Below are positions 1-64,000 of a DNA stretch of 64,000 nt, one piece after another. The DNA lies in assembly GCF_026213295.1 (NCBI RefSeq), contig NC_079412.1, forward strand, positions 2,365,313-2,429,312, given 5' to 3'. Below the pieces are notes generated by a model. That model ran no database searches and had not been told where the DNA came from. It saw nothing but the letters and a program-made list of their open reading frames with translations. Every line of letters begins with the position of its first letter. Within the stretch, counting starts at the first letter, position 1. Made by a program: the position numbers and the translations under genes. The stretch comes from Gadus chalcogrammus (lineage: Eukaryota > Chordata > Actinopteri > Gadiformes > Gadidae).

Positions 1-770
1 ATACGCGTTTGGGGCTATAACTCCCACACCGAACCTCCCACATTCAAAACCTTGTACACACAGATGCACTGGAGTCTGCTGCATCTTTTGGCATAGGCCA
101 CGCCCATTTGCGTCTATGAATATTTTTCGCTAAATCGCGAAAACCGCAAAACTGTTTTTTCCCTACTCCTCCCACATTTCGTGACCAATCGACACCAAAC
201 TTTGCACACGACATCTTCAGACGCACACGCAAAGGAATCGTATACAGTTTTTTGATCCGACCTTCGACGACGAAACGGTAGCATTTTGAATATTGGTATA
301 TTAGCTAAATTAGACGTGGAAAATCCAAAATACAAAAAAATCCAAAATTAGAAATCGGATCGAGTCCAAATTCTACACACATGTTGGTGCTAACCTTAAT
401 GACGTTCGATAAAAATTTCGGACAATTTCGCCATTAGAGGGCGCAATAAACGAGGAAATTGTATATCTTCTAATTGGCCAGAGGAATGTTCTTCAAACTA
501 TAAGGGAACCATCAAAGGGCAAACCCGAGTCTATATAAAAAATATGGCCAAGAATTATTAATGTGGGCGGGAGTTATTCGGCAAAGGAAAATTGTCTTTG
601 GAAAATTTCGCCAACAGGGCGGCGCCAAAAAACGACGACATTGTCCATCTCCTATTTGGCCAATGGAATGTTCTGAGAACGCGTTTTGGGCTATAACTCC
701 CACAACGAACCTCCCACAGTCAAAACCTTTATATCCACAGATTCACTGGAGTCAGTTGCATCTTTTGGCA
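1..770 (+). repeat. Partial L-type array unit at left edge
   Basis: The sequence starts directly after a box-to-unit junction and runs through the standard unit body: the ACGCGTTTGGGGC module, the TTTTCGC/GCGAAAA hairpin at 124-143, the GCGCAATAAA box region near 441, and the long-form insert with TATATAAAA at 532-540. The unit breaks at about 770 inside the second CATCTTTTGGCATAGGCCAGG module, where it joins non-array sequence. From 441 onward it is nearly identical to 59,431 onward. The array therefore continues beyond the window to the left. Confidence 0.9.
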
Positions 771-1111
771 TAGGCCAGGCTCATTTTTGTAATGCTGGAG
801 GTTGTATGTATAGCCAGATGAAATAGTCTGATGACTAGTTGAATAGTGTTTTTTTATCCCTGAAAACTCATCAGTAGGGTGTCAAGTACAGACACAAATA
901 TTTTTTCTTTCTTCTTCAAGGAAGATGATGTTGTCCTGAAGGACACAATTCAGGCAGCAGCATGGTGCTAGTTACAGTCCTTCAAGGACAGTGTTTCTCT
1001 CCCAGAGGTCATTGGGATGGAATGTTGGGAGCAGATGGCAGCATCAACACAGCGCAAATCCCATGACGGCGGGGATGAGGAAGAAACGTGGAAACCATTC
1101 CAATTCTCATT
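441..1111 (+). repeat. Left copy of 671-bp direct repeat bounding the array
   Basis: Aligned by eye at a constant offset of 58,990 to 59,431-60,101. I read every line and saw one mismatch (820/59,810). The repeat spans both array sequence (441-770) and non-array sequence (771-1111), so it copies an array/flank junction. Upstream of 441 the two copies diverge as ordinary units do. After 1111 the left copy enters an AGGGGTCC monomer while the right copy continues into unrelated sequence. Confidence 0.9.
771..1111 (+). pseudogene. Truncated copy of the right-flank exon-like segment
   Basis: This 341-bp segment is not array sequence. It matches 59,761-60,101 with one difference seen (G at 820, T at 59,810). 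It carries the same pyrimidine-rich stretch ending in CAG and the start of the same open frame (ATG at 1017). At 1111/1112 the frame runs into the 47-bp array monomer and meets a stop soon after, so this copy cannot encode the C-terminal part present on the right. It is best read as a copy interrupted by array sequence. Whether the exon was ever functional is unknown. Confidence 0.6.
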
Positions 1112-1214
1112 AGGGGTCCAAGCCAACAGGTTGGATCCCTATTGTTTTTGTAAGGATTTTTCTTTTTAGGGGTCCAAGCCAACAGGTTGGATCCCTATTG
1201 TTTTTGTAAGGATT
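1112..1214 (+). repeat. Two 47-bp monomers at the left junction
   Basis: Monomers start at 1112 and 1168. The first abuts non-array sequence exactly at AGGGGTCC and so marks the 5' boundary of the element. Each monomer runs from AGGGGTCCAAG to TGTAAGGATT and can fold, because GGGTCCAAGCC pairs imperfectly with GGTTGGATCCC around AACA. Confidence 0.9.
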
Positions 1215-1805
1215 ATTATTATTATTATTATTATTTCGTACGCCTTAGAAGTGGTACCACAGCCCAAACCGTAAATGGTGCACACGCGCCAATTGCATGA
1301 CTAGATCCAGAATCGGCACCGCTACTCAGATAACAAAATCCAGACACGCCGGTCCCTAGGTGGCGCTATACCAAGGAATACGCGTTTGGGGCTATAACTT
1401 CCACACCGAACCTCCCAGAGTCCAAAAACTTGTACACACAGATGCACTGGAGTCTGCTGCATCTTTTGGCCTAGGCCACGCCCATTTGCGTCAATGAATA
1501 TTTTTCGCTAAATCGCGAAAACCGCAAGACAGTTTTTTCGCTACTCCTCCCACATTTCTCGCCCGATCAACACCAAACTTTGCACACGACATCTTCAGAC
1601 GCACACGCAAAGAAATCCTAGAAACTTTTTTGATCCGACCTTCGACGACGAAACGGTAGCGTTTTGAATATTTGTTTATTAGCTAAATTAGACGTGAAAA
1701 GTCTAAAATCCGAAGAAATCCAGAATTATACATCGGATCGAGCCCAAATTTTACAGACATGTTGGTGCTAACCTTAATGACGTTCGATAAAAATATCGGA
1801 AAATT

Positions 1806-1824
1806 TCGCCATTAGGGGGCGCAA
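1806..1824 (+). promoter_or_regulatory. Second, weaker CTCF-like box (type example)
   Basis: TCGCCATTAGGGGGCGCAA matches the same consensus at 16 of 19 positions; the misses are positions 2, 7 and 18. A copy occurs in almost every unit, about 450 bp after the strong box and in the same orientation. L units add a third related box, TCGCCACAAGGGGGCGCAA (for example near 3855), also 16/19. Several L units have GGGGTCGC there instead, which breaks the core. Confidence 0.35.
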
Positions 1825-2011
1825 TAAACAAGGAAATTGTATATCTTCTACAAAATTTCGCCGCGAAAACGCTACACTGACTTCTCGCTACTCGTACCAC
1901 AGTCAAATCCTTTGTATCCACAGGTACAGGGTAGCGTTTTGAACACATGCTTCGCGTTGTGCCGGCGAAATGCACATTTCTTGTCGCGTTGTGCCGGCGA
2001 AATGCACACTT

Positions 2012-2044
2012 CTTGGACCCCTGCATAACTGCTTGCAGTTCTAG
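2012..2044 (+). mobile_element. Element 3' end: inverted motif, hairpin, CTAG (example)
   Basis: CTTGGACCCCT at 2012-2022 is the exact inverse of AGGGGTCCAAG, the start of each 47-bp monomer. It is followed by AACTGC-TT-GCAGTT (2027-2040), a 6-bp-arm hairpin, and then CTAG (2041-2044). The next bases are TT in nearly every unit. Known: Helentrons and their non-autonomous HINE relatives have a 5' terminal motif with its inverse subterminal at the 3' end, a 3' stem-loop, and a preference for TT targets. The match is structural; no transposase or Rep/helicase is present in the window. Confidence 0.5.
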
Positions 2045-2862
2045 TTATTCTTACCCCCCTAAAAGTGGGACCACAGCCCAAACCGTAAATGGTGCCGACA
2101 CGCGAATCACATGACTAGATCCAGATCTGTTCGGACTAAGCAGACGACAAAATCCAGACGCGCCGGTCACTAGGTGGCGCTATACCAAGGAATACGCGTT
2201 TGGGGCTATAACTCCCACACCGAACCTCCCACATTCAAAACCTTGTACACACAGATGCACTGGAGTCTGCTGCATCTTTTGGCATAGGCCACGCCCATTT
2301 GCGTCTATAAATTTTTTTCGCAAAATCGCGAAAACCGCAAAACTGTTTTTTCGCTACTCCTCCCACATTTCTTGACCAATCGACACAAAACTTTGCACAC
2401 GACATCTTCAGACGCACACGCAAAGGATTCATATACAGTTTTTTGATCCGACCTTCGACGACGAAACGATAGCATTTTGAATATTGGTATATTAGCTAAA
2501 TTAGACGTGGAAAATCAAAAATACAAAAAAATCCAAAATTAGACATCAGATCGAGCCCAAATTCTACACACATGTTGGTGCTAACCTTAAGGACGTTCGA
2601 TAAAAATTTCGGAAAATTCCGCCAGTAGGGGGCGCAATAAACGAGGAAATTGTATATCTTCTACAAAATTTCGCCGCGAAAACGCTACACTGACTTCTCG
2701 CTACTCCTACCACAGTCAAATCCTTTGTATCCACAGGTTCAGGGTAGCGTTTTCAACACATGCTTCGCGATGTGCCGGCGAAATGCACATTTCTTGTCGC
2801 GTTGTGCCGGCGAAATGCACACTTCTTGGACCCCTGCATAACTGCTTGCAGTTCTAGTTATT

Positions 2863-3089
2863 AGGGGTCCAAGCCAACAGGTTGGATCCCTATTGTTTTT
2901 GTAAGGATTTTTATTATTATTTTTATTATTAGGGGTCCAAGCCAACAGGTTGGATCCCTATTGTTTTTGTAAGGATTTTTCCTATTATTAGGGGTCCAAG
3001 CCAACAGGTTGGATCCCTATTGTTTTTGTAAGGATTATTATTAGGGGTCCAAGCCAACAGGTTGGATCCCTATTGTTTTTGTAAGGATT
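2863..3089 (+). repeat. Cluster of four 47-bp hairpin monomers
   Basis: Starts at 2863, 2931, 2990 and 3043. Spacers of T, ATT and CCT vary in length, while the 47-bp core is essentially invariant. The cluster sits between a CTAGTT unit end and the ATT spacer of the next unit. Confidence 0.9.
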
Positions 3090-6000
3090 ATTATTATTAT
3101 TCTTACCTCCCTAAAAGTGGGACCACAGCCCAAACCGTAAATGGTGCCGACACGCGAATTGCATGACTAGATCCAGATCTCTTCGGACTACGCAGACGAC
3201 AAAATCCAGACACGCCGAACACTAGGTGGCGCTATACCAAGGGAAAACGCGTTTGGGGCTATAACTCCCACACCGAACCTCCCACAGTCAAAAACTTGTA
3301 CCCACATATCCACTGGAGTCTGCTGCATCTTTTGGCATAGGCCACGCCCATTTGCGTCTGTAATTTTTTTTCGCAAAATCGCGAAAACCGTAAAACTGTT
3401 TTTTCGCTACTCCTCCCACATTTCTTGACCAATCAACACCAAACTTTGCACACGACATCTTCAGACAGACACGCAAAGAAATTTTTGAACACTTTTTTGA
3501 TTTGCCCTTTGACGACGAAACGGTAGCGTTTTGAATATTTGTTTATTAGCTACGTTTTACGTCGAAACGCGCAAAAATTAAAGAATACCAAAATTAAACA
3601 TCGGATCAAGTCCAAATTTTTGACACATGTCGATGCTACCCCTACTGGCGTTCAGTAAAATAATCGGAATATTTCGCCATAAGGGGGCGCAATAAACGAG
3701 GAAATTGTATATCTTCTAATTGGCCAAAGGAATGTTCTTCAAACTATAAGGGAACCATCAAGGGGCAAACCCGAGTCTATATAAAAAATATGGCCAAGAA
3801 TTATTAATGTGGGCGGGAGTTATTTGGCAAAGGAAAATTGTCTTTGGAAAATTTCGCCACAAGGGGGCGCAAATAAACGACGAAATAATACATCTCCTAA
3901 CTGGCCAATGGAATGTTCTGAAAATGCGTTTTGGGCTATAACTCCCACACCGAAGCTCCCACAGTCAAAACCTTTATATCCACAGATTCACTGGAGTCAG
4001 CTGCATCTTTTGGCACACGCTGTTTCTCAATTTTTGAACACATGCTTCTCGTTGTGCCGGCGAAATGCACACTTCTTGGACCCCTGCATAACTGCTTGCA
4101 GTTCTAGTTATTTTTATTAGGGGTCCAAGCCAACAGGTTGGATCCCTATTGTTTTTGTAAGGATTATTAGGGGTCCAAGCCAACAGGTTGGATCCCTATT
4201 GTTTTTGTAAGGATTTTTATTCTTACCCCCCTAAAAGTGGGACCACAGCCCAAACCGTAAATGGTGCCGACACGCGAATTGCATGACTAGATCCAGATCT
4301 GTTCGGACTAAGCAGACGACAAAATCCAGACGCGCCGGTCACTAGGTGGCGCTATACCAAGGAATACGCGTTTGGGGCTATAACTCCCACACCGAACCTC
4401 CCACAGTCAAAAACTTGTACCCACATATTCACTGGAGTCTGCTGCATCTTTTGGCCTAGGCCACGCCCATTTGCGTCTATGAATATTTTTCGCTAAATCG
4501 CGAAAACCGCAAAAATGTTTTTTCGCTACTCCTCCCACAATTCTCGACCAATCAACACCAAACTTTGCACACAGCATCTTCAGACGCACACGCAAAGGAA
4601 TCATCAACAGCTTTTTGATCCGACCTTCGACGACGAAACGGTAGCGTTTTGAATATTTATTTATTGGCTATGTTTTACGTCGAAACGCAAAAATTCAAAG
4701 AATACCAAAATTAGACATCGGATCAAGTCCAAATTTTAGACACATGTCGGTGCTACCCTTAATGGCGTTCATTAAAAAAATCGGAATATTTCGCCATTAG
4801 GGGGCGCAATAAACGAGGAAATTGTATATTTTCTAATTGGCCAAAGGAATGTTCTTCAAACTATAAGGGAACCATCAAGGGGCAAACCCGAGTCTATATA
4901 AAAAATATGGCCAAGAATTAATAATGTAGGCGGGAGTTATTTGGCAAAGGAAAATTGTCTTTGGAAAATTTCGCCAACAGGGCGGCGCCAAAAAACGACG
5001 AAATAATATATCTCCTATTTGGCCAATGGAATGTTCTGAAAACACGTTTTGGGCTTTAACTCCCACACCGAAGCTCCCACAGTCAAAAACGTTATATGCA
5101 CAGATTCACTGGAGTCAGTTGCATCTTTTGGCATACGCCGTTTCTCAAATTCCAACACATGCTTCGCGTTGTGCCGGCGAAATGCACACTTCTTGGACCC
5201 CTGCATAACTGCTTGCAGTTCTAGTTAGGGGTCCAAGCCAACAGGTTGGATCCCTATTGTTTTTGTAGCGATTCTTCTTATTCTTCCCGCGGTGAAAGTG
5301 GAACTGCAGCCCAAACCGTAAATGGTGCACACGCGCCAATTACATGACTAGATCCAGAATCGGCACCGCTACTCAGATAACAAAATCCAGACACGCCGGT
5401 CCCTAGGTGGCGCTATACCAAGGAATACGCGTTTGGGGCTATAACTCCCACACCGAACCTCCCACAGTCCAAAAACTTGTACACACAGATGCACTGGAGT
5501 CTGCTGCATCTTTTGGCCTAGGCCACGCCCATTTGCGTCTATGAATATTTTTCGCAAAATCGCGAAAACCGCTAAACTATTTTTTCGCTACTCCTCCCAC
5601 ATTTCTCGCCCAATCGACACCAAACTTTGCACACGGCATCTTCAGACGCACACGCAAAGAAATCATATACAGTTTTTTGATCCGACCTTCGACGACGAAA
5701 CTGTATCGTTTTGAATATTGGTTTATGAGCTAAATTAGACGTGGAATATCAAAAATCCAAAGAAATCCAAAATTAGACATCGGATCGAGTCCAAATTGTA
5801 CACACATGTTGGTGCTAACCTTAATGTCGTTCGATAAAAATTTCGGAAAATATCGCCATTAGGGGGCGCAATAAACGAGGAAATTGTATATCTTCTACAA
5901 AATTTCGCCGCGAAAACGCTACACTGACTTCTCGCTACTCCTACCACAGTCAAATACTTTGTATCCACAGGTTCAGGGTAGCGTTTTAAACACATGCTTT

Positions 6001-6215
6001 GCGTTGTGCCGGCGAAACGCACATTTCTTGTCGCGTTGTGCCGGCGAAATGCACACTTCTTGGACCCCTGCATAACTGCTTGCAGTTCTAGTTATTATTA
6101 TTATTCCCCCCTAGAAGTGGGTCCACAGCCCAAACCGTAAAAGGTGCCGACACGCCAATTGCATGACTAGATCCAGGGCCCTGAGTTCTAAGCAGACGAC
6201 AAAATCCAGACACGC

Positions 6216-7643
6216 CGGCCACTAGGTGGCGCTATACCAAGGAATACGCGTTTGGGGCTATAACTCCCACACCGAACCTCCCAGAGTCCAAAAACTTGTA
6301 CACACAGATGCACTGGAGTCTGCTGCATCTTTTGGGCTAGGCCACGCCCATTTGCGTCTATGAATATTTTTCGCTAATTCGCGAAAACCGCAAAACAGTT
6401 TTTTCCCTACTCCTCCCACATTTCTTGACCAATCAACACCAAACTTTGCACCCGACATCTTCAGACGCACACGCAAAGGAATCATCAACAGCTTTTTTAT
6501 CCGACCTTCGACGACGAAACGGTAGCGTTTTGAATATTTGTTTATTGGCTACGTTTTACGTCGAAACGCAAAAATTCAAAGAATACCAAAAGTAGACGTC
6601 GGATCAAGTCCAAATTTTAGACTCATGTCGGTGCTACCCTTATTGGCGTTCAATAAAGAATTCGGAATATTTCGCCATTAGGGGGCGCAATAAACGAGGA
6701 AATTGTATATCTTCTAATTGGCCAAAGGAATGTTCTTCAAACTATAAGGGAACCATCAAGGGGCAAACCCGAGTCTATATAAAAAATATGGCCAAGAATT
6801 AATAATGTAGGCGGGAGTTATTTGGCAAAGGAAAATTGTCTTTGGAAAATTTCGCCAACAGGGCGGCGCCAAAAAACGACGAAATAATATATCTCCTATT
6901 TGGCCAATGGAATGTTCTGAAAACGCGTTTTAGGCTACAACTCCCACACCAAAGCTCCCACAGTCAAAAACGTTATACGCACAGATTCACTGGAGTCAGC
7001 TGCATCTTTTGGCATAGGCCAGGCCCATTTGCGTCAGTATTTTCTTTATGCAAAATCGCAAAAACAGCTAAACTGCCTTTTCGCTACTCCTCCCACATTT
7101 CTTGCCCAATTGACACCAAACTTTGCACACGACATCTTCAGACGCACACTACAAGAAATCAGCAAAACTATTTTGATCCGACCATCGTTGACGAAACGGT
7201 AGCGTTTTGAATATATGTTTTGCGTTGCAAATCAGTAAAAACTATTTTGATCCAACCGTCGACGACTAAACGGTAGCGGAAAATGCGTTTGGGGCCGAAA
7301 CTCCCACACTGAACCTCTCACAGTCAAAACCTTTATATCCACAGGTTGTTCACGGTAGCGTTTTGAATACCTGCTTCGCGTTGTGCCGGCGAAATGCACA
7401 TTTCTTGTCGCGTTGTGCCGGCGAAATGCACACTTCTTGGACCCCTGCATAACTGCTTGCAGTTCTAGTTAGGGGTCCAAGCCAACAGGTTGGATCCCTA
7501 TTGTTTTTGTAAGGATTATTATTCCTATACTTGCCCCCCTAAAAGTGATACCACAGCCCAAACCGTAAATGGTGCCGACACGCGAATTGCATGACTAGAT
7601 CCAGATCTGTTCGGACTAAGCAGACGACAAAATCCAGACCTGC
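6216..7643 (+). repeat. XL unit (6216)
   Basis: This is one of four extra-long units. After the L insert it carries a second, diverged copy of the unit body (from about 7030: GTCAGTATTTTCTTTATGC, then the same CTCCTCCCACATTTCTTG, CTTTGCACACGACATC and GACGAAACGGTAGCG landmarks in order). It then has a third partial copy starting GCGTTTGGGGCCGAAACTCC near 7285. S and L units look like deletion derivatives of this form. Confidence 0.8.
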
Positions 7644-8277
7644 CGGCCACTAGGTGGCGCTATACCAAGGAATACGCGTTTGGGGCTATAACTCCCACAC
7701 CGAACCTCCCACATTCAAAACTTTATACACACAGATGCACTGGAGTCTGCTGCATCTTTTGGCCTAGGCCACGCCCATTTGCGTCTATGAATATTTTTCG
7801 CTAAATCGCGAAAACCGCAAAACTGTTTTTTCCCTACTCCTCCCACATTTCTTGACCAATCGACACCAAACTTTGCATACGACATCTTCCGACGCACACG
7901 CAAAGAATGCATGGAACACTTTTTTGATCAGACCTTCGACGACGAAACGGTAGCGTTTTGAATATTGGTTTATTAGCTAAATTAGACGTGGAATATCAAA
8001 AATCCAAAGAAATCCAAAATTAGACATCGGATCGAGTCCAAATTTGACACACATGTTGGTGCTAACCTTAATGTCGTTCGATAAAAAATTCGGAAAATTT
8101 CGCCATTAGGGGGCGCAATAAACGAGGAAATTGTATATCTTCTACAAAATTTCGCCGCGAAAACGCTTCACTGACTTCTCGCTACTCCTACCACAGTCAA
8201 ATCCTTTGTATCCACAGGTTCAGGGTAGCGTTTTGAACACATGCTTCGCTTTGTGCCGGCGAAACGCACATTTCTTG
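7469..8277 (+). repeat. 809-bp tandem duplication, copy 1
   Basis: It matches 8278-9086 with no difference seen. It begins at TTAGGGG of a 47-bp monomer and ends at CTTG, where the terminal hairpin is missing, so a monomer is joined directly to the previous 32-bp repeat. The identity points to very recent tandem duplication or an assembly duplication. Confidence 0.85.
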
Positions 8278-9086
8278 TTAGGGGTCCAAGCCAACAGGTT
8301 GGATCCCTATTGTTTTTGTAAGGATTATTATTCCTATACTTGCCCCCCTAAAAGTGATACCACAGCCCAAACCGTAAATGGTGCCGACACGCGAATTGCA
8401 TGACTAGATCCAGATCTGTTCGGACTAAGCAGACGACAAAATCCAGACCTGCCGGCCACTAGGTGGCGCTATACCAAGGAATACGCGTTTGGGGCTATAA
8501 CTCCCACACCGAACCTCCCACATTCAAAACTTTATACACACAGATGCACTGGAGTCTGCTGCATCTTTTGGCCTAGGCCACGCCCATTTGCGTCTATGAA
8601 TATTTTTCGCTAAATCGCGAAAACCGCAAAACTGTTTTTTCCCTACTCCTCCCACATTTCTTGACCAATCGACACCAAACTTTGCATACGACATCTTCCG
8701 ACGCACACGCAAAGAATGCATGGAACACTTTTTTGATCAGACCTTCGACGACGAAACGGTAGCGTTTTGAATATTGGTTTATTAGCTAAATTAGACGTGG
8801 AATATCAAAAATCCAAAGAAATCCAAAATTAGACATCGGATCGAGTCCAAATTTGACACACATGTTGGTGCTAACCTTAATGTCGTTCGATAAAAAATTC
8901 GGAAAATTTCGCCATTAGGGGGCGCAATAAACGAGGAAATTGTATATCTTCTACAAAATTTCGCCGCGAAAACGCTTCACTGACTTCTCGCTACTCCTAC
9001 CACAGTCAAATCCTTTGTATCCACAGGTTCAGGGTAGCGTTTTGAACACATGCTTCGCTTTGTGCCGGCGAAACGCACATTTCTTG
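8278..9086 (+). repeat. 809-bp tandem duplication, copy 2
   Basis: Second copy of 7469-8277. A further 47-bp monomer starts immediately after it (9089) and then another (9139), so the duplication appears to have continued into a partial third copy. Confidence 0.85.
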
Positions 9087-11143
9087 TTAGGGGTCCAAGC
9101 CAACAGGTTGGATCCCTATTGTTTTTGTAAGGATTTTTAGGGGTCCAAGCCAACAGGTTGGATCCCTATTGTTTTTGTAAGGATTATTATTATTTCGTAC
9201 GCCTTAGAAGTGGTACCACAGCCCAAACCGTAAATGGTGCACACGCGCCAATTGCATGACTAGATCCAGAATCGGCACCGCTACTCAGATAACAAAATCC
9301 AGACACGCCGGTCCCTAGGTGGCGCTATACCAAGGAATACGCGTTTGGGGCTATAACTTCCACACCGAACCTCCCAGAGTCCAAAAACTTGTACACACAG
9401 ATGCACTGGAGTCTGCTGCATCTTTTGGCCTAGGCCACGCCCATTTGCGTCTATGAATATTTTTCGCTAAATCGCGAAAACCGCAAAACTGTTTTATCGC
9501 TACTCCTCCCACATTTCTCGCCCGATCAACACCAAACTTTGCACACGACATCTTCAGACGCACACGCAAAGAAATCCTAGACACTTTTTTGATCCGACCT
9601 TCGACGACGAAACGGTAGCGTTTTGAATATTTGTTTATTAGCTAAATTAGACGTGAAAAGTCAAAAATCCGAAGAAATCCAGAATTATACATCGGATCGA
9701 GCCCAAATTTTACAGACATGTTGGTGCTAACCTTAATGACGTTCGATAAAAATATCGGAAAATTTCGCCATTAGGGGGCGCAATAAACAAGGAAATTGTA
9801 TATCTTCTACAAAATTTCGCCGCGAAAACGCTACACTGACTTCTCGCTACTCGTACCACAGTCAAATCCTTTGTATCCACAGGTACAGGGTAGCGTTTTG
9901 AACACATGCTTCGCGTTGTGCCGGCGAAATGCACATTTCTTGTCGCGTTGTGCCGGCGAAATGCACACTTCTTGGACCCCTGCATAACTGCTTGCAGTTC
10001 TAGTTCCTATTATTCTTACCCCCCTAAAAGTGGGACCACAGCCCAAACCGTAAATGGTGCCGACACGCGAATTGCATGACTAGATCCAGATCTGTTCGGA
10101 CTAAGCAGACGACAAAATCCAGACACGCCGGTCACTAGGTGGCGCTATACCAAGGAATACGCGTTTGGGGCTATAACTCCCACACCGAACCTCCCACATT
10201 CAAAACCTTGTACACACAGATGCACTGGAGTCTGCTGCATCTTTTGGCATAGGCCACGCCCATTTGCGTCTATGAATATTTTTCGCAAAATCGCGAAAAC
10301 CGCAAAACTGTTTTTTCCCTACTCCTCCCACATTTTTTGACCAATCAACACCAAACTTTGCACACGACATCTTCTGACGCACACGCAAAGAAATTATCGG
10401 ACAGTTTTTTGATCCGACCGTCGACGACGAAACGGTAGCGTTTTGAATATTGGTATATTAGCTAAATTAGACGTGGAAAATCAAAAATCCAGAAAAATCC
10501 AAAAGTAGACATCGGAACGAGTCCAAATTTTACATACATGTTGGTGCTAACCTTAATGTCGTTCAATAAAATTTTCGGAATATTTCGCCATTAGGGGGCG
10601 CAATAAACGAGGAAATTGTATATCTTCTTATTGGCCAAAGGAATGTTCTTCAAACTCAAAGGAAACCATCAAGGGGCAAACCTGAGTCTATATAAAAAAT
10701 ATGGCCAAGAATTATTAATGTGGGCGGGAGTTATTTGGCAAAGGAAAATTGTCTTTGGAAAATTTCGCCACAAGGGGTCGCAAATAAACGACGAAATAAT
10801 ATATCTCCTAACTGGGCAATGGAATGTTCTGAAAACGCGTTTTGGGCTATAACTCCCACACCGAAGCTCCCACAGTCAAAACCTTTATATCCACAGATTC
10901 ACTGGAGTCAGCTGCATCTTTTGGCACACGCTGTTTCTCAATTTTTGAACACATGCTTCGCGTTGTGCCGGCGAAATGCACACTTCTTGGACCCCTGCAT
11001 AACTGCTTGCAGTTCTAGTTTTTATTATACTTACCCCCCTAAAAGTGGGTCCACAGCCCAAACCGTAAATGGTGCCGACACGCCAATTGCATGACTAGAT
11101 CCAGATCTCTTCGGACTACGCAGAGGACCAAATCCAGACATGC

Positions 11144-12517
11144 CGGCCACTAGGTGGCGCTATACCAAGGAATACGCGTTTGGGGCTATAACTCCCACAC
11201 CGAACCTCCCAGAGTCCAAAAACTTGTACACACAGATGCACTGGAGTCTGCTGCATCTTTTGGGCTAGGCCACGCCCATTTGCGTCTATGAATATTTTTC
11301 GCTAATTCGCGAAAACCGCAAAACAGTTTTTTCCCTACTCCTCCCACATTTCTTGACCAATCAACACCAAACTTTGCACACGACATCTTCAGACGCACAC
11401 GCAAAGGAATCATCAACAGTTTTTTTATCCGACCTTCGACGACGAAACGGTAGCGTTTTGAATATTTGTTTATTGGCTACGTTTTACGTCGAAACGCAAA
11501 AATTGAAAGAATACCAAAAGTAGACGTTGGATCAAGTCCAAATTTTAGAAACATGTCGGTGCTACCTTTATTGGCGTTCAATAAAGAATTCGGAATATTT
11601 CGTCATTGGGGGGCGCAATAAACGAGGAAATTGTATATCTTCTAATTGGCCAAAGGAATGTTCTTCAAACTATAAGGGAACCATCAAGGGGCAAACCCGA
11701 GTCTATATAAAAAATATGGCCAAGAATTAATAATGTAGGCGGGAGTTATTTGGCAAAGGAAAATTGTCTTTGGAAAATTTCGCCAGCAGGGCGGCGCCAA
11801 AAAACGACGAAATAATATATCTCCTATTTGGCCAATGGAATGTTCTGAAAACGCGTTTTAGGCTATAACTCCCACACCGAAACTCCCACAGTCAAAAACG
11901 TTATACGCACAGATTCACTGGAGTCAGCTGCATCTTTTGGCATAGGCCAGGCCCATTTGCGTCAGTATTTTCTTTATGCAAAATCGCAAAAACAGCTAAA
12001 CTGCCTTTTCGCTACTCCTCCCACATTTCTTGCCCAATTGACACCAAACTTTGCACACGACATCTTCAGACGCACACTACAAGAAATCAGCAAAACTATT
12101 TTGATCCGACCATCGTTGACGAAACGGTAGCGTTTTGAATATATGTTTTGCGTTGCAAATCAGTAAAAACTATTTTGATCCAACCGTCGACGACTAAACG
12201 GTAGCGGAAAATGCGTTTGGGGCCGAAACTCCCACACTGAACCTCTCACAGTCAAAACCTTTATATCCACAGGTTGTTCACGGTAGCGTTTTGAATACTT
12301 GGTTCGCGTTGTGCCGGCGGAATTCACATTTATTGTCGCGTTGTGCCGGCGAAATGCACACTTCTTGGACCCCTGCATAACTGCTTGCAGTTCTAGTTAT
12401 TATTATTCCCCCCTAGAAGTGGGTCCACAGCCCAAACCGTAAATGGTGCCGACACGCCAATTGCATGACTAGATCCAGGGCCCTGAGTTCTAAGCAGACG
12501 ACAAAATCCAGACACGC
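11144..12517 (+). repeat. XL unit (11144)
   Basis: It has the same three-fold internal module structure as the unit at 6216. It carries no 47-bp monomer: CTAGTT is followed directly by an ATT spacer and CCCCCCTAGAAGTGG. The 32-bp repeat carries private changes (GGAATTCACATTTATTG near 12,320). Its first mid-unit box is altered to CGTCATTGGGGGGCGC near 11,600. Confidence 0.8.
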
Positions 12518-15500
12518 CGGCCACTAGGTGGCGCTATACCAAGGAAAGATGCGTTTGGGGCTATAACTCCCACACCGAACCTCCCACATTCAAAACCTCG
12601 TACACACAGATTCACTGGAGTCTGCTGCATCTTTTGGCATAGGCCACGCCCATTTGCGTCCATAATTTTTTTTCGCAAAATCGCGAAAACCGCAAAACTG
12701 TTTTTTCGCTACTCCTCCCACATTTCTTGACCAATCGACACAAAACTTTGCACACGACATCTTCAGACGCACACGCAAAGGAATCATATACAGTTTTTTG
12801 ATCCGACCTTCGACGACGAAACGATAGCATTTTGAATATTGGTATATTAGCTAAATTAGACGTGGAAAATTAAAAATACAAAAAAATCCAAAATTAGACA
12901 TCGGATCGAGTCCAAATTCTACACACATGTTGGTGCTAACCTTAATGACGTTCGATAAAAATTTCGGAAAATTCCGCCATTAGGGGGCGCAATAAACGAG
13001 GAAATTGTATATCTTCTACAAAATTTCGCCGCGAAAACGCTACACTGACTTCTCGCTACTCCTACCACAGTCAAATCCTTTTGTATCCACAGGTTCAGGG
13101 TAGCGTTTTCAACACATGCTTCGCGTTGTGCCGGCGAAATGCACATTTCTTGTCGCGTTGTGCCGGCGAAATGCACACTTCTTGGACCCCTGCATAACTG
13201 CTTGCAGTTCTAGTTAGGGGTCCAAGCCAACAGGTTGGATCCCTATTGTTTTTGTAAGGATTTTTTTTATTATTATTATTATTAGGGGTCCAAGCCAACA
13301 GGTTGGATCCCTATTGTTTTTGTAAGGATTTTTCTTTTTATTATACTTCCCGCCTTGAAAGTGGGTCCACAGCCCAAACCGTAAATGGTGCACACGCGCC
13401 AATTACATGACTAGAACCAGGTCCGGCACCGCTACTCAGATAACCAAATCCAGACATGCCGGCCACTAGGTGGCGCTATACCAAGGAGAAACACGTTTGG
13501 GGCTATAACTCCCACACCGAACCTCCCAGAGTCCAAAAACTTGTACACACAGATGCACTGGAGTCTGCTGCATCTTTTGGCCTAGGCCACGCCCATTTGC
13601 GTCCATGAATATTTTTTGCTAAATCGCGAAAACCGCAAAACTGTTTTTTCGCTACTCCTCCCACATTTCTTGACCAATCAACACCAAACTTTGCACACGA
13701 CATCGTCAGACGCACACAAAAAATAAAATTCGAACACTTTTTTGATCCGACCTTCGACAACGAAACGGTAGCGCTTGGAATATTGGTATATTAGCTAAAT
13801 TAGACGTGGAAAATTAAAAATCCAAAAAAATTCAAAATTAGACATCGGATCGAGTCCAAATTATACACACATGTTGGTGCTAACCTAAATGACGTTGGAT
13901 AAAAATTTCGAAACATTTCGCCATTAGGGGGCGCAATAAACGAGGAAATTGTATATCTTCTACAAAATTTTGCCGCGAAAACGCTTCACTGACTTCTCGC
14001 TACTCCTACCACAGTCAAATCCTTTGTATCCACAGGTTCAGGGTAGCGTTTGGAACACAAGCTTCGCTTTGTGCCGGCGAAACGCACATTTCTTGTCGCG
14101 TTGTGCCGGCGAAATGCACACTTCTTGGACCCCTGCATAACTGCTTGCAGTTCTAGTTATTCTTCCCGCCATAGAAGTGGGACTACAGCCCAAACCGTAA
14201 ACGGTGCACACACGCCAATTGCATGACTAGATCCAGGTCCGGCACCGCTACTCAGATAACCAAATCCAGACACGCCGGTCCCTAGGTGGCGCTATACCAA
14301 GGGAAAATGCGTTTGGGGCTATAACTCCCACACCGAACCTCCCAGAGTCCAAAAACTTGTACCCACTTATTCACTGGAGTCTGCTGCATCTTTTGGCATA
14401 GGCCACGCCCATTTGCGTCCATGAATATTTTTCGCTAAATCGCGAAAACCGCAAAACTGTTTTTTCCCTACTCCTCCCACATTTCTTGACCAATCAACAC
14501 CAAACTTTGCACACGACATCTTCAGACGCACACGCAAAGGAATCATCAACAGTTTTTTGATCCGACCTTCGACGACGAAACGGTAGAGTTTTGAATATTT
14601 GTTTATTAGCTAAATTAGACGTGGAAAATCAAAAATACAAAAAAATCCAAAAGTAGACATCGGATCGAGTCCTAATTCTACACACATGTTGGTGCTAACC
14701 TTAATGTCGTTCGATAAAAATTTCGGAAGATTTCGCCATTAGGGGGCGCAATAAACAAGGAAATTGTATATCTTCTACAAAATTTCGCCCCGAAAACGCT
14801 ACACTGACTTCTCGCTACTCCTACCACAGTCAAATCCTTTGTATCCACAGGTTCAGGGTAGCGTTTTGAACACATGCTTCGCGTCGTGCCGGCGAAACGC
14901 ACATTTCTTGTCGCGTTGTGCCGGCGAAATGCACACTTCTTGGACCCCTGCATAACTGCTTGCAGTTCTAGTTATTATTCCCCCCCTAGAAGTGGGCCCA
15001 CAGCACAAACCGTAAATGGTGCAGACATGCCAAATGCATGACTAGATCAAGATCCGTGGCGACTACGCAGACGACAAAATCCAGACATGCCGGCCACTAG
15101 GTGGCGCTATACCAAGGAATACGCGTTTGGGGCTATAACTCCCACACCGAACCTCCCACAGTCAAAAACGTTATACCCACAGATGCACTGGAGTCTGCTG
15201 CATCTTTTGGGCTAGGCCACGCCCATTTGCGTCTATGAATATTTTTCGCTAAATCGCGAAAACCACAAAACAGTTTTTTCCCTACTCCTCCCACATTTCT
15301 TGACCAATCAACACCAAACTTTGCACACGACATCTTCAGACGCACACGCAAAGGAACCATCAACAGTTTTTTGATCCGACCTTCGACGTCGAAACGGTAG
15401 CGTTTTGAATATTGGTTTATGAGCTAAATTAGACGTTGAATAACAAAAATCCCAAAAAATCCAAAATTAGACATCGGATCGAGTCCAAATTTTACACACA

Positions 15501-16854
15501 TGTTGGTGCCAACCTTAACGTCGTCCGTAAAAAAATTCGGAAGATTCCGCCTTTAGGGGGCGCAATAAACGAGGAAATTGTATATCTTCTAATTGGCCAA
15601 AGGAATGTTCTTCAAACTCAAGTGAAACCATCAAGGGGCAAACCCGAGTCTATACAGAAAATATGGCTTATAATTATTAATGTGGGCGGGAGTTATTTGG
15701 CAAAGGAAAATTGTCTTTGGAAAATTTCGCCAACAGGGCGGCTCCAAAAAACGACGACATTGTCTATCTCCTATTTGGCCAATGGAATGTTCTGAAAACG
15801 CGTTTTAGGCTATAACTCCCACACCGAAGCTCCCACAGTCAAAACCTTTATATCCACATGTTGTTCACGGTAGCGTTTTGAATACTTGCTACGCGTTGTG
15901 CTGGCGAAATGCACATTTCTTGTCGCGTTGTGCCGGCGAAATGCACACTTCTTGTTCTTTTTATTTTTATTCTTCCCCCCGTACTTGTGGGACCACAGCC
16001 CAAACCGTAAATGGTGCACACGCGCCAATTACATGACTAGAACCAGTACCGGCACCGCTACTCAGATAACCAAATCCAGACATGCCGGCCACTAGGTGGC
16101 GCTATACCAAGGAGAAACACGTTTGGGGCTATAACTCCCACACCGAACCTCCCAGAGTCCAAAAACTTGTACACACAGATGCACTGGAGTCTGCTGCATC
16201 TTTTGGTATAGGCCACGCCCATTTGCGTCTATGAATATTTTTCGCTAAATCGCGAAAACCGCAAAACTGTTTTTTTCGCTACTCCTCGCACATTTCTTGA
16301 CCAATCAACACCAAACTTTGCACACGGCATCTTCAGACGCACACGCAAAGAAATCATATACAGTTTTTTGATCCGACCTTCGACGACGAAACGGTAGAGT
16401 TTTGAATATTCTTTTATTAGCTAAATTAGACGTGGAAAATTAAAAAACCAAAAAATTCCAAAATTAGACATCGGATCGAGTCCAAATTTTAGACACATGT
16501 TGGTGCTAACCTTATTGACCTTCGATAAAAATTTCGGAAAATTTCGCCATTAGGGGGCGCAATAAACGAGGAAATTGTATATCTTCTACAAAAATTTCGC
16601 CGCGAAAACGCTACACTGACTTCTCGCTACTCCACAGGTTCAGGGTAGCGTTTTGAACACATGCTTCGCGTTTTTCCGGCGAAATGCACATTTCTTGTCG
16701 CGTTGTGCCGGCGAAATGCACACTTCTTGTTCCTATTATTCTTACCCCCCTAAAAGTGGGACCACAGCCCAAACCGTAAATGGTGCCGACACGCGAATTG
16801 CATGACTAGATCCAGATCTGTTCGGACTAAGCAGACGACAAAATCCAGACGCGC

Positions 16855-18330
16855 CGGTCACTAGGTGGCGCTATACCAAGGAATACGCGTTTGGGGCTAT
16901 AACTCCCACACCGAACCTCCCACAGTCAAAAACGTTATACCCACAGATGCACTGGAGTCTGCTGCATCTTTTGGGCTAGGCCACGCCCATTTGCGTCTAT
17001 GAATATTTTTCGCTAAATCGCGAAAACCGCAAAACAGTTTTTTCCCTACTCCTCCCACATTTCTTGACTAATCAACACCAAACTTCGCACACGACATCTT
17101 CAAACGCACACGCAAAGGAATCATCAACAGTTTTTTGATCCGACCTTCGACGACGAAACGGTAGCGTTTTGAATATTTGTTTATTGGCTACATTTTAAGT
17201 CAAAACGCAAAAATTCAAAGAATACCAAAAGTAGACGTCGGATCAAGTCCAAATTCTAGACACATGTCGGTGCTACCCTTAATGGCGTTCAATAAAGAAT
17301 TCGGAATATTTCGCCATTAGGGGGCGCAATAAACGAGGAAATTGTATATCTTCTAATTGGCCAAAGGAATGTTCTTCAAACTATAAGGGAACCATCAAGG
17401 GGCAAACCCGAGTCTATATAAAAAATATGGCCAAGAATTAATAATGTAGGCGGGAGTTATTTGGCAAAGGAAAATTGTCTTTGGAAAATTTCGCCAACAG
17501 GGCGGCGCCAAAAAACGACGAAATAATATATCTCCTATTTGGCCAATGGAATGTTCTGAAAACGCGTTTTAGGCTATAACTCCCACACCAAAGCTCCCAC
17601 AGTCAAAAACGTTATACGCACAGATTCACTGGAGTCAGCTGCATCTTTTGGCATAGGTCAGGCCCATTTGCGTCAGTATTTTCTTTATGCAAAATCGCAA
17701 AAACAGCTAAACTGCCTTTTCGCTACTCCTCCCACATTTCTTGCCCAATTGACACCAAACTTTGCACACGACATCTTCAGACGCACACTACAAGAAATCA
17801 GCAAAACTATTTTGATCCGACCATCGTTGACGAAACGGTAGCGTTTTGAATATATGTTTTGCGTTGCAAATCAGTAAAAACTATTTTGATCCAACCGTCG
17901 ACGACTAAACGGTAGCGGAAAATGCGTTTGGGGCCGAAACTCCCACACTGAACCTCTCACAGTCAAAACCTTTATATCCACAGGTTGTTCACGGTAGCGT
18001 TTTGAATACCTGCTTCGCGTTGTGCCGGCGAAATGCACATTTCTTGTCGCGTTGTGCCGGCGAAATGCACACTTCTTGGACCCCTGCATAACTGCTTGCA
18101 GTTCTAGTTAGGGGTCCAAGCCAACAGGTTGGATCCCTATTGTTTTTGTAAGGATTTTTAGGGGTCCAAGCCAACAGGTTGGATCCCTATTGTTTTTGTA
18201 AGGATTTTTTTTTTATTATTCCCCCCTAGAAGTGGGCCCACAGCCCAAACCGTAAATGGTGCCGACATGCCAATTGCATGCCTAGATCCAGGTCCCTGAG
18301 TTCTAGGCAGACGACAAAATCCAGACACGC
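16855..18330 (+). repeat. XL unit (16855) with two monomers
   Basis: XL form, followed by two 47-bp monomers at 18,110 and 18,160. It carries the TTGGCTACATTTTAAGT version of the central segment, a variant of the TTGGCTACGTTTTACGT subfamily seen in the other XL units. The body is otherwise close to the unit at 6216. Confidence 0.8.
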
Positions 18331-19178
18331 CGGCCACTAGGTGGCGCTATACCAAGGAATACGCGTTTAGGGCTATAACTCCCACACCGAACCTCCCAGA
18401 GTCCAAAAACTTGTAAACACATATTCACTGGAGTCTGCTGCATCTTTTGGCATAGGCCACGCCCATTTGCGTCTATGAATATTTTTCGCAAAATCGCGAA
18501 AACCGCAAAACAGTTTTTTCCCTACTCCTCCCACATTTTTTGACCAATCAACACCAACCTTTGCACACGACATCTTCAGACGCACACGCAAAGAAATTAT
18601 CGGACAGTTTTTTGATCCGACCGTCGACGACGAAACGGTAGCGTTTTGAATATTGGTATATTAGCTAAATTAGACGTGGAAAATCAAAAATCCAGAAAAA
18701 TCCAAAAGTAGACATCGGAACGAGTCCAAATTTTACATACATGTTGGTGATAACCTTAATGTCGTTCAATAAAATTTTCGGAATATTTCGCCATTAGGGG
18801 GCGCAATAAACGAGGAAATTGTATATCTTCTTATTGGCCAAAGGAATGTTCTTCAAACTCAAAGGAAACCATCAAGGGGCAAACCCGAGTCTATATACAA
18901 AATATGGCCAAGAATTATTAATGTGGGCGGGAGTTATTTGGCAAAGGAAAATTGTCCTTGGAAAATTTCGCCACAAGGGGTCGCAAATAAACGACGAAAT
19001 AATATATCTCCTAACTGGCCAATGGAATGTTCTGAAAACGCGTTTTGGGCTATAACTCCCACACCGAAGCTCCCACAGTCAAAACCTTTCTATCCACAGA
19101 TTCACTGGAGTCAGCTGCATCTTTTGGCATACGCTGTTTCTCAATTTTTGAACACATGCTTCGCGTTGTGCCGGCGAA

Positions 19179-21688
19179 ATGCACACTTCTTGGACCCCTG
19201 CATAACTGCTTGCAGTTCTAGTTATTAGGGGTCCAAGCCAACAGGTTGGATCCCTATTGTTTTTGTAAGGATTATTATTATTTCGTACGCCTTAGAAGTG
19301 GTACCACAGCCCAAACCGTAAATGGTGCACACGCGCCAATTGCATGACTAGATCCAGAATCGGCACCGCTACTCAGGTAACAAAATCCAGACACGCCGGT
19401 CCCTAGGTGGCGCTATACCAAGGAATACGCGTTTGGGGCTATAACTTCCACACCGAACCTCCCAGAGTCCAAAAACTTGTACACACAGATGCACTGGAGT
19501 CTGCTGCATCTTTGGGCCTAGGCCACGCCCATTTGCGTCTATGAATATTTTTCGCTAAATCGCGAAAACCGCAAAACTGTTTTTTCGCTACTCCTCCCAC
19601 ATTTCTCGCCCGATCAACACCAAACTTTGCACACGACATCTTCAGACGCACACGCAAAGAAATCCTAGACACTTTTTTGATCCGACCTTCGACGACGAAA
19701 CGGTAGCGTTTTGAATATTTGTTTATTAGCTAAATTAGACGTGAAAAGTCAAAAATCCGAAGAAATCCAGAATTATACATCGGATCGAGCCCAAATTTTA
19801 CAGACATGTTGGTGCTAACCTTAATGACGTTCGACAAAAATATCGGAAAATTTCGCCATTAGGGGGCGCAATAAACAAGGAAATTGTATATCTTCTACAA
19901 AATTTCGCCGCGAAAACGCTACACTGACTTCTCGCTACTCGTACCACAGTCAAATCCTTTGTATCCACAGGTACAGGGTAGCGTTTTGAACACATGCTTC
20001 GCGTTGTGCCGGCGAAATGCACATTTCTTGTTAGGGGTCCAAGCCAACAGGTTGGATCCCTATGGTTTTTGTAGCGATTCTTCTTATTCTTCCCGCGGTG
20101 AAAGTGGAACTGCAGCCCAAACCGTAAATGGTGCACACGCGCCAATTACATGACTAGATCCAGAATCGGCACCGCTACTCAGATAACAAAATCCAGACAC
20201 GCCGGTCCCTAGGTGGCGCTATACCAAGGAATACGCGTTTGGGGCTATAACTCCAACACCGAACCTCCCACAGTCCAAAAACTTGTACACACAGATGCAC
20301 TGGAGTCTGCTGCATCTTTTGGCCTAGGCCACGCCCATTTGCGTCAATGAATATTTTTCGCAAAATCGCGAAAACCGCAAAACTGTTTTTTCGCTACTCC
20401 TCCCACATTTCTTGACCAATCGACACAAAACTTTGCACACGACATCTTCAGACGCACACGCAAAGGAATCATATACAGTTTTTTGATCCGACCTTCGACG
20501 ACGAAACGATAGCATTTTGAATATTGGTATATTAGCTAAATTAGACGTGGAAAATCAAAAATACAAAAAAATCCAAAATTAGACATCGGATCGAGTCCAA
20601 ATTCTACACACATGTTGGTGCTAACCTTAATGACGTTGGATAAAAATTTCGGAAAATTCCGCCATTAGGGGGCGCAATAAACGAGGAAATTGTATATCTT
20701 CTACAAAATTTCGCCGCAAAAACGCTACATTGACTTCTCGCTTCTCCTACCACAGTCAAATCCTTTGTATCCACAGGTTCAGGGTAGCGTTTTGAACACA
20801 TGCTTCGCGTTGTGCCGGCGAAACGCACATTTCTTGTCGCGTTGTGCCGGCGAAATGCACACTTCTTGTTATTATTCTTACCCCCCTAAAAGTGGGCCCA
20901 CACCCCAAACCGTAAAAGGTGCCGACACGCGAATTGCATGACTAGATCCAGATCTCTTCGGACTACGCAGACGACCAAATCCAGACACGCCGGCCACTAG
21001 GTGGCGCTATACCAGGGAATACGCGTTTGGGGCTATAACTCCCACACCGAACCACCCAGAGTCCAATAACTTGTACACACAGATGCACTGGAGTCTGCTG
21101 CATCTTTTGGCCTAGGCCACGCCCATTTGCGTCTATGAATATTTTTCGCAAAATCGCGAAAACTGCAAAACTGTTTTTTCGCTACTCCTCCCACATTTCT
21201 TTACCAATCAACACCAAACTTTGCACACGGCATCTTCAGACGCACACGCAAAGAAATTATAGACAGTTTTTTGATCCGACCTTCGACGACGAAACGGTAG
21301 AGTTTTGAATATTTGTTTATTAGCTAAATTAGACGTGGAAAATTAAAAATCCAAAAAAATCCAAAATTAGAAATCGGATCGAGTCCAAATTCTACACAGA
21401 TGTTGGTGCTAACCTTAATGACGTTCGATAAAAATTTCGGACAATTTCGCCATTAGAGGGCGCAATAAACGAGGAAATTGTATATCTTCTACAAAATTTT
21501 GCCGCGAAAACGCTACACTGACTTCTCGCTACTCCTACCACAGTCGAATCCTTTGTATCCACAAGTTCAGGGTAGCGTTTTGAACACATGCTTCGCGTTG
21601 TGCCGGCGAAATTCACATTTCTTGTCGCGTTGTGCCGGCGAAATGCACACTTCTTGGACCCCTGCATAACTGCTTGCAGTTCTAGTTA
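19179..21688 (+). repeat. Higher-order block A (copy 1)
   Basis: Block A is repeated at 25,462-27,970 with a constant offset of 6,282. Shared private variants include CTACTCAGGTAAC, TCTTTGGGCCTAGG, TTCGACAAAAATATCGG and CTATGGTTTTTGTAGCG. The first mismatch before the block is at 19,178. The last shared base is the A of CTAGTTA, so one edge is a unit junction. Confidence 0.85.
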
Positions 21689-21691
21689 TTA

Positions 21692-24600
21692 TTATTATTA
21701 TTATTATTTCGTACGCCTTAGAAGTGGTACCACAGCCCAAACCGTAAATGGTGCACACGCGCCAATTGCATGACTAGATCCAGAATCGGCACCGCTACTC
21801 AGATAACAAAATCCAGACACGCCGGTCCCTAGGTGGCGCTATACCAAGGAATACGCGTTTGGGGCTATAACTTCCACACCGAACCTCCCAGAGTCCAAAA
21901 ACTTGTACACACAGATGCACTGGAGTCTGCTGCATCTTTTGGCCTAGGCCACGCCCATTTGCGTCCATGAATATTTTTCGCTAAATCGCGAAAACCGCAA
22001 AACTGTTTTTTCGCTACTCCTCCCACATTTCTCGCCCGATCAACACCAAACTTTGCACACGACATCTTCAGACGCACACGCAAAGAAATCCTAGACACTT
22101 TTTTGATCCGACCTTCGACGACGAAACGGTAGCGTTTTGAATATTTGTTTATTAGCTAAATTAGACGTGAAAAGTCAAAAATCCGAAGAAATCCAAAATT
22201 ATACATCGGATCGAGCCCAAATTTTACAGACATGTTGGTGCTAACCTTAATGACGTTCGATAAAAATATCGGAAAATTTCGCCATTAGGGGGCGCAATAA
22301 ACAAGGAAATTGTATATCTTCTACAAAATTTCGCCGCGAAAACGCTACACTGACTTCTCGCTACTCGTACCACAGTCAAATCCTTTGTATCCACAGGTAC
22401 AGGGTAGCGTTTTGAACACATGCTTCGCGTTGTGCCGGCGAAATGCACATTTCTTGTCGCGTTGTGCCGGCGAAATGCACACTTCTTGGACCCCTGCATA
22501 ACTGCTTGCAGTTCTAGTGATTTTTCTTTTTAGGGGTCCAAGCCAACAGGTTGGATCCCTATTGTTTTTGTAGGGATTTTTTCTTATTATTAGGGGTCCA
22601 AGCCAACAGGTTGGATCCCTATTGTTTTTGTAAGGATTTTTTTTATTATTAGGGGTCCAAGCCAACAGGTTGGATCCCTATTGTTTTTGTAAGGATTATT
22701 ATTCCTATTATTCTTACCCCCCTAAAAGTGGGACCACAGCCCAAACCGTAAATGGTGCCGACACGCGAATTGCATGACTAGATCCAGATCTGTTCGGACT
22801 AAGCAGACGACAAAATCCAGACACGCCGGTCACTAGGTGGCGCTATACCAAGGAATACGCGTTTGGGGCTATAACTCCCACACCGAACCTCCCACAGTCA
22901 AAAACTTGTACCCACATATTCACTGGAGTCTGCTGCATCTTTTGGCATAGGCCACGCCCATTTGCGTCTATGAATATTTTTCGCAAAATCGCAAAAACCG
23001 CAAAACAGTTTTTTCCCTACTCCTCCCACATTTTTTGACCAATCAACACCAAACTTTGCACACGACATCTTCAGACGCACACGCAAAGAAATTATCGGAC
23101 AGTTTTTTGATCCGACCGTCGACGACGAAACGGTAGCGTTTTGAATATTGGTATATTAGCTAAATTAGACGTGGAAAATCAAAAATCCAGAAAAATCCAA
23201 AAGTAGACATCGGAACGAGTCCAAATTTTACAGACATGTTGGTGCTAACCTTAATGTCGTTCAATAAAATTTTTGGAATATTTCGCCATTAGGGGGCGCA
23301 ATAAACGAGGAAATTGTATATCTTCTTATTGGCCAAAGGAATGTTCTTCAAACTCAAAGGAAACCATCAAGGGGCAAACCTGAGTCTATATAAAAAATAT
23401 GGCCAAGAATTATTAATGTGGGCGGGAGTTATTTGGCAAAGGAAAATTGTCTTTGGAAAATTTCGCCACAAGGGGTCGCAAATAAACGACGAAATAATAT
23501 ATCTCCTAACTGGGCAATGGAATGTTCTGAAAACGCGTTTTGGGCTATAACTCCCACACCGAAGCTCCCACAGTCAAAACCTTTATATCCACAGATTCAC
23601 TGGAGTCAGCTGCATCTTTTGGCATACGCTGTTTCTCAATTTTTGAACACATGCTTCGCGTTGTGCCGGCGAAATGCACACTTCTTGGACCCCTGCATAA
23701 CTGCTTGCAGTTCTAGTTAGGGGTCCAAGCCAACAGGTTGGATCCCTATTGTTTTTGTAAGGATTTTTATTCTTACCCCCCTAAAAGTGGGACCACAGCC
23801 CAAACCGTAAATGGTGCCGACACGCGAATCACATGACTAGATCCAGATCTGTTCGGACTAAGCAGACGACAAAATCCAGACGCGCCGGTCACTAGGTGGC
23901 GCTATACCAAGGAATACGCGTTTGGGGCTATAACTCCGACACCGAACCTCCCACATTCAAAACCTTGTACACACAGATGCACTGGAGTCTGCTGCATCTT
24001 TTGGCATAGGCCACGCCCATTTGCGTCTATGAATATTTTTCGCTAAATCGCGAAAACCGCAAAACTGTTTTTTCCCTACTCCTCCCACATTTCTTGACCA
24101 ATCGACACCAAACTTTGCACACGACATCTTCAGACGCACACGCAAAGGAATCGTATACAGTTTTTTGATCCTACCTTCGACGACGAAACGGTAGCATTTT
24201 GAATATTGGTATATTAGCTAAATTAGACGTGGAAAATCCAAAATACAAAAAAATCCAAAATTAGAAATCGGATCGAGTCCAAATTCTACACACATGTTGG
24301 TGCTAACCTTAATGACGTTCGATAAAAATTTCGGACAATTTCGCCATTAGAGGGCGCAATAAACGAGGAAATTGTATATCTTCTACAAAATTTTGCCGCG
24401 AAAACGCTACACTGACTTCTCGCTACTCCTACCACTGTCAAATCCTTTGTATCCACAGGTTCAGGGTAGCGTTTTGAACACATGCTTCGCGTTGTGCCGG
24501 CGAAATGCACATTTCTTGTTGCGTTGTGCCGGCGAAATGCACACTTCTTGGACCCCTGCATAACTGCTTGCAGTTCTAGTTAGGGGTCCAAGCCAACAGG

Positions 24601-25506
24601 TTGGATCCCTATTGTTTTTGTAAGGATTTTTAGGGGTCCAAGCCAACAGGTTGGATCCCTATTGTTTTTGTAAGGATTTTTCCTATTATTATTCTTCCCC
24701 CCGTACTTGTTGGACTACAGCCCAAACCGTAAATGGTGCACACGCGCCAATTGCATGACTAGAACCAGTACCGGCACCGCTACTCAGATAACCAAATCCA
24801 GACATGCCGGCCACTAGGTGGCGCTATACCAAGGAGAAACACGTTTGGGACTATAACTCCCACACCGAACCTCCCAGAGTCCAAAAACTTGTACACACAG
24901 ATGCACTGGAGTCTGCTGCATCTTTTGGCCTAGGCCACGCCCATTTGCGTCTATGAATATTTTTCGCTAAATCGCGAAAACCGCAAAACTGTTTTTTCCC
25001 TACTCCTCCCACATTTCTTGACCAATCGACACCAAACTTTGCACACGACATCTTCAGACGCACACGCATAGAAATCTTAGACAGTTTTTTGATCCGACCT
25101 TCGACGACGAAACGGTAGAGTTTTGAATATTGGTTTATTAGCTAAATTAGACGTGGAAAATTAAAAATCCAAAAAAATCCAAAATTAGACATCGGATCGA
25201 GTCCAAATTCTACACACATGTTGGTGCTAACCTTAATGACGTTCGATAAAAATTTCGGAAAATTCCGCCATTAGGGGGCGCAATAAACGAGGAAATTGTA
25301 TATCTTCTACAAAATTTCGCCGCGAAAACGCTACACTGACTTCTCGCTACTCCTACCACAGTCAAATCCTTTGTATCCACAGGTTCAGGGTAGCGTTTTC
25401 AACACATGCTTCGCGTTGTGCCGGCGAAATGCACATTTCTTGTCGCGTTGTGCCGGCGACATGCACACTTCTTGGACCCCTGCATAACTGCTTGCAGTTC
25501 TAGTTA
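21692..25506 (+). repeat. Higher-order block B (copy 1)
   Basis: Repeated at 29,912-33,726, offset 8,220, over about 3.8 kb. It shares private variants including CTAGTGATT, ATAACTCCGACACCG, TTGATCCTACC and TGCCGGCGACATGC. The left edge lies in the ATT spacer, whose length differs between the copies. The right edge is again at CTAGTTA. Confidence 0.85.
22532..22697 (+). repeat. Cluster of three 47-bp monomers
   Basis: Starts at 22,532, 22,592 and 22,651. The first has the private variant TGTAGGGATT, and the preceding unit end reads CTAGTGATT instead of CTAGTTATT. Both peculiarities recur at 30,752-30,917, which confirms the block duplication. Confidence 0.9.
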
Positions 25507-27970
25507 TTAGGGGTCCAAGCCAACAGGTTGGATCCCTATTGTTTTTGTAAGGATTATTATTATTTCGTACGCCTTAGAAGTGGTACCACAGCCCAAACCG
25601 TAAATGGTGCACACGCGCCAATTGCATGACTAGATCCAGAATCGGCACCGCTACTCAGGTAACAAAATCCAGACACGCCGGTCCCTAGGTGGCGCTATAC
25701 CAAGGAATACGCGTTTGGGGCTATAACTTCCACACCGAACCTCCCAGAGTCCAAAAACTTGTACACACAGATGCACTGGAGTCTGCTGCATCTTTGGGCC
25801 TAGGCCACGCCCATTTGCGTCTATGAATATTTTTCGCTAAATCGCGAAAACCGCAAAACTGTTTTTTCGCTACTCCTCCCACATTTCTCGCCCGATCAAC
25901 ACCAAACTTTGCACACGACATCTTCAGACGCACACGCAAAGAAATCCTAGACACTTTTTTGATCCGACCTTCGACGACGAAACGGTAGCGTTTTGAATAT
26001 TTGTTTATTAGCTAAATTAGACGTGAAAAGTCAAAAATCCGAAGAAATCCAGAATTATACATCGGATCGAGCCCAAATTTTACAGACATGTTGGTGCTAA
26101 CCTTAATGACGTTCGACAAAAATATCGGAAAATTTCGCCATTAGGGGGCGCAATAAACAAGGAAATTGTATATCTTCTACAAAATTTCGCCGCGAAAACG
26201 CTACACTGACTTCTCGCTACTCGTACCACAGTCAAATCCTTTGTATCCACAGGTACAGGGTAGCGTTTTGAACACATGCTTCGCGTTGTGCCGGCGAAAT
26301 GCACATTTCTTGTTAGGGGTCCAAGCCAACAGGTTGGATCCCTATGGTTTTTGTAGCGATTCTTCTTATTCTTCCCGCGGTGAAAGTGGAACTGCAGCCC
26401 AAACCGTAAATGGTGCACACGCGCCAATTACATGACTAGATCCAGAATCGGCACCGCTACTCAGATAACAAAATCCAGACACGCCGGTCCCTAGGTGGCG
26501 CTATACCAAGGAATACGCGTTTGGGGCTATAACTCCAACACCGAACCTCCCACAGTCCAAAAACTTGTACACACAGATGCACTGGAGTCTGCTGCATCTT
26601 TTGGCCTAGGCCACGCCCATTTGCGTCAATGAATATTTTTCGCAAAATCGCGAAAACCGCAAAACTGTTTTTTCGCTACTCCTCCCACATTTCTTGACCA
26701 ATCGACACAAAACTTTGCACACGACATCTTCAGACGCACACGCAAAGGAATCATATACAGTTTTTTGATCCGACCTTCGACGACGAAACGATAGCATTTT
26801 GAATATTGGTATATTAGCTAAATTAGACGTGGAAAATCAAAAATACAAAAAAATCCAAAATTAGACATCGGATCGAGTCCAAATTCTACACACATGTTGG
26901 TGCTAACCTTAATGACGTTGGATAAAAATTTCGGAAAATTCCGCCATTAGGGGGCGCAATAAACGAGGAAATTGTATATCTTCTACAAAATTTCGCCGCA
27001 AAAACGCTACATTGACTTCTCGCTTCTCCTACCACAGTCAAATCCTTTGTATCCACAGGTTCAGGGTAGCGTTTTGAACACATGCTTCGCGTTGTGCCGG
27101 CGAAACGCACATTTCTTGTCGCGTTGTGCCGGCGAAATGCACACTTCTTGTTATTATTCTTACCCCCCTAAAAGTGGGCCCACACCCCAAACCGTAAAAG
27201 GTGCCGACACGCGAATTGCATGACTAGATCCAGATCTCTTCGGACTACGCAGACGACCAAATCCAGACACGCCGGCCACTAGGTGGCGCTATACCAGGGA
27301 ATACGCGTTTGGGGCTATAACTCCCACACCGAACCACCCAGAGTCCAATAACTTGTACACACAGATGCACTGGAGTCTGCTGCATCTTTTGGCCTAGGCC
27401 ACGCCCATTTGCGTCTATGAATATTTTTCGCAAAATCGCGAAAACTGCAAAACTGTTTTTTCGCTACTCCTCCCACATTTCTTTACCAATCAACACCAAA
27501 CTTTGCACACGGCATCTTCAGACGCACACGCAAAGAAATTATAGACAGTTTTTTGATCCGACCTTCGACGACGAAACGGTAGAGTTTTGAATATTTGTTT
27601 ATTAGCTAAATTAGACGTGGAAAATTAAAAATCCAAAAAAATCCAAAATTAGAAATCGGATCGAGTCCAAATTCTACACAGATGTTGGTGCTAACCTTAA
27701 TGACGTTCGATAAAAATTTCGGACAATTTCGCCATTAGAGGGCGCAATAAACGAGGAAATTGTATATCTTCTACAAAATTTTGCCGCGAAAACGCTACAC
27801 TGACTTCTCGCTACTCCTACCACAGTCGAATCCTTTGTATCCACAAGTTCAGGGTAGCGTTTTGAACACATGCTTCGCGTTGTGCCGGCGAAATTCACAT
27901 TTCTTGTCGCGTTGTGCCGGCGAAATGCACACTTCTTGGACCCCTGCATAACTGCTTGCAGTTCTAGTTA
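25462..27970 (+). repeat. Higher-order block A (copy 2)
   Basis: Repeat of 19,179-21,688. It overlaps the end of block B copy 1 by the shared CTAGTT region. After 27,970 it continues with a 47-bp monomer, whereas copy 1 continues with an ATT spacer. Confidence 0.85.
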
Positions 27971-29911
27971 GGGGTCCAAGCCAACAGGTTGGATCCCTAT
28001 TGTTTTTGTAAGGATTATTATTATTATTATTTCGTACGCCTTAGAAGTGGTACCACAGCCCAAACCGTAAATGGTGCACACGCGCCAATTGCATGACTAG
28101 ATCCAGAATCGGCACCGCTACTCAGATAACAAAATCCAGACACGCCGGTCCCTAGGTGGCGCTATACCAAGGAATACGCGTTTGGGGCTATAACTTCCAC
28201 ACCGAACCTCCCAGAGTCCAAAAACTTGTACACACAGATGCACTGGAGTCTGCTGCATCTTTTGGCCTAGGCCACGCCCATTTGCGTCTATGAATATTTT
28301 TCGCTAAATCGCGAAAACCGCAAAACTGTTTTTTCGCTACTCCTCCCACATTTCTCGCCCGATCAACACCAAACTTTGCACACGACATCTTCAGACGCAC
28401 ACGCAAAGAAATCCTAGACACTTTTTTGATCCGACCTTCGACGACGAAACGGTAGCGTTTTGAATATTTGTTTATTAGCTAAATTAGACGTGAAAAGTCA
28501 AGAATCCGAAGAAATCCAGAATTATACATCGGATCGAGCCCAAATTTTACAGACATGTTGGTGCTAACCTTAATGACGTTCGATAAAAATATCGGAAAAT
28601 TTCGCCATTAGGGGGCGCAATAAACAAGGAAATTGTATATCTTCTACAAAATTTCGCCGCGAAAACGCTACACTGACTTCTCGCTACTCGTACCACAGTC
28701 AAATCCTTTGTATCCACAGGTACAGGGTAGCGTTTTGAACACATGCTTCGCGTTGTGCCGGCGAAATGCACATTTCTTGTCGCGTTGTGCCGGCGAAATG
28801 CACACTTCTTGGACCCCTGCATAACTGCTTGCAGTTCTAGTTATTATTAGGGGTCCAAGCCAACAGGTTGGATCCCTATTGTTTTTGTAAGGATTATTAT
28901 TCCTATACTTGCCCCCCTAAAAGTGATACCACAGCCCAAACCGTAAATGGTGCCGACACGCGAATTGCATGACTAGATCCAGATCTGTTCGGACTAAGCA
29001 GACGACAAAATCCAGACGCGCCGGTCACTAGGTGGCGCTATACCAAGGAATACGCGTTTGGGGCTATAACTCCCACACCGAACCTCCCACATTCAAAACC
29101 TTGTACACACAGATGCACTGGAGTCTGCTGCATCTTTTGGCATAGGCCACGCCCATTTGCGTCTATGAATATTTTTCGCTAAATCGCGAAAACCGCAAAA
29201 CTGTTTTTTCCCTACTCCTCCCACATTTTTTGACCAATCAACACCAAACTTTGCACACGACATCTTCAGACGCACACGCAAAGAAATTATCGGACAGTTT
29301 TTTGATCCGACCGTCGACGACGAAACGGTAGCGTTTTGAATATTGGTATATTAGCTAAATTAGACGTGGAAAATCAAAAATCCAGAAAAATCCAAAAGTA
29401 GACATCGGAACGAGTCCAAATTTTACAGACATGTTGGTGCTAACCTTAATGTCGTTCAATAAAATTTTCGGAATATTTCGCCATTAGGGGGCGCAATAAA
29501 CGAGGAAATTGTATATCTTCTTATTGGCCAAAGGAATGTTCTTCAAACTCAAAGGAAACCATCAAGGGGCAAACCCGAGTCTATATAAAAAATATGGCCA
29601 AGAATTATTAATGTGGGCGGGAGTTATTTGGCAAAGGAAAATTGTCTTTGGAAAATTTCGCCACAAGGGGTCGCAAATAAACGACGAAATAATATATCTC
29701 CTAACTGGCCAATGGAATGTTCTGAAAACGCGTTTTGGGCTATAACTCCCACACCGAAGCTCCCACAGTCAAAACCTTTATATCCACAGATTCACTGGAG
29801 TCAGCTGCATCTTTTGGCACACGCTGTTTCTCAATTTTTGAACACATGCTTCGCGTTGTGCCGGCGAAATGCACACTTCTTGGACCCCTGCATAACTGCT
29901 TGCAGTTCTAG

Positions 29912-32900
29912 TTATTATTATTATTATTTCGTACGCCTTAGAAGTGGTACCACAGCCCAAACCGTAAATGGTGCACACGCGCCAATTGCATGACTAGATC
30001 CAGAATCGGCACCGCTACTCAGATAACAAAATCCAGACACGCCGGTCCCTAGGTGGCGCTATACCAAGGAATACGCGTTTGGGGCTATAACTTCCACACC
30101 GAACCTCCCAGAGTCCAAAAACTTGTACACACAGATGCACTGGAGTCTGCTGCATCTTTTGGCCTAGGCCACGCCCATTTGCGTCCATGAATATTTTTCG
30201 CTAAATCGCGAAAACCGCAAAACTGTTTTTTCGCTACTCCTCCCACATTTCTCGCCCGATCAACACCAAACTTTGCACACGACATCTTCAGACGCACACG
30301 CAAAGAAATCCTAGACACTTTTTTGATCCGACCTTCGACGACGAAACGGTAGCGTTTTGAATATTTGTTTATTAGCTAAATTAGACGTGAAAAGTCAAAA
30401 ATCCGAAGAAATCCAAAATTATACATCGGATCGAGCCCAAATTTTACAGACATGTTGGTGCTAACCTTAATGACGTTCGATAAAAATATCGGAAAATTTC
30501 GCCATTAGGGGGCGCAATAAACAAGGAAATTGTATATCTTCTACAAAATTTCGCCGCGAAAACGCTACACTGACTTCTCGCTACTCGTACCACAGTCAAA
30601 TCCTTTGTATCCACAGGTACAGGGTAGCGTTTTGAACACATGCTTCGCGTTGTGCCGGCGAAATGCACATTTCTTGTCGCGTTGTGCCGGCGAAATGCAC
30701 ACTTCTTGGACCCCTGCATAACTGCTTGCAGTTCTAGTGATTTTTCTTTTTAGGGGTCCAAGCCAACAGGTTGGATCCCTATTGTTTTTGTAGGGATTTT
30801 TTCTTATTATTAGGGGTCCAAGCCAACAGGTTGGATCCCTATTGTTTTTGTAAGGATTTTTTTTATTATTAGGGGTCCAAGCCAACAGGTTGGATCCCTA
30901 TTGTTTTTGTAAGGATTATTATTCCTATTATTCTTACCCCCCTAAAAGTGGGACCACAGCCCAAACCGTAAATGGTGCCGACACGCGAATTGCATGACTA
31001 GATCCAGATCTGTTCGGACTAAGCAGACGACAAAATCCAGACACGCCGGTCACTAGGTGGCGCTATACCAAGGAATACGCGTTTGGGGCTATAACTCCCA
31101 CACCGAACCTCCCACAGTCAAAAACTTGTACCCACATATTCACTGGAGTCTGCTGCATCTTTTGGCATAGGCCACGCCCATTTGCGTCTATGAATATTTT
31201 TCGCAAAATCGCAAAAACCGCAAAACAGTTTTTTCCCTACTCCTCCCACATTTTTTGACCAATCAACACCAAACTTTGCACACGACATCTTCAGACGCAC
31301 ACGCAAAGAAATTATCGGACAGTTTTTTGATCCGACCGTCGACGACGAAACGGTAGCGTTTTGAATATTGGTATATTAGCTAAATTAGACGTGGAAAATC
31401 AAAAATCCAGAAAAATCCAAAAGTAGACATCGGAACGAGTCCAAATTTTACAGACATGTTGGTGCTAACCTTAATGTCGTTCAATAAAATTTTTGGAATA
31501 TTTCGCCATTAGGGGGCGCAATAAACGAGGAAATTGTATATCTTCTTATTGGCCAAAGGAATGTTCTTCAAACTCAAAGGAAACCATCAAGGGGCAAACC
31601 TGAGTCTATATAAAAAATATGGCCAAGAATTATTAATGTGGGCGGGAGTTATTTGGCAAAGGAAAATTGTCTTTGGAAAATTTCGCCACAAGGGGTCGCA
31701 AATAAACGACGAAATAATATATCTCCTAACTGGGCAATGGAATGTTCTGAAAACGCGTTTTGGGCTATAACTCCCACACCGAAGCTCCCACAGTCAAAAC
31801 CTTTATATCCACAGATTCACTGGAGTCAGCTGCATCTTTTGGCATACGCTGTTTCTCAATTTTTGAACACATGCTTCGCGTTGTGCCGGCGAAATGCACA
31901 CTTCTTGGACCCCTGCATAACTGCTTGCAGTTCTAGTTAGGGGTCCAAGCCAACAGGTTGGATCCCTATTGTTTTTGTAAGGATTTTTATTCTTACCCCC
32001 CTAAAAGTGGGACCACAGCCCAAACCGTAAATGGTGCCGACACGCGAATCACATGACTAGATCCAGATCTGTTCGGACTAAGCAGACGACAAAATCCAGA
32101 CGCGCCGGTCACTAGGTGGCGCTATACCAAGGAATACGCGTTTGGGGCTATAACTCCGACACCGAACCTCCCACATTCAAAACCTTGTACACACAGATGC
32201 ACTGGAGTCTGCTGCATCTTTTGGCATAGGCCACGCCCATTTGCGTCTATGAATATTTTTCGCTAAATCGCGAAAACCGCAAAACTGTTTTTTCCCTACT
32301 CCTCCCACATTTCTTGACCAATCGACACCAAACTTTGCACACGACATCTTCAGACGCACACGCAAAGGAATCGTATACAGTTTTTTGATCCTACCTTCGA
32401 CGACGAAACGGTAGCATTTTGAATATTGGTATATTAGCTAAATTAGACGTGGAAAATCCAAAATACAAAAAAATCCAAAATTAGAAATCGGATCGAGTCC
32501 AAATTCTACACACATGTTGGTGCTAACCTTAATGACGTTCGATAAAAATTTCGGACAATTTCGCCATTAGAGGGCGCAATAAACGAGGAAATTGTATATC
32601 TTCTACAAAATTTTGCCGCGAAAACGCTACACTGACTTCTCGCTACTCCTACCACTGTCAAATCCTTTGTATCCACAGGTTCAGGGTAGCGTTTTGAACA
32701 CATGCTTCGCGTTGTGCCGGCGAAATGCACATTTCTTGTTGCGTTGTGCCGGCGAAATGCACACTTCTTGGACCCCTGCATAACTGCTTGCAGTTCTAGT
32801 TAGGGGTCCAAGCCAACAGGTTGGATCCCTATTGTTTTTGTAAGGATTTTTAGGGGTCCAAGCCAACAGGTTGGATCCCTATTGTTTTTGTAAGGATTTT

Positions 32901-33726
32901 TCCTATTATTATTCTTCCCCCCGTACTTGTTGGACTACAGCCCAAACCGTAAATGGTGCACACGCGCCAATTGCATGACTAGAACCAGTACCGGCACCGC
33001 TACTCAGATAACCAAATCCAGACATGCCGGCCACTAGGTGGCGCTATACCAAGGAGAAACACGTTTGGGACTATAACTCCCACACCGAACCTCCCAGAGT
33101 CCAAAAACTTGTACACACAGATGCACTGGAGTCTGCTGCATCTTTTGGCCTAGGCCACGCCCATTTGCGTCTATGAATATTTTTCGCTAAATCGCGAAAA
33201 CCGCAAAACTGTTTTTTCCCTACTCCTCCCACATTTCTTGACCAATCGACACCAAACTTTGCACACGACATCTTCAGACGCACACGCATAGAAATCTTAG
33301 ACAGTTTTTTGATCCGACCTTCGACGACGAAACGGTAGAGTTTTGAATATTGGTTTATTAGCTAAATTAGACGTGGAAAATTAAAAATCCAAAAAAATCC
33401 AAAATTAGACATCGGATCGAGTCCAAATTCTACACACATGTTGGTGCTAACCTTAATGACGTTCGATAAAAATTTCGGAAAATTCCGCCATTAGGGGGCG
33501 CAATAAACGAGGAAATTGTATATCTTCTACAAAATTTCGCCGCGAAAACGCTACACTGACTTCTCGCTACTCCTACCACAGTCAAATCCTTTGTATCCAC
33601 AGGTTCAGGGTAGCGTTTTCAACACATGCTTCGCGTTGTGCCGGCGAAATGCACATTTCTTGTCGCGTTGTGCCGGCGACATGCACACTTCTTGGACCCC
33701 TGCATAACTGCTTGCAGTTCTAGTTA
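29912..33726 (+). repeat. Higher-order block B (copy 2)
   Basis: Repeat of 21,692-25,506. The order along the array is A, B, A, an intervening stretch of about 1.9 kb, B. The intervening stretch (27,971-29,911) is built from similar units but is not the same copy. Confidence 0.85.
30752..30917 (+). repeat. Cluster of three 47-bp monomers (copy)
   Basis: Starts at 30,752, 30,812 and 30,871. It has the same private variants as 22,532-22,697, at an offset of 8,220. Confidence 0.9.
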
Positions 33727-35436
33727 GGGGTCCAAGCCAACAGGTTGGATCCCTATTGTTTTTGTAAGGATTTTTATTATTATACTTCCTACCAAGAAAG
33801 TGGGAATACAGCCCATACCGTAAATGTTGCACACACGCCAATTGCATGACTAGATCCAGGTCAGTGAAGACTATGCAGACGACAAAATCCAGACACGCCG
33901 GCCACTAGGTGGCGCTATACCAAGGAATACGCGTTTGGGGCTATAACTCCCACACCGAACCTCCCACAGTCCAAAAACTTGTACACACAGATGCACTGGA
34001 GTCTGCTGCATCTTTTGGCCTAGGCCACGCCCATTTGCGTCCATGAATATTTTTCGCTAAATCGCGAAAACCGCAAAACTGTTTTTTCCCTACTCCTCCC
34101 ACATTTCTTGACCAATCGACACCAAACTTTGCACACGACATCTTCAGACGCACACGCATAGAAATCTTAGACAGTTTTTTGATCCGACCTTCGACGACGA
34201 AACGGTAGAGTTTTGAATATTGGTTTATTAGCTAAATTAGACGTGGAAAATTAAAAATCCAAAAAAATCCAAAATTAGACATCGGATCGAGTCCAAATTC
34301 TACACACATGTTGGTGCTAACCTTAATGACGTTCGATAAAAATTTCGGAAAATTCCGCCATTAGGGGGCGCAATAAACTAGGAAATTGTATATCTTCTAC
34401 AAAATTTCGCCGCGAAAACGCTACACTGACTTCTCGCTACTCCTACCACAGTCAAATCCTTTGTATCCACAGGTTCAGGGTAGCGTTTTCAACACATGCT
34501 TCGCGTTGTGCCGGCGAAATGCACATTTCTTGTCGCGTTGTGCCGGCGAAATGCACACTTCTTGGACCCCTGCATAACTGCTTGCAGTTCTAGTTATTAT
34601 ACTTCCCGCGCTAAAAGTGGGTCCACAGCCCAAACCGTAAATGTTGCCGACACGCCAATTGCATGACTAGATCCAGGTCCGGCACCGCTACTCAGATAAC
34701 AAAATCCAGACACGCCGGCCACTAGGTGGCGCTATACCAAGGGAAAATGCGTTTGGGGCTATAACTCCCACACCGAACCTCCCACATTCAAAACCTCGTA
34801 CACACAGATTCACTGGAGTCTGCTGCATCTTTTGGCATAGGCCACGCCCATTTGCGTCTATAATTTTTTTTCGCAAAATCGCGAAAACCGCAAAACTGTT
34901 TTTTCGCTACTCCTCCCACATTTCTTGACCAATCAACACAAAACTGTGCACACGACATCTTCAGACGCACACGCAAAGGAATCATATACAGTTTTTTGAA
35001 CCGACCTTCGACGACGAAACGATAGCATTTTGAATATTGGTATATTAGCTAAATTAGACGTGGAAAATCAAAAATACAAAAAAATACAAAATTAGACATC
35101 GGATCGAGTCCAAATTCTACACACATGTTGGTGCTAACCTTAATGACGTTCGATAAAAATTTCGGAAAATTCCGCCATTAGGGGGCGCAATAAACGAGGA
35201 AATTGTATATCTTCTACAAAATTTCGCCGCAAAAACGCTACACTGACTTCTCGCTACTCCTACCACAGTCAAATCCTTTGTATCCACAGGTTCAGGGTAG
35301 CGTTTTGAACACATGCTTCGCGATGTGCCGGCGAAACGCACATTTCTTGGACCCCTGCATAACTGCTTGCAGTTCTAGTTAGGGGTCCAAGCCAACAGGT
35401 TGGATCCCTATTGTTTTTGTAAGGATTTTTCTTATT

Positions 35437-35984
35437 AGGGGTCCAAGCCAACAGGTTGGATCCCTATTGTTTTTGTAAGGATTTTTCTTATTATTCTTAC
35501 CCCCCTAAAAGTGATACCACACCCCAAACCGTAAATGGTGCCGACACGCAAATTGCATGACTAGATCCAGATCTGTTCGGACTAAGCAGACGACAAAATC
35601 CAGACGCGCCGGTCACTAGGTGGCGCTATACCAAGGAATATGCGTTTGGGGCTATAACTCCCACACCGAACCTCCCACATTCAAAACCTTGTACACACAG
35701 ATGCACTGGAGTCTGCTGCATCTTTTGGCCTAGGCCACGCCCATTTCCGTCTATGAATATTTTTCGCTAAATCGCGAAAACCGTAAAACTATTTTTTCCC
35801 TACTCCTCCCACATTTCTTGACCAATCGACACCAAACTTTGCACACGGCATCTTCAGACGCACACGCAAAGAAATCTTAGACAGTTTTTTGATCCAACCT
35901 TCGACGACGAAACGGTAGAGTTTTGAATATTTGTTTATTAGCTAAATTAGACGTGGAAAATCAAAAATACAAAAAAATCCAAAA
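35437..35984 (+). repeat. 548-bp duplicated stretch, copy 1
   Basis: It matches 36,501-37,048 at an offset of 1,064. It shares the private ACGCAAATTGCATGAC, CCCATTTCCGTC and TTTGATCCAACC variants. Identity stops abruptly at 35,985 (T versus G), and from there the two units follow different subfamilies. Confidence 0.8.
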
Positions 35985-36500
35985 TTAGACATCGGATCAA
36001 GTCCAAATTTTAGACACATGTCGGTGCTACCCTTAATGGCGTTCATTAAAAAATTCGGAATATTTCGCCATTAGGGGGCGCAATAAACGAGGAAATTGTA
36101 TATTTTCTAATTGGCCAAAGGAATGTTCTTCAAACTATAAGGGAACCATCAAGGGGCAAACCCGAGTCTATATAAAAAATATGGCCAAGAATTAATAATG
36201 TAGGCGGGAGTTATTTGGCAAAGGAAAATTGTCTTTGGAAAATTTCGCCAACAGGGCGGCGCCAAAAAACGACGAAATAATATATCTCCTATTTGGCCAA
36301 TGGAATGTTCTGAAAACACGTTTTGGGCTATAACTCCCACACCGAAGCTCCCACAGTCAAAAACGTTATATGCACAGATTCACTGGAGTCAGTTGCATCT
36401 TTTGGCATACGCCGTTTCTCAAATTCCAACACATGCTTCGCGTTGTGCCGGCGAAATGCACACTTCTTGGACCCCTGCATAACTGCTTGCAGTTCTAGTT

Positions 36501-37048
36501 AGGGGTCCAAGCCAACAGGTTGGATCCCTATTGTTTTTGTAAGGATTTTTCTTATTATTCTTACCCCCCTAAAAGTGATACCACACCCCAAACCGTAAAT
36601 GGTGCCGACACGCAAATTGCATGACTAGATCCAGATCTGTTCGGACTAAGCAGACGACAAAATCCAGACGCGCCGGTCACTAGGTGGCGCTATACCAAGG
36701 AATATGCGTTTGGGGCTATAACTCCCACACCGAACCTCCCACATTCAAAACCTTGTACACACAGATGCACTGGAGTCTGCTGCATCTTTTGGCCTAGGCC
36801 ACGCCCATTTCCGTCTATGAATATTTTTCGCTAAATCGCGAAAACCGTAAAACTATTTTTTCCCTACTCCTCCCACATTTCTTGACCAATCGACACCAAA
36901 CTTTGCACACGGCATCTTCAGACGCACACGCAAAGAAATCTTAGACAGTTTTTTGATCCAACCTTCGACGACGAAACGGTAGAGTTTTGAATATTTGTTT
37001 ATTAGCTAAATTAGACGTGGAAAATCAAAAATACAAAAAAATCCAAAA
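36501..37048 (+). repeat. 548-bp duplicated stretch, copy 2
   Basis: Second copy of 35,437-35,984. Downstream it reads GGATCGAGTCCTAATTC, as in the unit at 14276, and then switches to the ACACATGTCGGTGCTACCC subfamily. This is a mosaic produced by exchange between units. Confidence 0.8.
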
Positions 37049-37569
37049 GTAGACATCGGATCGAGTCCTAATTCTACACACATGTCGGTGCTACCCTTAA
37101 TGGCGTTCAATAAAGAATTCGGAATATTTCGCCCTTAGGGGGCGCAATAAACGAGGAAATTGTATATCTTCTAATTGGCCAAAAGAATGTTCTTCAAACT
37201 ATAAGGGAACCATCAAGGGGCAAACCCGAGTCTATATAAAAATATGGCCAAGAATTATTAATGTGGGCGGGAGTTATTTGGCAAAGGAAAATTGTCTTTG
37301 GAAAATTTCGCCACAAGGGGGCGCAAATAAACGACGAAATAATATATCTCCTAACTGGCCAATGGAATGTTCTGAAAACGCGTTTTAGGCTATAACTCCC
37401 ACACCGAAGCTCCCACAGTCAAAAACGTTATATCCACAGATTCACTGGAGTCAGCTGCATCTTTTGGCATACGCCGTTCCTCAATTTCGAACACATGCTT
37501 TGCGTTGTGCCGGCGAAATGCACACTTCTTGGACCCCTGCATAACTGCTTGCAGTTCTAGTTATTATTA

Positions 37570-38382
37570 TTCTTACCCCCCTAAAAGTGGGCCCACACCC
37601 CAAACCGTAAAAGGTGCCGACACGCGAATTGCATGACTAGATCCAGATCTCTTCGGACTACGCAGACGACAAAATCCAGACACGCCGGCCGCTAGGTGGC
37701 GCTATTCCAAGGAATACGCGTTTGGGGCTATAACTCCCACACCGAACCTCCCAGAGTCCAAAAACTTGTACACACAGATGCACTGGAGTATGCTGCATCT
37801 TTTGGCCTAGGCCACGCCCATTTGCGTCTATGAATATTTTTCGCAAAATCGCGAAAACCGCAAAACTGTTTTTTCGCTACTCCTCCCACATTTTTCTCCC
37901 GATCAACACCAAACTTTGCACATGGCATCTTCAGAGGCACACGCAAAGAAATCATAGACAGTTTTTTGATCCGACCTTCGACGACGAAACGGTAGAGTTT
38001 TGAATATTTGTTTATTAGCTAAATTAGACGTGGAAAATTAAAAATCCAAAAAAATCCAAAATTAGACATCGGATCGAGTCCAAATTCTACACACATGTTG
38101 GTGCTAACCTTAATGACGTTCGATAAAAATTTCGGAAAATTTCGCCATTAGGGGGCGCAATAAACGAGGAAATTGTATATCTTCTACAAAATTTCGCCGC
38201 GAAAACGCTACACTGACTTCTCGCTACTCCTACCACAGTCAAATCCTTTTGTATCCACAGGTTCAGGGTAGCGTTTTCAACACATGCTTCGCGTTGTGCC
38301 GGCGAAATGCACATTTCTTGTCGCGTTGTGCCGGCGAAATGCACACTTCTTGGACCCCTGCATAACTGCTTGCAGTTCTAGT
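37570..38382 (+). repeat. Single-unit copy shared with 41,226-42,038
   Basis: Offset 3,656. The pair shares CGGCCGCTAGGTGGCGCTATTCC and GGAGTATGCTGC. Two differences were seen (CAGAGGCAC/CAGACGCAC and GAATATT/GATTATT). It shows that copying operates at the level of one unit as well as multi-unit blocks. Confidence 0.75.
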
Positions 38383-39991
38383 TATTCTTACCCCCCTAAA
38401 AGTGGGCCCACACCCCAAACCGTAAAAGGTGCCGACACGCGAATTGCATGACTAGATCCAGATCTCTTCGGACTACGCAGACGACCAAATCCAGACACGC
38501 CGGCCACTAGGTGGCGCTATACCAAGGAATACGCGTTTGGGGCTATAACTCCCACACCGAACCACCCAGAGTCCAATAACTTGTACACACAGATGCACTG
38601 GAGTCTGCTGCATCTTTTGGCCTAGGCCACGCCCATTTGCGTCTATGAATATTTTTCGCTAAATCGCGAAAACCGCAAAACTGTTTTTTCCCTACTCCTC
38701 CCACATTTCTTGACCAATCGACACCAAACTTTGCACACGACATCTTCAGACGCACACGCATAGAAATCTTAGACAGTTTTTTGATCCGACCTTCGACGAC
38801 GAAACGGTAGAGTTTTGAATATTGGTTTATTAGCTAAATTAGACGTGGAATATCAAAAATCCAAAGAAATCCAAAATTAGACATCGGATCGAGTCCAAAT
38901 TTTACACACATGTTGGTGTTAACCTTAATGACGTTCGATAAAAAAATCGGAAAATGTCGCCATTAGGGGGCGCAATAAACGAGGAAATTGTATATCTTCT
39001 AATTGGCCAAAGGAATGTTCTTCAAACTATAAGGGAACCATCAAGGGGCAAACCCGAGTCTATGTAAAAAATATGGCCAAGAATTAATAATGTGGGCGGG
39101 AGTTATTTGGCAAAAGAAAATTGTCTTTGGAAAATCTCGCCAACAGGGCGGCGCCAAAAAACGACGAAATAATTATTATACTTCCTACCAAGAAAGTGGG
39201 CCCACAGCCCAAACCGTAAATGGTGCCGACACGCCAATTGCATGACTAGATCCAGGTCAGTGAAGACTATGCAGACGACAAAATCCAGACACGCCGGCCA
39301 CTAGGTGGCGCTATACCAAGGAATACGCGTTTGGGGCTATAACTCCCACACCGAACCTCCCACAGTCCAAAAACTTGTACACACAGATGCACTGGAGTCT
39401 GCTGCATCTTTTGGCCTAGGCCACGCCCATTTGCGTCCATGAATATTTTTCGCTAAATCGCGAAAACCGCAAAACTGTTTTTTCCCTACTCCTCCCACAT
39501 TTCTTGACCAATCGACACCAAACTTTGCACACGACATCTTCAGACGCACACGCATAGAAATCTTAGACAGTTTTTTGATCCGACCTTCGACGACGAAACG
39601 GTAGCGTTTTGAATATTGGTTTATTAGCTAAATTAGACGTGGAAAATTAAAAATCCAAAAAAATCCAAAATTAGACATCGGATCGAGTCCAAATTCTACA
39701 CACATGTTGGTGCTAACCTTAATGACGTTCGATAAAAATTTCGGAAAATTCCGCCATTAGGGGGCGCAATAAACGAGGAAATTGTATATCTTCTACAAAA
39801 TTTCGCCGCGAAAACGCTACACTGACTTCTCGCTACTCCTACCACAGTCAAATCCTTTGTATCCACAGGTTCAGGGTAGCGTTTTGAACACATGCTTCGC
39901 GTTCTGCCGGCGAAATGCACATTTCTTGTCGCGTTGTGCCGGCGAAATGCACACTTCTTGGACCCCTGCATAACTGCTTGCAGTTCTAGTT

Positions 39992-40196
39992 AGGGGTCCA
40001 AGCCAACAGGTTGGATCCCTATTGTTTTTGTAAGGATTTTTAGGGGTCCAAGCCAACAGGTTGGATCCCTATTGTTTTTGTAAGGATTTTTCTTATTAGG
40101 GGTCCAAGCCAACAGGTTGGATCCCTATTGTTTTTGTAAGGATTTTTAGGGGTCCAAGCCAACAGGTTGGATCCCTATTGTTTTTGTAAGGATTTT
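39992..40196 (+). repeat. Cluster of four 47-bp monomers
   Basis: Starts at 39,992, 40,042, 40,098 and 40,148. Periods alternate between about 50 and 56 bp, as a pair (TTT spacer) repeated twice with a TTTTTCTTATT spacer between pairs. This suggests the pair was itself duplicated. Confidence 0.9.
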
Positions 40197-43100
40197 TTTT
40201 ATTATTATTCCCCCCTAGAAGTGGGTCCACAGCCCAAACCGTAAATGGTGCCGACACGCCAATTGCATGACTAGATCCAGGTCCCTGAGTTCTAGGCAGA
40301 CGACAAAATCCAGACACGCCGGCCACTAGGTGGCGCTATACCAAGGAATACGCGTTTAGGGCTATAACTCCCACACCGAACCTCCCAGAGTCCAAAAACT
40401 TGTACACACATATTCACTGGAGTCTGCTGCATCTTTTGGCATAGGCCACGCCCATTTGCGTCTATGAATATTTTTCGCAAATTCGCGAAAACCGCAAAAC
40501 AGTTTTTTCCCTACTCCTCCCACATTTTTTGACCAATCAACACCAAACTTTGCACACGACATCTTCAGACGCACACGCAAAGAAATTATCGGGCAGTTTT
40601 TTGATCCGACCGTCGACGACGAAACGGTAGCGTTTTGAATATTGGTATATTAGCTAAATTAGACGTGGAAAATCAAAAATCCAGAAAAATCCAAAAGTAG
40701 ACATCGGAACGAGTCCAAATTTTACAGAAATGTTGGTGCTAACCTTACTGTCGTTCAATAAAATTTTCGGAATATTTCGCCATTAGGGGGCGCAATAAAC
40801 GAGGAAATTGTATATCTTCTTATTGGCCAAAGGAATGTTCTTCAAACTCAAAGGAAACCATCAAGGGGCAAACCCGAGTCTATATAAAAAATATGGCCAA
40901 GAATTATTAATGTGGGCGGGAGTTATTTGGCAAAGGAAAATTGTCTTTGGAAAATTTCGCCACAAGGGGTCGCAAATAAACGACGAAATAATATATCTCC
41001 TGACTGGCCAATGGAATGTTCTGAAAACGCGTTTTGGGCTATAACTCCCACACCGAAGCTCCCACAGTCAAAACCTTTATGTCCACAGATTCACTGGAGT
41101 CAGCTGCATCTTTTGGCATACGCTGTTTCTCAATTTTTGAACACATGCTTCGCGTTGTGCCGGCGAAATGCACACTTCTTGGACCCCTGCATAACTGCTT
41201 GCAGTTCTAGTTCTTATTATTATTATTCTTACCCCCCTAAAAGTGGGCCCACACCCCAAACCGTAAAAGGTGCCGACACGCGAATTGCATGACTAGATCC
41301 AGATCTCTTCGGACTACGCAGACGACAAAATCCAGACACGCCGGCCGCTAGGTGGCGCTATTCCAAGGAATACGCGTTTGGGGCTATAACTCCCACACCG
41401 AACCTCCCAGAGTCCAAAAACTTGTACACACAGATGCACTGGAGTATGCTGCATCTTTTGGCCTAGGCCACGCCCATTTGCGTCTATGATTATTTTTCGC
41501 AAAATCGCGAAAACCGCAAAACTGTTTTTTCGCTACTCCTCCCACATTTTTCTCCCGATCAACACCAAACTTTGCACATGGCATCTTCAGACGCACACGC
41601 AAAGAAATCATAGACAGTTTTTTGATCCGACCTTCGACGACGAAACGGTAGAGTTTTGAATATTTGTTTATTAGCTAAATTAGACGTGGAAAATTAAAAA
41701 TCCAAAAAAATCCAAAATTAGACATCGGATCGAGTCCAAATTCTACACACATGTTGGTGCTAACCTTAATGACGTTCGATAAAAATTTCGGAAAATTTCG
41801 CCATTAGGGGGCGCAATAAACGAGGAAATTGTATATCTTCTACAAAATTTCGCCGCGAAAACGCTACACTGACTTCTCGCTACTCCTACCACAGTCAAAT
41901 CCTTTTGTATCCACAGGTTCAGGGTAGCGTTTTCAACACATGCTTCGCGTTGTGCCGGCGAAATGCACATTTCTTGTCGCGTTGTGCCGGCGAAATGCAC
42001 ACTTCTTGGACCCCTGCATAACTGCTTGCAGTTCTAGTTTTTATTATACTTCCTACCAAGAAAGTGGTACCACAGCCCAGACCGTAAATGGTGCCGACAT
42101 GCCAATTGCATGACTAGATCCAGGTCCGTGAAGACTATTCAGACGACAAAATCCAGACACGCCGGTCACTAGGTGGCGCTATACCAAGGAATACGCGTTT
42201 GGGGCTATAACTCCCACACCGAACCTCCCACAGTCAAAAACTTGTACCCACATATTCACTGGAGTCTGCTGCATCTTTTGGCCTAGGCCACGCCCATTTG
42301 CGTCTATGAATATTTTTCGCTAAACCGCGAAAACCGCAAAAATGTTTTTTCGCTACTCCTCCCACAATTCTCGACCAATCAACACCAAACTTTGCACACA
42401 GCATCTTCAGACGCACACGCAAAGGAATCATCAACAGTTTTTTGATCCGACCTTCGACGACGAAACGGTAGCGTTTTGAATATTTATTTATTGGCTACGT
42501 TTTACGTCGAAACGCAAAAATTCAAAGAATACCAAAATTAGACATCGGATCAAGTCCAAATTTTAGACACATGTCGGTGCTACCCTTAATGGCGTTCATT
42601 AAAATTTTCGGAATATTTCGCCATTAGGGGGCGCAATAAACGAGGAAATTGTATATCTTCTAATTGGCCTGAGGAATGTTCTTCAAACTCGAGGGAAAAC
42701 ATCAAGGGGCAATCCCGAGTCTATCTAGGAAATATGGCCAAGAATTATTAATGTGGGCGGGAGTTATTTGGAAAAGGAAAATTGTCTTCGTAAAATTTCG
42801 CCAACAGGGCGGCGCCAAAAAACGACAACATTATCTATCTCCCATTTGGCCAATGGAATGTTCTGAAAACGCGTTTTAGGCTATAACTCCCACACCGAAG
42901 CTCCCACAGTCAAAACCTTTATATCCACAGATTCACGGTAGCGTTTTGAACACATGCTTCGCGTTGTGCCGGCGAAACGCACCTTTCTTGTCGCGTTGTG
43001 CCGGCGAAATGCACACTTCTTGGACCCCTGCATAACTGCTTGCAGTTCTAGTTAGGGGTCCAAGCCAACAGGTTGGATCCCTATTGTTTTTGTAAGGATT

Positions 43101-46100
43101 ATTATTAGGGGTCCAAGCCAACAGGTTGGATCCCTATTGTTTTTGTAGGGATTTTTCTTATTATTATTATTATACTTCCTACCAAGAAAGTGGGAATACA
43201 GCCCATACCGTAAATGTTGCACACACGCCAATTGCATGACTAGATCCAGGTCAGTGAAGACTATGCAGACGACAAAATCCAGACACGCCGGCCACTAGGT
43301 GGCGCTATACCAGGGAATACGCGTTTGGGGCTATAACTCCGACACCGAACCTCCCAGAGTCCAAAAACTTGTACACACAGATGCACTGGAGTCTGCTGCA
43401 TCTTTTGGCCTAGGCCACGCCCATTTGCGTCTATGAATATTTTTCGCTAAATCGCGAAAACCGCAAAACTGTTTTTTCCCTACTCCTCCCACATTTCTTG
43501 ACCAATCGACACCAAACTTTGCACACGACATCTTCAGACGCACACGCATAGAAATCTTAGACAGTTTTTTGATCCGACCTTCGACGACGAAACGGTAGAG
43601 TTTTGAATATTGGTTTATTAGCTAAATTAGACGTGGAAAATTAAAAATCCAAAAAAATCCAAAATTAGACATCGGATCGAGTCCAAATTCTACACACATG
43701 TTGGTGCTAACCTTAATGACGTTCGATAAAAAATTCGGAAAATTCCGCCATTAGGGGGCGCAATAAACGAGGAAATTGTATATCTTCTACAAAATTTCGC
43801 CGCGAAAACGCTACACTGACTTCTCGCTACTCCTACCACAGTCAAATCCTTTGTATCCACAGGTTCAGGGTAGCGTTTTCAACACATGCTTCGCGTTGTG
43901 CCGGCGAAATGCACATTTCTTGTCGTGTTGTGCCGGCGAAATGCACACTTCTTGGACCCCTGCATAACTGCTTGCAGTTCTAGTTATTATTAGGGGTCCA
44001 AGCCAACAGGTTGGATCCCTATTGTTTTTGTAGCGATTATTATTCTTTTTATACTTCCTACCAAGAAAGTGGTACCACAGCCCAGACCGTAAATGGTGCC
44101 GACATGCCAATTGCATGACTAGATCCAGGTCCGTGAAGACTATTCAGACGACAAAATCCAGACACGCCGGCCACTAGGTGGCGCTATACCAAGGAATACG
44201 CGTTTGGGGCTATAACTCCAACACCGAACCTCCCAGAGTCCAAAAACGTGTACACACAGATTCACTGGAGTCTGCTGCATCTTTTGGCATAGGCCACGCC
44301 CATTTGCGTCTATAATTTTTTTTCGCAAAATCGCGAAAACCACAAAACTGTTTTTTCGCTACTCCTCCCACATTTCTTGACCAATCGACACAAAACTTTG
44401 CACACGACATCTTCAGACGCACACGCAAAGGAATCATATACAGTTTTTTGATCCGACCTTCGACGACGAAACGATAGCATTTTGAATATTGGTATATTAG
44501 CTAAATTAGACGTGGAAAATCAAAAATACAAAAAAATCCAAAATCAGACATCGGATCGAGTCCAAATTCTACACACATGTTGGTGCTAACCTTAATGACG
44601 TTCGATAAAAATTTCGGAAAATTCCGCCATTAGGGGGCGCAATAAACGAGGAAATTGTATATCTTCTACAAAATTTCGCCGCAAAAACGCTACACTGACT
44701 TCTCGCTACTCCTACCACAGTCAAATCCTTTGTATCCACAGGTTCAGGGTAGCGTTTTCAACACATGCTTCGCGATGTGCCGGCGAAATGCACATTTCTT
44801 GTCGCGTTGTGCCGGCGAAATGCACACTTCTTGTTCTTTTTATTTTTATTCTTCCCCCCGTACTTGTGGGACCACAGCCCAAACCGTAAATGGTGCACAC
44901 GCGCTAATTACATGACTAGAACCAGTACCGGCACCGCTACTCAGATAACCAAATCCAGACATGCCGGCCACTAGGTGGCGCTATACCAAGGAGAAACACC
45001 TTTGGGGCTATAACTCCCACATTGAACCTCCCAGAGTCCAAAAACTTGTACACACAGATGCACTGGAGTCTGCTGCATCTTTTGGCCTAGGCCACGCCCA
45101 TTTGCGTCTATGAATATTTTTCGCTAAATCGCGAAAACCGCAAAACTGTTTTTTCCCTACTCCTCCCACATTTCTTGACCAATCGACACAAAACTTTGCA
45201 CACGACATCTTCAGACGCACACGCAAAGGAATCATATACAGTTTTTTGATCCGACCTTCGACGACGAAACTATAGCATTTTTAATATTGGTATATTAGCT
45301 AAATTAGACGTGGAAAATCAAAAATACAAAAAAATCCAAAATTAGACATCGGATCGAGTCCAAATTCTACACACATGTTGGTGCTAACCTTAATGACGTT
45401 CGATAAAAATTTCGGAAAATTCCGCCATTAGGGGGCGCAATAAACGAGGAAATTGTATATCTTCTACAAAATTTCCCCGCAAAAACGCTACACTGACTTC
45501 TCGCTACTCCACAGGTTCAGGGTAGCGTTTTGAACACATGCTTCGCGTTTTTCCGGCGAAATGCACATTTCTTGTCGCGTTGTGCCGGCGAAATGCACAC
45601 TTCTTGGACCCCTGCATAACTGCTTGCAGTTCTAGTTAGGGGTCCAAGCCAACAGGTTGGATCCCTATTGTTTTTGTAAGGATTATTATTCCTATTATTC
45701 TTACCCCCCTAAAAGTGGGACCACAGCCCAAACCGTAAATGGTGCCGACACGCGAATTGCATGACTAGATCCAGATCTGTTCGGACTAAGCAGACGACAA
45801 AATCCAGACACGCCGGTCACTAGGTGGCGCTATACCAAGGAATACGCGTTTGGGGCTATAACTCCCACACCGAACCTCCCACAGTCAAAAACTTGTACCC
45901 ACATATTCACTGGAGTCTGCTGCATCTTTTGGCATAGGCCACGCCCATTTGCGTCTATGAATATTTTTCGCAAAATCGCAAAAACCGCAAAACAGTTTTT
46001 TCCCTACTCCTCCCACATTTTTTGACCAATCAACACCAAACTTTGCACACGACATCTTCAGACGCACACGCAAAGAAATTATCGGACAGTTTTTTGATCC

Positions 46101-47581
46101 GACCGTCGACGACGAAACGGTAGCGTTTTGAATATTGGTATATTAGCTAAATTAGACGTGGAAAATCAAAAATCCAGAAAAATCCAAAAGTAGACATCGG
46201 AACGAGTCCAAATTTTACAGACATGTTGGTGCTAACCTTAATGTCGTTCAATAAAATTTTTGGAATATTTCGCCATTAGGGGGCGCAATAAACGAGGAAA
46301 TTGTATATCTTCTTATTGGCCAAAGGAATGTTCTTCAAACTCAAAGGAAACCATCAAGGGGCAAACCTGAGTCTATATAAAAAATATGGCCAAGAATTAT
46401 TAATGTGGGCGGGAGTTATTTGGCAAAGGAAAATTGTCTTTGGAAAATTTCGCCACAAGGGGTCGCAAATAAACGACGAAATAATATATCTCCTAACTGG
46501 GCAATGGAATGTTCTGAAAACGCGTTTTGGGCTATAACTCCCACACCGAAGCTCCCACAGTCAAAACCTTTATATCCACAGATTCACTGGAGTCAGCTGC
46601 ATCTTTTGGCATACGCTGTTTCTCAATTTTTGAACACATGCTTCGCGTTGTGCCGGCGAAATGCACACTTCTTGGACCCCTGCATAACTGCTTGCAGTTC
46701 TAGTTAGGGGTCCAAGCCAACAGGTTGGATCCCTATTGTTTTTGTAAGGATTATTATTATTATTATTTCGTACGCCTTAGAAGTGGTACCACAGCCCAAA
46801 CCGTAAATGGTGCACACGCGCCAATTGCATGACTAGATCCAGAATCGGCACCGCTACTCAGATAACAAAATCCAGACACGCCGGTCCCTAGGTGGCGCTA
46901 TACCAAGGAATACGCGTTTGGGGCTATAACTTCCACACCGAACCTCCCAGAGTCCAAAAACTTGTACACACAGATGCACTGGAGTCTGCTGCATCTTTTG
47001 GCCTAGGCCACGCCCATTTGCGTCTATGAATATTTTTCGCTAAATCGCGAAAACCGCAAAACTGTTTTTTCGCTACTCCTCCCACATTTCTCTCCCGATC
47101 AACACCAAACTTTGCACACGACATCTTCAGACGCACACGCAAAGAAATCCTAGACACTTTTTTGATCCGACCTTCGACGACGAAACGGTAGCGTTTTGAA
47201 TATTTGTTTATTAGCTAAATTAGACGTGAAAAGTCAAGAATCCGAAGAAATCCAGAATTATACATCGGATTGAGCCCAAATTTTACAGACATGTTGGTGC
47301 TAACCTTAATGACGTTCGATAAAAATATCGGAAAATTTCGCCATTAGGGGGCGCAATAAACAAGGAAATTGTATATCTTCTACAAAATTTCGCCGCGAAA
47401 ACGCTACACTGACTTCTCGCTACTCGTACCACAGTCAAATCCTTTGTATCCACAGGTACAGGGTAGCGTTTTGAACACATGCTTCGCGTTGTGCCGGCGA
47501 AATGCACATTTCTTGTCGCGTTGTGCCGGCGAAATGCACACTTCTTGGACCCCTGCATAACTGCTTGCAGTTCTAGTTATT

Positions 47582-47805
47582 AGGGGTCCAAGCCAACAGG
47601 TTGGATCCCTATTGTTTTTGTAGTGTTTATTTTTATTAGGGGTCCAAGCCAACAGGTTGGATCCCTATTGTTTTTGTAAGGATTTTTTTTATTATTAGGG
47701 GTCCAAGCCAACAGGTTGGATCCCTATTGTTTTTGTAAGGATTTTTCTTATTAGGGGTCCAAGCCAACAGGTTGGATCCCTATTGTTTTTGTAAGGATTT
47801 TTCTT
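47582..47805 (+). repeat. Cluster of four 47-bp monomers
   Basis: Starts at 47,582, 47,638, 47,697 and 47,753. The first ends TGTAGTGTTTATT, a diverged tail; the others are standard. Confidence 0.9.
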
Positions 47806-48740
47806 ATTATTATTCTTACCCCCCTAAAAGTGGGCCCACACCCCAAACCGTAAAAGGTGCCGACACGCGAATTGCATGACTAGATCCAGATCTCTTCGGA
47901 CTACGCAGACGACCAAATCCAGACACGCCGGCCACTAGGTGGCGCTATACCAAGGAATACGCGTTTGGGGCTATAACTCCCACACCGAACCACCCAGAGT
48001 CCAATAACTTGTACACACAGATGCACTGGAGTCTGCTGCATCTTTTGGCCTAGGCCACGCCCATTTGCGTCTATGAATATTTTTCGCTAAATCGCGAAAA
48101 CCGCAAAACTGTATTTTCGCTACTCCTCCCACATTTCTTGACCAATCAACACCAAACTTTGCACACGGCATCTTCAGACGCACACGCAAAGAAATCTTAG
48201 ACAGTTTTTTGATCCGACCTTCGACGACGAAACGGTAGAGTTTTGAATATTTGTTTATTAGCAAAATTAGACGTGGAAAATTAAAAATCCAAAAAAATCC
48301 AAAATTAGACATCGGAACGAGTCCAAATTCTACAGACATGTTGGTGCTAACTTTAATGACGTTCCATAAATTTCGGACAATTTCGCCGTTAGGGGGCGCT
48401 ATAAACGAGGAAATTGTATATATTTTACAAAATTTCGCCGCGAAAACGCTACACTGACTTCTCGCTACTCCAACCACGGTCAAATCCTTTGTATCCACAG
48501 GTTCAGGGTAGCGTTTTGAACACATGCTTCACGTTGTGCCGGCGAAACGCACATTTCTTGTCGCGTTGTGCCGGCGAAATGCACATCTCTTGGACCCCTG
48601 CATAACTGCTTGCAGTTCTAGTTATTATTCCCCCCCTAGAAGTGGGCCCACAGCACAAACCGTAAATGGTGCAGACATGCCAAATGCATGACTAGATCAA
48701 GATCCGTGGCGACTACGCAGACGACAAAATCCAGACATGC

Positions 48741-50326
48741 CGGCCACTAGGTGGCGCTATACCAAGGAATACGCGTTTGGGGCTATAACTCCCACACCGA
48801 ACCTCCCACAGTCAAAAACGTTATACCCACAGATGCACTGGAGTCTGCTGCATCTTTTGGGCTAGGCCACGCCCATTTGCGTCTATGAATATTTTTCGCT
48901 AAATCGCGAAAACCGCAAAACAGTTTTTTCCCTACTCCTCCCACATTTCTTGACCAATCAACACCAAACTTTGCACACGACATCGTCAGATGCACACGCA
49001 AAGGAATCATCAACAGTTTTTTGATCCGACCTTCGACGACGAAACGGTAGCGTTTTGAATATTTGTTTATTGGCTACGTTTTACGTCGAAACGCAAAAAT
49101 TCAAAGAATACCAAAAGTAGACATCGGATCAAGTCAAAATTTTAGACACATGTCGGTGCTACCCTTATTGGCGTTCAATAAGAAATTCGGAATATTTCGC
49201 CATTAGGGGGCGCAATAAACGAGGAAATTGTATATCTTCTAATTGGCCAAAGGAATGTTCTTCAAACTATAAGGGAACCATCAAGGGGCAAACCCGAGTC
49301 TATATAAAAAATATGGCCAAGAATTAATAATGTAGGCGGGAGTTATTTGGCAAAGGAAAATTGTCTTTGGAAAATTTCGCCAACAGGGCGGCGCCAAAAA
49401 ACGACGAAATAATATATCTCCTATTTGGCCAATGGAATGTTCTGAAAACGCGTTTTAGGCTATAACTCCCACACCGAAGCTCCCACAGTCAAAAACGTTA
49501 TACGCACAGATTCACTGGAGTCAGCTGCATCCTTTGGCATAGGCCAGGCCCATTTGCGTCAGTATTTTCTTTATGCAAAATCGCAAAAACAGCTAAACTG
49601 CCTTTTCGCTACTCCTCCCACATTTCTTGCCCAATTGACACCAAACTTTGCACACGACATCTTCAGACGCACACTACAAGAAATCAGCAAAACTATTTTG
49701 ATCCGACCATCGTTGACGAAACGGTAGCGTTTTGAATATATGTTTTGCGTTGCAAATCAGTAAAAACTATTTTGATCCAACGACGACTAAACGGTAGCGG
49801 AAAATGCGTTTGGGGCCGAAACTCCCACACTGAACCTCTCACAGTCAAAACCTTTATATCCACAGGTTGTTCACGGTAGCGTTTTGAATACTTGGTTCGC
49901 GTTGTGCCGGCGAAATGCACATTTCTTGTCGCGTTGTGCCGGCGAAATGCACACTTCTTGGACCCCTGCATAACTGCTTGCAGTTCTAGTTAGGGGTCCA
50001 AGCCAACAGGTTGGATCCCTATTGTTTTTGTAAGGATTATTATTAGGGGTCCAAGCCAACAGGTTGGATCCCTATTGTTTTTGTAAGGATTTTTTTTATT
50101 AGGGGTCCAAGCCAACAGGTTGGATCCCTATTGTTTTTGTAAGGATTTTTCTTATTAGGGGTCCAAGCCAACAGGTTGGATCCCTATTGTTTTTGTAAGG
50201 ATTATTATTATTTCGTACGCCTTAGAAGTGGTACCACAGCCCAAACCGTAAATGGTGCACACGCGCCAATTGCATGACTAGATCCAGAATCGGCACCGCT
50301 ACTCAGATAACAAAATCCAGACACGC
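48741..50326 (+). repeat. XL unit (48741) with four monomers
   Basis: XL form and the longest unit. A short deletion changes TTTTGATCCAACCGTCGACGAC to a form lacking CGTC near 49,785. Four 47-bp monomers follow at 49,992, 50,045, 50,101 and 50,157, separated by ATT- or CTT-containing spacers. Confidence 0.8.
49992..50205 (+). repeat. Cluster of four 47-bp monomers
   Basis: Starts at 49,992, 50,045, 50,101 and 50,157, following the XL unit at 48741 and preceding the ATT spacer and TTTCGTACGCC start of the next unit. Confidence 0.9.
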
Positions 50327-53300
50327 CGGTCCCTAGGTGGCGCTATACCAAGGAATACGCGTTTGGGGCTATAACTTCCACACCGAACCTCCCAGAGTCC
50401 AAAAACTTGTACACACAGATGCACTGGAGTCTGCTGCATCTTTTGGCCCAGGCCACGCCCATTTGCGTCTATGAATATTTTTCGCTAAATCGCGAAAACC
50501 GCAAAACTGTTTTTTCCCTACTCCTCCCACATTTTTTGACCAATCGACACCAAACTTTGCACACGACATCTTCAGACGCACACGCAAAGGAATCATCAAC
50601 ACTTTTTTGATCCGACCTTCGACGACGAAACGGTAGCGTTTTGAATATTGGTTTATTAGCTAAATTAGACGTGAAAAGTCAAAAATCCGAAGAAATCCAG
50701 AATTATACATCGGATCGAGCCCAAATTTTAGAGACATGTTGGTGCTAACCTTACTGACGTTCGATAAAAATATCGGAAAATTTCGCCATTAGGGGGCGCA
50801 ATAAACAAGGAAATTGTATATCTTCTACAAAATTTCGCCGCGAAAACGCTACACTGACTTCTCGCTACTCATACCACAGTCAAATCCTTTGTATCCACAG
50901 GTACAGGGTAGCGTTTTGAACACATGCTTCAATGCTTCTTGTCGCGTTGTGCCGGCGAAATGCACACTTCTTGGACCCCTGCATAACTGCTTGCAGTTCT
51001 AGTTAGGGGTCCAAGCCAACAGGTTGGATCCCTATTGTTTTTGTAAGGATTTTTTTTATTATTATTCCCCCCTAGAAGTGGGCCCACAGCCCAAACCGTA
51101 AATGGTGCCGACATGCCAATTGCATGACTAGATCCAGTTCCCTGAGTTCTAGGCAGACGACAAAATCCAGACACGCCGGCCACTAGGTGGCGCTATACCA
51201 AGGAATACGCGTTTAGGGCTATAACTCCCACACCGAACCTCCCAGAGTCCAAAAACTTGTACACACAGATTCACTGGAGTCTGTTGCATCTTTTGGCCTA
51301 GGCCACGCCCATTTGCGTCTATGAATATTTTTCGCTAAATCGCGAAAACCGCAAAACTGTTTTTTCCCTACTCCTCCCACATTTTTTGACCAATCGACAC
51401 CAATCTTTGCACACGACATTTTATGACGCACGCGCAAAGAAATTATCGGACAGTTTTTTGATCCGACCTTCGACGACGAAACGGTAGCGTTTTGAATATT
51501 GGTTTATGAGCTAAATTAGACGTTGAATAACAAAAATCCCAAAAAATCCAAAATTCGACATCGGATCGAGTCCAAATTTTACACACATGTTGGTGCCAAC
51601 CTTAACGTCGTCCCTAAAAAAAATCGGAAGATTCCGCCTTTAGGGGGCGCAATAAACGAGGAAATTGTATGTCTTCTAATTGGCCAAAGGAATGTTCTTC
51701 AAACTCAAGTGAAACCATCAAGGGGCAAACCCGAGTCTATACAGAAAATATGGCTTATAATTATTAATGTGGGCGGGAGTTATTTGGCAAAGGAAAATTG
51801 TCTTTGGAAAATTTCGCCAACAGGGCGGCTCCAAAAAACGACGACATTGTCTATCTCCTATTTGGCCAATGGAATGTTCTGAAAACGCGTTTTAGGCTAT
51901 AACTCCCACACCGAAGCTCCCGCAGTCAAAACCTTTATATCCACATGTTGTTCACGGTAGCGTTTTGAATACTTGCTACGCGTTGTGCCGGCGAAATGCA
52001 CATTTCTTGTCGCGTTGTGCCGGCGAAATGCACACTTCTTGGACCCCTGCATAACTGCTTGCAGTTCTAGTTATTCTTACCCCCCTAAAAGTGGGCCCAC
52101 ACCCCAAACCGTAAAAGGTGCCGACACGCGAATTGCATGACTAGATCCAGATCTCTTCGGACTACGCAGACGACCAAATCCAGACACGCCGGCCACTAGG
52201 TGGCGCTATACCAAGGAATACGCGTTTGGGGCTATAACTCCCACACCGAACCACCCAGAGTCCAATAACTTGTACACACAGATGCACTGGAGTCTGCTGC
52301 ATCTTTTGGCCTAGGCCACGCCCATTTGCGTCTATGAATATTTTTCGCTAAATCGCGAAAACCGCAAAACTGTATTTTCGCTACTCCTCCCACATTTCTT
52401 GACCAATCAACACCAAACTTTGCACACGGCATCTTCAGACGCACACGCAAAGAAATCTTAGACAGTTTTTTGATCCGACCTTCGACGACGAAACGGTAGA
52501 GTTTTGAATATTTGTTTATTAGCAAAATTAGACGTGGAAAATTAAAAATCCAAAAAAATCCAAAATTAGACATCGGATCGAGTCCAAATTCTACACACAT
52601 GTTGGTGCTAACCTTAATGTCGTTCGATAAAAAATTCGGAAAATTTCGCCATTAGGGGGCGCAATAAACGAGGAAATTGTATATCTTCTACAAAATTTCG
52701 CCGCGAAAACGCTACACTGACTTCTCGCTACTCCTACCACAGTCAAATCCTTTGTATCCACAGGTTCAGGGTAGCGTTTTGAACACATGCTTCGCGTTGT
52801 GCCGGCGAAATGCACATTTCTTGTCGCGTTGTGCCGGCGAAATGCACACTTCTTGGACCCCTGCATAACTGCTTGCAGTTCTAGTTAGGGGTCCAAGCCA
52901 ACAGGTTGGATCCCTATTGTTTTTGTAGGGATTTTTCTTATTATTATTATTATTATACTTACCCCCCTAAAAGTGGTACCACAGCCCAAACCGTAAATGC
53001 TGCACACACGCCAATTACATGACTAGATCCAGATCTCTTCGGACTACGCAGACGACAAAATCCAGACATGCCGGCCACTAGGTGGCGCTATACCAAGGAA
53101 TACGCGTTTGGGGCTATAACTCCCACACCGAACCTCCCACAGTCCAAAAACTTGTACACACAGATGCACTGGAGTCTGCTGCATCTTTTGGCCTAGGCCA
53201 CGCCCATTTGCGTCTATGAATATTTTTCGCTAAATCGCGAAAACCGCAAAACTGTTTTTTCGCTACTCCTCGCACATTTCTTGACCAATCAACACCAAAC

Positions 53301-56300
53301 TTTGCACACGGCATCTTCAGACGCACACGCAAAGAAATCATATACAGTTTTTTGATCCGACCTTCGACGACGAAACGGTAGAGTTTTGAATATTATTTTA
53401 TTAGCTAAATTAGACGTGGAAAATTAAAAAAACAAAAAATTCCAAAATTAGATATCAGATCGTTTCCAAATGTTAGACACATGTTGGTGCTAACCTTAAT
53501 GACCTTGGATAAAAATTTCGGAAAATTTCGCCATTAGGGGGCGCAATAAACGAGGAAATTGTATATCTTCTACAAAAATTTCGCCGCGAAAACGCTACAC
53601 TGACTTCTCGCTACTCCACAGGTTCAGGGTAGCGTTTTGAACACATGCTTCGCGTTTTTCCGGCGAAATGCACATTTCTTGTCGCGTTGTGCCGGCGAAA
53701 TGCACACTTCTTGGACCCCTGCATAATTCTTATTATTCTTACCCCCCTAAAAGTGGGCCCACACCCCAAACCGTAAAAGGTGCCGACACGCGAATTGCAT
53801 GACTAGATCCAGATCTCTTCGGACTACGCAGACGACCAAATCCAGACACGCCGGCCACAAGGTGGCGCTATACCAAGGAATACGCGTTTGGGGCTATAAC
53901 TCCCACACCGAACCACCCAGAGTCCAATAACTTGTACACACAGATGCACTGGAGTCTGCTGCATCTTTTGGCCTAGGCCACGCCCATTTGCGTCTATGAA
54001 TATTTTTCGCTAAATCGCGAAAACCGCAAAACTGTATTTTCGCTACTCCTCCCACATTTCTTGACCAATCAACACCAAACTTTGCACACGGCATCTTCAG
54101 ACGCACACGCAAAGAAATCTTAGACAGTTTTTTGATCCGACCTTCGACGACGAAACGGTAGAGTTTTGAATATTTGTTTATTAGCAAAATTAGACGTGGA
54201 AAATTAAAAATCCAAAAAAATCCTAAATTAGACATCGGATCGAGTCCAAATTCTACACACATGTTGGTGCTAACCTTAATGTCGTTCGATAAAAAATTCG
54301 GAAAATTTCGCCATTAGGGGGCGCAATAAACGAGGAAATTGTATATCTTCTACAAAATTTCGCCGCGAAAACGCTACAATGACTTCTCGCTACTCCTACC
54401 ACAGTCAAATCCTTTGTATCCACAGGTTCAGGGTAGCGTTTTGAACACATGCTTCGCGTTGTGCCGGCGAAATGCACATTTCTTGTCGCGTTGTGCCGGC
54501 GAAATGCACACTTCTTGGACCCCTGCATAACTGCTTGCAGTTCTAGTTATTATTATTCCCCCCTAGAAGTGGGTCCACAGCCCAAACCGTAAATGGTGCC
54601 GACACGCCAATTGCATGACTAGATCCAGGGCCCTGAGTTCTAAGCAGACGACAAAATCCAGACATGCCGGCCACTAGGTGGCGCTATACCAAGGAATACG
54701 CGTTTGGGGCTATAACTCCCACACCGAACCTCCCACAGTCCAAAAACGTGTACACACAGATGCACTGGAGTCTGCTGCATCTTTTGGTCTAGGCCACGCC
54801 CATTTGCGTCAATGAATATTTTTCGCTAAATTGCGAAAACCGCAAAACTGTTTTTTCGCTACTCCTCGCACATTTCTTGACCAATCAACACCAAACTTTG
54901 CACACGGCATCTTCAGACGCACACGCAAAGAAATCATATACAGTTTTTTGATCCGACCTTCGACGACGAAACGATAGCATTTTGAATATTGGTATATTAG
55001 CTAAATTAGACGTGGAAAATCAAAAATCCAAAGAAAATCCAAAATTAGACATCGGATCGAGTCCAAATTCTACACACATGTTGGTGCTAACCTGAATGAC
55101 GTTCGATAAAAATTTCGGACAATTTCGCCGTTAGGGGGCGCAATAAACGAGGAAATTGTATATCTTCTACAAAATTTCGCCGCGATAACGCTACACTGAC
55201 TTCTCGCTACTCCTACCACAGTCAAATCCTTTGTATCCACAGGTTCAGGGTAGCGTTTTGAACACATGCTTCGCGTTGTACCGGCGAAATGCACATTTCT
55301 TGTCGCGTTGTGCCGGCGAAATGCACACTTCTTGGACCCCTGCATAACTGCTTGCAGTTCTAGTTAGGGGTCCAAGCCAACAGGTTGGATCCCTATTGTT
55401 TTTGTAAGGATTTTTCTTTTTATTAGGGGTCCAAGCCAACAGGTTGGATCCCTATTGTTTTTGTAAGGATTTTTATTATTATTAGGGGTCCAAGCCAACA
55501 GGTTGGATCCCTATTGTTTTTGTAAGGATTATTATTATTATTATTTCGTACGCCTTAGAAGTGGTACCACAGCCCAAACCGTAAATGGTGCACACGCGCC
55601 AATTACATGACTAGAACCAGGTCCGGCACCGCTACTCAGATAACAAAATCCAGACACGCCGGTCCCTAGGTGGCGCTATACCAAGGAATACGCGTTTGGG
55701 GCTATAACTCCCACACCGAACCTCCCAGAGTCCAAAAACTTGTACGCACAGATGCACTGGAGTCTGCTGCATCTTTTGGCCTAGGCCACGCCCATTTGCG
55801 TCCATGAATATTTTTCGCTAAATCGCAAAAACCGCAAAACAGTTTTTTCCCTACTCCTCCCACATTTCTTGACCAATCAACACAAAACTTTGCACACGAC
55901 ATCTTCAGACGCACACGCAAAGAAATCCTAGACACTTTTTTGATCCGACCTTCGACGACGAAACGGTAGCGTTTTGAATATTTGTTTATTAGCTACGTTT
56001 TACGTCGAAACGCAAAAAATTAAAAAAATACCAAAATTAGTCATCGGATCAAGTCCAAATTTTTGACACATGTTGATGCTACCCCTACTGGCGTTCAATA
56101 AAATAATCGGAATATTTCGCCATAAGGGGGCGCAATAAACGAGGAAATTGTATATCTTCGACAAAATCTCGCCGCGAAAACGCTACACTGACTTCCCGCT
56201 ACTCCTACCACAGTCAAATCCTTTGTATCCACAGGTTCAGGGTAGCGTTTTGAACACATGCTTCGCATTGTGCCGGCGAAATGCACATTTCTTGTCGCGT

Positions 56301-59300
56301 TGTGCCGGCGAAATGCACACTTCTTGGACCCCTGCATAACTGCTTGCAGTTCTAGTTATTATTATTATTATACTTCCTACCAAGAAAGTGGGAATACAGC
56401 CCATACCGTAAATGTTGCACACACACCAATTGCATGACTAGATCCAGGTCAGTGAAGACTATGCAGACGACAAAATCCAGACACGCCGGCCACTAGGTGG
56501 CGCTATACCAAGGAATACGCGTTTGGGGCTATAACTCCCACACCGAACCTCCCACAGTCCAAAAACTTGTACACACAGATGCACTGGAGTCTGCTGCATC
56601 TTTTGGCCTAGGCCACGCCCATTTGCGTCTATGAATATTTTTCGCTAAATCGCGAAAACCGCAAAACAGTTTTTTCCCTACTCCTCCCACATTTCTTGAC
56701 CAATCAACACCAAACTTTGCACACGACATCTTCAGACGCACACGCATAGAAATCTTAGACAGTTTTTTGATCCGACCTTCGACGACGAAACGGTAGAGTT
56801 TTGAATATTGGTTTATTAGCTAAATTAGACGTGGAAAATTAAAAATCCAAAAAAATCCAAAATTAGACATCGGATCGAGTCCAAATTCTACACACATGTT
56901 GGTGCTAACCTTAATGACGTTCGATAAAAATTTCGGAAAATTCCGCCATTATGGGGCGCAATAAACGAGGAAATTGTATATCTTCTACAAAATTTCGCCG
57001 CGAAAGCGCTACACTGACTTCTCGCTACTCCTACCACAGTCAAATCCTTTGTATCCACAGGTTCAGGGTAGCGTTTTCAACACATGCTTCGCGTTGTGCC
57101 GGCGAAATGCACATTTCTTGTCGCGTTGTGCCGGCGAAATGCAAACTTCTTGGACCCCTGCATAATTATTATTATACTTCCTACCAAGAAAGTGGGAATA
57201 CAGCCCATACCGTAAATGTTGCACACACGCCAATTGCATGACTAGATCCAGGTCAGTGAAGACTATGCAGACGACAAAATCCAGACACGCCGGCCACTAG
57301 GTGGCGCTATACCAAGGAATACGCGTTTGGGGCTATAACTCCCACACCGAACCTCCCACAGTCCAAAAACTTGTACACACAGATGCACTGGAGTCTGCTG
57401 CATCTTTTGGCCTAGGCCACGCCCATTTGCGTCCATGAATATTTTTCGCTAAATCGCGAAAACCGCAAAACTGTTTTTTCCCTACTCCTCCCACATTTCT
57501 TGACCAATCGACACCAAACTTTGCACACGACATCTTCAGACGCACACGCATAGAAATCTTAGACAGTTTTTTGATCCGACCTTCGACGACGAAACGGTAG
57601 AGTTTTGAATATTGGTTTATTAGCTAAATTAGACGTGGAAAATTAAAAATCCAAAAAAATCAAAAATTAGACATCGGATCGAGTCCAAATTCTACACACA
57701 TGTTGGTGCTAACCTTAATGACGTTCGATAAAAAATTCGGAAAATTCCGCCATTAGGGGGCGCAATAAACGAGGAAATTGTATATCTTCTACAAAATTTC
57801 GCCGCGAAAACGCTACACTGACTTTTCGCTACTCCTACCACAGTCAAATCCTTTGTATCCACAGGTTCAGGGTAGCGTTTTCAACACATGCTTCGCGTTG
57901 TGCCGGCGAAATGCACATTTCTTGTCGCGTTGTGCCGGCGAAATGCACACTTCTTGTTATACTTCCCGCCTTGAAAGTGGGTCCACAGCCCAAACCGTAA
58001 ATGGTGCACACGCGCCAATTACATGACTAGAACCAGGTCCGGCACCGCTACTCAGATAACCAAATCCAGACATGCCGGCCACTAGGTGGCGCTATACCAA
58101 GGAGAAACACGTTTGGGGCTATAACTCCCACACCGAACCTCCTAGAGTCCAAAAACTTGTACACACAGATGCACTGGAGTCTGCTGCATCTTTTGGCCTA
58201 GGCCCCGCCCATTTGCGTCTATGAATATTTTTCGCTAAATCGCGAAAACCGCAAAACTGTTTTTTCGCTACTCCTCCCACATTTTTCGCCCGATCAACAC
58301 CAAACTTTGCACACGACATCGTCAGACGCACACAAAAAATAAATTTCGAACACTTTTTTGATCCGACCTTCGACAACGAATCGGTAGCGCTTGGAATATT
58401 GGTATATTAGCTAAATTAGACGTGGAAAATTAAAAATCCAAAGAATCCAAAATTAGACATTGGATCGAGTCCAAATTCTACACACATGTCAGTGCTAACC
58501 TTAATGACGTTGGATAAAAATTTCGGAAAATTCCGCCATTAGGGGGCGCAATAAACGAGGAAATTGTATATCTTCGACAAAATTTCGCCGCAAAAACGCT
58601 ACACTGACTTCTCGCTACTCCTACCACAGTCAAATCCTTTGTATCCACAGGTTCAGGGTAGCGTTTTCAACACATGCTTCGCGATGTGCCGGCGAAATGC
58701 ACATTTCTTGTCGCGTTGTGCCGGCGAAATGCACACTTCTTGGACCCCTGCATAACTGCTTGCAGTTCTAGTTAGGGGTCCAAGCCAACAGGTTGGATCC
58801 CTATTGTTTTTGTAAGGATTTTTCTTCCTATTATTATTATTTTTATACTTACCCCCCTAAAAGTGGTACCACAGCCCAAACCGTAAATGCTGCACACACG
58901 CCAATTACATGACTAGATCCAGATCTCTTCGGACTACGCAGACGACAAAATCCAGACATGCTGGCCACTAGGTGGCGCTATACCAAGGAATACGCGTTTG
59001 GGGCTATAACTCCCACACCGAACCTCCCAGAGTCCAAAAACTTGTACACACAGATGCACTGGAGTCTGCTGCATCTTTTGGCATAGGCCACGCCCATTTG
59101 CGTCTATAATTTTTTTTCGCAAAAACGCGAAAACCGCAAAACTGTTTTTTCGCTACTCCTCCCACATTTCTTGACCAATCGACACAAAACTTTGCACACG
59201 GCATCGTCAGACGCACGCGCAAAGAAATCATATATACTTTTTTGATCCGACCTTCGACGACGAAACGGTAGCGTTTTGAATATTGGTTTATTAGCTACGT

Positions 59301-59770
59301 TTCACGTCGAAACGCAAAAATTCAAAAAATACGAAAATTAGACATCGGATTGAGTCCAAATTTTAGACACATGTCGGTGCTAACCTTAATGGCGTTCGAA
59401 TAAAAAATAGGGAAATTACGCCCTAAGGGGGCGCAATAAACGAGGAAATTGTATATCTTCTAATTGGCCAGAGGAATGTTCTTCAAACTATAAGGGAACC
59501 ATCAAAGGGCAAACCCGAGTCTATATAAAAAATATGGCCAAGAATTATTAATGTGGGCGGGAGTTATTCGGCAAAGGAAAATTGTCTTTGGAAAATTTCG
59601 CCAACAGGGCGGCGCCAAAAAACGACGACATTGTCCATCTCCTATTTGGCCAATGGAATGTTCTGAGAACGCGTTTTGGGCTATAACTCCCACAACGAAC
59701 CTCCCACAGTCAAAACCTTTATATCCACAGATTCACTGGAGTCAGTTGCATCTTTTGGCATAGGCCAGGC
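50327..59770 (+). repeat. Array units 52-62, last truncated
   Basis: Units (box start, class, monomers): 50327 S 1; 51177 L 0; 52190 S 1; 53072 S 0; 53852 S 0; 54668 S 3; 55660 S 0; 56487 S 0; 57291 S 0; 58076 S 1; 58962 L partial. The 50327 unit has a small deletion at about 50,931-50,940 that removes one 32-bp repeat. The last unit stops at about 59,770 inside the second CATCTTTTGGCATAGGCCAGG module, where non-array sequence begins. The box at 53852 reads CCACAAGG instead of CCACTAGG. Confidence 0.9.
55366..55532 (+). repeat. Cluster of three 47-bp monomers
   Basis: Starts at 55,366, 55,425 and 55,484, with CTTTTTATT, ATTATTATT and longer ATT spacers. Confidence 0.9.
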
Positions 59771-60101
59771 TCATTTTTGTAATGCTGGAGGTTGTATGTA
59801 TAGCCAGATTAAATAGTCTGATGACTAGTTGAATAGTGTTTTTTTATCCCTGAAAACTCATCAGTAGGGTGTCAAGTACAGACACAAATATTTTTTCTTT
59901 CTTCTTCAAGGAAGATGATGTTGTCCTGAAGGACACAATTCAGGCAGCAGCATGGTGCTAGTTACAGTCCTTCAAGGACAGTGTTTCTCTCCCAGAGGTC
60001 ATTGGGATGGAATGTTGGGAGCAGATGGCAGCATCAACACAGCGCAAATCCCATGACGGCGGGGATGAGGAAGAAACGTGGAAACCATTCCAATTCTCAT
60101 T
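59431..60101 (+). repeat. Right copy of 671-bp direct repeat (uninterrupted)
   Basis: Pairs with 441-1111. It contains the last part of the final unit and 331 bp of flanking sequence. It then continues without a break through CTCATTCAGATTACA, which is the apparent empty counterpart of the left CTCATT/AGGGGTCC junction. Confidence 0.9.
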
Positions 60102-60231
60102 CAGATTACATACTGACTATGAACTGTTCTGTGTGGAGATGATGGACAGGAGAAACCTGAAGGTGTTTGCCTCTTTTGAGTCAAACACCTCTCCCCCTCC
60201 CTGTGCCCCCTCCCCGTCCCCCTCCTTGTGA
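59996..60231 (+). CDS. Possible terminal exon, unrecognised protein
   Basis: The frame runs from a 3' splice-like site (TTTCTCTCCCAG, exon from 59,996) through ATG at 60,007 to TGA at 60,229-60,231. The ATG-initiated part is 74 residues. It is acidic near residue 20 (DEEE), has a middle part resembling folded protein (FRLHTDYELFCVEMM) and ends in a Pro/Ser tail. A stronger pyrimidine tract ends at 59,910 (TTTCTTCTTCAAG), but an exon starting there meets an in-frame TAG at 59,959-59,961. Two AATAAA signals lie about 255 and 320 bp downstream, as expected for a last exon. I do not recognise the family. It may be a real 3' exon, a decayed gene or chance. Confidence 0.3.
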
Positions 60232-60236
60232 CGCCT

Positions 60237-60345
60237 GCGCCACACGACTCCAATGTAGTCTGATGATGCAGCATAATGGCGGCGCTTGGCAGCTATGGCG
60301 GCGGTGACGGCGATGTCGGGCGACAGAGCGTGAAGCGAGAGTGGC
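60237..60345 (+). other. CpG-rich patch with two ATGGCGGC motifs
   Basis: The patch is much richer in C, G and CpG than its surroundings. ATGGCGGC occurs at 60,276-60,283 and 60,295-60,302, resembling the YY1 core (AAGATGGCGGC) often found at start codons. The first ATG opens a 27-codon frame (starting MAALGSYGGGDGDV) ending at TGA near 60,357. It could be a short promoter/first-exon relic or part of a 3' untranslated region. A poly(C) run follows near 60,378. Confidence 0.25.
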
Positions 60346-60480
60346 GTCCACCTCACTGAGGAAGGCGTCAGTGTGTTCCCCCCCCCGTTGAGACTTTGTT
60401 TGTTCTACTCTTTATTGATTTATCTTTTATGCTAATAGTTTACAATCTATTTTTTGTAGTTGTTATTTTTTAATTGTTTT

Positions 60481-60612
60481 GTTGAATAAAAAGACTGTTG
60501 TTAGTGCTCCTGTGATTGGTGTAACTTAATGTGCTTCACACATGTAGTTGAATAAAAAGACTGTTGTTAGTGCTCCTGTGATTGGTGTAACTTAATGTGC
60601 TTCACACATGTA
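60481..60612 (+). terminator. Tandemly duplicated 66-bp segment with AATAAA
   Basis: Copies at 60,481-60,546 and 60,547-60,612 look identical. Each starts GTTGAATAAAAAGACTG and contains GTTGTTAGTGCTCCTGTGATTGG. AATAAA lies at 60,485-60,490 and 60,551-60,556, followed by a GT-rich stretch, the normal layout of a poly(A) site. It would serve the possible exon ending at 60,231. The duplication gives two alternative cleavage sites. Confidence 0.45.
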
Positions 60613-61359
60613 GCCTTTCCTTATGTCTATTGAGGTACATTTTTTGCCCTTAGATGTGGTTTCCTCACATTACATCTGTTAAGGTCATACCTTTGTATCC
60701 CAGTCTTCATAGTTCCCCAAATCTTATTTTGGCTCTTACTGGGCCTGTAACTCTGACAGACAGACGGGTACAGGAGTTCGCACACGTTGCATTGTTTACA
60801 GGCAAGGGTGGATTACCGCACAGGCACACCGGGTACATGCCCAGGGGCCCAAGGGAGGTGGGGGGCCCCAAGCCAGAGCCTCTGTGTGAAGTCGCTGTTA
60901 GTAACTTTTAATGTTGCATTGTCGAAGCAATCAGTAGAGAAATACAAAAATTCAAGCGAAAAGAGCCATAGTAGGCCTATTAATACTGAGTAAAAAAAAA
61001 AGATCTCTAGGGGGCACTATTTCAGTTAGTGAATTTGAGGCTGGTCACGAACAAGGCACTGTGATTTAAACATGGAGCAACGGCGAACGGTTGTAACGTG
61101 AACTCTTAAGTGGAACCTAAATAGGTCCATGAGTGGAACAGCTAAGCGAAAAAAAAAGAGAAAATGTATTTGCAAGTCGTTTAGGCTATGCTTAACTTTA
61201 TAATAGTTCCATGGTACGCAGCAAGAAAGATACCCAGTCACAATACTCCCGTACCATCTGTATAATTTAATTAACAGCATGGGCTCTCGCTAGCTTAACA
61301 TAGTATTACCGTTTACTCTTGCATTAACAAGAGCAGCGGAAATCTGCTCAATCGTCTCG
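60613..61359. other. Unassigned intergenic stretch
   Basis: No gene is supported. It includes a GC-rich segment with inverted GGGGCCC/GGGGCCCC tracts at about 60,838-60,872. AGATCTCTAGGGGGCACTA at 61,001-61,019 matches the CTCF consensus at 16 of 19 positions. A run of A lies at 60,992-61,001. Open frames here are short and lack supporting features. Confidence 0.5.
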
Positions 61360-61473
61360 ATGTGGACTGAGCGCCCGCCCCCTCCATGTGGCCTGAGTGC
61401 CCGCCCCCTCCATGTGGACTGAGTGCCCGCCCCCTCCATGTGGACTGAGTGCCCGCCCCCTCCATGTGGACTC
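61360..61473. repeat. 26-bp GC-rich minisatellite
   Basis: Four full copies and a fifth partial copy of ATGTGG-CTGAGTGCCCGCCCCCTCC, starting at 61,360, 61,386, 61,412, 61,438 and 61,464. Each copy holds a CCCGCCCCC tract (Sp/KLF-like on the other strand, GGGGGCGGG). Because 26 is not divisible by three, the open frames through it on the minus strand are repetitive artefacts. Confidence 0.9.
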
Positions 61474-61504
61474 CGTCTGCGGGCTGCAGTCAGGGGTACT
61501 TGAG

Positions 61505-62058
61505 TTGCGATGGGTTTCCTCCAGCGATTTATACAATATGAACACATTATATAAAGCAAAACCCCTTTCATTTTAAAATAGTATGTAAATAATAGGCCTC
61601 CATCTTTGTTATACTTTTAAAATGTCCCTATATAGCCTATTTTATAGCTTTTACACTGATATCTTCAAACAGGAATGCGAAATGCATCCTGGGATATTTG
61701 ACGGTCCCAACGCAGGCACAGCAGTACAGAAAAGAACGCGAATTGAGAAACAGGAATGCGAAATGCATTCTGGGATATTTGATGGTCCCAAGTCCACACA
61801 ATATGCAGGCTCGGTTGCGATGGGTTTCCTCCAGCGATTTATACAATATAAACACATTATATAAAGCAAAATTCCTCTTTCATTTTACAGTAGTATGTAA
61901 ATAATGGGCCTCCATCTTTGTTATACTTTTAAAATGTCCCTATATAGCCTATTTTATAGCATTTACACTGATATTTTAAAACAGGTATGCGAAATGCATC
62001 CTGGGATATTTCCCAACGCAGGCACACAAGTACAGAAAAGAACGCAAATTGAGAAACA
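61505..62058 (+). repeat. 310-bp tandem duplication with internal 81-bp repeat
   Basis: Copy 1 starts at 61,505 and copy 2 at 61,815 (TTGCGATGGGTTTCCTCC). Copy 2 ends near 62,058. Both contain TATGTAAATAAT and TTTTAAAATGTCCCTATATAGCC. Copy 1 has an internal repeat of about 81 bp (AGGAATGCGAAATGCAT at 61,671 and 61,752). The GCGAAATGCATYCTGGGATA motif occurs three times in all (near 61,678, 61,759 and 61,988). Confidence 0.85.
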
Positions 62059-62111
62059 TTCCTTTTTGCATGGGCAATTTGTGTAAATATGAAACAATCA
62101 GATGTTTTTGA

Positions 62112-62245
62112 GTTTTTTTATTAAAAACACACACACTATTTACAATATCACACTATATAAAAAAAAAAAATTCACACAAATAAAAAAAAACACACTATTT
62201 ACAATATCACAATATATTTAAAAAAAACACACTATTTACAATATA
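62112..62245. repeat. A/AC-rich simple and short tandem repeats
   Basis: Three copies of an ACACACTATTTACAATAT motif (near 62,130, 62,190 and 62,227) are separated by runs of A. On the minus strand this is the AT-rich 3' untranslated region of the neighbouring gene. Confidence 0.8.
62117..62122 (-). terminator. Poly(A) signal AATAAA of the minus-strand gene
   Basis: TTTATT on the + strand reads AATAAA on the minus strand, about 140 nt after the stop codon of the six-exon gene. A T/G-rich stretch on the + strand (GATGTTTTTGAG) lies just beyond. It is the most plausible cleavage signal in the tail region. Confidence 0.4.
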
Positions 62246-62258
62246 ATTCAGGGGCCTA

Positions 62259-63320
62259 TCATTCGGGATCTGCAAAATGTAAAGAAAAAAGTATCAGTTT
62301 TCCGAGCACATGGACATAAAGCCTGCATGTATTTTTATAACCACGACAGTCATTTGAAAGATGAAGGTGTACCTCCGTTCCCGTTCTCGTCATCAATCAT
62401 TGTCGAACACAATGGCTGTGAGTGTGACGAATCCGTATCTGATGGGAGGAAAGATCGTTTCCATTATTTTTTACATTTGGCTAATAGGTGACATGACAAA
62501 TCAAATCTATATTTGAAGACAATCTCTGATGGGAGGAATCAGTATCCGATGAAAAATCAAATCCATATTAACACCATGCATAGTCATACCTTGGGAGGCG
62601 GTTCTGAGGTTCTGGTTGTCGTGTTCTAGAAATGAAAGCAAATGTTAATATTAATTAGTAATTTGGATGGGTATGCATTTGTTTGCTTGTGTACGCTAGG
62701 TTAATTTGTAGAGTATAGTCTAATAGGTAAAAACATAAGACTTGAAATCTCTAACCAAATTAAAACACATGTTGTTGGGTAATTTGCATTACCTTGGGAG
62801 GCGTTGATAAGTTGAAGATCTTCCAAGTCTAGATATGAAGGAAAGAAATGTTAATATTCCATTTGTAATCGTCCTTTGGATTGGTATGCACGCTTTTTTT
62901 TTTACCGTTTTTTGTGGCGTCCAGATTTGTCTCCGAGGTAGACAAGCTGGCCTCGGATGCCGCCAGGTCCAGTTCTAAATTGTGGATAATTTTGCCACGT
63001 CTATCAACCTCCCTCCGAAGGAATTCCAGTTGTTTTTTGTGTGCCTTCTCCCGCTCGGTGTAGTGGATGGTCTTTGCGCACACCAGCGTACCGAATCGGA
63101 ACGCATGGTCGACCTTCTGTTCCCTGGTGTATATTTTATCTACACAGATATGCTATTACAAAAAAAAAAACTATGTTAGTATTGAATGGAATTTTCTTCA
63201 TTTAGGTTTGCAAAGACGCAAATGTTGATAACTTACATAGTTATTCCTTGATTCAGCCTTCATGGCAATTGTCTCGGGGTGGTTTGTTGATGGAAAGTCT
63301 GCTGGGGACTTTCCGGCCAT
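62259..63320 (-). CDS. Six-exon gene, 159-residue coiled-coil-like protein
   Basis: I assembled this from splice signals. Exons on the minus strand: 63,320-63,237 (ATG in AGAAATGGCC), 63,152-62,906, 62,828-62,793, 62,625-62,590, 62,438-62,373 and 62,269-62,259 (TGA). The coding lengths 84, 247, 36, 36, 66 and 11 sum to 480 nt, i.e. 159 codons plus stop. All five introns are GT...AG (84, 77, 167, 151 and 103 bp) and every phase fits. Residues 1-28 are polar (MAGKSPADFPSTNHPET). Residues 29-60 carry KIYTREQKVDHAFRFGTL. Residues about 60-134 are charged and probably form a coiled coil (EREKAHKKQLEFLRREVDRR; NLELDLAASEASLSTSETNL). The C-terminus is acidic and ends DPE. There is no signal peptide or membrane segment. 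I do not recognise the family. A 5' untranslated exon is likely, because a TTTTCTACAG acceptor lies 8 bases before the ATG. Confidence 0.75.
62590..62625 (-). CDS. Exon 4, 36-nt microexon, duplicate of exon 3
   Basis: Encodes EHDNQNLRTASQ, the same length and phase as exon 3 with the same ending ASQ. The acceptor is TTCATTTCTAG and the donor GTATGAC. Skipping either exon would keep the frame. Confidence 0.7.
62793..62828 (-). CDS. Exon 3, 36-nt microexon
   Basis: Encodes DLEDLQLINASQ in phase 1. The acceptor context is TTCATATCTAG and the donor is GTAATG. Its last 13 bases (CGCCTCCCAAG with neighbours) and its acceptor resemble exon 4, so one of the pair arose by duplication. Each exon adds 12 residues to the predicted coiled coil without changing the frame. 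Confidence 0.7.
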
Positions 63321-63366
63321 TTCTTTTCTGTAGAAAAGAAACATTACAATTAGATGTTAACGCTGG

Positions 63367-63395
63367 TATACATACAGCGTTACGCTGTATGTATA
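63367..63395. repeat. 29-bp near-perfect palindrome
   Basis: Arms of 14 bp (TATACATACAGCGT and ACGCTGTATGTATA) flank one T. The right arm plus ATA recurs as a 17-bp direct copy at 63,852-63,868 inside the inverted-repeat element. Confidence 0.85.
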
Positions 63396-63429
63396 ATATA
63401 TAATGCGCGAAGATAAATACAAATCTTTT

Positions 63430-63620
63430 CTGTACACATCTACATCATCTGTAGAGGTGTGGGCGTGGCATACTCCCATGGTGCTTCGCGAGTTGAATGA
63501 CTATCGTCAGCGACGCACGGCTCGTCTCACTCTGATCGGATTTTCTCTGCTTGAGACATCTTTATTCAGATAGACCCTTTTGCTCTCCTTTCCACGGATT
63601 AATATTGTGAGCGGATTCTT
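63430..63620. promoter_or_regulatory. Candidate divergent promoter
   Basis: A CpG-containing stretch lies between the minus-strand gene and a possible plus-strand first exon. It contains GTGGGCGTGGC (Sp/KLF-like), an inverted repeat TCTACA-TCATC-TGTAGA and several CpGs (AGCGACGCACGGCTCG). No clear TATA box was seen. It is inferred from position and composition only. Confidence 0.25.
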
Positions 63621-63676
63621 TCGAGTACGTTCTGTCTTTCAACTTTGCGGTTCAACCAAAGAAGTTCGTTGTCACG
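63586..63676 (+). other. Possible plus-strand first exon
   Basis: A pyrimidine-rich start (CTTTTGCTCTCCTTTCC) is followed about 90 bp later by a near-ideal donor, CACG/GTAAGT (GT at 63,677-63,678). No long open frame or downstream exon is visible before the window ends, so the gene and its product cannot be named. Confidence 0.25.
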
Positions 63677-63759
63677 GTAAGTCCTTAATGGATAATTATG
63701 TTTATTGTATTACGTTGGTATGGTTGCTTTGGCGGTTTGCTTTTGATGCAGTAATGGCA

Positions 63760-63912
63760 AGCAAAGGATTTGCGACAAAACATTAAAGCCCGTGGATCCG
63801 CCATTTTGCCACAGAAAAGATTTGTGGTGGAATCTGTTGTAGCGGTCATTGACGCTGTATGTATAATACAAAACACACTGAAGGCATGATATTTTGTCGC
63901 AAATCCTTTGCT
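63760..63912. mobile_element. 153-bp inverted-repeat (MITE-like) element
   Basis: Perfect 21-bp terminal inverted repeats lie at 63,760-63,780 (AGCAAAGGATTTGCGACAAAA) and 63,892-63,912. The interior is about 111 bp, includes CCGCCATTTTG (YY1-like) and has no coding potential. I saw no convincing target-site duplication, so the superfamily is not assigned; it could also be a hairpin-forming structure. Confidence 0.5.
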
Positions 63913-64000
63913 ATATAGTGTTCATTATTTAACTCTCGAAACGAGGAAACGTGGGATCATCTGAAATGGATATTTATGTTTATTGCCATACGGCGGCGTC
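63913..64000. other. Right-edge sequence, no feature
   Basis: I see no gene. GGATATTTATGTTTATTGCCATACG near 63,967 is partly similar to GGATAATTATGTTTATTGTATTACG near 63,689, a weak direct repeat. Confidence 0.4.

What the first reader, a model, noticed from the sequence alone, without database searches (positions are those of the whole stretch)
1350..58980. Macrosatellite carrying 62 co-oriented CTCF-consensus boxes
Seen: one 19-bp box per unit, always on the same strand, at an average of about 945 bp. Thirty-one fit YGRCCASYAGRKGGCRSYR fully, 17 miss one position and 14 miss two. Known: CTCF orientation sets loop direction, and the mammalian macrosatellite DXZ4 is a tandem CTCF array with architectural roles. 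Inference: this array could be a strong one-way extrusion barrier or boundary whose strength varies with copy number.
Basis: partly seen in the sequence, partly recalled or inferred. Interest (0 to 1): 0.9.

Follow-up and report, generated by a model that had tools for sequence, protein, structure and literature searches.

The report
Fish-like satellite packed with CTCF-like motifs
A long tandem repeat, probably from a fish, carries about 130 sequences that look like good docking sites for the genome-folding protein CTCF, all pointing the same way, but nothing in the sequence shows yet that CTCF uses them or that selection keeps them.

Summary
It is also incomplete. A second, paralogous box lies about 456 bp after the first in 58 of 62 units, and some units hold a third. 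A CTCF matrix (counts recalled from memory) gives 130 plus-strand and 0 minus-strand matches at p<1e-5 in the array: 62 A, 59 B, 9 C. Shuffled units and column-permuted matrices do not reproduce this. Co-orientation follows from head-to-tail repetition and is not separate evidence. The array runs off the left edge and ends near 59,775. It grows by multi-unit duplication and belongs to a diverse, apparently high-copy family, probably teleost. Against a selected role: boxes are no more conserved than the rest of the unit (31st-33rd percentile), variation ignores matrix information content, and 12 of 21 C boxes found are broken. For a bindable state: CpG observed/expected is 1.15, with only about twofold excess CpG decay. 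Most likely these are CTCF-grade sites amplified as passengers, able to stall cohesin from the right if unmethylated. A DXZ4-like selected boundary is possible but unsupported. No occupancy or Hi-C data were available.

The parts
1..59775 (+). Satellite array as seen in the window: head-to-tail units of 769-1586 bp (consensus 868 bp), open at the left edge, interrupted by a piece of flank at about 785-1111
   Evidence: position 1 begins with the sequence that follows an A box elsewhere; right end judged by eye
1350..58980 (+). 62 A boxes (19 bp), variants of CGGCCACTAGGTGGCGCTA
   Evidence: count; scores 15.6-26.2 bits; 62 of 62 above p<1e-5
428..58551 (+). 59 B boxes (TCGCCATTAGGGGGCGCAA type): 58 of the 62 units, 454-458 bp after the A box, plus one at 428 in the unit cut by the window edge
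   Evidence: in the 4 units starting at 11144, 36674, 56487 and 58962 the B box falls below threshold
3854..46468 (+). 9 C boxes that match CTCF (3854, 10765, 18968, 23463, 29658, 31683, 37308, 40957, 46450), 634-638 bp after an A box
608..59616 (+). 12 degenerate C boxes (TCGCCAACAGGGCGGC type) that do not pass the matrix threshold
   Evidence: 12 positions, pattern with up to 2 substitutions; none is among the hits; the commonest form scores -3.8 bits
21625..27118 (+). Multi-unit block repeated at 29851-35349 (97.4% identity); two further blocks: 19161-21688 with 25443-27970 (99.96%) and 18158-20031 with 45636-47516 (97.3%)
   Evidence: only matches over 1500 bp at 97% or more were listed
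1113..58801 (+). 62 exact copies of a 27-bp imperfect palindrome (GGGGTCCAAGCCAACAGGTTGGATCCC) in 50-60 bp sub-repeats; none in 28 of 62 units, 1 to 4 in the other 34, 2 before the first A box
   Evidence: folds as a hairpin, z -3.46
785..1111 (+). Piece of the right flank embedded in the array (left limit judged by eye); 400-1111 matches 59,390-60,101 at 98.5%
61001..61019 (+). Lone CTCF-like site in the right flank, same strand (15.1 bits, p 2.9e-6)
62832..63152 (-). Flank reading frame resembling an unnamed Gadus morhua protein (78% over 77% of the query): the only named clue to the organism
   Evidence: weak Pfam match UBN_AB, E 0.0066, below its cut-off

Best explanation
This is a satellite array, probably of a teleost fish, whose ancestral sub-repeat contained a high-grade CTCF core site. 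Duplication inside the unit and then of the unit, by unequal exchange and multi-unit block duplication, produced 130 same-strand sites in about 60 kb (the sites and duplications are shown; the exchange mechanism is inferred). The A boxes, and more weakly the B and C boxes, are probably bound by CTCF in cells where the array is unmethylated and open (inferred). Bound CTCF on + strand motifs would stall cohesin arriving from the right, making the array a left-hand loop anchor facing the right flank (inferred from the orientation rule). This capacity is most likely a by-product of satellite amplification, not the reason the array exists.
For: 62 of 62 A boxes, 58 of 62 units' B boxes (plus one in the cut unit) and 9 of 21 C boxes found exceed p<1e-5; 51 sites exceed p<1e-7. 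None of 5000 shuffled units and none of 5000 column-permuted matrices reach the best score. A, B and C align as paralogous sub-repeats. Block duplications. CpG observed/expected is 1.15 in the array against 0.79 in the right flank, and the CpG/non-CpG transition ratio is 1.76-2.47 across four identity bands, so CpGs have not decayed as I recall for heavily methylated vertebrate DNA. Passenger status. In zebrafish the CTCF motif is the most enriched motif at CTCF-bound sites and is preferentially convergent around TAD boundaries (PMC8438036, passages).
Against: No occupancy, accessibility or methylation data. The 14 weakest A boxes score 15.6 bits. An extra upstream motif of some CTCF sites (TGCANTNCC, recalled) is absent from the array (0 matches on the + strand). 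Satellites are often packed in heterochromatin (general knowledge). The species rests on one flank protein. The transition/transversion ratio of 0.68-0.80 is odd and weakens the CpG inference.
Confidence: 0.5

Rival explanations
1. Silent satellite: the boxes match CTCF but the array is packed in heterochromatin and CTCF does not bind it to any useful extent; the motif is only sequence shared with the ancestral repeat.
For: Boxes are no better conserved than the unit; variation does not track matrix information; 12 of 21 C boxes found are broken; relatives look high-copy and diverse, like ordinary repeats.
Against: High CpG observed/expected (1.15) and weak excess CpG decay argue against long-term heavy germline methylation; all 62 A boxes keep a score above p<1e-5.
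Confidence: 0.32
2. Selected architectural element that works like mammalian DXZ4: a copy-number-dependent, one-way extrusion barrier or long-range contact platform for a chromosome domain.
For: Dense, co-oriented CTCF-grade sites. Inverting Dxz4 redirects its contacts, so orientation of a tandem CTCF bank matters in mammals (PMC5899087, passages).
Against: [quoted passage not shown] The family seems to exist in many diverged copies. Co-orientation is automatic in a direct repeat.
Confidence: 0.13
3. The box is a motif of something else, such as another zinc-finger protein or the machinery that spreads this repeat, and the CTCF match is a look-alike.
For: The box sits in units that also carry a palindrome and 32-bp repeats; a repeat family can carry its own protein-binding boxes (inference). 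Other transcription-factor matrices were not tested.
Against: The 19-column match is at p of about 2e-10 for the commonest box and depends on the column order. None of the 12 ORFs of 110 aa or more (all in the array) has a Pfam match at E up to 1; transposon ends were not searched for.
Confidence: 0.05

Closest known systems
DXZ4/Dxz4 macrosatellite (mammalian X chromosome)
   Same: Tandem array with CTCF motifs in tandem orientation (an estimated 10-100 copies in human, 14 in mouse; PMC5899087, passages)
   Different: Unit consensus is 868 bp and the array 44% GC, against about 3 kb and 62% GC in human; two or three motif copies per unit; CTCF box not preferentially conserved within the array; no X linkage shown; binding unproven here
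Firre/FIRRE local repeat R0
   Same: Repeated DNA element linked with CTCF across many copies
   Different: R0 binds CTCF without a canonical motif (PMC4820808, passages), while this array has near-ideal motifs but no binding data; Firre has a similar number of CTCF sites in either orientation (PMC5899087, passages)
Dispersed repeats that carry CTCF motifs in rodents (B2 SINE name recalled; PMC7520972, search listing only)
   Same: CTCF sites spread by repeat amplification
   Different: Here the repeats lie in one long head-to-tail array; relatives are known only as short unnamed contigs
Long satellite arrays with block duplications (general kind, from general knowledge)
   Same: Head-to-tail units, block duplications, internal sub-repeats
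   Different: The density of CTCF-grade boxes

Membership tests
Canonical CTCF core site | Match to the 19-bp CTCF matrix well above chance | tested here: met
   130 array sites at p<1e-5, all on +; controls by shuffling and matrix permutation. Matrix counts recalled, not fetched
Canonical CTCF core site | Upstream TGCANTNCC-like motif found at a subset of sites (optional feature, recalled) | tested here: not met
   0 matches on the + strand of 1-59775
Canonical CTCF core site | CTCF occupancy in cells | not testable with these tools
   No ChIP or CUT&RUN data for this genome
DXZ4 family | Tandem array with co-oriented CTCF motifs in the units | tested here: met
   (motif level only)
DXZ4 family | About 3-kb, GC-rich (about 62%) unit as in human | tested here: not met
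   Consensus 868 bp; array 44% GC. Mouse Dxz4 itself departs from this, with 3.8-5.7 kb units and 53.4% GC (PMC3491370, passages), so this alone does not decide
DXZ4 family | CTCF site more conserved than the rest of the unit | tested here: not met
   Box A at the 33rd and box B at the 31st percentile of diversity of 19-bp windows: lower than the median but not exceptional; this is within-array, not between-species as for DXZ4
DXZ4 family | X-linked, near PLS3, CTCF-bound on the inactive X | not testable with these tools
   Own genome could not be searched
Satellite / macrosatellite | Head-to-tail units far longer than 100 bp repeated many times | tested here: met
   62 units; the 61 box-to-box spacings are 769-1586 bp
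Satellite / macrosatellite | Restricted to one or a few loci (macrosatellite sense) | tested here: inconclusive
   80 related translated fragments, 1 of 80 at 95% or more identity to the window, suggest more copies elsewhere or in other species; genome not available

The most novel reading that the evidence does not exclude
A non-mammalian, probably teleost, functional counterpart of DXZ4 evolved independently: a satellite with two to three co-oriented CTCF sites per unit (about 2.2 per kb over the roughly 60 kb in view) that acts as an extreme one-way cohesin barrier and sets a chromosome-scale domain edge, with strength tuned by copy number.
Probability: 0.12. Interest if true: 0.88.

Novelty: new variant of a known kind. 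Interest (0 to 1): 0.55.

Why it matters
The natural tandem arrays of co-oriented CTCF sites that I know of, and that my searches listed, are on the mammalian X. An array with 130 such motifs in a probable fish, carrying graded A-box variants (25.9, 21.1 and 15.6 bits) in near-identical repeated contexts, would be a natural dose-response test of how site number and strength set cohesin stalling, and of whether satellite growth alone can create chromatin boundaries. Even if CTCF does not bind, it would show that near-ideal motifs in bulk are not enough.

Tried and rejected
Rejected ideas. RNA-gene cluster: no Rfam match at gathering thresholds, no tRNA or tmRNA. Protein-coding array: the 12 ORFs of 110 aa or more (longest 184 aa) have no Pfam match at E up to 1; five flank frames of the 54 listed were also scanned and none passes its curated cut-off, though two have weak matches (CRIM E 0.23; UBN_AB E 0.0066). 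Inverted architecture: no inverted self-match at 97% or more, and none at E up to 1e-5 in a looser minus-strand search. CpG protection specific to the boxes: the four box CpGs are kept at 0.98-1.00, but many other CpGs of the unit are kept as well, so it was not used as evidence. My first CpG ratio of 1.10 came from a looser comparison of 31 pairs; the cleaner one with isolated differences gives 1.76-2.47, and I report the latter.

Led nowhere. Repeat letters searched in papers (34 papers, 20 listed, all for one short 10-mer only; none opened). Viral and genome contigs (no related locus; the tool warns that the window's own records may be left out). A solved-structure search for one flank frame (none at E up to 1). 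Literature: by title and abstract opening, none of the papers listed announces a CTCF-motif satellite in a fish: 25 listed of 86, 20 of 52, 5 of 5, 6 of 6, 12 of 519, 12 of 168, 12 of 22, 10 of 4,287, 12 of 90. This covers open-licence PMC papers only. The cod tandem-repeat paper (PMC5241972; abstract and passages) analysed genome-wide units of 1-50 bp in the passages seen and so does not speak to this unit size.

Full report
What is in the sequence. The window is mostly a direct-repeat array. Mean spacing is 944.5 bp, range 769-1586. The array is already under way at position 1, which carries the sequence that follows an A box elsewhere, and ends near 59,775 (judged by eye). Its full length is therefore unknown.

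A second CTCF-like box (B) lies 454-458 bp after the first in 58 of 62 units, and 9 units carry a third (C) 634-638 bp after it. Of these, 130 lie in the array (62 A, 59 B, 9 C) and one in the right flank at 61,001. The commonest A box (30 copies) scores 25.9 of a possible 27.9 bits (p about 2e-10); 13 A boxes score 21.1 and 14 score 15.6. In 4 of 62 units B falls below threshold. I found 21 C boxes, of which 12 are degenerate.

Is it chance? None of 5000 dinucleotide-shuffled consensus units reached the observed score; 92 of 5000 had any hit at p<1e-5 and 3 had two or more. Thirty whole-window shuffles averaged 0.70 (+) and 0.50 (-) hits. None of 5000 column-permuted matrices matched the unit as well, though 7 reached the B-box level of 17.9 bits. 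Of 1000 permuted matrices, 3 gave 60 or more array hits and none gave 130. The match is therefore specific to CTCF's column order. The copies are not independent, though: they are copies of a few paralogous boxes, and their common strand follows from head-to-tail repetition.

How it arose. The A, B and C boxes sit in recognisably paralogous sub-repeats (alignment). Large blocks have been duplicated: 21,625-27,118 matches 29,851-35,349 at 97.4%, 19,161-21,688 matches 25,443-27,970 at 99.96%, and 18,158-20,031 matches 45,636-47,516 at 97.3%. Mean unit identity does not fall with distance along the array (0.89-0.91 at lags 1-19, highest at lag 7), which fits exchange over long distances. A piece of the right flank is embedded at about 785-1111, as expected if an array edge was duplicated inward. 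Assembly error cannot be excluded for the near-identical blocks.

Is the box under selection? Three tests show no sign of it. Diversity in box A lies at the 33rd and in box B at the 31st percentile of all 19-bp windows of the unit. Variation across box positions does not follow matrix information content (Spearman -0.11 for A, 0.03 for B), and A's two most variable positions, 4 and 6, carry above-average information in the matrix. Twelve of the 21 C boxes found lost the match while their left flank (12 of 12) and right flank (11 of 12) stayed alignable. These are within-array tests, and gene conversion could hide weak selection.

Could CTCF bind it? CpG observed/expected is 1.15 in the array against 0.79 in the right flank. 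Among isolated differences between paired units the CpG/non-CpG transition ratio is 1.98, 2.47, 1.76 and 2.24 in four identity bands (18, 24, 25 and 19 pairs), with bootstrap intervals together spanning 1.28-3.37. That is a weak excess, below what I recall for heavily methylated vertebrate DNA, so long-term heavy germline methylation looks unlikely. The low transition/transversion ratio (0.68-0.80) is odd and makes me cautious. In zebrafish the CTCF motif is the most enriched motif at CTCF-bound sites and is preferentially convergent around TAD boundaries (PMC8438036, passages). The little skate paper describes a CTCF orientation code there that parallels bony fishes and tetrapods (PMC10115646, passages).

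Which organism? A flank frame (62,832-63,152, - strand) matches an unnamed Gadus morhua 'NCC' protein at 78% identity over 77% of its length; two of the six hits carry that name and the rest are unnamed. A teleost is likely; cod itself is not shown. The own-genome search did not complete (eight attempts). Translated fragments of the repeat have 72 relatives among 74 candidates in one search and 14 of 70 in another, all on contigs of at most 2,159 bases with no organism given. Of the 80 distinct proteins, 1 matches the window at 95% or more, 54 at 80-95% and 25 below 80%. The family is thus diverse and seemingly high-copy, unlike a single-locus macrosatellite; whether the copies are in the same species is unknown. 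Where fragments reach the boxes, a translated box is still recognisable: an APP motif in 13 of 80, 7 of them APPNGE as at box B (that the other 6 are A boxes is inference). Those were found by similarity, so this is not a conservation test.

Mechanism. Shown: CTCF-grade motifs, one strand, paralogous sub-repeats, block duplication. Inferred: binding where unmethylated; stalling of cohesin that arrives from the right, because + strand motifs anchor loops extending to the right (orientation rule, recalled; the dependence of Dxz4 contacts on orientation is from PMC5899087, passages). Sites in a clustered boundary cooperate, but the character of a single site can outweigh number and orientation (PMC9279147, passages), so 130 motifs need not mean an exceptional barrier.

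Compared with what is known. DXZ4 is the nearest in layout, but it is X-linked and GC-rich with a 3-kb unit in human, and beyond New World monkeys only its promoter and CTCF site stay conserved (PMC3218863, PMC3491370, passages). This array did not meet the conservation test (within-array form) and is not filed as DXZ4; it may still work like it.

Noticed in passing
window 1113-58801: 62 exact copies of a 27-bp imperfect palindrome in 50-60 bp sub-repeats: none in 28 of 62 units, up to four in others (for example 39,990-40,204 and 49,990-50,212); as single-stranded DNA only 1 of 200 shuffles folds as well.
   Followed up: partly
window 1952-58742: A 32-bp element (TCGCGTTGTGCCGGCGAAATGCACACTTCTTG) occurs as a tandem pair at 43 places in the tandem-repeat listing; 89 copies of its core were counted.
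   Followed up: no
window 1270-59775 (units of the array): Isolated differences between units show a transition/transversion ratio of only 0.68-0.80 in every identity band, near the random value of 0.5, which is unusual for ordinary mutation.
   Followed up: partly
window 59962-60231 (and truncated copy within 785-1111): A flank frame of 89 aa looks protein-like by eye but has no significant Pfam (best E 0.23) or PDB match; its inner copy is cut off by the satellite.
   Followed up: partly
window 61504-62058: A 250-bp duplication (92%) in the right flank, with GCATCCTGGGATATTTG-like sequence, perhaps a transposon fragment.
   Followed up: no
protein P0069 (JGI contig of 913 bp): Its first part looks to me like a phage tail protein and its end is the translated repeat: probably a chimeric contig.
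   Followed up: no
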